DNA from: Marasmius tenuissimus
Lineage: Eukaryota > Basidiomycota > Agaricomycetes > Agaricales > Marasmiaceae
Assembly (NCBI GenBank): GCA_029532415.1
Contig: JAQOTA010000007.1
Span: 186,001 to 250,000 of the forward strand
Direction: 5' to 3'
Length of the DNA stretch: 64,000 nucleotides
Numbering within the stretch: position 1 is the stretch's first letter; every line of letters begins with the position of its first letter. The notes beneath the pieces were generated by a model that was not told where the DNA came from, did no database searches, and saw only the letters and a list, made by a program, of their open reading frames with translations. A program made the translations under genes and the position numbers. Below are positions 1-64,000 of this stretch, piece after piece.

Positions 1-464
1 ACCGGTTGATATGGGCAAGGATGAAGTCATACGTCGGAGGGAGGCTCTTGGGCGAGAAGTACCGGAATGTGTCATTAACGTTCCGGGGCTGGAGCTAGGA
101 GGAGCGGCAAGCCATAGCGAATGAAGGGTTGGTATTTGATGAGGACCACAACGCTGGAAATGTACTTAGTAGGAGTGAAGGAAACATCTTGTATGATACT
201 CACGAAACCACGATAGGCAGTACTTATCTATGCTCGAATACTTACTATGTATAATACTGTACGGTAATTCGAAGGAATGAACCACAGATGATTGAGCTAG
301 ACCTACGCCGAAGACAAATTTGTACCTACTTGTTCGTCCAGTACGATGCGAAGGAGTACTTGAATAACCTCGGCCTCGCCCTTTTATGTTTGATTCTGGC
401 TTATGCCATCAGCGTGTACTCCTCGAGTCCGGAGCAAAAAGACAAGTACTTTGGAAGGAAAAAT
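1..464. other. no gene recognised
   Basis: I see no convincing open frame, RNA gene or repeat in this stretch on either strand. It may be the 3' flank of a gene lying outside the window. Confidence 0.4.
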
Positions 465-546
465 TGATCCCTGCCCGGATTGAACGGACGACCTTCTGGA
501 AACACTAGGTCTGGAATCAGATGCTCTACCGCTGAGCTAAGGGATC
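465..546 (-). tRNA. tRNA gene with short intron, anticodon reads as CCA (Trp)
   Basis: Read on the minus strand this forms a cloverleaf. The seven-base acceptor stem is GATCCCT paired with AGGGATC, followed by an A discriminator. The D stem is GCTC/GAGC and the T stem GTCCG/CGGGC around a TTCAATC loop. The anticodon arm begins TCTGA then TT CCA, so the most natural anticodon is CCA (tryptophan), with about ten extra bases interpreted as a tRNA intron after position 37. One mismatch at the base of the anticodon stem makes the exact anticodon less certain than the tRNA call. Confidence 0.7.
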
Positions 547-816
547 TTGAGTAAATTTGGTTTGCGGGCAGCTACGTTGTATCAATCACAGCGTGCGAGG
601 CGTTTCTTCGGAGATTCAATAATATGATAAGCACGTGGGCGGGGTTCCTTCAGCGCTCTCAACGCAACCACCATCTACGTCAAATAGCTGTGGATATTCC
701 CTGGGTAGAATAACACCAAGACCAACTCGCAACCTCAAAGGTAGACGAAAGGTAGAGCTAAGTCGAGGCTTGAGCGCTGACCTGTTGAATCTGCCCTCTT
801 TAGATCGTAATTATCA

Positions 817-2676
817 ATGACCGAAGAAAGGATCGAGCACGGCACCCTTCTCTGTGGCCAGTGCGGTCGCCAAATGGTGGTGGATAACAACCGTCCGCTC
901 TCGATGGAAGTCTTCCGGTCTTCCACCTTTCCATCCGAATCAGAAACCGTTCTACAGCAACAGCTTGTAGATGCCGACGGCCTCGTTCTCCAGCAATATG
1001 ATCGAGAGATTGATGCGCTGAAGTCAACCTTGCAGAAGCTAGAAGCCGACAGACTCTCCATTCAGAAACGCATATCTGCTCGTCGATACTATATCTCCTC
1101 CCAGCGCAAACTTCCTGCCGAAGTTTGGAGGAAAATTTTCCGAGCAGCGTGTTTTCTCGACGAGTACCACCACGCTGAAGTTCCCCCCTACCTCACAACC
1201 ATCCCATTATCGCCTCCCATCGAGCTCGATTCTGAGCCAACAGGCTGCAGAGCAACACCATTGACTCTATCTCTCGCGTGTTTGCGCTGGAGAGATATCA
1301 TTTTTCACTTTCCCGAGTTATGGGCTTGTATGCGAATAGGGATGTTTTCGCTCACGAGAAGTAGAATTGCCAAACTTGAGACCTTTCTTGAAAGGGCTCG
1401 CACATACCCGCTGACCCTGTGGCTGGCCTCGAGCTTTGATGAAGTGCAAGATGAGGGTTTTACTTCCGTAGCCCATGGCTTGCTATCGAAACTACTCTCG
1501 CAATCCAAACATCTTGTGGTGCCCCTTGCTCTCATACAGGGAACTAATTTTCAGGGATCCCTCTCCTTCCCATTTCTGCAATCACTCTCGCTCATAACTT
1601 ATTACAATGCGTCCTCGGATGTTTCGACGGACAGCTTCAGGAACCGGCAGCTTGAAACACTCCTTTCCGCCCCGTTATTGGATAGACTTGTGGTATCAGA
1701 ACTCACAAGTCTCTCATTGCCCAATGTGCTCAATCAACCATCCTGTTCTTCTTCATTACGTTCGATGCAATGCTTACACCCAATATCGAAAGCCGAACTT
1801 GCAGCTATCACGCATACATTTTCTCAGCTCAATGAGCTGAACATTCAAATTTCTGAGGAGAACCCAAGTTCACTCACGCGAAGCGGTCGGACCATTGCCT
1901 TACCTTTCCTGGAGTCTTTGGATACAGAGATTGATGCGGGCGGTTCTGCAGAAGTGATGGATTGGATTACCGTCCCTTCTTTGAAAGTCTTAAAAATCGC
2001 CTTCTCGCAATATTCGGACGAGGCGCGACATTTCGGAAACTCGCTGTGCGCTTGCCTTCGTCAATCGGGTTGCAGCCTCACGAGTCTTCACTTAATCACT
2101 GTCCTTTCTCCAAAATTGAATTGGCTACTAGACCTCTTCACACTCTCACCGGAGTTGAAATCACTCCACTTGTTCACTCGAATGCCGTACGAGGATCTGT
2201 TGAACTCAACGTTCTATCGCCTCTGTCACTTACTCACTGTCTCGCAAGAGACAAGAGCGGAGGGCACCGACGTTCTGTTACCCGATTTGGATACACTCGT
2301 TGTCCGGGTTGTCGACATGGGAGTTTACGAGCCCACCGGATCCGGCCCACTCACGCTGGACCTCGTACACCGCTTTCTCCTTATGCTGGAATCGAGGGCT
2401 ACAGCAAACTCGGATGACTTTGGACCCTTAGTTCACCTTCTTACGTATGGTGAACTCGTCATCAGCCCCTCGTTTGCACTATGGGCATCGGCGGATGGGG
2501 AATTGGTCAAGTACAATTATGAAGGCATGAAGCTTACCAGTCTTGGCTGGAAGGACATGGAGTCCCGACGACAAAAGCTTGAGAGCTACGGGATGAGGTG
2601 CATTCTAGATAGACGAGACATGGATGGGCTCACTGTCGATGTGGGACAGTTAGATAGTGAGGAGATCAATGCGTAA
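817..2676 (+). CDS. F-box protein (paralogue 1)
   Basis: Single-exon reading frame of 619 codons. An N-terminal CxxC pair (residues 13-16) is followed by a heptad-rich segment (about 45-95) and an F-box starting LPAEVWRKIF at residue 99. The rest is leucine-rich without a strict repeat. F-box proteins recruit substrates to SCF ubiquitin ligases through Skp1; the substrate here is unknown. The coiled-coil plus F-box layout is the common form of the expanded agaricomycete F-box families. A TTTAG acceptor-like site lies 12 bp before the ATG, suggesting a 5'-UTR intron, and the paralogue at 16,061 has the same arrangement. The chosen ATG gives full alignment with that paralogue, including the shared FRSS segment near residue 33. 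Confidence 0.85.
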   Translation: MTEERIEHGTLLCGQCGRQMVVDNNRPLSMEVFRSSTFPSESETVLQQQLVDADGLVLQQYDREIDALKSTLQKLEADRLSIQKRISARRYYISSQRKLPAEVWRKIFRAACFLDEYHHAEVPPYLTTIPLSPPIELDSEPTGCRATPLTLSLACLRWRDIIFHFPELWACMRIGMFSLTRSRIAKLETFLERARTYPLTLWLASSFDEVQDEGFTSVAHGLLSKLLSQSKHLVVPLALIQGTNFQGSLSFPFLQSLSLITYYNASSDVSTDSFRNRQLETLLSAPLLDRLVVSELTSLSLPNVLNQPSCSSSLRSMQCLHPISKAELAAITHTFSQLNELNIQISEENPSSLTRSGRTIALPFLESLDTEIDAGGSAEVMDWITVPSLKVLKIAFSQYSDEARHFGNSLCACLRQSGCSLTSLHLITVLSPKLNWLLDLFTLSPELKSLHLFTRMPYEDLLNSTFYRLCHLLTVSQETRAEGTDVLLPDLDTLVVRVVDMGVYEPTGSGPLTLDLVHRFLLMLESRATANSDDFGPLVHLLTYGELVISPSFALWASADGELVKYNYEGMKLTSLGWKDMESRRQKLESYGMRCILDRRDMDGLTVDVGQLDSEEINA

Positions 2677-3837
2677 ACTTCATGATTCTCGTGATTCGAT
2701 TGAACTCTGTCACTCTTTCGTGGTTCATTCTGCATGCGGCTGCCTAGCCGAATGTCGCATAGACGGTATGCGATTTGTTCTTGCCGTTGGATTATCAGTT
2801 TAAACTCTTTGGCATTCGCAGAATCGGAATACGTTTTGCTCTCACCGCATCCATCCCACCATTCATCGAACTGTCGTGTGATCGTACAATGGCGACATGT
2901 AGTTGCGTTTTGAATGATACACAACGGATCGGGAACGGCACACAGCTTTCAATGAGTCTTTCGTGCTGATCGAAACGGCGTGAAGTACTGGGGCCTCCGT
3001 CGATAAGTCAATGTCACCGTCACGCTCCCGAATGGTACCGAATGGCCGATGGTTGCGTTCGGCGAGCCCTTTGACAGAGAATACAGTACCAAACCGGAAG
3101 TTATCGGAGGCAGTGGTTATGTGGCTGCTGAGATTGGAAGGCGAGCGAGAGTTCTGAATTCAATGACCAGTCGTTCGTCGCTGAAGAGTGATTGTTTTCT
3201 GTTCGTTCAGATTCATAGTCCACTGGAACATAACGTACTCAATGAGCTCGGATATCTCAAACCTCGTAGGGGACGAGTTGTATGGGCCAGCGCCTGCTTC
3301 CTTTCAGGATTTTGTCACTCGCGGGTTGATTCCCAAGACGACCTTCTCAAGAGAACTCATTTTCACTTAGGGGCAAACTCGGGTACGAGGCAACAACAAC
3401 AAATGCTCCTACACGCGAAGCACCCACATGATCAACATACCACTCAAAAGTTTACCTTCTTCTCACATGTACAGGATCATATCACCCCACGTCTTCGTGT
3501 TTCGATTTCCTCTCGCCAAGACGGACGGAACTGGGAAAGTATAGGTCTCCACGTAATGGGACTTCCAGTCTGCCAACTTCTCAAGTCCGAGGAAAACGAA
3601 GCACACATTGCTAAGCCCTCCGGTCAAACTATTTATTGTATATTCGAATTTGGCAGGAAAATATAGCTATATAAACCATGAAGTATCCCCTAATCGTGAG
3701 GATGCCCATGCTACCAGTGTTGAAGAGCTGACTCTTGAGGATGTCAAGTGACTCGTGAGTACAAATCTGATCAGTCAGACGAGCGGCTTCGCAGGCCCTG
3801 GTTGACTCGCCATTCCGGACACAGTTGCGGAAACTTC
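2677..3837. other. intergenic, no supported gene
   Basis: A 205-codon frame (3049-3666) is open here, but it has no recognisable domain, signal or coherent composition. I treat the stretch as intergenic. It runs up to the MITE at 3838. Confidence 0.35.
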
Positions 3838-4135
3838 CACTGGGCGCAGGATTGCATAAGTTTTGAGAGTTATGGGAGACTGATGCTGAGCCTTATGCGA
3901 GGAGATCCTAGCGTAAGTGCCAGAACAAAGGCAAGAGTTATTCCATACCAAAAATGGACAGAAATGGGATAGAAAGGCCAGGTTTGGACTTTCTATCAAA
4001 TTGCTTCTCATATGGACCGAATTTGGTTCAAATATCTCTTGCATGGGTCACAAGAATCACGGTAAATTCTCCCTGCATAAGTTTTCATGTCAATCTTACA
4101 TTTCTCCCGAAACTTACGGGTTCTTGCACCCAGTG
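3838..4135. mobile_element. CACTG-ended MITE, copy 1
   Basis: A 298-bp non-coding unit. The left end reads CACTGGGCGCAGGATT; the right end read in reverse is CACTGGGTGCAAGAACC. The flanking trinucleotide TTC is present on both sides as a target duplication. A second copy lies inverted at 61,680-61,978 with its own 3-bp duplication. CACTA/EnSpm-type elements have CACTA or CACTG ends and 3-bp duplications, so this is probably a non-autonomous derivative of that superfamily. No transposase for it is in the window. Confidence 0.8.
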
Positions 4136-4969
4136 TTCACTTTCAATTTGTGATTGGAATGACAGAGAAATAGAAGGGCTCACATGATCGATGCGCGCCC
4201 ACTTTCCCACCGTTCACCTCTTGGTCCTGGCCTCCATCAATCTACTAGACGCCCGTACCCTGGTGCCAAGCAGCCAATCAAATTGTTACCGATGCACTGG
4301 GGCTCTCTCTGGACGGATGGTAGTGAGGTTTCCTCACTCGGTGGTCTCTCAGATTTCACAGTAACTGAAGGTCTTAGGAGATCTACGGCACCCTCGAGGT
4401 TTTTTCTTCGATTTCTCTGCCTTCTGACACCGCCAGTCCTGTGCTGATAGATGTGGGTACGAAGTGTGTTATGATCATGACTATACGTTTATAGATATGT
4501 GGCGGCAGAAGCCATCACCTTGCCGGACAGCGCAGATCTCCAACCATTGCCAACCCGGCGCGTGGCCGACGCGAGATAGCTGCCACAGAATTCTCAGGTA
4601 CGCTCTTGTCTTGACTACCTCTCTACTGTTTGGTCATCGGTTCGTATACGGCCCTAGATGTTCCAAGTATGATTCGCTTCTTTGTGGACGCTCACGAAGA
4701 CCACGCCGCCACGCCGCCAGAGCTAATACAATGCTATCCTCGGTAAGGGCTGTGCATTACTATGCCATCACGCCCAGCGCGAATTGTACCTGGATCATCA
4801 ATACCGCAGTATAAAGAGAGCAATGTAAGGGTAATTTGAGGTGAGGTCCTTCCCACCCCCACCCGCGTCTAGCTTGCAGCAAGGAGTTGATCTCCTTTAT
4901 TCTTTTTTTTTCGTACTTACGTTTCATCTACACTTCCCGTTCAGTTCTCCTGTGTAGAGACTGCCGAGC
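4136..4969. other. intergenic and upstream region of subtilisin gene
   Basis: No gene recognised. The last 200 bp carry the TATA-like element listed separately and a pyrimidine-rich stretch (about 4890-4945) before the subtilisin ATG, as is usual for basidiomycete promoters. Confidence 0.45.
4810..4816 (+). promoter_or_regulatory. TATA-like box of subtilisin gene
   Basis: TATAAAG sits about 155 bp before the subtilisin ATG at 4970 and is followed by a CT-rich tract, a plausible Pol II core promoter. Assigned from motif and position only. Confidence 0.4.
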
Positions 4970-7900
4970 ATGTCTTCAACACTTTCACTTTTTCTTATCA
5001 TATCATCTCTACTCGCTCCAACTCTCGCATTGGTGACCGGGGCTCCTGGATCCAAATTTCAGGTCATCGACAAGCGATATATCATCGAAATTGACGAAAC
5101 ACACGGAGTGTTCCGCAGGGATGCGAGTCCGGTGCGTCTGCCGGGTGCCCTCTGACGATCTGCCGTTCTGGATATGAACTGATGATGAGCGGGTAGACTC
5201 ATATCCACAAACGGATGTACCAGCACCTAGATACTCGGGGACTGAATTATGAGACTCACCACGAGTATGGAACTCCGCGTGTCCTCATGGGAATGTCGTT
5301 GACGATCAAGGTGAGCCACATCTATTCGGAGGGGATATATTCTTCTTAGCTCATTGATTCCAGGATGATTCGGTACGTGCGTGCTACACTGTCAAAAACT
5401 CTTGTTGAGCAAGAGTATTCCATACTCTAGGATCTCGCCAGGCTTTACTCAATACCGGGTATCAAAGCTGTCCACCCCGTTCATAGATTTCCTGCACCGA
5501 AGTGAGCAGTCGAGTTGCCAAGTGAAGTGAATCTCGGCTCATCGGGGTAAACCTTTCCCAGACCGTTACCAGCCTCCCTTGCCAAGAGAGCAGCTTATGC
5601 TGCTTACGATCCCAAGAACGCCCCTGCAAGCGATGCTCTACACGCGATCACTGTGCGTCTCTAGCTTTGCTCAATGTTCTTCCTCACAGATTGTTATTTC
5701 TTACTCGTGCATTTAGGGTGTAGACAAACTTCACAGTATGGGCATCAAAGGAAAGGGTATTAAGATTGGAATGTACGCGGAACTTTCTAGCGATCTTGAG
5801 TTCCATACCACATAGCTCACATTCTCTCGTGCCATCCTTCTCATTAGTATCGACTCCGGAGTCGACTACAACCACCCTTCACTAGGGGGAGGCTTTGGAC
5901 CCGGTCGCAAGATAGTCGGAGGAAAAGACTACGTCGGCGTGGAGGACATCTCGAAGCCACTCACTCCTGACAGCGATCCTATGGATTGCAATGGTCACGG
6001 AACCCACGTATCGGGTATCATCGGTGCGAACCCAGGAAACGCGCTATTCAACGTTACAGGTGTCGCGCCCGAAGCCGAGTTGATGGTTTACAAAGTCGCG
6101 GGATGTGGCCCAAGTATCGACGAAGATTGTACGTCGTTTGTATTCATATTTACACAGGCCATCCCTTTGCTAATCCAGTAACATCCTTGTAGCATCAATT
6201 GCTGCCCTCCTCCAAGCCGACCAAGACGGCAACGACATCATAACCATATCTCTTGGAGGTCCGAGTGGCTGGTCGAGCAGTGCATGGTCAGTTGCAGCGA
6301 GTCGGATGGCCGAAAAGGGACGAATCGTCACAGTCGCTGCTGGAAATGAAGGCAGTGACGGGCCGTGGTTTCCAGGCAAACCAGGTTCTGGGAACCAAGT
6401 CATCTCGGTCGCGAGTGTCGACACGTACGTTTATCATCTCTCCGCTTGTCTTGGTTGATTCTGACTGAGAGGAATCCATAGTCCTCAATTTCCTCTCCAG
6501 AGTATCGTTGTGGGAGGGGACGTGGCTCACGACCCAATTCCGTACTTTGATATCTTCCCTCTCACCAACGCCTCTGATGTCGCGTTCCCTGTCTTTGCAT
6601 TTGCATCCGACACTGCCTGCAACCCTCTAGCCACGAGTGTCCCAAACCTCGAGCAGTTTGTGGTCGTCACGCCTTTCACCACTAAGTGCACCATTGTAAG
6701 TTAGGATATTATATCACGATGCCTGACGCTCACATGCCTCGACTCCATCAACAGGATGTACAACTAGGGAATCTCAAGTCGAAGGGCGCTAAGCTGATGT
6801 TGTTGTACGGGTAGGTGAACTCTGAGTGCAGTGAGAAACCCATGCTGATGTTGTTGCAGGCTCAAATCCTTTGGTAGTATATCTAGCCTTGTTGGCGATG
6901 CATCTGCTTCGCTTATTTCCGCGGCGGATGGCCAATTCGTAAGGCTTCCTGCTCGACTTGATTGGCGGGAAAATAACTAAGCGAGATCCTCTCCACAGCT
7001 GTCCCAACAATTTTTTGCAAAGAAGAAAATCACGCTCACGTTTCCCAAAGGTGGCCGGTTGGTCGATTTTGAACAACCAACGGGAGGATTAGTTTCGGAC
7101 TTTACTTCGTGAGTTTGATGATTTTCGACCGTCACATTCTGGAGTTTTTCTTATCTTTTATGGTTTCTCAAAAGATATGGTCCGTCGTTCGATCTGCTCT
7201 TCAAGCCTTCCATAGCTGCACACGGTGGCCAAGTTCTCTCGACCTATCCTCTTTCCAAGGGCGGTTTCGCTATCTTACCTGGCACGAGTATGTCTACGCC
7301 GTACATGGCCGGATGTGCCGCTCTCTACCTCCAAGCTCGTGGTAAGCGACCCGAGGTCGCCAAACAGGCTCGAGACTTCTTCGAATCCACATCTGTTGTT
7401 ATCCCAGCGAGCAGTCAGCCTAGCACATTGCCGCAGACAACAATTCAGCAGGGTGCGGGGATGGTAGATGCCTTCGCAGCAGTGACTACACAGACCTTCG
7501 TTTCCCCAGGAGAGTTATTGTTGAATGATACTCGAAACTTCAAGGGAGTGTGGGTACAATAATATATCTCACCCACAGACGGTTTTTGACTGACCTTATG
7601 CAACAGCCAAACCTTCACCGTCAAGAACCTCGGCTCTACGCCCAAAAAGTACCTCCTCCGTCACCAACCCGCCAGCACTGCCATCACTATCGAAGTCGAT
7701 TCCATGTTACCCTCTTCCGGACCCGTTCCGCTCACAGATGCCCCCGCGCAAGTGAAGCTCACGCCTTCGACTTTCACACTCGCACCCAACGCAGTCCAGA
7801 CCATCAAGGCCGAATTCACGGAACCCAAAGGTCTTGATCAGAAGAGTTTGCCTGTCTACTCTGGCTTCATCCAGGTCCAAGCGGACGGGGACTCTAAGCC

Positions 7901-8681
7901 CCTCCACGTATCGTATATGGGGGCCGTGGGATCAGTATACGACCAACCAGTTCTGGACACCACCGATACTATTGAACAGGGTCTCAACCTGCCCGCTGTC
8001 GTTTTGGGGTCTGGTAATAGCGGTCAATCGCTGGCACAGAAAGGGAGTGGAAACTTTGTGTTTAAGGGGGACGAGCAGTTCCCGCAATTGGCTTTCCGGT
8101 AAGATAGAGAAAGAGATGCTCTTACGACGCAAAGCTTATCCGGTACTAATGATTTGGTCAATAGCCTCGCTTTCGGCACCCAGCTTGGCATAATCGACCT
8201 TGTAGATCCTGGACTGGAGTTATCCGCCCTCCCATCGAAGGTCCCGGTTGTTGGGTCTATTTTTGAGCGGGTTGACGTTGCGCGGAATATCATCGTGAGT
8301 AACATGAGCTTGATTCCTGGTTTAATTTAGTACCCATCGCTCTCTCCTCAGTCGCAAAACGCGGGCGAAGGCTTCAGATTGCTCGGTCTCAACAACAATA
8401 TGACGTTCGCCAATGGCTCCTACGTCCCTGATGGTACCTACAAGGTGATGGTCCGAGCCCTTCGTGTCAGTGGTAACCCAGCCGTCCAGAAGGACTACGA
8501 CACATGGCTTTCTCCGGCTTTGACGTTCAAGTTCAATGAGGAAGCTCGGCAGATGCAGTCGCAGTCGCCGGTGAATCCCGAGACACCAGGAAATAGGAAC
8601 AGAAACTCATCGACCTCGATACACACCCGACCTTGGCTCGCCGCGATGATTTGTATGTTTGTGGGCATGTTTATCTATTAG
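4970..8681 (+). CDS. secreted subtilisin-like serine protease (S8, Vpr/PA-domain type)
   Basis: Multi-exon gene with about a dozen introns of roughly 50 bp. It starts with a hydrophobic signal peptide (SLFLIISSLL) and a propeptide. The S8 catalytic domain has all three triad motifs: Asp in IDSGVDY (near 5852), His in NGHGTHVSG (near 6004) and Ser in GTSMSTP (near 7287). A protease-associated insert lies between His and Ser, and a Fn3-like C-terminal region follows. This is the layout of minor extracellular subtilisin (Vpr-like) proteases that digest external protein. The last residues are a Ser/Thr-rich stretch followed by a hydrophobic tail (AAMICMFVGMFIY) ending at the stop, which suggests a GPI anchor or membrane tether. 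No broken exon was seen. The end coordinate is the TAG after the tail. Confidence 0.9.
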
Positions 8682-10565
8682 AGATGTAATCATTTTTTGA
8701 ATTTTTAAAACTGAAAAAGCCCTACTTTTCTGGTGTGAGAGGTTACTGACGACATAAACAGGGTTTCTGGGGGGAAGGGCGGGAGGCAATCTGGGGCGAT
8801 GTCAATCCATTGAGCCTCTGTATATCGAGTATCTACATGTTGCATTGAAGTCAGGGATGAGATGGGAGAAATATATGTACCGGATCATCCACACATTGGG
8901 TGTGTGGGTGAGATGTATCGACGTACTAAGGGAAATGTGGACCGCCTTCGGAACGGCGTCTCAAAACTGAAGCAAACTGTGCCCTCTGCCTCACCAATGG
9001 ATCTAGAATCGATCGAACCTACGAAGTGAATAAAGGACTGCTCAGAAGACGTAAACAGAACAAACTCGCAATGCTGACTAGTCGTGCATAAATTGTGGTG
9101 AACGCGAATTAGCCTGCCCTCAACATATGGTCCGTGCTCAGCCGAGAAATTACCACTTCGGCCAAATCTTTCCACCCCTCCCTGCATGCCTTGAACTCCA
9201 TGTTCTTTTCCCGAGTCTATGCAGATTTGCGTTTTGGCCATCATAGTTATCCGAAATGAATATATCTGTCGAGGTGAGCTCTTAAAGCCCCATTCCCGTT
9301 GGTCTAAAGTAACCACGGGTTTCTTTGACCTTCAGACTCACCGCTCACGATTGATTACGACGAGGTTCCAGCTTCATGCACCCGTGTCGAGAACGATAGA
9401 CGCTTGATAGATTGCGAAGGAGACACTGAATGGGTATATGTTTGCGGGGGAACGGTACGCTTTGTCATTCGTTCGATTGATTTTTTGTCTTTTCTTGCGG
9501 CTTGTCCCAACCGCCTTCCAACTTCATCCATGGTTGGGCATGTGCGTTCTTGAATCGAGATTTTCTCTCTCTCTCTACCGGTACTGACATACTACTTCTA
9601 TCTCGTTGTGAAGGCAACCGGTTCGATCGCACGCAGACAACATACCCAATCAATCATCAGCAGAGAAGATCGCCGTGTGGGATGGTGAGGCAAACATCGA
9701 GGATGTGCAGTGAAACCATTTAGAGACACTGTGTTCGAAACTGCAGGTGAAAGGCGGCATACAACGAGAAGTATGAAACAAGGAAAGAAGAATACAGAGA
9801 GCCGTGACAAAGGAGAGCGAGAACATCTTCGCGTCTCTCCAAGAGCACCGGCACAAAAATGACAAAAAGGTATCCACGATGATGACCGTAAGTCAATGAA
9901 CGAGTAGCGTCTCATGACAGAAAGCAAGAAGCCATCGCTAATGCGAGGTGAAAAAGGGAACCCCCAGACATTCGGAAAGAAAAGTCCATATCCACCTCGA
10001 CCTCAAATCGCGTGTTTCACTCAGAACAACCTCTCTATTGGGGCTAGCCAATGGCATGGGTCTTATACGAGCATGATCCACCGAGATTTTCTGTGCCTGC
10101 TGTGACTGTCTGTTGCGCAGTAGTCGCTATTCCCCTTTTCATGTTCGTTGGATGAAGCCAGGAGCAGGATCCTCCTGCGAATTCTTTCTTGGCATGCCCC
10201 ACAGCTCCATATCCATAGCTCTCAGATTCGACCATTCCTTGACTTGGAAATTCGGACTTGTATCAGGGAGATGAAGACACAACACAGATTTATATATTCC
10301 AATAATTATAACCTTTACGTCGAGACTGTTTGCACTAATAACAATAACACTATAGCCACGAACCAAAGAAAAAAGGAAGACCACATAAATACCCTTAAGT
10401 AGATAATTATATACCGAGTCGAATCGAGCCCAGAAATCCGCAATGAATGAATGTATCAACGAGAAATGAGTGAATGGGGAATTTTGCGAGTGTCCAAGAG
10501 AAAGGAGGCGATACAACAACATTCCTTTTGCTATTTTCAGTCTCTTCATTTGTGGGGCAGACCGT
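8682..10565. other. intergenic between subtilisin and laccase
   Basis: Convergent 3' flanks of the subtilisin and laccase genes. It holds a CT-microsatellite-like run near 9565-9577, a possible small secreted ORF (listed separately), and a motif around 9115-9150 that recurs near 59,490-59,530. Nothing else is supported. Confidence 0.4.
9650..9826 (-). CDS. possible small secreted cysteine-containing peptide
   Basis: A 58-codon minus-strand frame. Its first 20 residues look like a signal peptide (MFSLSFVTALCILLSLF), followed by a short mature part with several Cys. Small secreted proteins of this size are common in Agaricomycetes, but one short hydrophobic ORF can arise by chance. No intron or promoter element supports it. 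Confidence 0.22.
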   Translation of the reverse strand: MFSLSFVTALCILLSLFHTSRCMPPFTCSFEHSVSKWFHCTSSMFASPSHTAIFSADD

Positions 10566-13024
10566 TTAGTGATCAGCCGGGTCGAGAGCATTGTAAGTCG
10601 GGCAAAGGTCGTTCCATGCACCTAGACAAGCATCAGCACTAAATCGAGGGGAGTGAAATGAGATAAATTCATGAACTCACTCGGAGGCGCAGGGAGGGAT
10701 GCCCACTCGTCTGTTCTCTCGGCGAAGACGACAGCAAAGCCACTAAAGTAAATCATCACGGTCAGCATCTCACCTACGAGAGAATCGGGCGATCCAAGCT
10801 CACCTCTCCATGTGCCAGTCAATATGGCAATGCATGAACCAAGGTCCAGGGTTGTCAGTGCGGAAACGGATCGTGACGTTGTCGCTCGCCGTTCCAAGGC
10901 TGACAACATCTCGGCGGACCTAAAATTTGGCGAGATGTCAGCACGACCGTGGGTCTCGGAGCAACTACACTGATAACCACGTACGGGATTCTCATAGTTG
11001 TAGGTACTGCTGCCTGCAACTCGGACGACATCGAATGCGTGCTACAGCCAGAGCCATGTCAGCACAGCCGACGATAAAGGAGTAAACAAAGACGTACACC
11101 GTGCAAATGCATAGGATGCTGAATTCCAAGCAGACCACCGTTGAATGACAGCTCTACCGTCTTATCCTTAGGAAGCGGGAACACCATTCCCTCGGGCAAC
11201 AGGTTGTCAGCGGATTGAGCACCACTCAGGATTTGAAGCAAGACGGGGACGGTAGGAGGAACGAAGCTCTTTCCATTCAGCGTGAACCTGCCACCGCTCT
11301 AAAGTTCAGGGAAAAGGGACCCCATCAGTACACGTTCACCACGGAAAGAGCGACTGAACTTACGAAGGCAAAGTTGAGGTGCATCGCAACATCCGCACCG
11401 CCTTGGGTGGGGCTTCCGGGTGCTCCAGGATTGGTCAGAGGCTGGTTATAACAGTTGATCGGTCATCATAGTAATCATCCGAATGGAAGTTTTGGAACTT
11501 ACACGAAGTTGGGCCTCATTCATCGGGGCGGTCGACTCGAAGTTGGTAACGGGAGGCTCTGCGACTGGTGCGCCGGCATAGCGCAAGATGGCAGAGTTGA
11601 TACCGTTGACGAAGCCATTCGGAGCTCCGGTAGGGTTAGCGCGAATCCCTGTAAAGATAAAGCAAGGTAAGGTACGGCAATATGGCGAGCCTGGATCTGC
11701 TAATCAAGACTTACAGTAGTTTCCGACGGGTTGGTTGGCTTCCATCTGAGAGAGACAAGGGGAAGGCTCAGATTACATAGCGTTTCGAAGGATCCAGAGT
11801 ACTTACAATGAGGGAGTAACGTTGACCGGCAAAGATTCTTACAGAGTCAGCGTGGAGAACTTCGTGGCTGACGGAATCCGCTTCGATGATATCGCTTAAG
11901 AGTAACGATTTAAGCCATAAAAACGATATTGGGAGAGGACCTCTTGATACTCACAAGGAATGCCCCTCGATGAAGAAGTTGTAGTTCGGGCTGCAAGCGA
12001 CGTTGACTACCCGGAAACGGTATCTGTCGAGGACATTGATTCAGCCGTTCTTCCCGAGATCAGGTAATACACTTACCGTTTTCCTTGCTCAACGTTGATG
12101 ATCGACAAAGGTGCATTCGCATCGCCTTGATTCCAACGACCGAGTCCGTTGATGAGCGTAGACACCGGTGCACTGTTTGAAACCGAGACATTCAGTTCGA
12201 GTTCGGAAAGCGTAGACGGAAGCGGGAGCTAGCGACTTACGCGTTGGCAAGACCCTTGGCCTTGACGTGATACCAATCAGCGAGTGTGATGACGGTAGAT
12301 TCTGAATCAAGCATTGATGAGACTCAAAGGGTAAGGAACTCGAGGACGCTCATAGATCCTTACCATCATCCACGTCGTAACGACTGGCATGAGGATCTTG
12401 AGGGTCGTACACGACCATGGGTCCACGAAGACCATCGCAGTATTGGGTCGCTGAAGGAGGACTTTGAGTACGACGCGGGTCAGAAAGCAAAGATAAATAG
12501 AAAGACTCACACAAATGAGAGTGATACCAGAACGTGCCGGCCTGGTTGGTAGCATGGAAGTCGTACAGGAAGCTGTGCCCCTTAGAGATAGGACATTGAG
12601 TCACGAAAGCGGGGCCGTCAGCCCAGGAGGTATCCTTCATGAAGAACCCGTGCCAATGCTAGGGAACGTATGAAATCAGCAAAAAGAGCGAGAGGAAGCT
12701 AGATACTGCTACTCACGATGCTCGTCGATTGCAACATGGTGTTGTCGTTGAGGTTGTTGATAACGTTGAGCTTGAAATTATCGTTCTACATGGCCAGACT
12801 CGATGAGCGAGGAGGACAGGGAAAAAGTGAGTCAGATATCTCACCTTGTTGCCCACAATGAGCGGGCCGATGGTCGAATCACCAGCAACGACAGCACCAC
12901 GAGTGAAGCCATCGGGGGAGACGTCCTTGTTGCTGATGACTAGATCAGCCACAGGTCCGATCGCTGCGAAAGATTGTCTAGCGAAAAGACAGGCGAGGAA
13001 AACGAAAGAAGTAAGACGAGACAT
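10566..13024 (-). CDS. laccase (multicopper oxidase)
   Basis: Minus-strand gene interrupted by about ten short introns; product about 500-530 residues, the usual laccase length. A signal peptide ([14 protein letters not shown]) begins at the ATG at 13024. The four copper-binding signatures appear in order: HWHGFFMKD (L1, near 12,640), GTFWYHSHL (L2, near 12,520), HPMHLHG (L3, near 11,115) and HCHIDWH (L4, near 10,840). The residue ten after the L4 cysteine is Phe (motif MERGFAV), the axial position associated with high-redox-potential laccases. Laccases oxidise phenols with reduction of O2 to water and act outside the cell in lignin or humus turnover, pigmentation and stress. All junctions I followed are in phase. 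The last exon ends TAA at 10,566. Confidence 0.93.
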
Positions 13025-15149
13025 CCTGAGACTGCGCTTTTGCTTTGAGCTGGCTCTGACTTCTGGAGATGGTAGAGGCTGCCTTTTATACCCTCTTCAG
13101 GTAGGGTCAAGGAATATTTGGTTCAGGCACCAATTTTCTGTTGAATGAACCAGTCAGCATTTGAGAACTAGGTGATACACAAATCGGTGATCATCCCCGT
13201 GCATCACGACCATTGTTTTCAATAGTTCTGTCGGCTTTCGGGAGTTTGATGGGCGCGCCGTGTAACCGGGTAGAGCTTGACTGATGCTGTCGAGTCGGGG
13301 GGAACAGACCTCCATTGATTTTTGAGACATTTACTTACATGGCTGCGCACTCTCTCCTGGCTTGGAATAGATTCTTATCGTTAGGAAGAGAATGACGGGA
13401 AGCATTTCAGGTACATACCAAGACTGTCCGGAGAGCAAGAATTTTTCATCATTCGGCAGTGAAGTTGTGACCCACTGGGAATTTCCGAACGGTCAGGAAA
13501 GCATCTGAGCCTCAAGCTATATTGAGTACGCGTCCCTGTAGAACACCAAGGAGACGGACTGATTCGTTTTACGGTAAGAGTGTCGACCGGCGTACTTGAA
13601 CCGTGATTTATAGCCCAAGCCAACGCTAGAATGGTACGTTCGTGCTGTATTCAAAACAATCCCCACGGAAGGAACACAGCACGTACCTCAAATGACCCAG
13701 TCAACTGCTTTGCTTCTTCTCTGTGAGAAAGCTCCAGACAATCCAGACCATCGTCGGATGATTCGAACCATCTCGCATGACATTCTTGTCATGACATCTA
13801 GCTGATAGCGCCGGCACTGGATTCCGCAACTTCCCAAGCTCAGGCTCCCACATATCTCGAAAAAATTGTCTTCGTTTGAACCGGCTTTGCTGTATCCAGG
13901 ATCAGAAATGAACTGTTGGGCAGGACGGGGATCAATGGCCATGACAGGACGTTGAATGTGAGCGATACCTTTCTCGGCGGGATGCCGAGGAGCCTACGAG
14001 GCATTTCTACGCACCTCTCTCCCGTTGTGATGGTTGCGAAGTAGAATACAAATCGAAAGAACACTAATTGGACGCGGCATTCATCTACATAGTACCTCAG
14101 GCAATCTTCGAGGTCTATCGGGTTGTTTCAGCCCTGATCATGATACGTGTAATATCGATACTGTATAGTCAGGAATTGATTTGCTGCGGCTGAGAAAGTT
14201 AGCTCACTGGGTTCGAACGAGCCGTTCCAATTTTGCCTCAATATGCAAAGCACACTGGTCGGCTGGCAGCGATATGAGAGTGAACGTATGGTGGAAACGG
14301 TGAGAGTCGGAGTGCTCCGTAATCAGGCACTGATGGTCCATGCGCATCAAATTATCATTCCCACGAGTTTATGCAAACTTCACAGCATTTCAGACTCGAC
14401 TCTTGGGCTCAAGTCATCTCGTAATTGTCGGATTCAACGGGAACGGGTTGTGGATATTAGTAGAGAGATCCATTCAGTCATCGACCGTAGTTTCTGGATT
14501 TCTCCGAGAAAACAACGAAATCAAAGGTTTCTGCAATGCGGGGATATCTCCCTATTTGTCGGACATCCAACGACTCGGCATATCGTTTGAAGTTTCGCAA
14601 CCCGTACTCAAGGGACGGAACGCACAACAGCCCGCTCTCGAAGATCTAACTCCCATCCTCCCTATCGGTACTACGTGTAAGCTTTATGGCTCTAAGGATT
14701 GCTGGGGGACGTATTCGCTAATTTGTTCTCTTACCATCTCCTTCCCGCTTCAATACTTAGTTATTTCTCTTGGCACGATGAGTTTGTGCCTCCGTTCTTT
14801 CATGGTTCCTGGTACAATACCAAGCTGGTCTCTTATTCTTTGGCTCCTTTTGGGCAAATGGAACAGCATCTAGATCCTGCAAGGTCAAAGCACAAGGAAT
14901 ATCGTAGGGTCGACTCCTAGGCTGACTGCCCCAGCGGGAGCGAACTCAGCGAAGTTTCTCCGAATTGTGAGGGAGGTGAGTTCTTCTCTAAGTTCCCCGT
15001 GTTTCTCATGTCATTCACGTCTGACAAACCTGACCCTAGCCTGTCTCAAGTCTACAGTGTCAATACCACAAGACGAGACCGCGATCCAGCATTTCCCTCC
15101 CTTCGTTTTAGACGTTAAAGGTCCGGGTCTCCAACATCGAACGAAATCG
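13025..15149. other. laccase upstream region and gene-poor stretch
   Basis: Beyond the laccase TATA box I recognise no intact gene. Open frames at 14,243-14,873 overlap one another without domain signal. The right end grades into the decayed F-box fragment. Confidence 0.4.
13084..13090 (-). promoter_or_regulatory. TATA box of laccase gene
   Basis: On the minus strand GGGTATAAAAGG lies about 60 bp upstream of the laccase ATG, a normal distance for a fungal TATA element with a short 5' UTR. Confidence 0.6.
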
Positions 15150-15437
15150 GCATACCTCACCTCAGAGCTATTCTAGCGCGGGACATAGCTGATTATTTTC
15201 TTTCTGTACTGGAGTCACGGCCGTTCCCGCCTCCTCTCATGTTCACCGAGGGAAAGCTCATGGCAGTCGGACGACGAGGTGGTCGAGTACGATATCGAGG
15301 GCATACAGCTTTAACGAAGGCGAGAGATACTGGAGGACCATGGGATGAAGTGGATCTTGGATAGGTCGGAGCCGGAAAAGCTTCACGAAAACTGGCAGGG
15401 CATCTCATATCGCCCACAGTCGGATTCGGATGTCTAA
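15150..15437 (+). pseudogene. decayed F-box gene fragment (C-terminal end)
   Basis: Pieces in two frames match the C-termini of both intact F-box genes. One frame has FLSVLESRP, matching the FLLMLESR segment. After a frame change come DDEVVEYDIEGIQL, then a stop, then RRREILEDHGMKWILDR, and finally a tail ending SDSDV. The intact genes have the same blocks in the same order (for example RRERLESCG and CIVDR). The fragment lies between the two intact paralogues, so it is probably a third cluster member lost by deletion and frameshift. Confidence 0.7.
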
Positions 15438-16060
15438 AGGTAAAGTTACGGGTACCTCGGTACGGCACGCGAGCTTGCCCGCCCGTGGCAGCATGTATAG
15501 ATAAAGGAGTCAAAGTCCTACTAGCTAAATATCTAGTTCAAAAGCACTAGTCTTGAACTGAGTCAAACCCTTACAACCAAATAGTATACATCTTGCTATA
15601 TAGTGCCAAATACGCAGACGGCTCAAGCTTCCCATCGGTCTTTGACCGAATGGTAGTGCCAGCCAGTTCATAGCACAGAATAGCGACGGGGATAGACAGC
15701 TCCGACTGGCGTTGTATCAGCGATAGTCAGTACTCAGGGAGAGGAGTGATAGCTGGTGTTGGAGAATAAAGCTCAGAGCGCTTGAGTGCCAACTATTATC
15801 GAGGAGGACGAAGATCGAACTTGTACAAGCAAAGCGGAGCCCAGCCACTCGGAGTGGCAGCCGGTCCCCGGATCAACGAGATGGCCGCGAGGCATGGTGT
15901 CACGTGAGAGTGCAAATCGCCGCATGTTCCGATTCAATGACACTCTCATCTCGACGACATCGTGCATAGTAAACAAGGTCGGACAAACATAATTGAGGAC
16001 TGAACAGGTGCGAGTTGTTGAGTATTCCAATGATTGACTGGCCCAATTAACTGCTTTTAG
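15438..16060. other. upstream region of F-box paralogue 2
   Basis: No gene supported. A CTTTTAG acceptor abuts the ATG at 16,061, so a 5'-UTR intron probably occupies the last 50-60 bp. Confidence 0.4.
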
Positions 16061-17899
16061 ATGGCCGCTCATACGGTTGAACCCACGCTTCTTTGCACCC
16101 AATGCAACCACACGCTCGCCGTTCCCCCCAACCCCGAGGTACCGCTCGAGCTTTTTCGCTCCTCAGGAGTCCCTTCCGAGCCCGAAATCGCACTACAACG
16201 TCAATATATGATGTCGGAAACCCTCGCTTTCAAGGAATGCAGCGAAGAGATAGACAGATTGAAGTCGGCTGTACAGAAGCTCGAGGTAGACAGGGCCTCT
16301 CTCCAAATTCGCATCCAAGAACGGCAATATTCTATCTCGGCCCAACGAAGGATACCTGTCGAGATATGGCGGAGGATTTTCCAAGAAACGTGTGCTCTTG
16401 ACGGAGCTCATCGACGCTATCCCTATCACGGACACGATCAATCATTCCCTCCTATACGGGTCGTTCGGAGCTCAGAACGATGTACTGCAATTCCTGCATA
16501 CATCTCCCTTACTTGTTCGCGATGGAGAGACATAATCATCAATTTCCCTGACGTGTGGTCTTGTATGTGGATCGACCTTGCATGCCTAAGGAGGCCAAGG
16601 ATCAAAGCGTTGATCCAATTGATACTTGCAAGGTCACACAGGCACCCACTTACCCTATGGCTCGACTCCATGGTCAACACGCGCTGTGCGGGGGATCCTG
16701 ACATCCAAAATGTTCTGTTCACGATGCTAAAGCGATCGAAACATCTCTGTTTCTCCCTTACGCTTCTCGAGCGCATTGATTTCAAGGGATTGCTCTCGTT
16801 CCCGTTCCTCCAATCGGTAACACTCACACGTTCACACGATCAGGACAATTTAGAGACCCCAATTCGCCCATCCAGTCTCCACCAAATCACCACGCTGCTC
16901 TCAGCCCCACATTTGTATCGGTTGCACAGTCTGGATCTTCCCTTGGCTATAAACCACGGTTTACTTCCTCCCTCCTCATCATTGACGTCCTTGGAATGCT
17001 TTGAGGCGAGGCCAATCGTTAAGCGCGACTTGGCTGCCATTGCCCACATCTACCCTCAGCTTCGTGAGCTACGATTCTCAACTTCCGAACGGCTCGACGT
17101 AAAATCGTTCACTGCGTCTGACACTCGCACCTCGCCATTTTACTTCCCCAGCCTCGAATCCCTGAGCATCCAAAGCGACATGGAAGATCTGCACGTGTTG
17201 GGCTGTATGACCGCGCCTTCGTTGAAGGACGTGAGCCTCGACATCTCTGTATCTTCTTGGGAGCCAGCCGACATTGGCGAGTCCTTGGTAGGCTGTATCC
17301 GTCGCTCAGGATGCAACCTAGAGTCACTCCACCTCTCAGTCTCCCTTGGGACTCTTGTAGCGGAGTCTGATTGGCTGTCGGAGCTCATGGATCTTTTACC
17401 GCGACTGGTATCATTGGAGTTGAAACTTTGGCTCCCCCTCGACGATGTTTTGGATTCGATGGTTTATCACCTATTCGATTTGCTCACTGTGGCTGAAAGA
17501 TGCGATGGTGACAGTGTCCTACTCCCTTCGTTGCAGACATACAGGGTCCACGTTTCCAACTTCAGACTCAATCGGAGTACGTCCGCTGTCCTTGGGCGTG
17601 ATGTGGCCCACCGCTTTCTTCTCATGTTGGAATCACGCGCTGCATCCTCGACTCTTCTCAGCCTCGCTGAGCTCAAACTCGAATCGAGATGGCGCTCGAG
17701 CAACGAGGAGGTGACGGAGTACAACCTTGAGAGTTTGCATCTCGAGGACGTGCCAGGCTGGAAAGAAATCGAGCAAAGGCGAGAGAGATTGGAAAGTTGT
17801 GGAACTCAGTGTATTGTGGACAGGGCGGGATTGAAGAATTATTTTGGAAATTGGCGGGAGTTGTTGGAGTCTGATTCAGATGACAACTACCTTTGGTAA
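16061..17899 (+). CDS. F-box protein (paralogue 2)
   Basis: Single-exon frame of 612 codons, paralogous to the gene at 817-2676. It has the same N-terminal CxxC (CTQC at residues 12-15), the shared FRSS segment, a coiled-coil-like stretch (about 45-95) and an F-box starting at residue 98 (IPVEIWRRIF). Leucine-rich sequence follows, with a conserved C-terminal block ending in acidic residues. As an F-box protein it should bridge Skp1 to an unknown ubiquitylation target. The ATG follows directly on a TTTTAG acceptor, matching the other copy. The retrotransposon target site lies about 0.5 kb downstream. Confidence 0.85.
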   Translation: MAAHTVEPTLLCTQCNHTLAVPPNPEVPLELFRSSGVPSEPEIALQRQYMMSETLAFKECSEEIDRLKSAVQKLEVDRASLQIRIQERQYSISAQRRIPVEIWRRIFQETCALDGAHRRYPYHGHDQSFPPIRVVRSSERCTAIPAYISLTCSRWRDIIINFPDVWSCMWIDLACLRRPRIKALIQLILARSHRHPLTLWLDSMVNTRCAGDPDIQNVLFTMLKRSKHLCFSLTLLERIDFKGLLSFPFLQSVTLTRSHDQDNLETPIRPSSLHQITTLLSAPHLYRLHSLDLPLAINHGLLPPSSSLTSLECFEARPIVKRDLAAIAHIYPQLRELRFSTSERLDVKSFTASDTRTSPFYFPSLESLSIQSDMEDLHVLGCMTAPSLKDVSLDISVSSWEPADIGESLVGCIRRSGCNLESLHLSVSLGTLVAESDWLSELMDLLPRLVSLELKLWLPLDDVLDSMVYHLFDLLTVAERCDGDSVLLPSLQTYRVHVSNFRLNRSTSAVLGRDVAHRFLLMLESRAASSTLLSLAELKLESRWRSSNEEVTEYNLESLHLEDVPGWKEIEQRRERLESCGTQCIVDRAGLKNYFGNWRELLESDSDDNYLW

Positions 17900-18393
17900 T
17901 ACATTGATGATCCAGGGTACATGGTGGGGATGGACACTAGGGTTCGCTCTGAAGGAACTAGATTCCAGACTTCACTAGCTAGACAATACGATCTGATTTT
18001 GTATGCTATGGTCGAGCAGTAGACATAACAAAGCATTATAACGCTGTTGCCTAGCCCTCATCTTGTCCTCGTGGTTCTTCTTAGGTTCGTTTACACGTTC
18101 ACTGCGCCATTTTCCGCCCTTTTGTCTCGGGATCTTCGCCCGTTTCACTGGGTTTTCCTTGGGATTGTATTCAAGGCGACCGCAATGGCGCGATAAGGCC
18201 GGAGTCTGCAGATTGGGTGGATGAGTGGAAGACACAGCCAGCGCCCACAAGCATCCTCAAGCGCTAATCTACAATACATGACATAATCGCCCTGTCCCTT
18301 ATCTCGACCCATATCGTCAAGTGCAAGATTTTCCCCTCAGTGTCCTCAAATTCTCATGAACCAGCAACCACAAATATTCAAAAAGAGGGGATT
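17900..18393. other. 3' flank of F-box gene up to retrotransposon
   Basis: No gene seen. The last five bases (GGATT, 18,389-18,393) are the left copy of the retrotransposon target duplication. Confidence 0.5.
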
Positions 18394-18608
18394 TGTAAGG
18401 CGGCTGTGGGTTTATGATAACCCACGGTCTTTCAATCACACCGAGTGAACACGACTAGGTCTTATAACCAAGCTATGTACAAGTACGGGGTGAAAGATAG
18501 ATAAGGTACGTATTTCTATCAGTCCAGCTTTTATACGAGAAACGCGTAAATAGAAGTAAATAGTAATCAATATTATGTTCGAGCGGCTACACGCGTATGG
18601 GCGTTACA
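18394..18608 (-). repeat. 3' LTR of the Ty3/Gypsy element
   Basis: 215 bp, identical by eye to the LTR at 27,979-28,193. Because the element lies on the minus strand, this left-hand copy is its 3' LTR. Confidence 0.97.
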
Positions 18609-18620
18609 CCCTCCCCCACC
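18609..18620 (-). promoter_or_regulatory. polypurine tract of the retrotransposon
   Basis: On the minus strand GGTGGGGGAGGG ends exactly where the 3' LTR begins. This is the expected position of the RNase H-resistant primer for plus-strand DNA synthesis. Confidence 0.8.
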
Positions 18621-18691
18621 AGATTGAGCCTACACTGCGAAATCGAGAATCAACGTGTCAAATCGTGAATGATAGCAACATATTTGTATAG

Positions 18692-20578
18692 TCAATCAGC
18701 GGAGGTGGTTGATCCAGACGTACCAGCTACGGGCTGAGTCCCGTCAACCATTCCAACGTCACCAACTCCAGTATCGGAGGTGGTAGCCGTGTCTCCTGAA
18801 GAACAAGTAATGGCAGTGTCAGACACCTCTACGGGAGGTGTCCTGGATGATCCGGAAGTACCAGCCACCGCTTCGTCGGTGAACTCTACCTGACCAGGGA
18901 TTTCCTGAAGAATGATAGATGGGCGTGTGACGGTGTGGCCATTAGGATAGTATGAGTTATCATCGAGCCCAGCGGGGACTCCATGACTACTCATCAGCTC
19001 GTATAGTTTGCGTCTCAAGTCCCGAATGGCGAGACGAGACTCAAATTGAGCGTAGTTAACGCTCTTCAACCAATGAACAGCCCATAAAGCTGCATCTTCA
19101 ACTTCGGCAACAGTTACACCTTGGTTCCTCATGAATTCGGCGAGATCATGAGCATTGACATTAACATCAACTTTCGGGTACCGTTTCAGAGGCGGAACAG
19201 TAGCAGGAAGTGGGTTTTGATCAACATGATCACGATAGAGACTGGGAGTAAGTACCATCTCAACGAAAGATGATACAAACAGGTGGCGATGAGCAGGGGA
19301 TATACCATGCTGACTCGGAGGACTACGCTGATAGCATAGCCGCATCCCCCGAACGGAGCGAATAGAAATCGATCCATCGGGGTAGGCAACAATACCAGCA
19401 CGGATATGGCCAGCGGCGACCTCATTGGAGACACAGACAAGCATCTCGTTGAGTGGAGCGTTCTTGTTGAACGTAGGTACGGGAGTCGAATTGGGTGGCT
19501 TAGAATTGTTCTTTGCCTTCCCTTTTCGAGGATTGAGTTTCCCTAGAGTAGAGGAAACAGCATCAGCATTCGTCAATGACAAAAGGGGCTCAACGGTACC
19601 ATTGGTGGACGGTACGGCAGCAGTATTCGGCACCTCTGCAGGTTTTCGAGGGTTCTTGTAACCATCAGGAACCCAATAGTTCCGAATCAGGAACCAGTCA
19701 AGTTCGGAACGATCACTGGCTTTGACTTGGAGCGATCCAGAGTGAGCCTTCCGCAAGTTCTTGAAGGCACGGTAGCAGGGTTGCTCTTCGCCAGCATTCT
19801 CTGCTTTCCTGACGGCAGACATCAATGCCTGTGCTTCGCCAATAGTGACAGGTACATCCCAAGTGCCAGTCATCTCGGTGAATCGATCAACCGTCATGGG
19901 GGACAGTTGAGATACCATAGGAGCAGTGATTGTTGAATTAGCAGCTCCAGAAGGGGGAGCGGGGGGTCCTCCTTCGTCATCAACAACCATAGCGGTCCCA
20001 TCAGCTGTAGGGGCTCCAGAATGACTAGGAGCATCGGTTCGGCGGCGCTTCGGACCTCGTTCTGATGCTTCCGTCAACTCAGCAATCTGCTTGCCCATAT
20101 CTCCGATTTCGGTGCGGGCAGACTCGTAACTATGGTTCAAATCATCATAGTCACGTTTAAGCTCGTGATAAGCTCGTTTGCGACCCTCAAGTTGATCAGA
20201 TAGGTGCCTGATCTCGCTTTTGAGGCGGGCAACCTCGGTTTCCATCTCCCGGCAGTGGGAGGGAAATCCTGACTTCGTAAGAATGTGATCCTCACGATCT
20301 TGGGTAGCATTCTTGAAGTCTTCAGCGTCATCTACAGCACCATCGCTAGTGTGTCGTAGAAATGCTTTGCAAATGTCGCAAGCATAGGTGTGAACCATCT
20401 GGCCAAAGAGCGGATTAAATCCCCACTTGGCTTCCTTCAAACCCGACTCAGAACGAGCAGAGTTTAGGTTATCCCCTCCCCCCTGAGAGGAAGGGCCCCG
20501 ACCTCGAGGTGGCGGGCTTCGGCGGTCGATAAACGACGTGTTTCGAGCGTGCATGGTGCGAGAAATAGGGTCTGACAT
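18692..20578 (-). CDS. extra 3' ORF of the retrotransposon, function unknown
   Basis: About 628 codons from the ATG at 20,578 (a longer frame upstream has only a GTG start). It lies between pol and the 3' LTR in the sense direction, in a different frame from gag-pol. The N-terminal half has a CxxC-containing patch (YACDICKAF) and a long heptad-rich coiled coil, followed by a basic GPKRRR motif that could be a nuclear signal. The C-terminal part is Ser/Thr/Gly-rich. I see no signal peptide or membrane span, so it is not an envelope-type protein. The intact frame inside such a young element suggests it is functional for the element or was captured recently. I do not recognise the family. Confidence 0.75.
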   Translation of the reverse strand: MSDPISRTMHARNTSFIDRRSPPPRGRGPSSQGGGDNLNSARSESGLKEAKWGFNPLFGQMVHTYACDICKAFLRHTSDGAVDDAEDFKNATQDREDHILTKSGFPSHCREMETEVARLKSEIRHLSDQLEGRKRAYHELKRDYDDLNHSYESARTEIGDMGKQIAELTEASERGPKRRRTDAPSHSGAPTADGTAMVVDDEGGPPAPPSGAANSTITAPMVSQLSPMTVDRFTEMTGTWDVPVTIGEAQALMSAVRKAENAGEEQPCYRAFKNLRKAHSGSLQVKASDRSELDWFLIRNYWVPDGYKNPRKPAEVPNTAAVPSTNGTVEPLLSLTNADAVSSTLGKLNPRKGKAKNNSKPPNSTPVPTFNKNAPLNEMLVCVSNEVAAGHIRAGIVAYPDGSISIRSVRGMRLCYQRSPPSQHGISPAHRHLFVSSFVEMVLTPSLYRDHVDQNPLPATVPPLKRYPKVDVNVNAHDLAEFMRNQGVTVAEVEDAALWAVHWLKSVNYAQFESRLAIRDLRRKLYELMSSHGVPAGLDDNSYYPNGHTVTRPSIILQEIPGQVEFTDEAVAGTSGSSRTPPVEVSDTAITCSSGDTATTSDTGVGDVGMVDGTQPVAGTSGSTTSAD

Positions 20579-20682
20579 TGCGGGGGGCAAATATGGATGA
20601 AAAAAAATCGATTTTCCCCCCACCTTTTATTATGGGACACGGTACTAGTGGGTCCCGACCCTTCATACGCCAAGGTACAATT

Positions 20683-23600
20683 CTAGGACGTTTTGATTCG
20701 TTCCTTGAGTTCCCCATCAGATTTATCCTTCCGGGGCAACTTTCTCCAATCATCTACACCCTTAAGTTCGAGGTATCGGTCCAGGGCTGCAAGCTTTTTA
20801 CAGTTGCTATAGGGTTCGACCGTAGTGTCGCCCAAGTTCCATAAAACATGGAACATCAGATGCCGTCCATCCCAATGATGACCAATGATCTCATCAACCA
20901 GCCATTCGGACGTGCTGGGCTCTCCAAAATCATAGGGTCCACTGACTGCGCGATTTGGAAATAGCACGTCGTCATTTGGAACATGCTTTCGGAGCAACGA
21001 CACATGAAAATTATTGTGTACTCCGCGTTTTGCAAGCTCCGTCGGTAAGCCAATTCGATAATTTGACGAATCTGGCTTGGTTTCAACCACTGGATAAGGT
21101 CCCAAGTACTTCGGAAGTAGCTTTACCGCCCGTCCCTTTGGGAGATTCAAATTCTTGGTGGATACATATACCAAGTCGTTCAGCCTGATTTCAGGGTCAA
21201 TTCGGCGATGTTTATTCGCCTGATGGGTCTGTACCACACGGGATTCAATAATTGAGTCATGTGCATCCATTAGATGTTTAACGGCACGATCTACAAATTC
21301 CCGTACCCCCGGGGATGCCTCAGAAGTATTGGGGACATCCGGGAGTAAAGAGGGGATGTATCCTCCATCTAATTCGAATGGGGCATACCCGGTAGATTCG
21401 CTGATGCTCGAGTTTATTGCAAACTCGACCATGGGCAGCCGTTCAACCCAATCTTTCTGATCTGGTTGAACTGAAGACCTCAGAATCTGGGCAACAGAAC
21501 GATTAACCCGCTCCGTTGCTCCATCCGTCTGCGGGTGATACGCAGTTGACATCAGCAGTTTTACACCCAATAGACGGTGTACTTCCGTCCACCACTTTGA
21601 AGTGAACTTTGAGTCTCGGTCTGAGACTATAGACTTTGGTAGTCCGTGCAAACGGACTACTTCTTTCACAAACAGCCAAGAGAGTTCACTGGCTGTTGTT
21701 GTCACCTGAATTGGTACCAGGTGAACTCTAGACGTCAATCTACAGATAATGACCCACAGGTAGTCCATTCCCTTTGACTCGGGGAACGGTCCTATGAAAT
21801 CCATACCAATAGATTCCCATGGACGAGTTGGGATCGGCAAACTGTGTAGTTTGCCCGGAGGTTTTTGGTTCGACGTCTTGTTCTGCTGGCAGTTTGTACA
21901 TGATTGGCAGAACCTTTCAACGTCTCCAACTATACCTGGCCACCAATACCAGCGGCGGATATAATCGGATGTTCTCTGCTCGCCATAGTGTCCAACTATG
22001 AAGTGAGCCTGTTCTATTATCATTCCCTTCAAACTCTGACTCGTATTAGACGATTTTCCTTTCGGAATGCAGAGTACGGTCTCTCCACCTCTATTGGTGG
22101 AGTACACAAGCTTGTCTTTGACTTCAAATGCCTTGTGATCAAATGGCTTTTCAACCACTTTCCGAAATAGTGGATCGTCAGCATACAGGCGACGAATGTC
22201 ACCCTCAAACTCATTATTTGAGTTGAGTTGAATTGGCAGAGCAGAATCACGAAGTCTTGATTCAAATACCATGGGGTTGTCGTCCTCAGCCACGGGTCTA
22301 CGTGGTAGGACCTCATCCAAACCATCAGGTGGTGTTTCAGCATTGTCCCGAAGCTCTCTGGCTTCAGTCTCACGTTGCGGTTCCGACTCTTTGACTTGTC
22401 GGGACCGTATTCGTTCAGAGCGACGTAGAGCAGCCAACCTATCTGACTCCAAAAGTTCATGGATTCGATCAATAGGTAAGTCATCCATTCCTTTATCAAG
22501 TCGGGAATCTGCATTCACATATTCATGAGTTTGGCGAATATCAGCAGCTGTATCGGATTCATAATACCGAGACAAAGCATCAGCTGCTTTGTTTTGAATT
22601 CCTTTGACATATCTAATGTCAAAATCAAATCTGGATAGATACTCCATCCATCGAGCTTGACGACTCGAAAGTTTTCTCTGGGTCAAGAAGAATTCAAGGG
22701 CTCGATGATCCGTCACTACGTGAATTCGATACCCGAGAAGTTTATCTTCCCACTTGAGTAGTGCCTCAAGTATGGCTAACGTTTCAAGTTCAAAAACTCG
22801 ATAGTTATGCTGTGCCGCCGTGAATTTCTTAGACATAAATCCAGCAGGGCGGCACGTCTGCCACGTAGGGCCTTGCCCATACATAGCTCCAACTCCAGAA
22901 ACTGAAGCGTCGCAAATAACCCAAATAGGTTCTCGACTATTTGGGTCAATAGGTTTCAAAATCGGCGTTTTCAATGCTAGGTTCTTGATATTTTCGAAGC
23001 ATGAGTCATGAACTGGAAGCCAGTGAAAAGGTACATTGTTTCGGGTCATATTCGAAAGCGGCGATGTATAGTTGGCCATGTCAGGCATGTACGGTGCAAT
23101 GTACTGTACTAGCCCCAAAAATCGTTGTACATCATTGAAGCTCTTGGGGGTAGTCCATTGACGAACACGGTCCATCTTGTCAACATCAGCATGGATTCCA
23201 TTGTCATCAATGACATGACCTAGTGAGTCCATTACTTTCGCATAGAGCTCACATTTTTCAGCTTTCAGGTACAGATGATGTTCCCGCAATCGTCTAAAGA
23301 CCTCTTCAAGAGCTTTCTCATGCTCCTCAATGGTATTTGCAAAGATGAAAATGTCATCGAGATAAACATGAACACATTTCCCAATAAGATCTCGGAAAAT
23401 ATGAGTCATAACCCGCTGAAACGTAGCAGGTGCATTGCAGTCACCCTGCATCATTACATTGCTCACATACGTTCCAAACGTAGTCGCGAACGCCGTTTTC
23501 CAGACATCCTGGATTTCATTACGGATCTGTTCGTAGGCATCCGACATATCAATCTTAGATCGATACTTATGTTTCGCAACATCTTGTCGGATATTGTCTT

Positions 23601-24225
23601 GGTCAGGAAAAGGAGTCACATCCTTGACTGTGTTTGCATTCCGCTGACGATAGTCAACAATGGTACGAAGTTTACCATTTTTTTTTGGGATACAGAGCAT
23701 AGGTGCAGCTTGCTCTGCTGTTGATTCAATCCACCAACCAGCACGTGTATACCGGTCAAGCTTTTCATTCAATTGTCCTTTCAGCGAATCAGGACAACGA
23801 GGTAAGTAGTAATGATACTTCTTATCCTCATCAATCAATTGAATTCGATGATTGATGGCACGAAACGGTGGTAGTTCTTCAGGTACTCCACCAAGCATAT
23901 CAGCATTCCGGTGCAACCAGCGAGCACGTAACTTTGGAATATCTTCCTCAGTGTATGGTCCCTTCTCTGATAAGTCAGAGAAATCGATTTCTGGGTCAGC
24001 ATTTGCTAAATTAGCAGTTCTCAGTTCGTCTTGGAACCTTTCGGTATCCTCATTGTCATTCATGCCATCGAGTTTTGACCGATCACGATCATATCTCGAA
24101 GCTCGAGAAAATTCTTGAACCAACTCTACAATTCGTTCAACGTTCTTGGAGGTAATTTTTTCAATTTTCGGAGCATTAGATGGATTCTCAGAATCAACTT
24201 CCTCAATAATTACAGGAAATGTCAT
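20683..24225 (-). CDS. pol: Pol polyprotein: RT, RNase H, integrase, chromodomain
   Basis: 1,180 codons from an ATG, but the same frame is open upstream to the TGA at 24,334-24,336. In order: reverse transcriptase with VDYRQRN, IDMSDAYEQI and the YLDD active site (roughly residues 130-330); RNase H beginning near VICDASVSG; the integrase HHCC zinc finger (HYGEQRT ... CQSCTNC); the DDE core with Asp in GMDFIGPF, Asp in IVSDRDSKF and Glu in GATERVNR; and a C-terminal chromodomain-like module (residues about 1085-1150, EWLVDEIIGHH ... FHVLW). The enzymes copy element RNA into DNA and insert it; chromodomains guide Ty3-type integrases to marked chromatin. No internal stop or frameshift. Confidence 0.97.
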   Translation of the reverse strand: MTFPVIIEEVDSENPSNAPKIEKITSKNVERIVELVQEFSRASRYDRDRSKLDGMNDNEDTERFQDELRTANLANADPEIDFSDLSEKGPYTEEDIPKLRARWLHRNADMLGGVPEELPPFRAINHRIQLIDEDKKYHYYLPRCPDSLKGQLNEKLDRYTRAGWWIESTAEQAAPMLCIPKKNGKLRTIVDYRQRNANTVKDVTPFPDQDNIRQDVAKHKYRSKIDMSDAYEQIRNEIQDVWKTAFATTFGTYVSNVMMQGDCNAPATFQRVMTHIFRDLIGKCVHVYLDDIFIFANTIEEHEKALEEVFRRLREHHLYLKAEKCELYAKVMDSLGHVIDDNGIHADVDKMDRVRQWTTPKSFNDVQRFLGLVQYIAPYMPDMANYTSPLSNMTRNNVPFHWLPVHDSCFENIKNLALKTPILKPIDPNSREPIWVICDASVSGVGAMYGQGPTWQTCRPAGFMSKKFTAAQHNYRVFELETLAILEALLKWEDKLLGYRIHVVTDHRALEFFLTQRKLSSRQARWMEYLSRFDFDIRYVKGIQNKAADALSRYYESDTAADIRQTHEYVNADSRLDKGMDDLPIDRIHELLESDRLAALRRSERIRSRQVKESEPQRETEARELRDNAETPPDGLDEVLPRRPVAEDDNPMVFESRLRDSALPIQLNSNNEFEGDIRRLYADDPLFRKVVEKPFDHKAFEVKDKLVYSTNRGGETVLCIPKGKSSNTSQSLKGMIIEQAHFIVGHYGEQRTSDYIRRWYWWPGIVGDVERFCQSCTNCQQNKTSNQKPPGKLHSLPIPTRPWESIGMDFIGPFPESKGMDYLWVIICRLTSRVHLVPIQVTTTASELSWLFVKEVVRLHGLPKSIVSDRDSKFTSKWWTEVHRLLGVKLLMSTAYHPQTDGATERVNRSVAQILRSSVQPDQKDWVERLPMVEFAINSSISESTGYAPFELDGGYIPSLLPDVPNTSEASPGVREFVDRAVKHLMDAHDSIIESRVVQTHQANKHRRIDPEIRLNDLVYVSTKNLNLPKGRAVKLLPKYLGPYPVVETKPDSSNYRIGLPTELAKRGVHNNFHVSLLRKHVPNDDVLFPNRAVSGPYDFGEPSTSEWLVDEIIGHHWDGRHLMFHVLWNLGDTTVEPYSNCKKLAALDRYLELKGVDDWRKLPRKDKSDGELKERIKTS

Positions 24226-24333
24226 AGGTAGAGCTCTATTGGCCCGAAGAATGTTCTCTCGAATATCCCTTGGGTCAACTTCATCTTCAACCCTGATACC
24301 ACGCCTTTCAGTACGTGGTCCAGCTGATGGGAG

Positions 24334-27282
24334 TCAGTTGGGGTTATCCTGTCGTTGGAACTCTTTCGACTTCATATCTCGACGCATTGCTGATCGTCGT
24401 CTCAATTCCGCTTCACCCTCCCCCACCGAAAGAGTAGAAGAAGGTTTTCCCTTCACACGAATAGTATCACCCCCAAAGTCAAGTGAGATACCATTCTTAC
24501 GCATGAAGTACGTGCCAACTATAGCATCGTAACGGTCAATATTGACAACATCAAAGTATGTCTTCTCCTTGATCTGATCATATGCAGTATCAACAATAGT
24601 TCCATAGTTGAACTTCGCACGACTTCCAACAGTCCCGAGTTGTAGAGAGTGTTGTTTTGCCAACTGGTGAACTTTCACGTTTGCTACTCGAGCAAAACCA
24701 GGGCTTATACACTCTAGTGTACAGCCAGAATCAAACAACGTCAGTGCGGGTTTGCCATTAATATTGATCAAAGCCACTAGGGGGCGGCGATCTGCAGCAG
24801 GTCCTCTATCAGGGCGATCTAGTTGCCTAGTTGAACGACGTAGTCGTCCACTATATTTGATGATATTTGGATCACCGTCATCTTCTATTGAGAATAGTTC
24901 ATCTGTCATCACATATGAATGATTTTCTAAGTCGAGTGTTGGAAATAACTCGTCTTGACCTTCCTCAATTATGGTCGGAGGTCCACAATCCGTAAGAGGA
25001 TCGTAGATTTCATCAATACGATTGTAAGTATTTGGATTCTCAAGAATCATACCCAGGAATTCATCAAGATCGGAGTCCCGACCATCAATATATGCGCCAT
25101 AATCCTCATAGTCTGATATGGCAACATATTCTCCTTCAGAACTTTCAGCTTCTGATTGGACATTATCATCCTGAATACCCGTATCCTCATTTGAGGGGGA
25201 CTGTTCAGGCTGATCTACACCATCGTCAATAGCAAATAGACGAGGTTGACCATAGCGCGGACATTTTGGGTCCGAAGCATAATGCCCCTTCGTGCCACAC
25301 CCATAACAAATGGGGGTCTTCTTCTCACCATCAGGCTTTGTTGAGTTCTGAGGTGGTGCTCGACTACCAAATGCAGCTTTGGTTGAAGTGTACTGATACT
25401 TCGGGACAAACTTCCCATTAGACTGTCGGGTCAAATGGCTCTTTTTCACAACTTTATACCGAGCACCATTGACAATCCTCGCTTTTACACCACTCGGAGG
25501 TGTCTTTGGTCGACTCTCGGATCTAGCTGGCTGCGGCTTGGGTCCAGGTTCATTGGATTTCCCTTCGAGATAGTATTCCTGAAGTGCCCGGTCGTCTTCA
25601 TAACGCTGCACTGCCTTGACCATGGTTTTAACATTAGCATAGTCAGGTACCGCACCATGTCGAATCATCTCCCTGATCACATTCTTTGGTAATCCGTCAA
25701 GGAATCGACGTTTGAATGTATATTTATTGGGTCTATTGGGCATACGAGAGGCCCAACGTTTCAGGGTAGAGTAAAACTCTTGGATACCCATTTCAGCATC
25801 ATATTTGACTTTGTCAAATCGTTTGGCAGCTTGGTGTATCGTGGTTGCAGCCACACAATGGTCAAACAGACCAATAATTACATCTTCAAAAGACCAGCTC
25901 TTCTTCATACGATGGGGACTCGAAATCTCATCATTGAAGAACTGAAGTGCCTTCTTTGACACCATCATTCCGGTACACTGGACTCGCATAACATCGAGGT
26001 CCGGACCTCCCATTCGATTCACTATCATCCAACGGAGTAGTACCAGAAACCAATCGTCAAAAACCTCAATATCATCGCTACCCTGGTAGCTATCGGGTTC
26101 TTTAATCTTTATATTTTTCAACCCCTCAATATACGGGATCATTTCTCCAACAGCCTCGCGTATTTGAACGCGATACTTATGATGAAGTCGTTTCCGCCAC
26201 CGTCTGCGTGAATGATCATCAAGTTTGTCAATCTCAAACATTTTTGCTTCACGGAAGCGACGGCGACGTCTTCTTCCCTTGGTATCATCCTCTGATTCAT
26301 CCTCCAATTCGGAGAATACAGAATCAGTCGAATAATTACTCTCGTCATCCGATGATGACTCATCATCCCAAGGTGTTGTCCGGCGACGACCCTTATCAGG
26401 ATGCTTATCATTTTTACGGCGATCACGGTTGCTGCGTCGGTCATCATTGTCACTACTGTCATCTCCCGGATCTCCCGGGTTTCCGCCAGCAGCGCCACCC
26501 ATAAAGTTATTGGGTGGTTGTGTACCTTGATTCTCACTGGGTGGTCGTGAATTGTTATTACGGCCATCACGTTGAGCTTCACGGTAGTCCCTATCCCAAA
26601 CTTCACGTGGGGTAGTGTTTTTGTCAACAGGTAAACTGTCTTCGTCAAAACCAATCCCTTGATCGGGAATTTCAGTGCGGCCAAAAGTGCGTTGTTGGCT
26701 GTTCCTAACCCTCTGAAGGCCAACCCGTTCCTTCCAAACCCTTTCGGGATCTTCGGGATTAGGTCTCCGAATGGGTTCAGATGGGTAGAACATCGGACTC
26801 GATGGCGGAATAGGTTGAGTCGGACGTTGGTACGTGGGTACTGGTTGTTGAATAACCGGCGTAGCATCTCCCGAAATAACCGGGACCTGTGAAGAATTAT
26901 TCTTCACAGCTGTTGCAGGGGTATCAACGCTTAAGTCCTGATGTTCACGGACTTCCTCAGAAGCTAAAGGAATTCCCGTGATAGTATCCTCATTGAATAC
27001 CTCACGGTACATGTCAGCGTAGTTATAATTACGCTTCATGTTCGACTCATCTATTGCTCTATCAATAAGAGTAATGGTAGGATCGTAATTGGGCTTCAAA
27101 ATAGGTGCCCGAGAAACTTGATCACCGATTGGTGTACTTGGCAATTTCTTTTTCTCCTCAAGACTTTCGTCAAGGCGAGAGATGTAGTTGACCATCTTCT
27201 CGAAGCGGCGTTCATGTGCAGCAGATACTTTAGTCAACTCAATAGAAAATTTATTGGCAATACTCAGTTGGTCCGAGCGCAC
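24334..27282 (-). CDS. gag: Gag capsid/nucleocapsid and aspartic protease
   Basis: 982 codons open after a TAG at 27,289-27,291. It contains a Gag capsid-like helical region (about residues 370-570), an acidic and basic low-complexity stretch before it, a CCHC-type zinc knuckle (CYGCGTKGH, final Cys spaced six rather than four residues on), and a retropepsin-like domain with LFDSG as the active-site motif near residue 830. Gag packages element RNA into virus-like particles; the protease cleaves the polyprotein. The frame opens with no ATG at its very start and is in phase with both the short upstream frame and pol, so it is probably one segment of a single polyprotein. The stop at 24,334 is TGA followed by CTC. 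Confidence 0.93.
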   Translation of the reverse strand: MRSDQLSIANKFSIELTKVSAAHERRFEKMVNYISRLDESLEEKKKLPSTPIGDQVSRAPILKPNYDPTITLIDRAIDESNMKRNYNYADMYREVFNEDTITGIPLASEEVREHQDLSVDTPATAVKNNSSQVPVISGDATPVIQQPVPTYQRPTQPIPPSSPMFYPSEPIRRPNPEDPERVWKERVGLQRVRNSQQRTFGRTEIPDQGIGFDEDSLPVDKNTTPREVWDRDYREAQRDGRNNNSRPPSENQGTQPPNNFMGGAAGGNPGDPGDDSSDNDDRRSNRDRRKNDKHPDKGRRRTTPWDDESSSDDESNYSTDSVFSELEDESEDDTKGRRRRRRFREAKMFEIDKLDDHSRRRWRKRLHHKYRVQIREAVGEMIPYIEGLKNIKIKEPDSYQGSDDIEVFDDWFLVLLRWMIVNRMGGPDLDVMRVQCTGMMVSKKALQFFNDEISSPHRMKKSWSFEDVIIGLFDHCVAATTIHQAAKRFDKVKYDAEMGIQEFYSTLKRWASRMPNRPNKYTFKRRFLDGLPKNVIREMIRHGAVPDYANVKTMVKAVQRYEDDRALQEYYLEGKSNEPGPKPQPARSESRPKTPPSGVKARIVNGARYKVVKKSHLTRQSNGKFVPKYQYTSTKAAFGSRAPPQNSTKPDGEKKTPICYGCGTKGHYASDPKCPRYGQPRLFAIDDGVDQPEQSPSNEDTGIQDDNVQSEAESSEGEYVAISDYEDYGAYIDGRDSDLDEFLGMILENPNTYNRIDEIYDPLTDCGPPTIIEEGQDELFPTLDLENHSYVMTDELFSIEDDGDPNIIKYSGRLRRSTRQLDRPDRGPAADRRPLVALININGKPALTLFDSGCTLECISPGFARVANVKVHQLAKQHSLQLGTVGSRAKFNYGTIVDTAYDQIKEKTYFDVVNIDRYDAIVGTYFMRKNGISLDFGGDTIRVKGKPSSTLSVGEGEAELRRRSAMRRDMKSKEFQRQDNPN

Positions 27283-27288
27283 GGCAAG

Positions 27289-27870
27289 CTACATATCTCG
27301 CACTACACTGTTCAAGTCTGATACTATTGACTTGAGTTGGTGTCTTTGTTGGACACTCGATACCGAACTTGCTTTCGAGCGATTGGAATGAGCCGAGAGC
27401 GGGCGGGACTCGTCTGACAATGGACGACCCTGATTCCAATTTACTGACTGATCAGCAAATTGACCGACGGTCACATCGGGATTCCCGAATGCCGACGTGT
27501 ACTGATGTCCTGAGCCACTGGCTTGGCCAGTGGGTCCAGAACCAGTAGCATGTGCATGCAACCCAGAGTACGGGTCTACTCGGGGATTGAAACCCGAGTG
27601 TCTCGGCGACACCCTGGACTGGGCTATCACTGTGTCCAAGTCAGGCACCAGTGATTCCACATGCTTCCCGTTGTCCTTGGATACAGACTGAGTGGGGGTC
27701 GCCGAGTGAGTCGACACATTTTCATCATGACCCGCCCTCCAATTCTCAGAGGTATCAGCACGGGACCCTCCTTCGGTCGGAAGAGGTACTGGTGGTCCAG
27801 TAAGGCTCAATGTTCCTCCCGATGGAGAGTTATTCCTGCCATTGCGGTTTTCAGCAGTCTCGGTAGACAT
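27289..27870 (-). CDS. N-terminal Gag segment ending in a single in-frame TAG
   Basis: 193 codons from the ATG at 27,870. It is rich in Ser, Pro and Gly, without a recognised domain, and ends in TAG six bases before the next open segment in the same frame. It sits directly after the 5' LTR leader, where Gag should start. Either TAG is read through, or Gag starts internally and this is a separate small product. With identical LTRs the stop is unlikely to be old decay, though a single recent mutation cannot be excluded. Confidence 0.7.
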   Translation of the reverse strand: MSTETAENRNGRNNSPSGGTLSLTGPPVPLPTEGGSRADTSENWRAGHDENVSTHSATPTQSVSKDNGKHVESLVPDLDTVIAQSRVSPRHSGFNPRVDPYSGLHAHATGSGPTGQASGSGHQYTSAFGNPDVTVGQFADQSVNWNQGRPLSDESRPLSAHSNRSKASSVSSVQQRHQLKSIVSDLNSVVRDM

Positions 27871-27978
27871 TTCAACGGTTAAAATTAAAGATAATATAAT
27901 CAATGTGGGGTTTCTCTAGCTGGATAGCTTTCAATCCAGAATCTGAACGGTAGCTTGGAAGCCAGATGTTCAAAAAAC

Positions 27979-28193
27979 TGTAAGGCGGCTGTGGGTTTAT
28001 GATAACCCACGGTCTTTCAATCACACCGAGTGAACACGACTAGGTCTTATAACCAAGCTATGTACAAGTACGGGGTGAAAGATAGATAAGGTACGTATTT
28101 CTATCAGTCCAGCTTTTATACGAGAAACGCGTAAATAGAAGTAAATAGTAATCAATATTATGTTCGAGCGGCTACACGCGTATGGGCGTTACA
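27979..28193 (-). repeat. 5' LTR of the Ty3/Gypsy element
   Basis: 215 bp, identical to 18,394-18,608. It ends against the right GGATT duplication at 28,194-28,198. It should hold the element promoter; I could not single out a TATA box. Confidence 0.97.
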
Positions 28194-28198
28194 GGATT

Positions 28199-29159
28199 GG
28201 ACGCTGGTTTTGGAAAATGAGGCTGCCAGGAGAGCAGATAAGTAGGACAAATCTGGCGAGGCTTAGGCAGAACACATTCTTCGGCTGGCCTAGGTGAGCC
28301 ATACAAGGCCATATAACACTTTTCTTTTGCGGTTTATCTGCTTCGCTTACCAGACATGTCTCGATCATTACAGCCGCGGCACGAGCCCCCATTCCAACCA
28401 GTCGTGGCAACCGTCTCTACCAGATGCCCTCCGTTACTCTACGGATCTGGTACTAAACGAAGACTTTCATTGCGCTATTGTGTACCTATGCGCACAAGAC
28501 GACGGTTTTTGCCACCATGTCATCAACAAATCAAATTGGATACGACTCACTTCAAGACAATATTCAAGCTTGTCGGTCTGGGTCAAGAGATTGAGAAACA
28601 AGAGGAACTGTGTAAGTGATTGGTGCTGAAGGTGCGTTACGCCTTTATCTCAATATGATACCTGTCCTTAAAATTGCCCTCCCTCAATAGGACGCCCGAC
28701 GCAGGTCTTTCACATTGTCAGAAACCCATAGTACATTTCGTTATCTAGTCGAATTGGACACATGAAGATGCCGATACGGCCCCGCAAAAGCTCACTACCA
28801 AGACCCGTTCAAATAGTCACACCGTTGCCATGTCGCTCATTCAATACTCTCCCAGACCCTCAGCGGACAAAGTTGGTGCTCCGTGCATTAGACCGCTAAC
28901 TAGCTCATTTAGCGCGTCCCTTTGAGAAGCACTCACCAATAAACCATTTGTTCGATGTATGGTCCTCGCAAGACTGGCTTTTCCAACATCCTGCATTGCG
29001 GATACCCTATTTATTCCCGTCTATCCACTTTTGTGAGTAGAATCAGTACGACGCAAGGGACACTCGCATCTAGCTGGCTCGGGCTGATCTCATTCCTCGC
29101 ATAGGGCCCGATGGATCCAACCGCGATCACGCAATGGGCGAACGTGTTGATGAGCAGAG
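28199..29159. other. intergenic flank between retrotransposon and repeat copy A
   Basis: Host sequence once joined to the region ending at 18,393. An 87-codon frame from the ATG at 28,356 is followed by a GTAAGT donor and a later acceptor near 28,690, so a small spliced gene is possible, but I recognise nothing in it. Confidence 0.3.
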
Positions 29160-29527
29160 GAGACGTGACCATAGACGCTACACTCCGTAGCAATGCTAAC
29201 GGGAGCGGATTCGTGATTCAAATTATCCAGGTGTGTAGACGGTTGCGGTGTCTTATATCTTACAATGATAAGTACTTACTCTGGTATGTTCTAACGGAGG
29301 CAAGAGGGCAATGAGACTTTTCAGTTAAGGCATTCATAGTCCTCTATCGTCTCCCCATGCTGGCCATTTTTGCCTATCGACTTCACGCTTTATCGACTGC
29401 TCGTCCAGAATCTGGTCTTTAATCCTACATTGTCGCAGTCTTGGACGGGCCAGGTATCATGTCAGGGTTTGGCTGTTTCGCTGTACTGTCGCGAACGAGT
29501 AATCCGTGGAATATTAGCCGGCTCAAG
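29160..29527 (+). repeat. dispersed ~3-kb repeat, copy A, left part
   Basis: Aligns with 61,345-61,679 and 61,979-62,027, the copy B sequence before the target site (for example both share GCTGGCCATTTTTGCCTA and GGAATATTAGCCGGCTCA). It is interrupted at GCTCAAG (29,521-29,527) by the 21.8-kb KDZ element and resumes at 51,349. Confidence 0.85.
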
Positions 29528-29854
29528 CACCTCAGGCATACCCCTTTACCCCCCTCATAGGCCTATCTCCCCGGTGAGATAATTAGGCCTATGAGGGGTC
29601 TTTTCTAGCAGTTGTGCCCCAAGGCGGGGATACCCGTGGTGTGTAGGGCAGGTATACCCCGCCTCTGCCAGACCTCGCTGATGGGTATCCCCGCTCAGAG
29701 GTCAGATCTGCCCCAGCAGCGGGTATTTCCCTCGTCCTCCGTGATGTGACGGGGTGGCAGGGGTCTCTTCCCTCGCGATTTTTCGCGGGTTGGGGGCTGG
29801 GCACTGCTGCTGGTGGGGCTCATCGCGGCTCACTTCTCTTCAGCACACGTACAC
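29528..29854 (+). repeat. left terminal inverted repeat of the KDZ element
   Basis: Nearly identical to the reverse complement of 51,022-51,348: one difference in the first ~300 bp that I could see, then a few more. It contains an internal hairpin at 29,551-29,598 and several GGGTAT-type motifs. Confidence 0.95.
29551..29598. repeat. hairpin inside left TIR
   Basis: Arms CCCCTCATAGGCCTA and TAGGCCTATGAGGGG flank a short centre that contains its own TATCTC/GAGATA pairing. The same structure occurs at 51,278-51,325 in the right TIR. It may be a transposase recognition or cleavage structure. Confidence 0.85.
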
Positions 29855-30077
29855 CTGTACCACAGGTGTGTGATTGTGCGCTCTCCCGCGTCTTGTCGCG
29901 GATCCGGGGCTGCTCCTTGGATCCTCACGGTTCGTGTGGGTCGTGGTTTCTGTATATAGTCTTACCTGTACGTAGGTTTGAAATTGATGAAGTTGTACGA
30001 GAGCTGTGGACAGATACCGGACGTGAGTGGCACCGAATCAAGAAAATGAGAAGCCACGGAGAAGCGTCCCGTCTTCG

Positions 30078-30400
30078 CGGGTATACCCCAACTATGAAAC
30101 CACACCGGGTATTTCCCGAATCGCCAACCCGACCGGGTATACCCCGACTCGCCAAACGAACGGGTATACCCCGGCTCTGTCAAATGAACGGGTATACCCC
30201 GACTCTGCTATAGGAGCGGGTATACCCCCGACTCTGCTAAACGTCCGGGTATGCCCCCATTCTCCAAACGTGGGTGGGTATCCCCGGATTCTCCAAGCCA
30301 GGCGGGTATACTCCCATGCTCTCAACTTAAGCGGGTATCCCCCGACTCGCTAGACTAAGCGGGGATACCCCGCTATCTCAGCGCGACCGGGTATCCCCTC
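30078..30400 (+). repeat. left subterminal array of GGGTATACCC-type palindromes
   Basis: About twelve units of 27-30 bp. Each starts with a variant of CGGGTATACCCC, itself a near-perfect palindrome, followed by a variable 16-18 bp spacer. The mirror-image array lies at 50,305-50,642. Arrays of short subterminal motifs in both ends of DNA transposons are usually transposase-binding sites. No cas-like genes or strict repeat identity, so it is not a CRISPR array. Confidence 0.9.
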
Positions 30401-31194
30401 ATCCTTACGCAAGCTCGATTATGCATACCTTGTAGGTCCAGTTGTGGGTCCATGTTCGCTATGTTGAGTTTAATTTTTCTACCTGAAAACTGAACTATTT
30501 TCATCAATTTCAGGACGACGACGCTGACTTTCAGCGTTTCCTTCTCGGGCTGCACAGCTATATTTAGCCTTGGGCACTCTGCCTCCCACCACCACTTTCC
30601 ATCCAGCACCGAATCGTGTACGCCCTTCCTCCAGTATCCCTAGTCTTCCGAGCTCACTTCTCTACTACCTTGGCCTCCAGAACACGTTTCGTCGACCCAA
30701 CAGGTGCGGATTCTACGGTTCTTGCGTTGCTTTCTCACTTACCCAACATCCAGAACTACGTGCGTTTTATCTCGTTATTTCGGGTCTTCTGTCCCATTCT
30801 TTCTCCAGGTCGGCCTTCAGGTAACGCTAAACCGCGAGATAGGTACGTCTCTCGAGGTCCTGCTTGGTGTTTGCCTCTCTACTCACCAGTTTTTCGGTTT
30901 TAGGCGCCCATCGCGATTTTCTATCGCGAACACGGTCATTTTCGTTCCCTACACTCATCGAGTAGAGAACTGACTTTTCCTTACTCCCCTCCCTTTTAGA
31001 ATCACCGGAATCCCTCGATAGCCCGCGGAATCGCATCAACCTTTACCCCTTCTCGTTTCCGTCGCGTTCTTACCCATCGTCAACCACTTGAATCGACACT
31101 CCAATCAGGTGAGTTTTTTCTCCACTAATTCGTTCCTTTCGTTTTCGTTTTCGTTTCTCTTATCTCCGCTCGAGGCGTCTCTCGCTCGCCCTCA
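30401..31194. other. upstream region of the GIY-YIG-type cargo gene
   Basis: Pyrimidine-rich sequence with several short overlapping frames (30,570-30,973), none with a domain. Probably promoter and 5' leader of the gene at 31,195. Confidence 0.35.
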
Positions 31195-31739
31195 ATGTCG
31201 AACCCCAATCCTCCCAACAATTTCCTCGTTCCATTGTGGACCCGGGCCCAACTCCAGGCGTTATGGCCCGCCGCCCGACTCGGAATCCTCTCCCCAGTCC
31301 TCACCCCCAATGACTTCATCTACCTTTTCGAAATCTGGGAAGGTCTTCAGCGGATTTTCAAGATCGGAAGGAGCAACAACCCTCCGCGGCGTTGCCAGTG
31401 TATTCGTCGCCGATGTGGACCAACACGGCAGCGAATCATCGCTGTAGTTCGCGCGAGTCGTTCACATCGAACCGGTACGTTTTTCATAGCTATTGAATAT
31501 CCGATTAACCCTCCTTCAGAGCCTTTGATGCATATAGACGTCGTCCACCGTCTCGGATGGACACAATATCGATCCTCATGCCGATGTAAGTCAATTCTCC
31601 TTCATTATTCGCTCAGTCTTTTATATTTGCTACCTTCACAGGCAACCAGGACCACCGAGAGAAGTTTCAACGGAACGGCACTCTCTTACAAGTTCTCTCC
31701 GAGTTCTTCAACTCGTTTGCCTATACCCGCAACAAATAG
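31195..31739 (+). CDS. GIY-YIG / T5orf172-type (DUF1766-like) protein, KDZ cargo
   Basis: Three exons, 31,195-31,474, 31,520-31,585 and 31,642-31,739, all in phase with GT/AG introns of 45 and 56 bp. The core motif FEIWEGLQRIFKIGRSNN, followed by a PPRRC patch, has the shape of the T5orf172/GIY-YIG fold (an aromatic-rich strand, then K-[IV]-G-[RT]-[ST], then an Arg helix). The later block MHIDVVHRLGW ... CRC ... HREKF matches the second half of that family: an acidic residue on a helix, a Cys pair and a terminal basic/aromatic motif. GIY-YIG nucleases cut DNA; T5orf172 proteins are DNA-binding relatives. Whether this one keeps catalytic residues is not certain by eye. Role inside the element is unknown; DNA end processing is one guess. 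Confidence 0.8.
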
Positions 31740-32545
31740 TCCTACAAAATTCTGAGTTGTTGTCTAGTAGTTCTCGTCCAAGCTAATAGTGTACTTACCT
31801 TCTTGTTGTATATTCTCACCGTCGACTTCTAAGTCGAAGTAGCATACTCGTAACTTTCTTGCTGTATTATTTCATCGCGCCTCGAGTTTCGCGTATTGTA
31901 CTTGTAGATTTTCTTGTTATATTCTCGATGGACTCCAAAGTCTGCGTACTGTATTTGCTTGTTGTATTCCCTTTGCAGAACCGTCGACAAAACGTACCAT
32001 ATTGTTTGCCATATCTTCTAATATACGTACCTACCTACCCTTACCGCATAGCGTAGCTGCCCATTGTATTTAACAAGGTTGATACTAATAGAAAGACTTG
32101 AGTTCGGAGCTGATACCGCGCAGTGTAAAATACCACTTACTGGAATTAGGCGCCTCGGACATAGCAGCCTCAGAGTCCGAGGCCTCGGATACTCTACCGG
32201 ACCTCGGTCCGAAGTTCGAGCCATGCTTGGACCGGCTCAGACCCTCGGGCCTCCTGTTTTGAATGCCAGCTAACAGTCCTAGGGCTGGGTTCCAAACTCA
32301 TAGACCTCAACGCCGATTGGGGCACCAGAATCTGGTGGGTGGGTATTGGCGTCTACTTATTGTAGGCGCTAAGCTAGATCTCGAGGCGCTTAATTCAACG
32401 CCGGAGAGGCCGTTGGACGCTTGTAGCTCTGTTAAAAATATGAATATGGACTAGTAAAAGATGAGAAATAGGTTCCTTACTTGTATTTGACTTGGAACGT
32501 GATTCAACAAAATAGTTCTTAGGCGAATGGACCGCCACTGTGAAA
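31740..32545. other. cargo spacer, no gene
   Basis: AT-rich 3' flank of the GIY-YIG gene, then GC-rich sequence with GAGGCCTCGG-like palindromic bits (about 32,150-32,260). No coding frame convinces me. Confidence 0.4.
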
Positions 32546-32642
32546 CGCAACTATCGGGAGTTGAACCCGAGTCTGCGTAGGAATTTTGGAGAGCCCTTGT
32601 ACGAATTTGGCTACGCCGTGCTGACCGCTGCACCATAGTTGC
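32546..32642 (-). tRNA. intron-containing tRNA-like gene inside KDZ element
   Basis: On the minus strand the acceptor stem is GCAACTA/TAGTTGC (seven pairs), the D stem GTGC/GCAC, the anticodon stem GCGTA/TACGC, and the T stem CTCGGG/CCCGA around TTCAACT (a good B box). The anticodon loop is expanded by about 25 bases, taken as an intron. The loop begins GCCAAA, so the base before the anticodon would be C rather than the usual U. CAA or CCA are possible anticodons, and neither is secure. Confidence 0.6.
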
Positions 32643-32748
32643 TTGATGATAGTTCACCAATACGCCGCCCATACAACGAATGAAGGAAACATGTTTTTAT
32701 TCTTCTTGAGTACCCAGAGTAGGTATCCATAACTTGACGTTCATCGCG

Positions 32749-33279
32749 ATGACCCATCTCGAGCTCGAATGTACTGGCAACTGCCTCAGCAATCTCGCAG
32801 CAGTTCTCGACCTTCATGACCCTGCAGGAGATGTTCCTCATGGCTCGCTCACATTACACACCCTCGACTCCGAAGTTCTCTTCGCCCTCGCAGTCAGAGC
32901 AACACCGAACGTCATTGAGGTGTGTCGATGCCCATTCAACGTTCCACACCGCGGTGATCTCCTGCACAGTGGTCATCGACTCACATTGCGACGATGGGAC
33001 ACTGAAAACGTGAGTTCCATTCCCTGATATGCCCCCGTCCTTTTGACTGATTCGCTGTCGTGCTTCTAGAGTAAATGCGGGTGTCCTGAAATTCTTTATT
33101 CTTGGGATGCGTCTCTGTCGAAATGTATTTGGGCAGGACTTCAGCTATGGATCGCACTCGAGGATGGGAATGATAAACATATAGAAGAAATGAGGGCTGC
33201 TGTTGAAGAGGGTGAACCGGTACGCAGTGAAGAGAGGCTGGGAGCTAGTGCGACAGCATTGGAGAATGGGACTGAGTGA
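32749..33279 (+). CDS. small two-exon uncharacterised cargo gene
   Basis: Exon 1 (32,749-33,009) and exon 2 (33,070-33,279) join in phase 0 across a 60-bp GTGAGT...CTAG intron, giving 157 codons. The middle is Cys-rich (EVCRCPFNV ... SKCGCPEIL) and the C-terminus acidic. I do not recognise the family. It could be a small zinc-binding protein or a remnant of a larger cargo gene. The start is the first ATG after the adjacent tRNA-like gene. Confidence 0.45.
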
Positions 33280-33554
33280 CTCGTATTCTCTTCAGCAATG
33301 TAGACGTAACATAAAGGCATGGTGTAGAAAATAGGACGTACTAGCCACTATACCATGATTGGCTTGACGTGGCGACGCACTGGGCTGGTTGGTCCCAGCA
33401 CATTCCCACTTACCGAGGAGATACAGAAATATCACACAAAGAGCACCCGATAGTAGCGTATGAAATCGTTTGGTTTATTTCGTACAAGTCCATAGAAAAT
33501 TCACGGCATTGTACCAACTACGTCGTGACAATTAGACATGAACTGCACCCACAT
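33280..33554. other. intergenic between cargo gene and transposase 3' end
   Basis: Convergent 3' flanks. Nothing recognised. Confidence 0.4.
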
Positions 33555-36500
33555 CTAGTCGGTCTCAGATTCCCTATCACTAAGATCCAGCATGGCGAGA
33601 TGCTCGTACAAACCAGAATCCACGACGTCTTCTACCTCGTCCATCTCTAGCTCATCCTCGTCATCCAATGCGTTCTGAATGTCGTTGAACTCCTCTACGA
33701 TGTCGGTCAACCTTAAACTGCTTGCGTATGCCAGCTCGCTTGCCGACGGACCCCATTCTCATACACCAACTGATGCCTCAACCTGGCGTAAGTCTTCAAT
33801 CCACCGTGCACATAGACTGGCAAGGTCGTTTCGACGGCCCTCCAGCATATAGCGTTCATCCTCGTTATCTTCGTATTGATTTTGTCAATACATGCTTGTT
33901 CAATCACGTTTTGCGCGACGTACCACTTTGATCAATGCTTAACAGTACCGTGTCCCACTCCTCCCCAAACCATATCTGCATCGCATCCCTTTCCTCCTGC
34001 AGCCTTTCTAATTCTTCCTCGCAACGGTCTCTTTGTAGCAGATACCGTATGCCAGTACGAACGTTTTCGTCCGATAGCCATAGCGGAGGCCGACCGTCTT
34101 CTGCTCGATCGGAGAGGCCTATATCTTGCCAAATGTCGTCGTCAATGTTGAGGCTGAAGAGTCCTTCCAGTACAATCTCCTTTGGAGCCACGGCGTTGTG
34201 AGGAGCTTGACCCTTGGCGATGTATCCTTGCATTTCAGTACATAGCTTGTTGTACCGACGTGCGATCTGTTGAATGCCAGGGTCCTTCTTCTTGACGGAA
34301 TCTTCAATTTGATGGTGAGCGCGTTGTTCTGTAGGGTGGTAGAGTGTTAGTTGAGCTACGCAGCGTGATCAGCAAGGCACGCTTACCTGCCTGAGTTTTT
34401 CGGAAGGAATGTTCAATGCGGTCTCTTTCAAACTTTCTCGAACGAAGCTTCTGCATCAGCCGCGTCTTGAGGGCGAGGGCGTTCATCCTCGCCCTCAGGT
34501 AGGGACTTTCCAGAAGGTGCCGTACCTCCTCCTTTTCCTTCACTCCCAGCAGCTTCTCCTTCTGACAAAGGGTTTGGTTCGCACGCTTGATATCCTCCCT
34601 GCACTTAGCCAGGCGTTCCATAGTGTCCAAGTGGTCGTAGGCATCGTTTTGTAGGTTGGCCAGAGATTGAGTGAGACGAGAGGAAGTTTGTTCCAATTCG
34701 TGCGCAGCTTGTCTAAGTCGAACCACTTCTTCAACGGCCTTTCTGCCTTTCTTCTTTGATTGAGCTGACATCATCGTAAGTAATCACAAGGAGACCGGAG
34801 ACCGGAGATCAACTCGTACCGGGGAGGGGTTTTGTCTGGTCCGCTACCTGATCCGTCCATTCTTTCCGCAATACGTTCTCCATGACCCCGCATGTCTTCA
34901 GCTGGTACTCTGCCTCCTGTAGCTTCACTCGCGCTTGGTGGTCCTTGCGAGCAATCCATTGTCCCAGTTGTTCCAGATTTTGCTTGTCTAAGTAATTGAT
35001 CTGGATATCCAGCGTGTAGACGCGATGATGGTACTAGATGGTAAAGATGATGAGTACCCAAGCTATCATGGCAATGCCGAGCTTACCCCTGCAACCCTGA
35101 GATAGGGTATAAGCTTGCTGATCGAATGCCAAAACCGTTCACATCCTTCTCCGTCGGAGAGGCCGAAACCCTGGGTCTTTCGGGGATGATAGATCAGCTG
35201 GCAAGGCCATCCATGACCAAACGCGTGAAAGATCGAGACAGCGAAGGAGATACGATGGAGATAATCCTCCAAAAAACCCCACTTCACACAACTTCGGTGT
35301 AATTGACAGCCGATGTCGTACAGTAGGCCAATCGTGAACGTTGGTGGTAGGTGCTCGAAGAGAAGGTCAAGCAGTACTAAGACAAAATGTTGGCGTTCGC
35401 CAGCGCTGTCCATGTTTACCAGCCACAAAACGCGGTCGTGACGGCACAGGAGCCCCATCAACGTCGTGCAGTCGAAGTACTTTGTGCTGGCTTTCTCCCT
35501 ACGCTCGTCTGCGGCCGTAAAACTCTCCTCACACCCATCTAAGACCGAAGTAGGAACCTTGAGCGGTCCTTCAAGTCCATCCGGCATGTCGGCTTCCTCA
35601 TCCTTGCTTGACTTCTTCTTCGTCTTACGAGGGCGCAAGCGCTCAACCTTCCTTTCCATCTCTTTGACGACGTGTTTGGGCACGAACACTGACTTGTGAA
35701 ACTCTTTCCGAGGGTCCCTGTGGTGCTGCTTGTTATGCTTTTGCGTGAAACAGGCGTCTACACAGACAATTGCGTCGAAGCTGAAAATGTAGATACATTA
35801 GCCCTTCTTCTGAGGGTAATAATGATTCTTACCCAGATGACGGACCTCGATCGCTATCCCCCCCAAAGCAGAGTGGGCACCTCGAACAAAGGTAATCGCT
35901 TGGCCGTTTTCGAGAGGATTCGGGCCTTTCGAAAACCACCCTTCGTCGTTTACGAGCACCTTCCTGTGTTTCATCCTCACTACTACCTGACTCGTCTCCA
36001 ACAATCCTGACCCCCGGCATCTCGTCCCGACTCGACCCACTTCCACCGCCCCCTGTCCAAAACCTTTCTTCCTCATCCCGCGTTTCCGATGGGGCCCGCT
36101 CTCTTTCTTGTAGTAGATTCTCCCGCTGATCAGCGATGAGATCGTCTAGGAATGCTTCGCACCGTTGCTGAAGAGCATTATACCACTGAAGGGCGTTTGC
36201 GAATCGCCTTCTGAGTGGATCCTGGCGGGAATAATGAGCCTGCGTAGTTGAAACCGAAATCGATTTCAAACACACCTCTCCTTGTAAACGATATCCCCTG
36301 GCTGCGATGAAGTCCTCCAGCGTGGACGACCAGGCAGTTTGATTGGGCGAAACGCGTAAAAAAAGTCGCGTTACCAGATCCAGCAGCTTCATGTCCACCG
36401 CGAGTGTGGGCTGCAGTGGAGCGCACGGGAAGAGGCCCCGCTGTAGTAGTTGAATGGCAGCCCTCTTGTCGGTACAGCGACATACAAATAGGACTATTTT

Positions 36501-37071
36501 GTCAATCCCTGAGTCATGTTTAAACGTGGGTATCAACGACGAGGTTTCGGGGAGACTTACTATCGAACCTCACAACAGCTACTTCGAGAGAAGCTGTGTT
36601 GCCGGTGCATGTGCATGGTGAGGGCGTGCTCTTGATTTCTGGATTTATTCGAAGGTTCTTAGTCTGCCGCAAGAGGGCCATGTATGGTCCAAGCAATTGC
36701 GGTAGTATTTCGCCATTCCAGCGAGCAGCTTGGTTTGTTCTTCGTCGCATATGCAACGTCGTTATTGCAGGCTCTTCGTCCATCAGGTGAGTATAGATCG
36801 CTGGGGTTGACCGAGACTCAGAGGCTGAGTGACCTTCCGATTCGGTGCCAGGGCCTTGAGTTTCGTTGCCAGAGTCATTGGATGGCTCACGCTGGCTGGG
36901 AATGTAACTTTGGGTGAAGGATTGCCCATTGCCAAGGTAAAGTAACGCTGGAGCTTTTTTTCTTTTGCGGCGATGGTGTGGAGGTGTGATTGGAACGGCG
37001 GTGAAATCGTAACCTTTCGGAAGTTGATTGAGAATCCGTTGCCTATTTCTCCTTGATTTCTGTTTTGGCAT
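33555..37071 (-). CDS. KDZ transposase (CxC1-associated type), one in-frame TGA near the end
   Basis: Seven exons on the minus strand: 37,071-36,561; 36,493-35,833; 35,780-35,087; 35,033-34,820; 34,764-34,387; 34,328-33,924; 33,868-33,555. All junctions are in phase, about 1,058 codons. The N-terminal third has the Cys cluster found with these transposases (CSRCPLCFGG). The catalytic domain has the family motifs in order: IVCVDACFTQKHN, SVLDGCEESFTAADE, CRHDRVLWLVNMDSAG, GLLYDIGCQLHRSC, FHAFGHGWPCQLIYHPR and GFGLSDGEGCERFWHS. A coiled-coil region and a DDDIWQDIGL block follow. It should cut and join the element ends. A single TGA (33,759-33,761, codon 991) precedes EWGPSASELAY, a normal C-terminal block, so about 67 residues are lost unless the stop is read through. 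Confidence 0.95.
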
Positions 37072-37475
37072 TGTGCGTCGAGTTCTAAAAAAGTATCCAA
37101 CGCCTCAGTATCTAAAATAAGAGAGACAGAAATGCACAACGCACCAGGAGCCCCGTGTTCTCCCTGTCTCTGACGTTGTGTAATAAAGACTGGTTAAATT
37201 TTGCTTACACAAGACACCTATGCTTGGCGTATATGATTTCGCAGAGAGAGAGAGGAAAGAAACCGCGGTACGGACGCTGACTGAACTCGTACTGTGGTTC
37301 GTAAGGTTCTACAGGTCTGGAGTTAACATATCAGCTTTGGATAATAAAATTCGCAGTGTCAACCTGGCTAGTAACGAGGAAAAAGAAGGACCCCTTAAAC
37401 GGGGTGTCCTCCACTATCTCAGAGGAGATCTCTCCCGTCTGTGATGGTAATGGACACCCCGCATAAGGGATCCTT
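37072..37475. other. transposase upstream region
   Basis: Probable promoter of the minus-strand transposase. No gene is seen. Short GGGGTGTCC-type inverted motifs occur near 37,397-37,460. Confidence 0.4.
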
Positions 37476-37549
37476 GACCTGTAGCGAGATTCGAACTCGC
37501 GTCATCCAACATCGAAATGCTGACCGCTCTACCGCTGAGCTATACAGGT
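37476..37549 (-). tRNA. tRNA-like gene, possible Arg (TCG), irregular anticodon arm
   Basis: On the minus strand the acceptor stem ACCTGTA/TACAGGT, D stem GCTC/GAGC and T stem GCGAG/CTCGC around TTCGAAT are perfect, and A and B boxes are good. The anticodon arm is irregular: CAGCA/TGTTG gives a six-base loop (TTTCGA), TCAGC/GTTGG an eight-base one. The best reading of the anticodon is TCG. This could be a tRNA with a one-base lesion or a tRNA-derived promoter. It lies about 0.4 kb upstream of the transposase start. Confidence 0.6.
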
Positions 37550-37793
37550 GTTATGATAATATGGGGTTGCGCATGTCTTTATCCCAACAGAATGATCCTG
37601 ACCACTCGGCGAGAGCTAGCATGACCCTTGAGACCCATCATGAACATATCCCCAATGTGTCAACAATGTGCGGCCAGTACTTGGTCCCTTATGTGCCGGC
37701 GAGCGGGCAGATCAAGAGTACCGATTAAAAGCAGAGTATCCATTGGGAGATCGGTGTATGTACAGGACTGAAACGCATCGCCAACCAGATGCC

Positions 37794-38683
37794 CTATACT
37801 TGCAACACCTCGCCATACCTCTGAACCAACGCTCCCTGCTGATATTTGAGCTCCCCATGGTTGTGCTTCGTTTCTAACGGATAGTAGAGACGGCCAAGTT
37901 CAATCATGTCGTCAATGAGCTCCTCTTCAGAAAGCGCCAGCGAGAAGTCGCTGACACATTGCTGAAGATAGGCGGTGAGGCCAAGCAACCGAGTGGCCCG
38001 TGTCGACACAGAGCTAACGCCAGTATTGCACCATAGACAGTCCCGGATGGACTGAAACTCCCTCTCTAAGGAGCCCAGCACGACTTTGGGGTGATCTAAC
38101 GGAGAGGAGGGAGGGCGGTAAGCGGACTTCCATTCCACCAACTGCAGGTAGATGTCTTCGAAATAGTCCAGCGGGCGGTCGTTGAAATGGCGTCGTAAGG
38201 AGGACTCGAGAGTAGAAAGACGCTTCTCGCAGTATCTATAGTTGATATGTGAGCTAGGTACAAGACGAGAATGTCTGCAGACGTACACTTCGTTGTGTAT
38301 ACACCTTTCATCCAACTCCCACATTGCGCTTTCGCTCCATGCGCTGTGTTCCTTGGCCAATGCTATTCGGCGATTCCTACAAGGAGGGCAGATCAGCAAG
38401 CCAAGCAGGCTATTTATTACCGGCGGCAGGACTCACTGGGCTGCTTTAACTTCGTCCCAGTACTTTCGCGCGTCTTGCTTGTATGCTCGCTGTGAGACAC
38501 GTCGCTGCAAAAAAACCCTCCAAACTTTTTTCCTGTCAGAGAATCAAACGTTTAGATCAAGCGGTAGAAGTCTAATCTCAACGCGTACTTGAAAGCGAAA
38601 GCTTGTGGGTCTCGAGCTTTTAGCTCGAAGAGGGAAAGGCGAGCTTGCCGTCTGGCATTGCCCTTGCGAAATGTGATGGTCAT
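37794..38683 (-). CDS. uncharacterised cargo gene (KDZ element), helical protein
   Basis: Minus strand, ATG at 38,683. Exons run 38,683-38,589, 38,532-38,437 and 38,376 onward, with a further 48-bp intron near 38,240-38,290; all junctions are in phase. The N-terminus is strongly basic (FRKGNARRQARLSLF), continues into KKKVWRVFLQRRVSQ, and the rest is helical with acidic C-terminal segments. No enzymatic motif is visible. It lies between the transposase and the next minus-strand gene, with a 110-bp gap to the latter, so the three may be expressed in parallel. Function unknown. Confidence 0.65.
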
Positions 38684-38792
38684 GATAAGGATCGGACGAG
38701 GGTGCACTTGGCAAATTAAGGATGATGGATAGCAAAATCTTATTTCCAAAACCAGATCTCAGGCCGGCTACTCTGGTACCCAAACGACTAGA

Positions 38793-39746
38793 CTACAAAT
38801 GCAATGGGTACGTGCGATGGTATATCTGTTTGAGGTCCTTCTCCTTGACATTCTGCCCCAGTCTATTCAAAGCGTCATCCATTGCATTCAAGACATTGAC
38901 CATTTCGTCTAACGTATGGGTGAAGATGGAGAACTCCTTGATCCTGTTATCCCAACGCTCTCGCGGACGGTTTGAAGTTCTCGCGAGGTAACAACAGTCA
39001 TTGCCCATCTCCTGAACATCGCAGGCCTTCGCGTACACACGCTGCAATGCAGAGAATGCAGGTGACTTGGCCGCCTCTCTTTGAGATCGTGGTAGCAACC
39101 GAGTGGATTGCATCCATCGCACACAGTGTTGAGCAAGGCCTTCGAGGAATGCATGAGGACAGTGTCCAATTTCGCGCATGAATGTGTTCTTCATTGCTTC
39201 CAGATTATCCTCGTAACCACTAATAGCAGATGCGTAAGTTCCTCATCCGAAGAGGCAGCAGCATAAGTAAGACGCACCAGATTGTCATCTCCACGTCATC
39301 GGGAGATTCTGAGCTGGCTCTCGCCACTGGAACACTGGGTGAGGGTTCTCTGGCTTCTATCAGTGCTCTCGTCTCATTTTCGCTATAATCCTCGGCTTCC
39401 TGTGCATGAGAAGACCCTTGCCGTTTACCCTTGGAGATGTTTTCGCGGCGTAGCTTGCGTGCATGAATTCTGTGAAGGTCAGCCGGTCAGCTCAAAGTTA
39501 AGTGTTTCGTGATACGTGTAGGAACGGTACTCCTGCTTTTCCATCGCTTTCAAATCCCGTGCCCGCTTCACCTTTTTGGAATGGAGAATTTCCTCACGTT
39601 TCCTACTTTCAGCGTTAGTTAGACATCGAGCAGACTGCAGAAATCTTTTCGGAAGAATGGACGTACCTGTCATAGTGGCGTTTGTCTTTAGACTTCTTCG
39701 CCTCTCGACGTTCTTCGTCCGTGTGATAGAGTTTGGGTCGTGCCAT
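38793..39746 (-). CDS. uncharacterised cargo gene with basic MARPKLY N-terminus
   Basis: Minus strand, ATG at 39,746 (MARPKLYHTDEERREAKK). Exons join in phase through GTACGT...GAAAG, GTATCA...ACAG and GTGCGT...TTAG introns to a long last exon ending at 38,793, about 240 codons. The first 70 residues are Lys/Arg/Glu-rich, resembling the basic region of a DNA-binding helix. The second half carries several Cys and a heptad-like segment (LDEMVNVLNAMDDALNRL). Similar short basic starts occur on agaricomycete hypothetical proteins, but I cannot name a family. It may bind DNA; that is inference. Confidence 0.65.
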
Positions 39747-39827
39747 TTGAAACAATCGGCGGTAGTGAATGGTGAGAGCAGAGTCGTGAACCATCAAGAT
39801 CATGTGAGCCAGCCTCTATTCGTCGAG

Positions 39828-40700
39828 TTTCCCGACTTTTACTCTCGACACACTCGACACACCTCATTGAGGGTATTGAGTTACGAATGGAGGTCGGTTG
39901 GCCCCACAGAATGGCGCCTGCTAATCTGTAGGAGTGGGAGACGAAGTGGTGTATCGAGCAGATGATCAAAAGTAGTAGATACCTAAACTGAGACCTGCCA
40001 GGCTTTCCGTCGAAGTAAATTTTCCCGACTTTTACTCTAGACACTTCTGCACATCATCGACAAGCGTAGAACTCAAAGACAAAGATGAGTACACCTCGAA
40101 GAACTGCGCCTGCTAATTTCGAGAGTGGGAGAGTGAGTCGTGTATCGCGAGAACGACTGAAGATAGCGAATACCTGTACTGAGAGTTACACGGCTTTCGG
40201 TCAAGGTTGGTTTTCCCGACTTTTACTTTCCACATTTTCCGCACGCCACTGACAAGCTCGAGACCCATGGACAAGGATGAGGACGCCTTAAAGAACTACG
40301 CCTGCTAATTTCTTGGAGAGGGAGAGTGAGCAGCGTATAGAGACAACGACTGGAGATAGTCAATACCTATACCGAGAGTTACACGGCTTTCGACCAAGGT
40401 CGGTCTTCCCGACTTTTACTCTCCACATTTCTTGCACACTACTGACAAGCCCAAGACTCAGGGATAATGGGTAAGGATAACTCAATATCAGAGAACTACG
40501 CCTGTTAATTTTCTAGAACGAGCAACTGAGCCGTGTATCGAAAGGGCGATCGAAAGTATCGAGTACCTATATATACTGAAAGTTGCAAGGCTTTCGATGG
40601 AGGTCAGTTTTCCCGACCGTTACTCCTTACATCCTCCACTATACTGCCAGCTCACAAGCGCAAAGACCGTTACATAGGCAGCATCTCGTCGACAAACGAT
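39828..40700. repeat. ~192-bp tandem repeat array, 4-5 units
   Basis: The phrase TTTCCCGACTTTTACTC recurs at 39,828, 40,021, 40,212, about 40,404 and 40,609, each followed by similar sequence (GCCTGCTAATTTC, GTGTATCG, AATACCT, AGTTACACGGCTTTCG). Spacing is 191-205 bp. Units have diverged by roughly 15-25% by eye. The array sits upstream of the minus-strand cargo gene starting at 39,746 and near the element's midpoint. Confidence 0.85.
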
Positions 40701-41273
40701 GGCACAATGAAGATAAATCTCAACCACAAACACTTGACCGAGACTTTCGCGAAGGGTTCATAATCTGAAGTACGATGATAGAGGAACTTTTCATATTCGT
40801 ATATCTACCGTTAATAACGACTACCGACGGTTGGTGTTTACGGGATCCTCACGAGGAGAAGATTTCATTCTGAGAGTTTTTCCCGACATGGAGAAGCTCG
40901 GCCATCCTCAATGGAGCCCGGAGGACCAGTTGTTGCGCGATCTCTTACGAGCAGGGAATGACATGGAGCCAGAACCCATTGCCACTCCTGCGTGGCCTGC
41001 CCTACCTGCGGATAACTGACCGATCCATCGGTGGGCTTCGCACTCGTATTTCGCGGTATTGGTAAGGTATCGGCACTTCGGGGTCTTTACTTCGTTGTGC
41101 ATCAATCTGTTTCAAGAGTAAAAAAATTCATTAAACGATACGTCTACTGTAAGGAGATACTTGATGACTATACTACAGGGTACCTAGCAATTTACATACG
41201 GATGGGGTTGAGTGGGTCCACATGTCGTGGTGGTAAGAAGGAAAGAAAGGAACCGTGGCCGTGCAATGAGTCA
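40701..41273. other. central spacer of the KDZ element
   Basis: No convincing gene. A short frame (40,831-41,019) ending in a Pro/Ala-rich tail is open but has no ATG start or domain; it could be a relic exon. Confidence 0.35.
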
Positions 41274-41355
41274 CAAAAGATAACGGGCCATCAACAGAAA
41301 GCACCATGTGATGCTCATCACATGGTGCTTTCCGTTGATTGCCCGTTATCTTTTG
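41274..41355. repeat. 82-bp near-perfect hairpin
   Basis: Two 40-bp arms with two mismatches around a 2-bp centre. The outer ends read CAAAAGATAACGGGC and the inner arms CACCATGTGATG. It lies between the divergent minus-strand and plus-strand cargo blocks. It may be a palindromic insertion, a strong RNA hairpin or a transcription boundary. Confidence 0.9.
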
Positions 41356-41642
41356 CAGGGATTGTTCTCCCACGGCTTCCCTCTTGTCATCTCTCCATCA
41401 AGATCTGACTGGCCATCATCCAAGTCTATTGTAGTAGTTGTATGAGTTTCATGATAAATAAATTCTCTTAATCAGTTCTCGAGTAAGATAACATTGTAAG
41501 TCAATTTATTGAAACAATTCAAGTAGAGAAAAGAAAGGGAGAAAGACGTGAAAGGGGGTCATGCTGCTACGCAGCGTCCGTCTCAATAAAAATATCCCCA
41601 GTAAAACATGAGGCTGACTCTCCTACAGACACAACGTGCAAC

Positions 41643-44600
41643 ATGGCAACGAGCATTGGGGCGTCCACGTCAAGACAAGCTATGGAGACAGAGCACACCA
41701 GGCGGAGAAGAGTAGTTCGAAACAGATGGATTGACGACGAAGCGGGTATAGATGGCGATGAAGAAGACTTCGATGACGATGAAGAGCAGGGTATGAACGA
41801 TGAGAAAGATGGAGGAGAGGGCGACAGAATAGCGAGAAGAGACAGATCGTCTTTGCCAAGGATAGAAACGCGTCGTTTAGGTACGTTCTGACGTTTTAGC
41901 ATTCGCACTCTTTCTGATATCTCTTATTCAGGCTCTAGGGGCGGAGCACCTCAGATTTTTGACGGATTGATCGCACGCGTTGAAGGTCCCCGGCCCCAAA
42001 ATAGTAACAATGCAGGGAACCAGAATGAAACGGTTGGGGAAAACTCAGACAATAGTCCAGATGAGGAAGCTGGGCATTTGCGACATGAGCCTTCATTCGA
42101 TCCGGAAAGTCCTCTAGAAAATGCCATGTTCAAGTTATTCGCGGAGGCAGACACGGCCCTGTATCGGGTCAAGTGCGAGGTATGTTATCCCCACTTATTG
42201 GGCAGATCTTTCATATCTAAACGGTGCGACAGCCGGGCTGTGAACTTCCTGCAATCATGTATCTCATACAACGTGCCGTTGCGGAAGACACACCAAAATC
42301 AGACCCTAATTCTGGAAATCTAGAGAGCTCGAAGTGTGAGGGAAAAGTACTGCTGAGCTCCTTGATTCGTTCGGCGTTCATGGGCAAGAAAACCGGTCAC
42401 ATCTACGTTGAGGTTACAAGCTGGAATGTTAGAGATCCGGTTCTACGGGAAATCTTCCACAGCACCCCTGGTCTACTGTACCCTTCCCGATATCCTGGTG
42501 GCTACCCTGTTCGGTTCCATCCGGGTGTCAAAGACTCCCTGCCTGCAGCGGAATTTGTGGAGCGCAATGAATGGGCTCAAACTCTCCATATGACAGGTAG
42601 GGGGGTCCTACCAGGCGACTTTGTCCAGATAGGGCGCCACGCCAAGTATCGGGGTGATGTTGGCCTCGTAGTAGACGTAGATCGGGACGATCTGATGTCC
42701 GTATCCCGCGCACGCCTTCTGGTTCCCCCGAGAATTCCTTACCATTGGCGTCTCAAAGTGGACCAATCACATTTCAACGACCAAGCACTTGAGTACTCGA
42801 GTGAGGACCGGTTAAATCCCAATCACGAGGACTTCTACCCACGACCATTCCACTACAAAGAATGGCTCGCCGCAGGATGGAAGTGGAAGGCCGATTTAGT
42901 CCCTCATTGCCGAACACACAGATGCAAGACGCCGAAGGACCCCGAAGTCCCGAATGTGGAAGGACACTGCAGACCGTGCCAGGACTGGGAAATGTGTCCC
43001 GAGGCTTACCTCGTGTTCCAGAAACGCGAGTTTCAGGACATGTTGGAATCTATATGGGTCAAGAACTCACGCCTCTCTAAGGCGGACAGTATTGCTTTCC
43101 ACGCCGGAGTCTGTTTCCACGTCAGCCAGTTTCAGAATCAACAGCTCTACGATTCCCTTTCAGATCTCCCACCACCCAGAGGATGGGATTTCACCATCGG
43201 CGATCGCGTATTCATCGTTAAACCTCATGTCACACCAGAACCGCAGCCAAAAAAGTTTCTGACAATGACGATTTCCTTCCTCAAGCACTACCCCGATGAA
43301 AGTCACGGGTGTGAAGGATCCATTGTGTCGGTTTCGGGCTCGATGTGCAAAGTCAGGTTGGATGACCTTCCGGGGTTAGTACACCAAGCGACAAATTCGC
43401 CCGAGGTACCAGCAGTGGTCAGGGATGAAACGTTGGCGTTCGAATTCCAGCCGCTCAGGTCGCAGACATCAGACCCTAAAGAAGAAGAGGGAATGGTGGT
43501 CAGCGTGTTGCAACACCACATTCGGCGGTCTCTTAGACCAGGAGATGAAGTGGAAGTCATCGATGGAATTGAAAAAGGTGCCAATGGATGGATATTCGAT
43601 GTAACAGAAGATTGGAACGCCGTGGTCATGGTTAACGACCCTTTGGAGCCTGACCGGCCGATGTCACAACTGGAACCCCATGTGAGTAGCACGATTCCAC
43701 TTATTTCGAAAGTGTTGCTCAGTAGAATTGTAAAGATGATCACAACCACGGTGAACTTCTTGCGCCCGTACAGACCTTGTGGCTCTACGGTGAACCAGGC
43801 CCCACGGCAACTCACGAGGACCTTTGGAGTGGCTGCAGCGCCAGATGGGGTACTGGCCAACGTGGGACTGTGTCCTCAGACGCCGAAACCGGTTCAGCAT
43901 AGGCAGACTGAGCGAAATCCTTGGATAGGGACGCGGGTGAGGATAATCAAACACAAGAGCGGGTCGAAGGACTCCGGAGTTGTGAGATCGGTTCATGTGG
44001 CGGGTGAAGCCCCGATTGGTAGGCCCAACAAGACCAACAATGTCAGCGGTCTGATCATCAATGTTGAATCGGACACTCGCCGACAGCGCACAGGCGATAT
44101 CGCCGTTGATTATAACAACGTACGAGATCTGGAGTAAGTTGTTCCTTCGATTAGTATCCAAATGAGAGAATGCTAAATTCCAGCAGCTCGGGCCGATTCC
44201 TCAACCAAGTTAGGCCATTGGCTGAAGATTCCTTCTGGAAGCAGCAGTTTTGACCTTTCTACTTTGAGCGATATAGCGATAAGGAAGAAAGGGAGTTGAA
44301 GGATAGGGAGGAAAACAAGCGATTGCAAGAGATGGAGAGGGAGCAACGAATGCGAGAAGAAGCAGAACGGCGCTTGGTAGCCCCAAGCAATGGTGGGACC
44401 CCACCGCCCGGCGAAGATGTTGATGCTCCGGATATTGGCTCGGCTTGGGACCCGGAGAGCACAGTCAAGCTCCCAGTTGATTGGTTAATCTCCCCCGGGG
44501 CGCTTCAAGGCCAGGGACCGATATGTTCAGCTCGAATACAATGGGGAAGACAGGCCTCATAAGATTGTCTACTACCCGCCCCGCGTGCAGAGACGAGTAT

Positions 44601-44950
44601 CTGCCTGTCCCATGGAGTCGGCTGAGCTTGACAAGTCTTCCGATCAGCCAAAACTCCGAACAGAGGCTCGCATGATGATCGTGATAGAAGGGGACCACCT
44701 TGGCAAACTAGTATATCGGGTTGGACAGTGATATGTCTCTGAGGAGCAGAGCAAGGACCACGCGCGCCTGATCGTGCATGTGGTGGTCAACATAGATGTA
44801 ATAGCTAGCACGTGCAAAATTTCTGAGGAGGAGTTGCTTCTGCATGAGTCTAGCCTTGCTATTGTGAAAGATGACCAGACACTATGCTCGCATGCACAAC
44901 AACAATTAGATAAAATTAGACAGGAGAACAAGAACAAGTTGTATTTGTAG
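41643..44950 (+). pseudogene. Spt5-like NGN-KOW protein, KDZ cargo, C-terminal part broken
   Basis: Exons 41,643-41,880, 41,932-42,179, 42,233-43,681 and 43,736 onward join in phase. An acidic N-terminus (DDEEQ-type runs) precedes an NGN-like domain: YRVKCE, PGCELPAIMYLIQRAV, then SAFMGKKTGHIYVEV. KOW-type modules follow: VLPGDFVQIGR ... YRGDVGLVVDVD ... LLVPPRIP, FTIGDRVFIV, and LRPGDEVEVIDGIEKGANG leading to NFLRPY. In Spt4-Spt5 these parts bind RNA polymerase II and aid elongation. After the GA|C splice at 44,139/44,184 the frame is cut by TGA at 44,251-44,253, a +1 shift near 44,491-44,500 and TGA at 44,729-44,731. Coding-like sequence continues through each lesion to 44,950. The N-terminal NGN-KOW product may still be made. 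Confidence 0.85.
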
Positions 44951-45105
44951 AATTTCTTGTATCAGTAGCAGCCTGCAGCATTATTGTATCAATAACACGC
45001 GTTTCCACGCGTTTGTTTGTTCGAATAAAAAGTGTTGTTTTGTTTTATTGATACATCGTGTACCACCTCGTCCACTCTCTCATTGCACTATCCTCAAGCC
45101 TCAAG

Positions 45106-48100
45106 ATGGCGAAATCAAAGGTCTCAACCCGAAAACCACGCGTCGCACCTACGCCTGGCCCGTCAAAGGTCAAAACATCCACAAAAAAAACTGGAGAGGT
45201 ATGATTAACTCATAGGCCGCAAAGCTACCACTGACGTTGAGTCCAGATAGCCTCGGTTCCAGCAACCCAGGTCAGCGAGGTTACAGAGGTATTTAGGTCT
45301 CTCGTCGTCTTCTCTGAGAGATGTGGTCTCATTCCAAGCGTAGAGCAAGGGCACTGCTCCTTCGGTTGAACCTGTAGCAAGAGGCCGTTACTCGACGCGC
45401 TCCCGGGTCCCCAAGAAAAACCCTAAGTGAGTAGATTTTTGTTTCGTTACGAATTTCATTCGGCTGCTAATCGTTTCAATAGACCCGAAGCCATCGTTTT
45501 AGCAACCTCGAAGAAAGGAGGGGCGAGGTTTGCCTACGTGGCCAAGCTGGTGCCCAGTTCAGAAGACGATGCAACGCACCCCGTTCCTCAACATTCGGAA
45601 TCCCACGAAGAGGCACTCGATCGATCTACGGATGAGGAAGAACAGGTCCACATCCAATTGTCGCAGGAAGTCCTCCACCCCGACTCTCGGTCGTCCCAGG
45701 AGAATCTTGTTGATATAGATCAGCCGCTAGATGACGGCAGCGACAACAACAGCCTTGGAGCTGCTCAATGCGAGCGTGTCGCAGAAGATGACGAGGGTTT
45801 TGATGACGAGGAGAATCGGGAGGACGACGGGGGTCGGGAGGACGAGGGGGATCGAGAGGACGAGGGGGATCGCGACGATGAGGATGAATACGACAGTGTT
45901 CAGGATGGGACTCCCAAGCGTAGGCAGAACGCCGACCCTTCTGATGATGAGTACGGCGATGCAAATCAGGTAAGAAGTGCATTACTGTAGCCTCGGTTTC
46001 GTACCTGATGTGAGCTTTCAACCTAGGTGCCCGTGGACAGCGATTCAACGGGCTCGTCCTTTGGAAAGACGTTGGCAAAGAAGAAGGCCAACTTGCGAAA
46101 GAAGGGACTACCTTTGAGTTCTGAGGAAGACACGCACGATGATGGGGACAAGCAAGCCGTTCCCAGTCCAATCCGTCCACCCAAACGCCGAAAGGCGAAG
46201 GGCAGTCGACAGGACTTCCAGAAATATATCCAACCAACAGGCCCGGCACAACGTCAACATCGTGGTTCACCGCCACCGCCAGCATCCTCTCCAGCTCCCT
46301 CGTCGCCCTCACCTGAGCATCGTGAACGGTCTGTCGTACCCGCTGCCTCTGCAACTACACCCAATCCAAGTCAAGGCGCATCTACAGGGCAGGAGAGGTA
46401 CAAGCCAGGGCCGATGGCCCAAGGGGCTAAGGACGCAATGGATGCATTGTGGGTTGAGGTGCGGGAGAAGATCGATGTCATCTCCAACGCCCATAACAAG
46501 TCTCCGGAGGCCCTCTGGCAGTACTGGGGGAGAAAAGATATCAAGGAACGTGGACCGAACACCTGGAATGTCTTCCAGGCTTCTTGCGGTTGGGTTGAAG
46601 GCGAGGAGCAGACAGCGAAGCCAGATAATAGTACGTTCGCATAGTAATCTTTCCCTGCGGTAAAAATATTCATACAGCCATCTAGTGACAGTGGGGGAAT
46701 GGGCCGACTTCATCAAGGATCAGTACAACCAGCGCAAAGCAGCAGCCGCAGAGTGACTTGGGGTGCCCGTCGACAAACTCACTTCTGCACAATTGCGTGA
46801 GGAGTTTGCGGCAGAGCTGGAATGGAATGAGCGGCAAAAGGGGGCGTTTAATGACGCGTTACTGCAGAACGGAGCGATGGAAGCCCATATCCAGTCGCTC
46901 GTTGAGCCCATTGTCGCGACCGTAAGTTTGATTCTCAGCTATCGTTCCATTCAACCATGCTGACCACTCACCAGTCCCAGAGGATTCGTGACCAATACGG
47001 AGTTCACGTATTCGGCTATGCTATCCAGACAAGACGTGATGCTAATAACATGAGTGTGTCGTGCGCCTGGGGACCCAAAGGGGAATACGAACAAGTCCAG
47101 AAGGCTTTCGGCAGGAATATACGGGAGCCTATAGGGGAATTCGAAGCCATGTTCAAGTGAGGGCTTGTCACTTCCACTCATCATCAGTTCTTCATTCTCA
47201 TGTTCCTTGTATAGGATAATCGAAATGGAGAATGCAGGCCACTCTCTAGCGATAGGTAGACAGCACGTACAACTTCAAGCTCGGCAGAATGGCAAGGACG
47301 GCAATAGGGCAATGGTCAAGATCTTCTACCAGGAGGATTGTAGTGAGTTCATTGGCTTTGCGTGATCAATAAGTACCTTATGCTTAATCTTACAGGGCAA
47401 TTCTCTTTCGATAAGGACGTGCCCCTGGACAGCTTCCTCAGATTGGCTTGGAAGTATCGCATTTGTATCGTCGATTGGCCAGCGAGTGTGCCTTTCCCGG
47501 AGACCGGGAAGAGTGTGTTCAAGATGAGCGCTGAACATGCTGCCAAAGCCGTCGAGCCGCGCGAGAGGTACATCGAGGCTATAGTCGATGGGCGCACCGA
47601 AGAAGACTTTGTGGTGAATCCCAAGCATATGCGTTTGATTCGCTGGAGCGATGGTAAGCTCTCAAACCACCTTAAGATCAACTTCAGCCGCTGATATGGA
47701 TCATCAGAGCAAATGAAGCTCGACATTGACGAGGCAGATAAGGTTACCATTGTCATCGACGATAACGGCGTAACCAAGCACACTGCGGGAGAATCCAAAA
47801 TATATGGGCAAGGGGAGTTTTACGATGCCGACGCAACCCCAAAGAAGAAGAGGGGTGGTAGAGGTAGGAAGCGCACCGCTACTGCTGCGGAAAAGGAAAA
47901 AGAGAAACAGGAGGTTCATCAGGCAGCTTTGGATCTCAAGGAGGGTAATCAGTTGGAGAAGCAGTGGATGGCAGTCAAACCACGCCTCGAGGCAGACATG
48001 GCGAGGATGGACATGGAGGATGGACAACGTCGACGCTATTATCAGGGGCATTCAGACGATGACGATGACGACAATTACGACAACGAGCCCAGGTACAACT

Positions 48101-49079
48101 ACGAGCAGATATTTCCCTCCCGGGGTAAGTCGTTATCCGCGACCTCCTAGTCAGACACTAAATGGCATTGCTCAGGTTCTCAACAACTCAGGCATGCAGC
48201 CCCTGACGACCAACACGACCACGACGACAAACATTCCCCCGCTCCACAGCCCGTGAAACGAGTCCCGTCGTCTCGACCTCGTTCTACCTCCTTTGACGTC
48301 GACCATACCAGTAAGTAGATGTCATCATCTGCAATACGTACAATGATGAACTCTGCCCTTAGCTCCCCGACGCCCTGTGGCTAAAGCCTCGTCATCCCGA
48401 CTACGTCAAGCAGACATTGAGGTACACCGTGATCGTGAGTCTGTGTTTCGTGTTATTCCGTCATTCAGGTTTGGGACTGTATTTTAGGGTCCACAGATTA
48501 CAGTCGCCCAGAATCGTCTTCTGTACGGCGTTCAGTAGAGGACTACTCGTCATCGTCGTACAGTCGGAAGCGTGTGCACAATGAAGAGCAGTATGAGGAG
48601 GAGTATCGTTCTCGCTGTACATTGAGCCATGCATCGCAATCTCAAGGTGAGTCTTATTACACAAAGAGCATGACTACACCTGACAATACACAGTGCGTAA
48701 AGCAGATCCGCAGGGAAACAAGCGTGCTCGAGGGGATCCTGCTGCCGACAAGTCCGATTCACGACGTGCAAGTCGTACCTCCAATCTGCCGCCGTCCCGT
48801 CGAATGGGTGATGGGGCCGAGCTGGAACCTCAGATCTCTCGCTCGGACCGCCCTGCGAAACGCCATCGGCACGCATACTCAAGATCTGTATCTCCGGCAC
48901 AGGATCGCGACCGTGGGGCGACTCAATCCTCCATCAGATATGCCCAGGATAAGGTTAAGGGTACCATAAAGGGCAAAGAAAGGGAACCAGTGCACTTCGA
49001 CCCAGAGTACCGTCGTTCTGGTCATTCTGATAGACGACCAACCCTGCCTGGCGTGCGGTCTTCGGCGAAGCCTCGGTAA
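45106..49079 (+). CDS. large multi-exon acidic/SR-like cargo protein, one in-frame TGA
   Basis: At least 14 exons, plus strand, roughly 1,000 codons, with GT/AG introns in phase throughout. The N-terminal third is basic then acidic, with tandem EDEGDRED-type repeats near 45,830-45,890. The middle (46,690-47,690) is a folded region, for example DALWVEVREKIDV, EWADFIKDQY and RQFSFDKDVPLDSFLRLAW. A lysine-rich KKKRGGRGRKR segment and a Ser/Arg-rich tail follow. I recognise no family. A single TGA at 46,754-46,756 follows KAAAAE and precedes LGVPVDKLTSAQ; CGA (Arg) fits there. All other exons look intact, so the lesion is probably recent. It follows the Spt5-like gene in the same orientation. Confidence 0.7.
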
Positions 49080-49281
49080 TTTGCGTACTTGCACTTGTAT
49101 TTGTTTCTCGTTTTCAATGTCAACTTTTTATCTCTGCAATCAGTGGCCTAAGTGAAAGTCTCGGTATCCACGCATGAGTTTCGAGCAATAGAGTCTCGAT
49201 TTGCGTGATCTCTACGGTAGTGACGTACAAGAGTAACGGAGAACCACATATACTGTGAGAGACAGACTGCCTACGTATTGA

Positions 49282-49703
49282 CTATCTGCGCCGATTTGGA
49301 TACTTCGTATGAGGAAAATGGTGGTAAATCTTCGTTCTCTGGGTGTTGTTGTCCTCAAGTTCCACGAGAAAAGTAGACAGACGAACTCGTAGGCTGTCGA
49401 AAGAGAAACAATGAATGAATTATTCTCTCGCAAGCTCAAGGGATTGTCCGAGCGTACTCACCTTACAAGCTCTGCCTCCAAACGCGCTTTCTCCCTAAGA
49501 TGTGTCTCTTTGTCCTCGAGGTTACCCTCGGGTCCGCCTTCCTCCTTTTCCGCAATCTGTCTGAGCATCTCTTCCTCGCAAAACAGCAGGACTTCGTTGG
49601 CCCAAATCTCGAATTTTGCTGTGTCGATGTTGGCAGCAATGTCATTGCGCTTCCTGCATCCTGGAAGGGTGTATTCCAGCAAGGGATACACAGGGAGAGA
49701 CAT
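49282..49703 (-). CDS. small coiled-coil cargo protein
   Basis: Two exons, 49,703-49,462 and 49,393-49,282, join at AG|C across a GTGAGT...ACAG intron, 117 codons. After MSLPVYPLLEYTLPGC comes a long amphipathic Glu/Leu/Arg stretch (EEEMLRQIAEKEEG ... REKARLEAELVSL). The region is probably a coiled coil. A CTTAG acceptor directly before the ATG, with a branch-like CTAAC, suggests another 5' exon (possibly ending ...LEPIKAR). Function unknown. It is the last cargo gene before the right subterminal array and points inward. Confidence 0.55.
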
Positions 49704-50304
49704 CTAAGAGAGAAACGGTTAGTAGGAGTACATCTGGCTGGGATATTCAACCCACATCGTGCTTTGATGGGCTCAAGTGCAGGTGGGAGTGCAGGTGTGA
49801 GTCGGCGGTTTTGATTTTTTTTTTGTTTTATACTGTGAGCATTGGTATAATATTCACTGCTGATGCACAATCTATCATTGGTCGCATGGCCCAGTGGTAT
49901 AGTAATGACAGCGTTGGCTTAAGCGCCGATGCCATCAGCGCTAAATCTACGTGAGGTCAGTTGATCGACTCTCCACCGTGCCTCGCATATCCCAAACGGA
50001 TGTGAATAATTTTATTATTGGTTTGTGCTATCGCGCCGTTCCTTCAGCTACCTCAATGTCTCTAGCAACGAGCAAGATATGACCTTGTAGCCTTTTTTGT
50101 TTGTACGCTAAACAAAGATCCTGCGCACAAAAAATGACCAAAGATGTCTGAGACATTACGATAGCTGTAAGTAATACACCCAGAAACAAAGTGCCCAAGG
50201 CTAGCAATAGTTGTGCAGGCAGAAAACGTAGACGGTCAACTCACCATAGCGAAGGCAGACCCACAACTGGACCTACAACGAACATTTGATCGAGCTTGCA
50301 TAAG
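49704..50304. other. right-hand cargo spacer
   Basis: Possible 5' exon of the coiled-coil gene at about 49,750-49,800, then a tRNA-like fragment near 49,885-49,970 that I did not accept. No gene otherwise. Confidence 0.35.
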
Positions 50305-50642
50305 ATGAGGGAATGCCCGGCCGATCTGAGATAGCGGGGTATACCCGTTTGGTTTCGAGACTCAGGGGGATACCCGCTTATGTTGGGATGCACGGGGTAT
50401 ACCCAATTGTTTGGGATTCCGGGGATACCCGCTTAAGTGGGAAGCACGGGGGTATACCTGGGTATACCCGTTTGTTTTGGAGATCCAGGGGATACCCGCC
50501 TGTACATTTGGAGAACGCGGGGCATACTCAGTCAGTTTCGACCATCGGGGTATACCCGGTCGACTGTCAAACTCAGGGTATACCCGCTCACGTTGGAACC
50601 ACAGGGGTATACCCGGTGCGGTTGGCAGAGTCGGGTATACCC
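50305..50642 (-). repeat. right subterminal array of GGGTATACCC-type palindromes
   Basis: About eleven to twelve units of 27-36 bp with GGGTATACCC-type cores, mirror image of the left array. Even the inner border motif is shared (GATGAGGG next to a GGGTAT-type core at both ends). Confidence 0.9.
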
Positions 50643-51021
50643 ACAAGTTCGGATAAGGCGTTCTTGTTCCTCCCTTGCTCTAAACTGCCGAGGTGAGATG
50701 CACTATACGACTGACCGAAGGCGAATGTAACCACCCTTACACTCAAATAGTGACTACGACGGACAGACGGGACACTCTTTCATTATTTCTCTCAATTCCT
50801 CAAATCAGTGCCGCTCATGTCCAGTAGCCGTTCACAATCCTCGTATAACTTCCTAAGTCTCATGCCTACGTTACAAGTAATATTATCTATAACCTTGGGG
50901 ACCATGACTCACGCAACTGCTGAAGTGACGCAAACCGTGAGGATCCCGAGCAGCAGCCCCAGCCCCAGATCCGCAACAACACGTGGGAGAACGTACATAC
51001 ACACCCTTTGGGTACCACAAT
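50643..51021. other. between right array and right TIR
   Basis: No gene. Short patches still match the corresponding left-end sequence (for example GGATCCTCACGGTT), so the inverted homology of the two ends extends patchily beyond the TIR. Confidence 0.5.
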
Positions 51022-51348
51022 CTGTACGTGCGCTAAAGAGAAGCGAGCCGCGATGAGCCCCACCAGCAGCAGTGCCCAGCCCCCAACCCGCGAAAAATCG
51101 CGAGGGAAGAGACCCCTGCCACCCCGTCACATCACAGAGGACGAGGGAAATACCCGCTGCTGGGGCAGATCTGACCTCTGAGCGGGGATACCCATCAGCG
51201 AGGTCTGGCAGAGGCGGGGTATACCTGCCCTACACACCACGGGTATCCCCGCCTTGGGGCACAACTGCTAGAAAAGACCCCTCATAGGCCTAATTATCTC
51301 ACCGGGGAGATAGGCCTATGAGGGGGGTAAAGGGGTATGCCTGAGGTG
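51022..51348 (-). repeat. right terminal inverted repeat of the KDZ element
   Basis: Inverted partner of 29,528-29,854, ending CCTGAGGTG next to the target duplication GCTCAAG. It carries the second copy of the internal hairpin (51,278-51,325). Confidence 0.95.
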
Positions 51349-52287
51349 GCTCAAGCGACGAGCTATAGGGCAACAAGGCTGTAAAAATTTGCTAATAGGA
51401 AAAAGGCCCCAGCGAATTTTTAGTCCAGGTGCAGCACGAATGTTTGCCACTGCCTTCCACCTTCTCTTTCATTCTTCAGCCTCATGCTTTTGACTTCCCC
51501 CCAACTTCGTTGTTTCGCTTCTGTTCTGGTAGTGATCCATTACATGGGGACATCCGGTAAACAGCGCTTACTCATGCCGTTCAGCCTTCAGATTACAAGC
51601 AATCGCCACTCGGTACAGGCTCATTTCCTCCATCGGTGATACACCAATCGTCAGGTAGACAATGACGGGTCCATTCTCCGTTGATGGTGAAGAAGGATCT
51701 CTTTAATAGCACGATATATATATTGTGAGCTCTTGAAGATAGTCCCATTGCGATTATAGCTAATCGCAGGGATGACGAGCTGAGACATGCGTATTTGATG
51801 GAAAGAACTATGACGTCTTCTTTCTGATTCCCTTTCATAAGTTATATCATACCTTGCGTGGGCCTCAGAAGAGATGCTCGTGCTAGATCTAGTTCAAGCG
51901 CCCGTCGAGTCGCTTTTTGAGGAGGTATAAATGCCACCGTGACTGTGCTGGCGACCCAATACGCCTTAGGTTTAGAGTCTAGACACCGGTACTACCCTTG
52001 CCATGATATAGTAGGGATAGACATAGCATGGTCTACCCACATTCAGGACGGTTGTCAACCAAATTCAACTATCGGGGCTATGGTGAGCGGGCCCACCCAG
52101 ATATTGACACACGCAACTTAACAAGTGTAGGTGTTATCACCATTCCCGAGATTGCGGAGAGGTTGGGAGCTAGCAAGAAGTTGACAGAAGTACTTGACTG
52201 AATGCACTTTAGTCTTGTTCCGAGTTTGACTATGTGCTACCAGAGTTGTAGTAATAGCTTCGTGGTAAGCCAGACCTTGTTCAACTC

Positions 52288-52876
52288 TAGTGATGCGCGG
52301 GCTCGGGCTGGGCTCAAAGCCTCGGGCTTGGGCTTGGCTTTGAGGGCTTAGGCTCACCAAAATCTGAGCCCGAGCCTTGGGCCCAAGCCGGACGTCAAAG
52401 CCCTGGGGCTTGGGCCTGAGCCTGGGCTTATAACAACCTCGTAAATTGTCGCTGTAAGGAAAATAAGGCATCCCAAGCAGTGTATCTGTCCGGGAGTGCC
52501 TTCTCACCATTACCCGTCAAGCATGTTGATCCAGAGAGGTGCAGTCGACTGTCTTCCACAACTGGTAGCCCAGATTCAGTGAGTAGTGAGCTCAATTTCA
52601 GCTGTGAAAATCAAATGAATCACTTACTATCAATACCATATAGTGTTGTGTTGGCGCGGGGACTAACAATGTTTAGGGACCTACAATGTGTGAAGTATAT
52701 CTTGATTCCTGCCGGTGGATAATGGGAGAGGGCTTGAGCCTAGAGCTTGGGCTTACAAAATGTCAAGCCCGAGCCCTAAGCCTCCCAAAGCCCTCTACCA
52801 GGGCTGGGCTAGGCTTTTCAAGCCCCGGGCTTGGCTTGGGCTCGCCAGGGCTCAAGCCTGAGCCCGCACATCACTA
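52288..52876. mobile_element. hAT-like non-autonomous element, 589 bp
   Basis: Ends TAGTGATGCGCGGGCTC and, inverted, TAGTGATGTGCGGGCTC. The 8-bp duplication TTCAACTC lies at 52,280-52,287 and 52,877-52,884. Copy B has the empty site near 62,960-62,972. Both subterminal regions are dense in GGGCTTGGGCTC/GAGCCC motifs. The 8-bp duplication and TAGTG-type ends point to hAT. No transposase inside. Confidence 0.85.
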
Positions 52877-53489
52877 TTCAACTCCTCTGTCGTGATTCTC
52901 ATGACACCCTCCCAATACTTTTGACCCTGTAACGATCAGATTGAAGGCTACCAATCCGCAGTGTACACATCGTGCCGCCGACAGGATCTTTCTTGGAGCC
53001 CTGGCCTCGCCGAATGAACTATACGCAAATCAAAGAATTAGTGCCACCTACGGACAATTTCGAGGGCCCAGTGTGTCTAAAGGCGACTAGAGAGATCTCG
53101 AAATATGGCTTACCTCGACTTCCTCAATTTGTTTGCAATCCCCTTCCCGAATCTCCTTGCCATCCTGACACAGGGTTACAGCCGCGATACCTTCCATCAC
53201 TCACCTGCCACTTTCCCGTGATGGAGCCTGTAAGACTGTACCAAGGTTCGCTATTTAGCTTATCGATACCAGCAGCGAAATGCTAACCTCTAGATATGCC
53301 TGTCTTACAGCGTCCCTCTTTGTTTATTTTTCTGTAGATCGAGCACAGAAATCATGTATAATTTCGCCCATACTGCGCCGGAGGCTTGGTCTGACTTCTG
53401 ACTTTCAGGGCTTCACAGAACCGTGAGCTTCGAGAGAGAGGGGAAAATCCCCTCGATAACTCGTGGCTCGAGCATGGCAATGAGAAGCC

Positions 53490-53949
53490 TAGACCTGTAA
53501 CTGGTCCTTCAATGACGATGGCAAGCATGTATTGAAGGACCTGTGTTTCTGAGTTTGAATTCGGCAGAGACTGCCTTATGATCAAGATTGCTTCTTTTGT
53601 TGACATGGGAAAGTTTAGAATAGTCATATAAGGAAGGTGATCGGGCCCTGCAAGTCCTGCTCCTCTCACTATTTCGTCCATTCTTTAACAAGTCGGCGAC
53701 AGTGAGCACCATATAGGTGCCTCTCAATGTAATTGACAGATCTTACAGCAGTGATAGCAAAAATGGGTGCTTTCACTCGGTACAGTAAGCTCATGGTCGA
53801 GCAAAAAAAATTGCGGATGGGAACCTATGGGAACAAATTCGCCAATCACCTTCCTTATACGACTATTCTGAGATTCCCATGTCACTGAAAGAGGGAAACT
53901 CGATCATAAGGCAGTCACTGCCAAATTCAAACTCAGATACGCAGGACTA
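53490..53949. mobile_element. 460-bp inverted-repeat element (MITE-like)
   Basis: Bounded by TGAGAAGCC duplications (53,481-53,489 and 53,950-53,958) and absent from copy B, where the joined site lies near 63,560-63,575. The ends are TAGACCTG and, inverted, TAGTCCTG. Subterminal inverted arms of about 115 bp (53,545-53,655 versus 53,830-53,940) give a foldback structure. The 9-bp (or 8-bp) duplication leaves Mutator-like or hAT open. Confidence 0.75.
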
Positions 53950-54200
53950 TGAGAAGCCATGGTTCAAGCAGGTGAAAGCGTCGGAGTTCGAATCTTCGTG
54001 GGTGGCATGTCGACCTACCCTCAAGACGGTCCGTGCTAGGTTGATCATGGACTGCCGAATGTTCCCACCCTTATTCTCACCCAAACTCTCAAGTCGTTCC
54101 GCACGGCGACCTCCTTCCTTTCCCAGAGATTTCATTCTGGCTTACATGCGGACGTTCAGAGTCAAGGTGAGTTTCTGACTGTGCTCCGCAGCTCATAGCA

Positions 54201-55076
54201 CGTTACACTTCACACGACAATGGCTCTTGGGGCCGTTCATGGCTATCAGACTGAGCATGCCAAGCTTGACACTTGTGGAGTTGGTTTTGCCGGCTACCGG
54301 CCTGACAGTCATACTCAGCTCGTTCTACACCCTTCTACACCCTTCTATCACCCTCGTACCAGCGGGCTGAAAACACGCCAGAAGCACACCGGATGCTTTT
54401 TTCGTCCAGATCGAGATCCTGGGTGAAGGGTTCGGAGTCCACCCGGCGTTTTTCCATTGCATCGTTTTCTCCGTCACACAGAGGCAGATCCTACAGAGGC
54501 CCGTTTCGATATTCGATGTTGAAATCAAACACACATTTCACCTAAACCCTCTCCTCCGTTCGTCAGAACTGTCACCATAGTTGACATGACTTTGAAAATC
54601 GGCGGGTGCTGCTCGGACTGCTCGGACCTCCATGCATGACCGTATGTTCCATTTGTGGATATATGACCTGGTCACAAGGTGTACCTCCTCTGATTTGCAC
54701 GTTCCGAACATGATTTTGTTGTCTCGGGGATGGTTAGGTCGTCTGCCTAACCCTTCTGCTATCTTCATTCCTAACTGTCTTACTTGACTTCTCGGGCCCT
54801 GGGGTTTCCCTCTGCCTGATTATACTTTCTGTTTCTCCTCTTCAACAACTTGCGGGAAGAGATCAACGTACGAATATAAAAATAGAAATGGGAGTGATCC
54901 CCTGCGTGGAGTCATGGCCGATCCCACCGTGCATCAGACATGATATACCCAGGTATGCTGTGTGAGATCTGGGTCCATACTCATATAGTGCATGGGAGTC
55001 TCCTTCGCGGTAATGGTACCCACCTTCTCCCCTCTTTCCACTTACGCTCTTGGGCCGTTTCGCTGGCTTTACAGAG
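54201..55076. other. intergenic, no supported gene
   Basis: Contains a tandem ACACCCTTCT motif near 54,330 and otherwise nothing I can support. The last part should be the promoter of the gene at 55,077. Confidence 0.35.
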
Positions 55077-58000
55077 ATGTCCTTTTCGCTTACCAACTCT
55101 CAGATAGGCGACTACGCAACTATCAACAGTGCGGCGGGGAACCAAACTAATAATCACACTCACCATCACCCACCTCCGGAGAGGGAGGATCGTGTCAAGC
55201 TGGTGCGTGGAGTGTTGTCTAGGATGATTGAGATCACACTGCCTGAACTCGAATGACTAGGGTGGACTGACCTTTAGACACGTTATAGAGGGCGATATCA
55301 AGTTTCTACGCAATTTGTCATCCGAAGTGATAGACGCCAGCGCCGACCCTCAATCATCAACGGGCACGTTGCAAGTGGTGAAACTCCAGAGAACGGATCG
55401 TGCCGCCGAAGCTTTCGGGTCTCCAGGACAAGTGTTCACTGTCACGACGTTCAGGGCAACTAAGGAGAGTGACGCCAATGAGTTTGAGAAGGTGAGTGGT
55501 CGGCGTAAATTCATCATGTGAAAACAATTTGTTGACGTACAGAAGATCAAGGGACGTATCAGTCAGATGGTGTCGCTATACCGGTACGTGAGAAACACAG
55601 GCCCAGTTTTGAGATAACATATTATAGGGAATCGCCCTTCGTCACTCAACTTTTCGGAACGGGCGAGTCGGATGGGCTGAGATTGTTGACGTATGATGGT
55701 ACGGCGGCTTTCGGGACTTTGGGTGATATATGCTGAACATTTGGGCTGTAGAGCTAGCAAATGGACATGATATATTACTCCAATACTACCAAGAAAGGCC
55801 ACTCGTATGGCGCTATCTCGCTCATACAAAAGTATGTCCAGCTTTTAAATGCCTTGTCTGGGCCTAAAATTTACTCAGGAAGCCTCATTCCACGCTTTAT
55901 CCGGTGAAGATGTCCGCGGTCTTGGCATGTCGGTGAGCTCGCTGGCCTTTGTGTAACCTTAACTTCCAGCCAGTACTCAGCGATTGACTCAACAGGTCGT
56001 TCGCGATCAACGCATGTGGAAGTACAACCTCAGCAGCTCCACATGGCAATATGATCCATCGTCCTTCTCAATTCCAAACCCTAGTCCATGGTATAGCGAT
56101 GCAGAGGCACCTGACCTAGCTACTGAATCTCCTCTCCCCGTACTAGAGGGACGAATACAACTTGTCGAAAGTCAGATTCTCGGCCGCTTGGAGGAAATGT
56201 ACGGGGACCTTATTCGTTACATGGCGAGCTACGACGTGATTGTAGTGGACGTCGATAACAAGCTGCCGGGTCTTGCGCGAGACGGGTATCTGACTCTGGG
56301 GACTGTAGTTGACTTTGATAAACCAAGGATTCTTTCCCACTTCCGCTCGATCCCGTCTCCTTCTATGAACTATCACTATAGGAGGTGCAATGACGTGAAA
56401 ATCACCCATTGGGGCTCGGGTACTGTAGACCATGTCCAGTCATTGCAACCCAATATTGACAAATCTTATCAGACGGTCGATGTGATCTCTCGTTCTCGGA
56501 GCGGAGCGGAAACGTCCTTGTCGACATCAGGTTCACGCTGGAATTTCCTCACGACAAACAACTTCGAGCCGCCTATCTCAGCCAGTGCCTAAGGCACGAC
56601 AGTGATTGCGAGTCTGGTCAGCTCGGTATGTATTCTTTGATCTTCTGGCACCCTCGATTTGGAGCCTTGATATTAATGTCCCTCCAGCTTTTATCGCAAG
56701 GCTTGGATTTGCCCTCGTCGGCGAGTTCTTCCATGACCCCATGGCACATCCCATTTCAGCATATCTATTCGTTCCTCCGTTACAAGCTGTGAAGATCAAT
56801 AATATGTATTGTGTTCCCTATCCCCTTCCCGAACCTTTGTTCTTCTGGACCGTAGACCCAGAAGGGCAGAACATAATCGAAGAGAAGGATTGGGAGGAAT
56901 ACAACATCCCCAAACTACGGACAGTGCCATTCTTCGGTTCATCATACAGACTCAATGTTTTGGCTCGAGGTTATCTTCACTCCAAGGGTTACGAGCCTGA
57001 TGGGAGACGCTACTGTCGCGATCACAATCTTCCCGAGTTGATTCCTGGTGAGTATCTCCTCCATTCGATCATTCCCGATTACCGACTCTCCTCTTTTAGG
57101 TGATCCCCACGACATGGATCTATTTGGGAGCCAGAAGCCAGACATGAGCTTCTGGGATGCGACTGATAAGAATTGGACAGCACTCCGAGTATCCCGAGTG
57201 GGCAGCACACCGAATCAAGTTGTCGTTGTCGACTTCATGAAAGGTGAGCGGCAACTCTCGTACGCCAACTTCCCATATGATATATTGAGCCATTTCCAGC
57301 TAGGAACGAAGCTTGGTCGGTTAATACCCGCAGGCGGGACAAGAACTCATGGAAGCACACGGAATTCATCGACCCAGACGGCGAGAATTTCTCGATATTG
57401 AGGCTCTTCATGCTGGGGAGGGTGAAAATGATATGTAAAGCAAGAACCGTAGCAGGTGTGCAATCATTCGGTCTTCTCTACTGCTGTCTATTTCTTGAAA
57501 TTTGTCTCTCAGCCAATCTTCACGACAACCAGTCAGAACAACACCGGGAGCATGACCAAGGGACTTCAGATCCCGCTGATGATTGGAGGCATCACATGAC
57601 ACTCACAATTTCAGAAGCGGGAAACGGCTCCAGCCAGGGGATTCGTATCAGATTTGAACCAGGTATGATGAACTCCATACCACATTCCTACGCTCTTGGA
57701 TATAGATCACTGACAGCCTTTTGAGCCAATCCTGCGGATTGTTGGTCAGTAAACTTGAGGGAAACATGGTCGTGGTACAAGCATTGGAAGGCAGGACTCA
57801 AAGTGTTCACTGAGGGGAATGTAACCATGCAAATCAAATTTGGGCTCTCAGAAAGTAGGTTAATGTCAATTTCAGATATTCCCGTCACTCACTGACAACT
57901 TTAGAAGCCGAGGACGACGAACATCGATCAAGCCAGGCTCAAAGGGATCAGAACTCTCGGCTATCAGCGGACAATCTGAGGCAGGACGTAGTAGGGAACA

Positions 58001-58389
58001 ATCGATTTCAAGAATTGAGTGACAACCAGGTCATGCATGAGGCTAATGATCCTGAACTCATGGAAGGCGAGAAAATCCATCATTCAACGACTTACAACCT
58101 ACTGATGTTTCCCTCAGTCGACCGCGATGAGTCGAGACATATTAATCCCTCAGAGCGTTCGACTGAAGAATTAGGCGATGACACGATCCACGAGCGTCGT
58201 ACCAAACCTCGATTACAGAGGTTGCAGTACAAGATCAAAATGAGAGAGAGGTCTCGTCAACGGATGAAGAGAACAAAGGTGGCGACTGGCGCGCAAACGA
58301 AGAACTCGAGGGCTCGGCGGAGACGACAGAACGATCCATCATTGGCCGTCGACTCTGAACAAGACGGCGGGGAAATGGATGTCAATTGA
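55077..58389 (+). CDS. multi-exon uncharacterised basidiomycete protein
   Basis: Plus-strand gene of perhaps 900 residues in many exons. The N-terminus (MSFSLTNSQIGDYATINSAAGNQ, given here in part: GDYATINSAAGNQTNN) resembles the glycine/asparagine N-terminal motif seen on many agaricomycete NLR- and pseudokinase-type proteins. A block with RISQMVSLYRESPFV and LFGTGESDGLRLLTYDE has the look of a degenerate kinase N-lobe, which is only a suggestion. Later exons (FIARLGFALVGEFF, YCRDHNLPEL, DMDLFGSQKPD) and a strongly basic C-terminus (KIKMRERSRQRMKR) follow. I could phase most but not all introns; one junction near 56,440-56,510 is unresolved. No function can be named. Confidence 0.5.
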
Positions 58390-58870
58390 GCTGCCCTCAT
58401 GTAACACAGTATAGAGGCTTCTACCATTGTTAGTGCCTCCTCGTTTATTCAACTTGTTGTATTTGATTCAGGTCGCCGTTGTACTGCTGAGGGGTATCGC
58501 AGTGCAGTGAAATCAGAGCATCAATGACTGAGCGGGAAGCCAACGGAACAACCAAGTATTCGCGAATATCTATTACATTTAGATGTACCGTTATGAAGTA
58601 TCGAAAACAATACTCAGAACGCATTTCCGTCCTTCCCTGGGTCTGCAATCCACTGGCCACACGGGTCGGTCATTACTCCACCCTATGTCGCGATTTGAGT
58701 CAGCACCAATCCTTGTACGTTCGTTTGAGGGAATAAAAAAAGCGTACCTGCTTCCCACTCTCTCCACTCGTGTTACACCGATATTGAACAGGTTGATGAA
58801 GGAGACCATTGTATTCGCCGTCAATAGTGAAGCAGTAGCTGGTGAGCAAAAAAGCAATGATTAGCCTTTG

Positions 58871-59308
58871 TTACTCCACCGAGAAGCAACAGTGAGGAGC
58901 AAACTCGCCCATTGATAGCTCGAACCCTGAAGTTAAGTAGTCTACTTTGCCGAACTCAAAGGTATTCTATTGAAATTATGAGTGACTTGAGTATCAGTAG
59001 AGCTTAACTGTAGAAGAAGGCGGTTTACCGTGAGCTCATTCCCGTCATCAAGGACTTTGCTCTGGACCTTTCTGAGGGAGATGATCAAGGAGATATTATG
59101 ATGCTCAGGATAGATATACTTACCTTGGTTCCCCCGTCGAAGCACTGGACGCGCTCAGGTTGCACTGACCGGGACACGGGAAGATTACGCCGCCAATCTC
59201 TTGAAGGAAGAGACACGTGAGAGATGTGCATCGAGCGGAGAGAGGTCCAGCTAAAGCCTTGCTAACGGCGAGGGTAATGGCGGCGACGACGACCAATGAG
59301 AATCACAT
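58871..59308 (-). pseudogene. small secreted cysteine-containing protein, TGA at codon 2
   Basis: On the minus strand ATG (59,308) is followed at once by TGA (59,303-59,305) and then FSLVVVAAITLAVSKALA, a textbook signal-peptide core. The frame runs on (CTSLTCLFLQEIGG, then PCPGQC), crosses a GTAAGT...CAG intron, a short exon, a second intron ending AATAG, and ends CCFSVE-TAA at 58,871. Everything but codon 2 looks intact, and CGA (MRFSL) fits. Translation may be lost, or start elsewhere. Small secreted proteins of this kind are common in fungi as effectors or surface proteins; no function assigned. Confidence 0.6.
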
Positions 59309-61344
59309 GATGATAAAGAGTGTCTGGGTAATCGTGGGGGTGTGAGGAGGGTAAGTAGAAGCGAGAGTGTTGGAGTGTTCAAGAACAAGGAAGCTGAGGA
59401 ACGACCCACTTCATGGCACTCTTTTTGAGGAAATGAAGAGGTTCAGGTAACAGTGGGAGCGTCCAACCTCTCGCAGGTGGAACGTGCGAACCTGCCCTCA
59501 ACATGGTCCGTGCACAGCCGAGCGTTAACGGAACATTCCCACCCTTGTCCTTCGCCCAACTTCGTCGCTTTGTACGACCTCATTTTCTTTCAAAGACTCT
59601 ATTAGTATCAGACTATCCTGATTGATTGTGCACGACCAAAAGGTACCTTACTTGCATTGCATGGCTTTCATTGTGGCTAACGAGTCCGTTGTTGAATATC
59701 AGGCTTGAGTTGTTATGGCCAAGCGCGAATGACAAGGGTTTCTGCGCTCGCGCATCGGAGCTTGCACGCAGGGCTCTATCATCGGCATGGGCATGCAAGT
59801 GGGAGGAGCTGATGAGATTGGGAAAGGGGGTGGGGAGTCGCTTCGAAGAGTCGGTTTCAAGGCACGTTCTACTTTCATTCCATCCCATAGACACTGCCTC
59901 AACTGCTCGTTTCCTTTTCATCTCGACGGTGTCACACAATCTTTGTCCGTTCAGTTTCCCGAGCCCAACATCGATCTGTTCCAGTATTAAGGCCGCATCG
60001 CATGACTGCGATCAGAGCAGCCACCAACTCGACCAACATCAAGACTATTACACCGACAGTAACTTTCGTATATCTTATCCAGGCGACATCCGTTGGCTCG
60101 AGGCTACTCCTGTGTTCACTCGTACGCTGCCGGACATCCCAGGTACCTCTGAAGGAGTGACTACCATTCGTTCATGTCCATCATCATCATATGCGGCCTT
60201 TCTGAAGCGTTATGTGGCCGTCTTCATCTCTCTGATATTGTCTCCGTTGAATCGAATCATTTTGTGTCTATGTCTCCATCACCATCGCTCGCAGCTACGA
60301 GGGCGTTTTGAACTTCCCAAATTTCAATGACCGGGTGGTAAACTGGCTACAACTTACGCTCTTATTCCTTTCGTTTTCACGAGTACACATGAGCCTTTCC
60401 GTGAAATTGTCCCCACGCATTTTTGATAATCCATGCCCATGCATGTCCGCGATGATATTGTTTTCTCTAAGCTCTCCTTCCTTGACTGATGGCTGATGCT
60501 TCGTGGCTCTGCTTTTGAGTTCATCTCATACTTCGAGCATCACTCTTGTCACGGGTGGGGCACAACAAGCCGAGTATGACCAATGGATTCTTGTTGTCTT
60601 ATATATGGTGATGCCTCTGTTTAAGCACGCTTCTAACATATTTAGCTCTCTGTGCTTCTAACATCCCTACAACTGGTGATTCTAGTTGTGCATGACCGCT
60701 GAGATGACCCCCCTGGTCTGAATGACCTCTGTGTTCAGCCTCGTACTAGTTGAAAGCCCACTATCGAACCCGAAGAAGCCAGCCTCACGCTCACGCTCAT
60801 GCTCCGCCCCCTCTCACCACCTCTCCGTGCCGGCCAGCAAACCACGGGAAACACGCCGTGTATGCAATGCTTCAAGAACATACGCAAGATTTTTCCGCCT
60901 TTGTCATCGGATTAGAACCCTTATCTTTACTCCAAAAAAAGGCTCGTAAACCGGACCCTCTTTCCATGGCGCTGGCACTTACTGGGTGTCTTTCTTGTGC
61001 AACAAAGCCCCAATCCGAGGTTTCGATTTGGCCTTGACCACACTATCCATCCGTAGTGAAGAAGCTAGTGACACCTGTGAGCGGTGCTCACGAGCGTAGA
61101 CTTATCTTCAAATCATGTCTTGGATGGAAGGACTCCTCCCCCTCGGAGAAGTACGCAAATCCCATAAGCCGGGATTGGTGTGCTTTTGTCCTCACGTATT
61201 GTAGCGACCAAATCTCTCTACTACACCCGAGTGTACCTCTACCAGGTATCGAAATTGATACTCATAATGGGTTTCTGTCCTTGCCCGGGTCTGCAGTCCA
61301 CTGAATACATGGATCGGTCATAATTCCACCCTGTGTCGAGGTTG
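59309..61344. other. gene-poor stretch
   Basis: Holds a motif shared with 9115-9150 (near 59,490-59,530), open frames around 59,626-60,330 without coherent signal, and sequence near 61,270-61,340 that resembles 58,620-58,700. I support no gene here. Confidence 0.35.
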
Positions 61345-63805
61345 GGACGAGACCATAGGTGTCACACTCCCGTAGCAATGCTCACAGGAGCGAATTTGTG
61401 GCTCGAAATATCCACTGTGCCGAAGGTGTGTTGACACTGGCAGTTGCGGTGTCTTATGTCTCACAGTGATACTGACTCTGATATGTTCTAGTAGGGACAA
61501 CAGGACAATGAGACCTTCTAGTCGAGGCATTCATAACCCTCTCTCGTCCCTCCACGCTGGCCATTTTTGCCTATTCACTCCACGCTTTATCTACTGTTTG
61601 TCCAGAATCCGGTCTTTAATCCTACATGGTCGCAGCTTTGGACGGGCCAAGCATTATTTCAGGGTTTGAGTGTTTCTCTCACTGGGTGCAAGGACCCGTA
61701 AGTTCCGGGAGAAATGTAGGATTGACATGAAAACTTATGTGGGGAGAATTTACCGTGATTCTTGTGGCCCATGCAAGAGATATCTGAACCAAATTTGGCC
61801 CATATGCGAGAGAAATTTGATAGAAAATCCAAACCTGGCCTTTCTATCCCATTTCTGTCCATTTTTGGTATCAAATAACTCTTCCCTTTGTTCCGCCACT
61901 TATGCTAACATCTCCCCGCATAAAGTTCAGCATCAGTCTCGCATATCTCTCAAAACTTACGTGATCCTGCACCCAGTGTCTGTACCGTCACAAACGAGCA
62001 ATTTGTGGAATATTAGCCGGCTCAGGCGACAAGCTATAGAGCAACGAGGCTGTAAAATTGGCTGATAGGAAGATGCGCCCAGTGGACCTATAGTCCAGGC
62101 GCAGTAGTACATTGATAGAGCGTCTGCGCATACAAACATTTGTCACTGCCTTCAACCTTCTCTTTCATTCTTCAGTCTCCTGCTTTTCACTTCCCCCCCA
62201 ACTTTGTTGTTTCGCTTTTGTTCTGGTATTAGCCATTACATAGGGACACCCTGGTAAACAGTGCTTACTCGCGCCGTTCAGCCTTCCAGGTACGAGCAAT
62301 TGCCACCCGGTACAGGCTCATTCCCTCCATCGGTGTATCGGTGATACACCGATCATCAGGTAGACAATGGTGGGTCTATTCCCTGTCGATGATGAAGAAG
62401 GATCTCTTTAATAGCACGATATATATATCGTGAGCTCTTAAAGATAGTCCCATTGCGATTATAGCTAATCGCAGGGGTGATGAGCTGAGACATGCGTATT
62501 TGATGGAAAGAACTATGACGTCTTCTTTCTGATTCCCTTTCATATATCATACCTTGCGTGGGCCTCAGAAGGGAAACTCGTGGTAGATCTGTCTCAAGCG
62601 CCTGTCGAGTCGCTTTTCGAGGAGGTATAAATGCCACCGTGACTGTGCTGACGGCCCAATACGCCTTAGGTTTAGAGTCTAGACACCGGTATTACCCTTG
62701 CCATAATATAATAATGATAGACATAGCATGGGTCAACCAAATTCAACTATCGGGGCTATGGTGAGCGGGCCCGCTCAGATATTGACGCACGTAACTTAAC
62801 AAGCGTAGGTGTTATCACCATTCCCGAGATTGCGGAGAGGTTGGGAGCTAGCAAGAAGTTGACAGAAGTACTTGACCGAATGCACTTTAGTCTTGTTCCG
62901 AGTTTGACTATGTGCTACCAGAGTTGTAGTACTTAGTAGCTTCGTGGTGAGCCAGACCTTGTTCCACTTCTCTGTCGTGATTCTCATGACGCCCTCCCGA
63001 TACTTCTGACTCTGTAACAATCAGATTGAGGGCTACCGGTGCGCAATGTACACATCGTGCTGTCGACAGGATCTTCCTTGAAGCCCTGGGCCCGCCGAAT
63101 GAATTACACGCAACTCAAAGAATTAGTGCCAACTACGGACAGTTTCGAGGACCCAGGGTGTCTAAAGGCGACTGGAGAGAACTCGGAATATGACTTACCT
63201 CGACTTCCTCAGTTTGTTCCCAATCCCTTCCCGAATCTCCTTGCCATCCTGACACAGGGTTACAGCCGCGATACCGCCCATCACTCGACTGCCACTTTCC
63301 CGTGATGGAGCCTGTGAGATTGTACCAAGGGTTCATTATCTAGCTCATCGATACCAGCGGCCAAATGATACCCTCTAGACATGGCTGTCTCACAGCGTCC
63401 CTTTTCATTTTTCTGTAGATCGAGCACAGAAATCATGTAGCATTTCGCCCATACTACGCCAGAGGCTTGGTTCTAACTTCTGGCTGTCAGGGCTTCACAG
63501 AACTATGAGCTTCGAGAGGGAAAAGAATCTCTTCGATAACTCTTAGCTCGAGCATGGTAATGTGAAGTCATGGTTCAAGCAGGCGAAAGCATTGGAGTCC
63601 GAATCTTCGTGGGTGGCATGTCGACCTACCCTCAAGACGGTCCGTGCTAGGCCGATCATGGACCGCCAAATGTTCCCACCCTTATTCTCACCCCAACTTC
63701 CATGGTGTTCCGCACGGCGACCTCCTTCCCTCCCCAGGGATTTTATGCTGGTTTGAATATGGATATTCAGAGATCATGGTGAGTTTCTGATTGTGCTCCG
63801 CAGCT
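61345..63805 (+). repeat. dispersed ~3-kb repeat, copy B
   Basis: The second copy of the repeat that surrounds the KDZ element. It is interrupted only by the CACTG MITE at 61,680-61,978 and shows the uninterrupted KDZ target (CCGGCTCAGGCGAC near 62,019-62,032), the empty hAT site and the empty 460-bp-element site. Confidence 0.85.
61680..61978. mobile_element. CACTG-ended MITE, copy 2
   Basis: 299 bp, the inverted relative of 3838-4135. Ends are CACTGGGTGCAAGGACCC and, inverted, CACTGGGTGCAGGATC. TCT flanks both sides. Copy A of the host repeat has the uninterrupted site near 29,472-29,480 (TTTCGCTGTACTGTCG), confirming it as an insertion. Confidence 0.88.
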
Positions 63806-63824
63806 CGTAGCGCGTCTGACGAGA

Positions 63825-64000
63825 CTCCGCTCTCTAATTATTAGACTCAAAGTGTCTATTATCAAGCTCCAAGGTGACAGCGTAGATTGCTCTCGTAGAT
63901 GGGTTTACGAGCAGGACTTCATCGCCGCCGCGGAACATGCATGTAGAAGAGGGAAGCTGAGAGGACTACCCGGCCATACGGTGCGTTTCGTTCTCATCCT
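63825..64000 (+). CDS. possible partial exon at window end
   Basis: After a TTATTAG acceptor one frame is open with coding-like composition (KVSIIKLQGDSVDCSRRW, then YEQDFIAAAEHACRRG) up to a GTGCGT donor near 63,980. It has no recognised domain and the gene continues outside the window. Confidence 0.3.

Follow-up and report, generated by a model that had tools for sequence, protein, structure and literature searches.

Mushroom genomes are rich in KDZ elements, whose best studied extra gene is TET/JBP. Zisupton and Dileera elements generate an 8-bp target duplication, and Starship elements encode a tyrosine-recombinase captain. Two Kyakuja families of Laccaria are reported to have 7-bp duplications and CA..TG ends and to lack terminal inverted repeats (TIRs) (PMC12730594). 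The Cryptococcus elements KDZ1, KDZ2 and KDZ3 combine a KDZ + CxC1 transposase with TIRs of 139-241 bp and demonstrated mobility; they are about 9-11 kb long, and the target duplication is 8 bp for KDZ1 and 4-8 bp for KDZ2 and KDZ3 (PMC12810828). Much larger KDZ elements, of about 30 kb and with accessory genes, are described in algae (Ectocarpus and Chlamydomonas), where nested insertions and a transposase that is often pseudogenised are also reported (PMC12477816). In bacteria, RfaH and plasmid-borne NusG paralogs provide the case of a mobile element with its own specialised factor of the NusG/Spt5 family (PMC7593976).

Our analysis of a 64,000-nt stretch of contig JAQOTA010000007.1 of Marasmius tenuissimus (the window) identified a fully bounded transposon of 21.8 kb at positions 29528-51348. 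The 7-bp target-site duplication GCTCAAG can be read directly on both sides of the element (29521..29527 and 51349..51355), and the termini are CA..TG. The TIRs, 326 nt each, lie at 29528..29853 (+ strand, beginning CACCTCAGGCATAC) and 51023..51348 (- strand), and are 99% complementary, with five mismatches across 327 positions; the preliminary description, which gave TIRs of about 327 bp and the same duplication, was accurate on both counts. Positions 24-71 of the left TIR form an inner inverted repeat (opposite-strand matches). Of the other inverted pairs listed in the window, I5 and I6 are just internal to the TIRs, and I2 and I3 are far outside the element, within the repeat family that surrounds the insertion site. 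An unoccupied target had also been proposed near 62,022-62,028: the paralogous repeat there is indeed unoccupied, but its target, GCTCAGG, starts two bases further left (62020..62026) and agrees with GCTCAAG at six of seven bases. When the flanks of the element are joined, they align with this paralog as one block across the junction at 83% identity. With this level of identity and one mismatch in seven bases, the empty site is a paralog and not an allele. Apart from this block, the matches listed for the joined flanks in the 71-Mb genome comprised each flank at its own position and one more piece of the paralog.

The predicted transposase (33904..37071, - strand; about 965-1021 aa; annotated as PM082_022781) matches the Pfam KDZ domain (PF18758) with an E value of 3.4e-59 and 200.6 bits (cut-off 26.6), bearing out its earlier assignment. 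A CxC cysteine cluster is located upstream of the catalytic core (CxC2, 30.5 bits, cut-off 27; CxC1, 27.5 bits, cut-off 26.9). D386, D533 and E589, as well as E506, are invariant across the 52 homologues aligned (of 120 listed), and D386-D533-E589 (P0003 numbering) form the candidate catalytic triad. A structure model of the transposase (pLDDT 78.3) had no PDB match at an E value of 0.001 or better, and a second structural comparison, mainly of the helical part 679-883, returned no RNase H-fold transposase among the rows shown, which is uninformative either way.

The KDZ domain and the CxC cluster are shared with fungal KDZ elements. The 7-bp duplication and CA..TG ends recall the Laccaria Kyakuja families, which are reported to lack TIRs (PMC12730594); because of its 326-bp TIRs, we file the element as KDZ rather than Kyakuja. 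The 8-bp duplication of Zisupton and Dileera was not found, as both full copies in the genome have 7 bp. The Cryptococcus elements are alike in KDZ domain, CxC1 and TIRs, but the window element differs in its 21.8-kb length, 7-bp duplication and extra genes. With the algal giants it has in common a size of tens of kilobases, additional genes and nested insertions, in a different lineage. The TET/JBP-bearing Kyakuja/Zisupton elements of mushrooms join KDZ to a gene that could counter host silencing; here, the candidate is SPT5-like and not a dioxygenase. TET/JBP cargo was rejected, since PF12851 had no match over the cut-off genome-wide (one weak match was on C3), in a search that may miss the PE type described in PMC12730594. 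An SPT5-like gene and an orphan gene, geneC, are present instead. No Starship captain domain was found in geneA or in a scan of seven sequences from the element (ORFs and predicted proteins), and the transposase is of the KDZ type.

A genome search with the TIR for further copies of about 22 kb, as the preliminary description had suggested, yielded one (E7, C7:5484376-5542578) in which the cargo order is unchanged and the duplication is another one (GTACCAT, 7 bp), although it spans 58.2 kb; the two full copies found (n=2) are from one assembly. Almost identical TIRs recur in E7, contrary to the refuting case of a TIR present once only, and the flanks of the two copies differ at the ends printed. 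Identity is about 98% where the copies align, and the shared genes are co-linear. The additional length of E7 is 41.8 kb of nested elements, and a giant 58-kb element was therefore rejected. The nested part comprises a copia-like LTR retrotransposon (named by reading its protein), an 18.4-kb KDZ element, K2, with 265-bp TIRs flanked by GACAGAG, and an element of 14.2 kb that has CATCA..TGATG termini around a Plavaka core. As E7 has its own duplication and the same passenger order, the 21.8-kb unit has transposed, in agreement with the earlier proposal that it moved as a whole. We consider it very probable that 29528-51348 represents an entire DNA transposon of the KDZ superfamily, which moves by cut-and-paste as one 21.8-kb unit. 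A 5.5-kb stretch (35084..40598), with the first three modelled transposase exons (the KDZ core) and geneA, is missing from E7, so that of the two copies only that in the window has a complete transposase; it is probably the autonomous copy in this genome, with a decaying SPT5-like gene. Of the 198 transitions between the copies, 163 are at CpG sites. This bias, measured between two element copies only, is suggestive of DNA methylation.

The element also has short relatives. The palindrome GGGTATACCC occurs 12 times in the window, where 0.02 occurrences are expected by chance, and all 12 are in two subterminal zones, with five copies on the left (30079..30227) and seven on the right (50337..50642). 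Eight short non-coding elements (longest stop-to-stop frame 102-128 aa) have ends like those of the window element, and on both sides a subterminal GGGTATACCC cluster lies some 0.54-0.7 kb inwards. Each of the eight contains 7-13 copies of the palindrome, and none were seen in the fetched flanks. Exact 7-bp duplications flank five of them, and the other three have 6/7 matching bases or an 8-bp repeat; the count covers eight TIR pairs, and a further pair is on C49 and a single end on C19. From the common ends and palindrome clusters, it is likely that the transposase of the window element cross-mobilises these short elements. An 18.9-kb element on C69, with the family ends and GTTACTC on both sides, was considered as a second cargo family and rejected, since only its ends are common with the window element; its internal gene models resemble LTR retrotransposon polyproteins.

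The preliminary description regarded the element as a cargo-carrying giant transposon. Cargo is present and 21.8 kb is large, but part of the supposed cargo is standard KDZ equipment. The gene geneA (37794..39803, - strand; eight exons modelled; 514 aa from the methionine of its basic N-terminus, MARPKLYHT...) belongs to a family with no Pfam match over the cut-off and no PDB match. At all 19 genomic loci of the family (the window and 18 others) a KDZ core lies no more than 7 kb away, and geneA is a regular KDZ partner, not passenger cargo. Between geneA and the SPT5-like gene, which point away from each other, are 193-bp tandem repeats (39932..40467). The passengers include a small GIY-YIG/T5orf172-like gene (31195..31739, + strand; 162 aa, two exons modelled), which matches Pfam T5orf172 at E 0.008, under the cut-off, and is retained in E7 at 93% with a stop there. 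The orphan geneC (45106..49079, + strand) is modelled with 15 exons and 1,051 aa, part of it annotated as PM082_022787 (593 aa), and a 117-aa short ORF (49282..49703, - strand) is retained in E7. Nonsynonymous to synonymous codon changes between the window copy and E7 number 16:12 in the SPT5-like gene, 30:14 in geneC and 8:1 in the GIY-YIG ORF; strong purifying selection is not evident in these counts, and Ka/Ks-style counts are uninformative.

Large cargo-bearing KDZ elements are known already, and what differs here is the SPT5-like passenger; none was listed in our searches. This divergent multi-KOW gene (41682..44950, end approximate; + strand) is disrupted in both genome copies, and in the window the C-terminal quarter is broken: 50 bp that E7 retains are deleted near 44495, and there are stops as well. 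KOW scores 26.6 bits in the window model (cut-off 22.3) and 25.5 in P0002; P0001 alone, the SPT5-like protein of another M. tenuissimus assembly, scores 20.2, under the cut-off. Spt5-NGN is matched under the cut-off (E 0.25, residues 149-176), and residues 146-306 align to the NGN region of the host SPT5 at 27%, a weak match. Against host SPT5 the score is 28.9 bits, and 2 of 500 shuffles reach at least 28.5 (top 31.2). For P0001 by itself, the best PDB match to SPT5 has an E value of 0.58; a query of two sequences brings this to 0.014, and a five-member family profile, which includes three other family members, to 1.1e-15. Pair-wise hhalign on single sequences gave nothing useful, and the structure model from two sequences (pLDDT 29.5) was not usable. 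In the other assembly, transposase and SPT5-like genes are five gene numbers apart on one 71,771-bp contig (AAF712_014098 and AAF712_014103); these relatives are 74% and 69% identical, respectively, and the SPT5-like protein is 1,042 aa with an open frame.

These features are consistent with a model in which the transposase, using D386/D533/E589 for catalysis, would bind both the TIRs and, some 0.55-1.0 kb further in from either end, the GGGTATACCC clusters; the geneA partner protein might assist it. It would then excise the element and reinsert it with a 7-bp stagger, carrying the passenger genes along with the transposing unit, and the same transposase may also mobilise the short elements. 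That the SPT5-like protein acted via RNA polymerase II to keep the long, CpG-methylated genes of the element transcribed is a tentative suggestion, which we regard as possible but doubtful. We are slightly more sceptical of the broader proposal that a transposon-borne SPT5 paralog, by binding RNA polymerase II, enables it to transcribe a methylated, silenced element. Such a paralog would be a eukaryotic counterpart of RfaH and plasmid NusG, and would offer another way than the TET/JBP route of related mushroom transposons. The likeness to the bacterial factors is a functional analogy only, as the window element is eukaryotic and much larger and its activity is putative.

The cargo might instead be incidental: geneC, the GIY-YIG ORF and the SPT5-like gene would then be trapped genes of the host or of other transposons that give no benefit and are now decaying. 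The disruption of the SPT5-like gene in both copies and the lack of a strong purifying-selection signal agree with this, as does the other KDZ family examined, K2, which has no match to the passenger genes. However, the diverged relative retains its 1,042-aa SPT5-like protein near a transposase, and so the pairing has outlasted 25-30% protein divergence with the frame open. We give incidental cargo somewhat less than an even chance.

Other readings concern the element itself. Nested insertions are common and the 5.5-kb stretch is in one copy only, as might be expected if an older KDZ transposon had been invaded by a separate gene-bearing element and only the outer TIR unit were KDZ. Yet the printed junctions show no target duplication at the edges of this stretch, which begins within the transposase gene and finishes in the tandem-repeat zone; we therefore read it as a deletion in E7. 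The other inverted pairs listed within the element (I5 and I6) sit just inside the TIRs. A composite origin is very unlikely. Both copies are from a single assembly and repeats flank the site, which could point to segmental duplication or an assembly artefact rather than transposition. The differing flanks at the ends printed, the separate 7-bp duplication of each copy, and the paralog that lacks the element and is continuous across the junction make this extremely unlikely.

Transposition of the KDZ unit remains the preferred reading, and a bounded element, a second copy and small relatives with the same cis sites make transposition and the binding sites directly testable. If the SPT5-like gene aids escape from silencing, eukaryotic transposons would be able to bypass methylation via the polymerase, with the mark not erased.

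The window element (29528-51348) is a real, mobile and well-bounded KDZ element. As the preliminary description had claimed, its ends are exact, with inverted repeats of 326 nt that are 99% complementary (five differences over 327 positions when the two TIRs are compared), and GCTCAAG flanks it on both sides. The same description held that a paralogous repeat preserves the unoccupied target, and this claim stands. When a query of the joined flanks, 1200 long, was searched against the host assembly (71 Mb, 70 contigs), four matches were listed: each flank itself, plus a pair of pieces from the paralog at approximately 61.5-63.8 kb of the window, one of which spans the junction (query 554-1199 of 1200, 83%). 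That repeat reads GCTCAGG at 62020-62026, so the unoccupied site is paralogous and differs by one base. The repeat family around the insertion recurs at 3838-4135, 29273-29482, 51436-54161 and 61470-63772, with some copies inverted, and the target lies within one of its members; its right-hand copies yielded zero gene models over threshold. Adjoining the element is an LTR retrotransposon (18394-28193), gypsy-type from a reading of its protein, whose two 215-bp repeats, spaced 9,585 bp, are identical and therefore mark a very recent insertion.

A genome search with the left TIR, the check proposed for the idea that the 21.8 kb moves as one unit, returned 33 matches, including the pair that bounds a second copy, E7 (contig C7:5484376-5542578), whose TIRs are 99 and 100% identical to the window left TIR. 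E7 is flanked by GTACCAT rather than GCTCAAG. It lacks 5.5 kb (window 35084-40598), a gap that removes the KDZ core with exons 1-3 of the predicted transposase model and the whole of geneA, the KDZ partner gene. It also carries a 41,788 bp insert after element position 617, comprising a copia-like retrotransposon, its LTR split both by an 18.4-kb KDZ element and by a 14.2-kb element with a Plavaka core. The remainder is co-linear, with 66 and 155 substitutions in two aligned parts. Two insertions of the same unit, each with its own duplication, show that the unit moves, as had been proposed. The nested 18.4-kb KDZ element (C7:5523424-5541843) belongs to another family, with 265-bp TIRs and flanking GACAGAG, and its KDZ and geneA have closely similar matches on contigs C3 and C10.

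The TIRs of the two copies differ at 0 and 2 positions, compared with approximately 1.4% in the interior, and this likeness may have been kept by selection or conversion. Between the copies, 163 of 198 transitions lie in a CpG context, and CpG sites have changed at 8.3%, against 0.45-0.70% for other cytosine contexts. Such a bias is the trace expected from deamination of methylated CpG and, at the level of sequence, suggests DNA methylation. TET/JBP genes are a feature of many mushroom KDZ elements, but the host genome gave zero TET/JBP matches over the cut-off.

Gene models were predicted from sequence alone with our own simple gene finder. The KDZ transposase is predicted on the minus strand with geneA (37794-39803) upstream on the same strand; the SPT5-like gene (41682 to approximately 44950) and then geneC, an orphan passenger (45106-49079), are predicted in the opposite direction. 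Two further ORFs are predicted, a small one that is GIY-YIG-like and a short one close to the right end. The public annotation matches the predicted transposase at 98% across 99% of the model's length; its counterpart there is PM082_022781, and that of geneC is PM082_022787. The transposase matches the Pfam KDZ model with E 3.4e-59, and CxC2 and CxC1 are both over the cut-off. Residues D386, D533 and E589 (numbering of reference P0003) are invariant in all 52 aligned homologues, which were picked from 120 listed of 328 found. RNase H-type DDE enzymes carry their acidic residues in a strand, after a strand and at a helix start. In a structure model (mean pLDDT 78.3), D386 falls within a strand, D533 just past a strand and E589 at a helix start, a modelled placement that would match the expected order.

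The element carries two kinds of extra genes, a standard partner and passengers. The geneA search gave 36 matches that collapsed to 19 loci, window included; compared with 51 of the 165 KDZ matches (omitted rows could only lengthen the distances), all 19 have a KDZ core within 7 kb, and 16 within 5 kb, so geneA regularly accompanies this KDZ group. At the 18 non-window loci, geneA and the nearest core lie on opposite strands in 14 cases and on the same strand, as in the window, in four. Genome matches to the SPT5-like protein were confined to the two element copies, more distant SPT5-like relatives existing elsewhere; geneC found the two copies and one weak match (E 6e-4), and for the GIY-YIG ORF a single locus, on contig C30 (85300-88300), came up in addition to those copies. 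There the ORF sits amid pieces 65-78% identical to the window element, and the locus is a fragment of an older related element. In the protein database, by a search that depends on shared exact words and may miss distant relatives, the SPT5-like protein had two matches and geneC residues 370-720 only itself.

KOW is over the Pfam cut-off in the window SPT5-like model and in the M. tenuissimus protein PM082_006301, and below it in P0001, the SPT5-like protein of another M. tenuissimus assembly; NGN is sub-threshold (E 0.25) at the expected place. The host's own SPT5 lies at C24:207091, and its direct match to the cargo is weak, at 28.9 bits (two of 500 shuffles reached at least 28.5, the higher 31.2). 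Besides this true SPT5, three SPT5-like multi-KOW genes, picked from weak KOW matches, lie at C44:110500-114500, C3:4314000-4317500 and C11:1065000-1068000; their best pieces against the cargo score 33.9-44.7 bits. The C44 gene is approximately 9 kb from a KDZ match, and the C3 and C11 genes have no KDZ or Plavaka match nearby among those listed. A five-member profile of these three proteins, P0001 and PM082_006301 retrieved SPT5 chains from the PDB (best E 1.1e-15), and the SPT5-specific KOW5 (best E 1.2e-9) and KOW2 (best E 0.0025) models each matched four of the five members at E 1 or better. The cargo gene is called SPT5-like at family level. Both copies are damaged: in the window gene, stops and a 50-bp deletion disrupt the last quarter, and E7 has a stop in the NGN-like part or just past it.

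The window contains 12 copies of the palindrome GGGTATACCC against 0.02 expected, always within 30079-30227 or 50337-50642, that is, 0.55-0.70 kb inside the left end and 0.71-1.01 kb inside the right. The same palindrome is present in eight short elements (2.4-3.5 kb), at 7-13 copies each, clustered approximately 0.54-0.7 kb from either end. The ends of these elements are 67-74% identical to the window TIRs in the longest matches, their longest stop-to-stop frame is at most 128 aa, and five of the eight have an exact 7-bp duplication. The other KDZ family, nested in E7, has zero copies. Palindrome and ends together look like a recognition system common to the window element and non-autonomous partners.

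In the other M. tenuissimus assembly, one 71,771-bp contig encodes a transposase (AAF712_014098, 74% identical) and an SPT5-like protein (AAF712_014103, 69%, 1,042 aa), taken to belong to one element. KDZ transposons with TET/JBP genes are already known (PMC12730594), Cryptococcus KDZ1-3 have 139-241-bp TIRs and observed mobility (PMC12810828), algae harbour giant KDZ elements bearing additional genes (PMC12477816), and KDZ elements are abundant in Marasmius oreades (PMC8290104). No description of an SPT5-like gene within a transposon was found in the open-licence literature, judged by titles and abstract openings. The closest functional analogy is with the NusG paralogs carried by bacterial plasmids (PMC7593976). 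We hypothesize that the SPT5-like gene might have an anti-silencing role. The element type is known; its novelty lies in which passenger genes it carries and in the pairing of long TIRs with 7-bp duplications.
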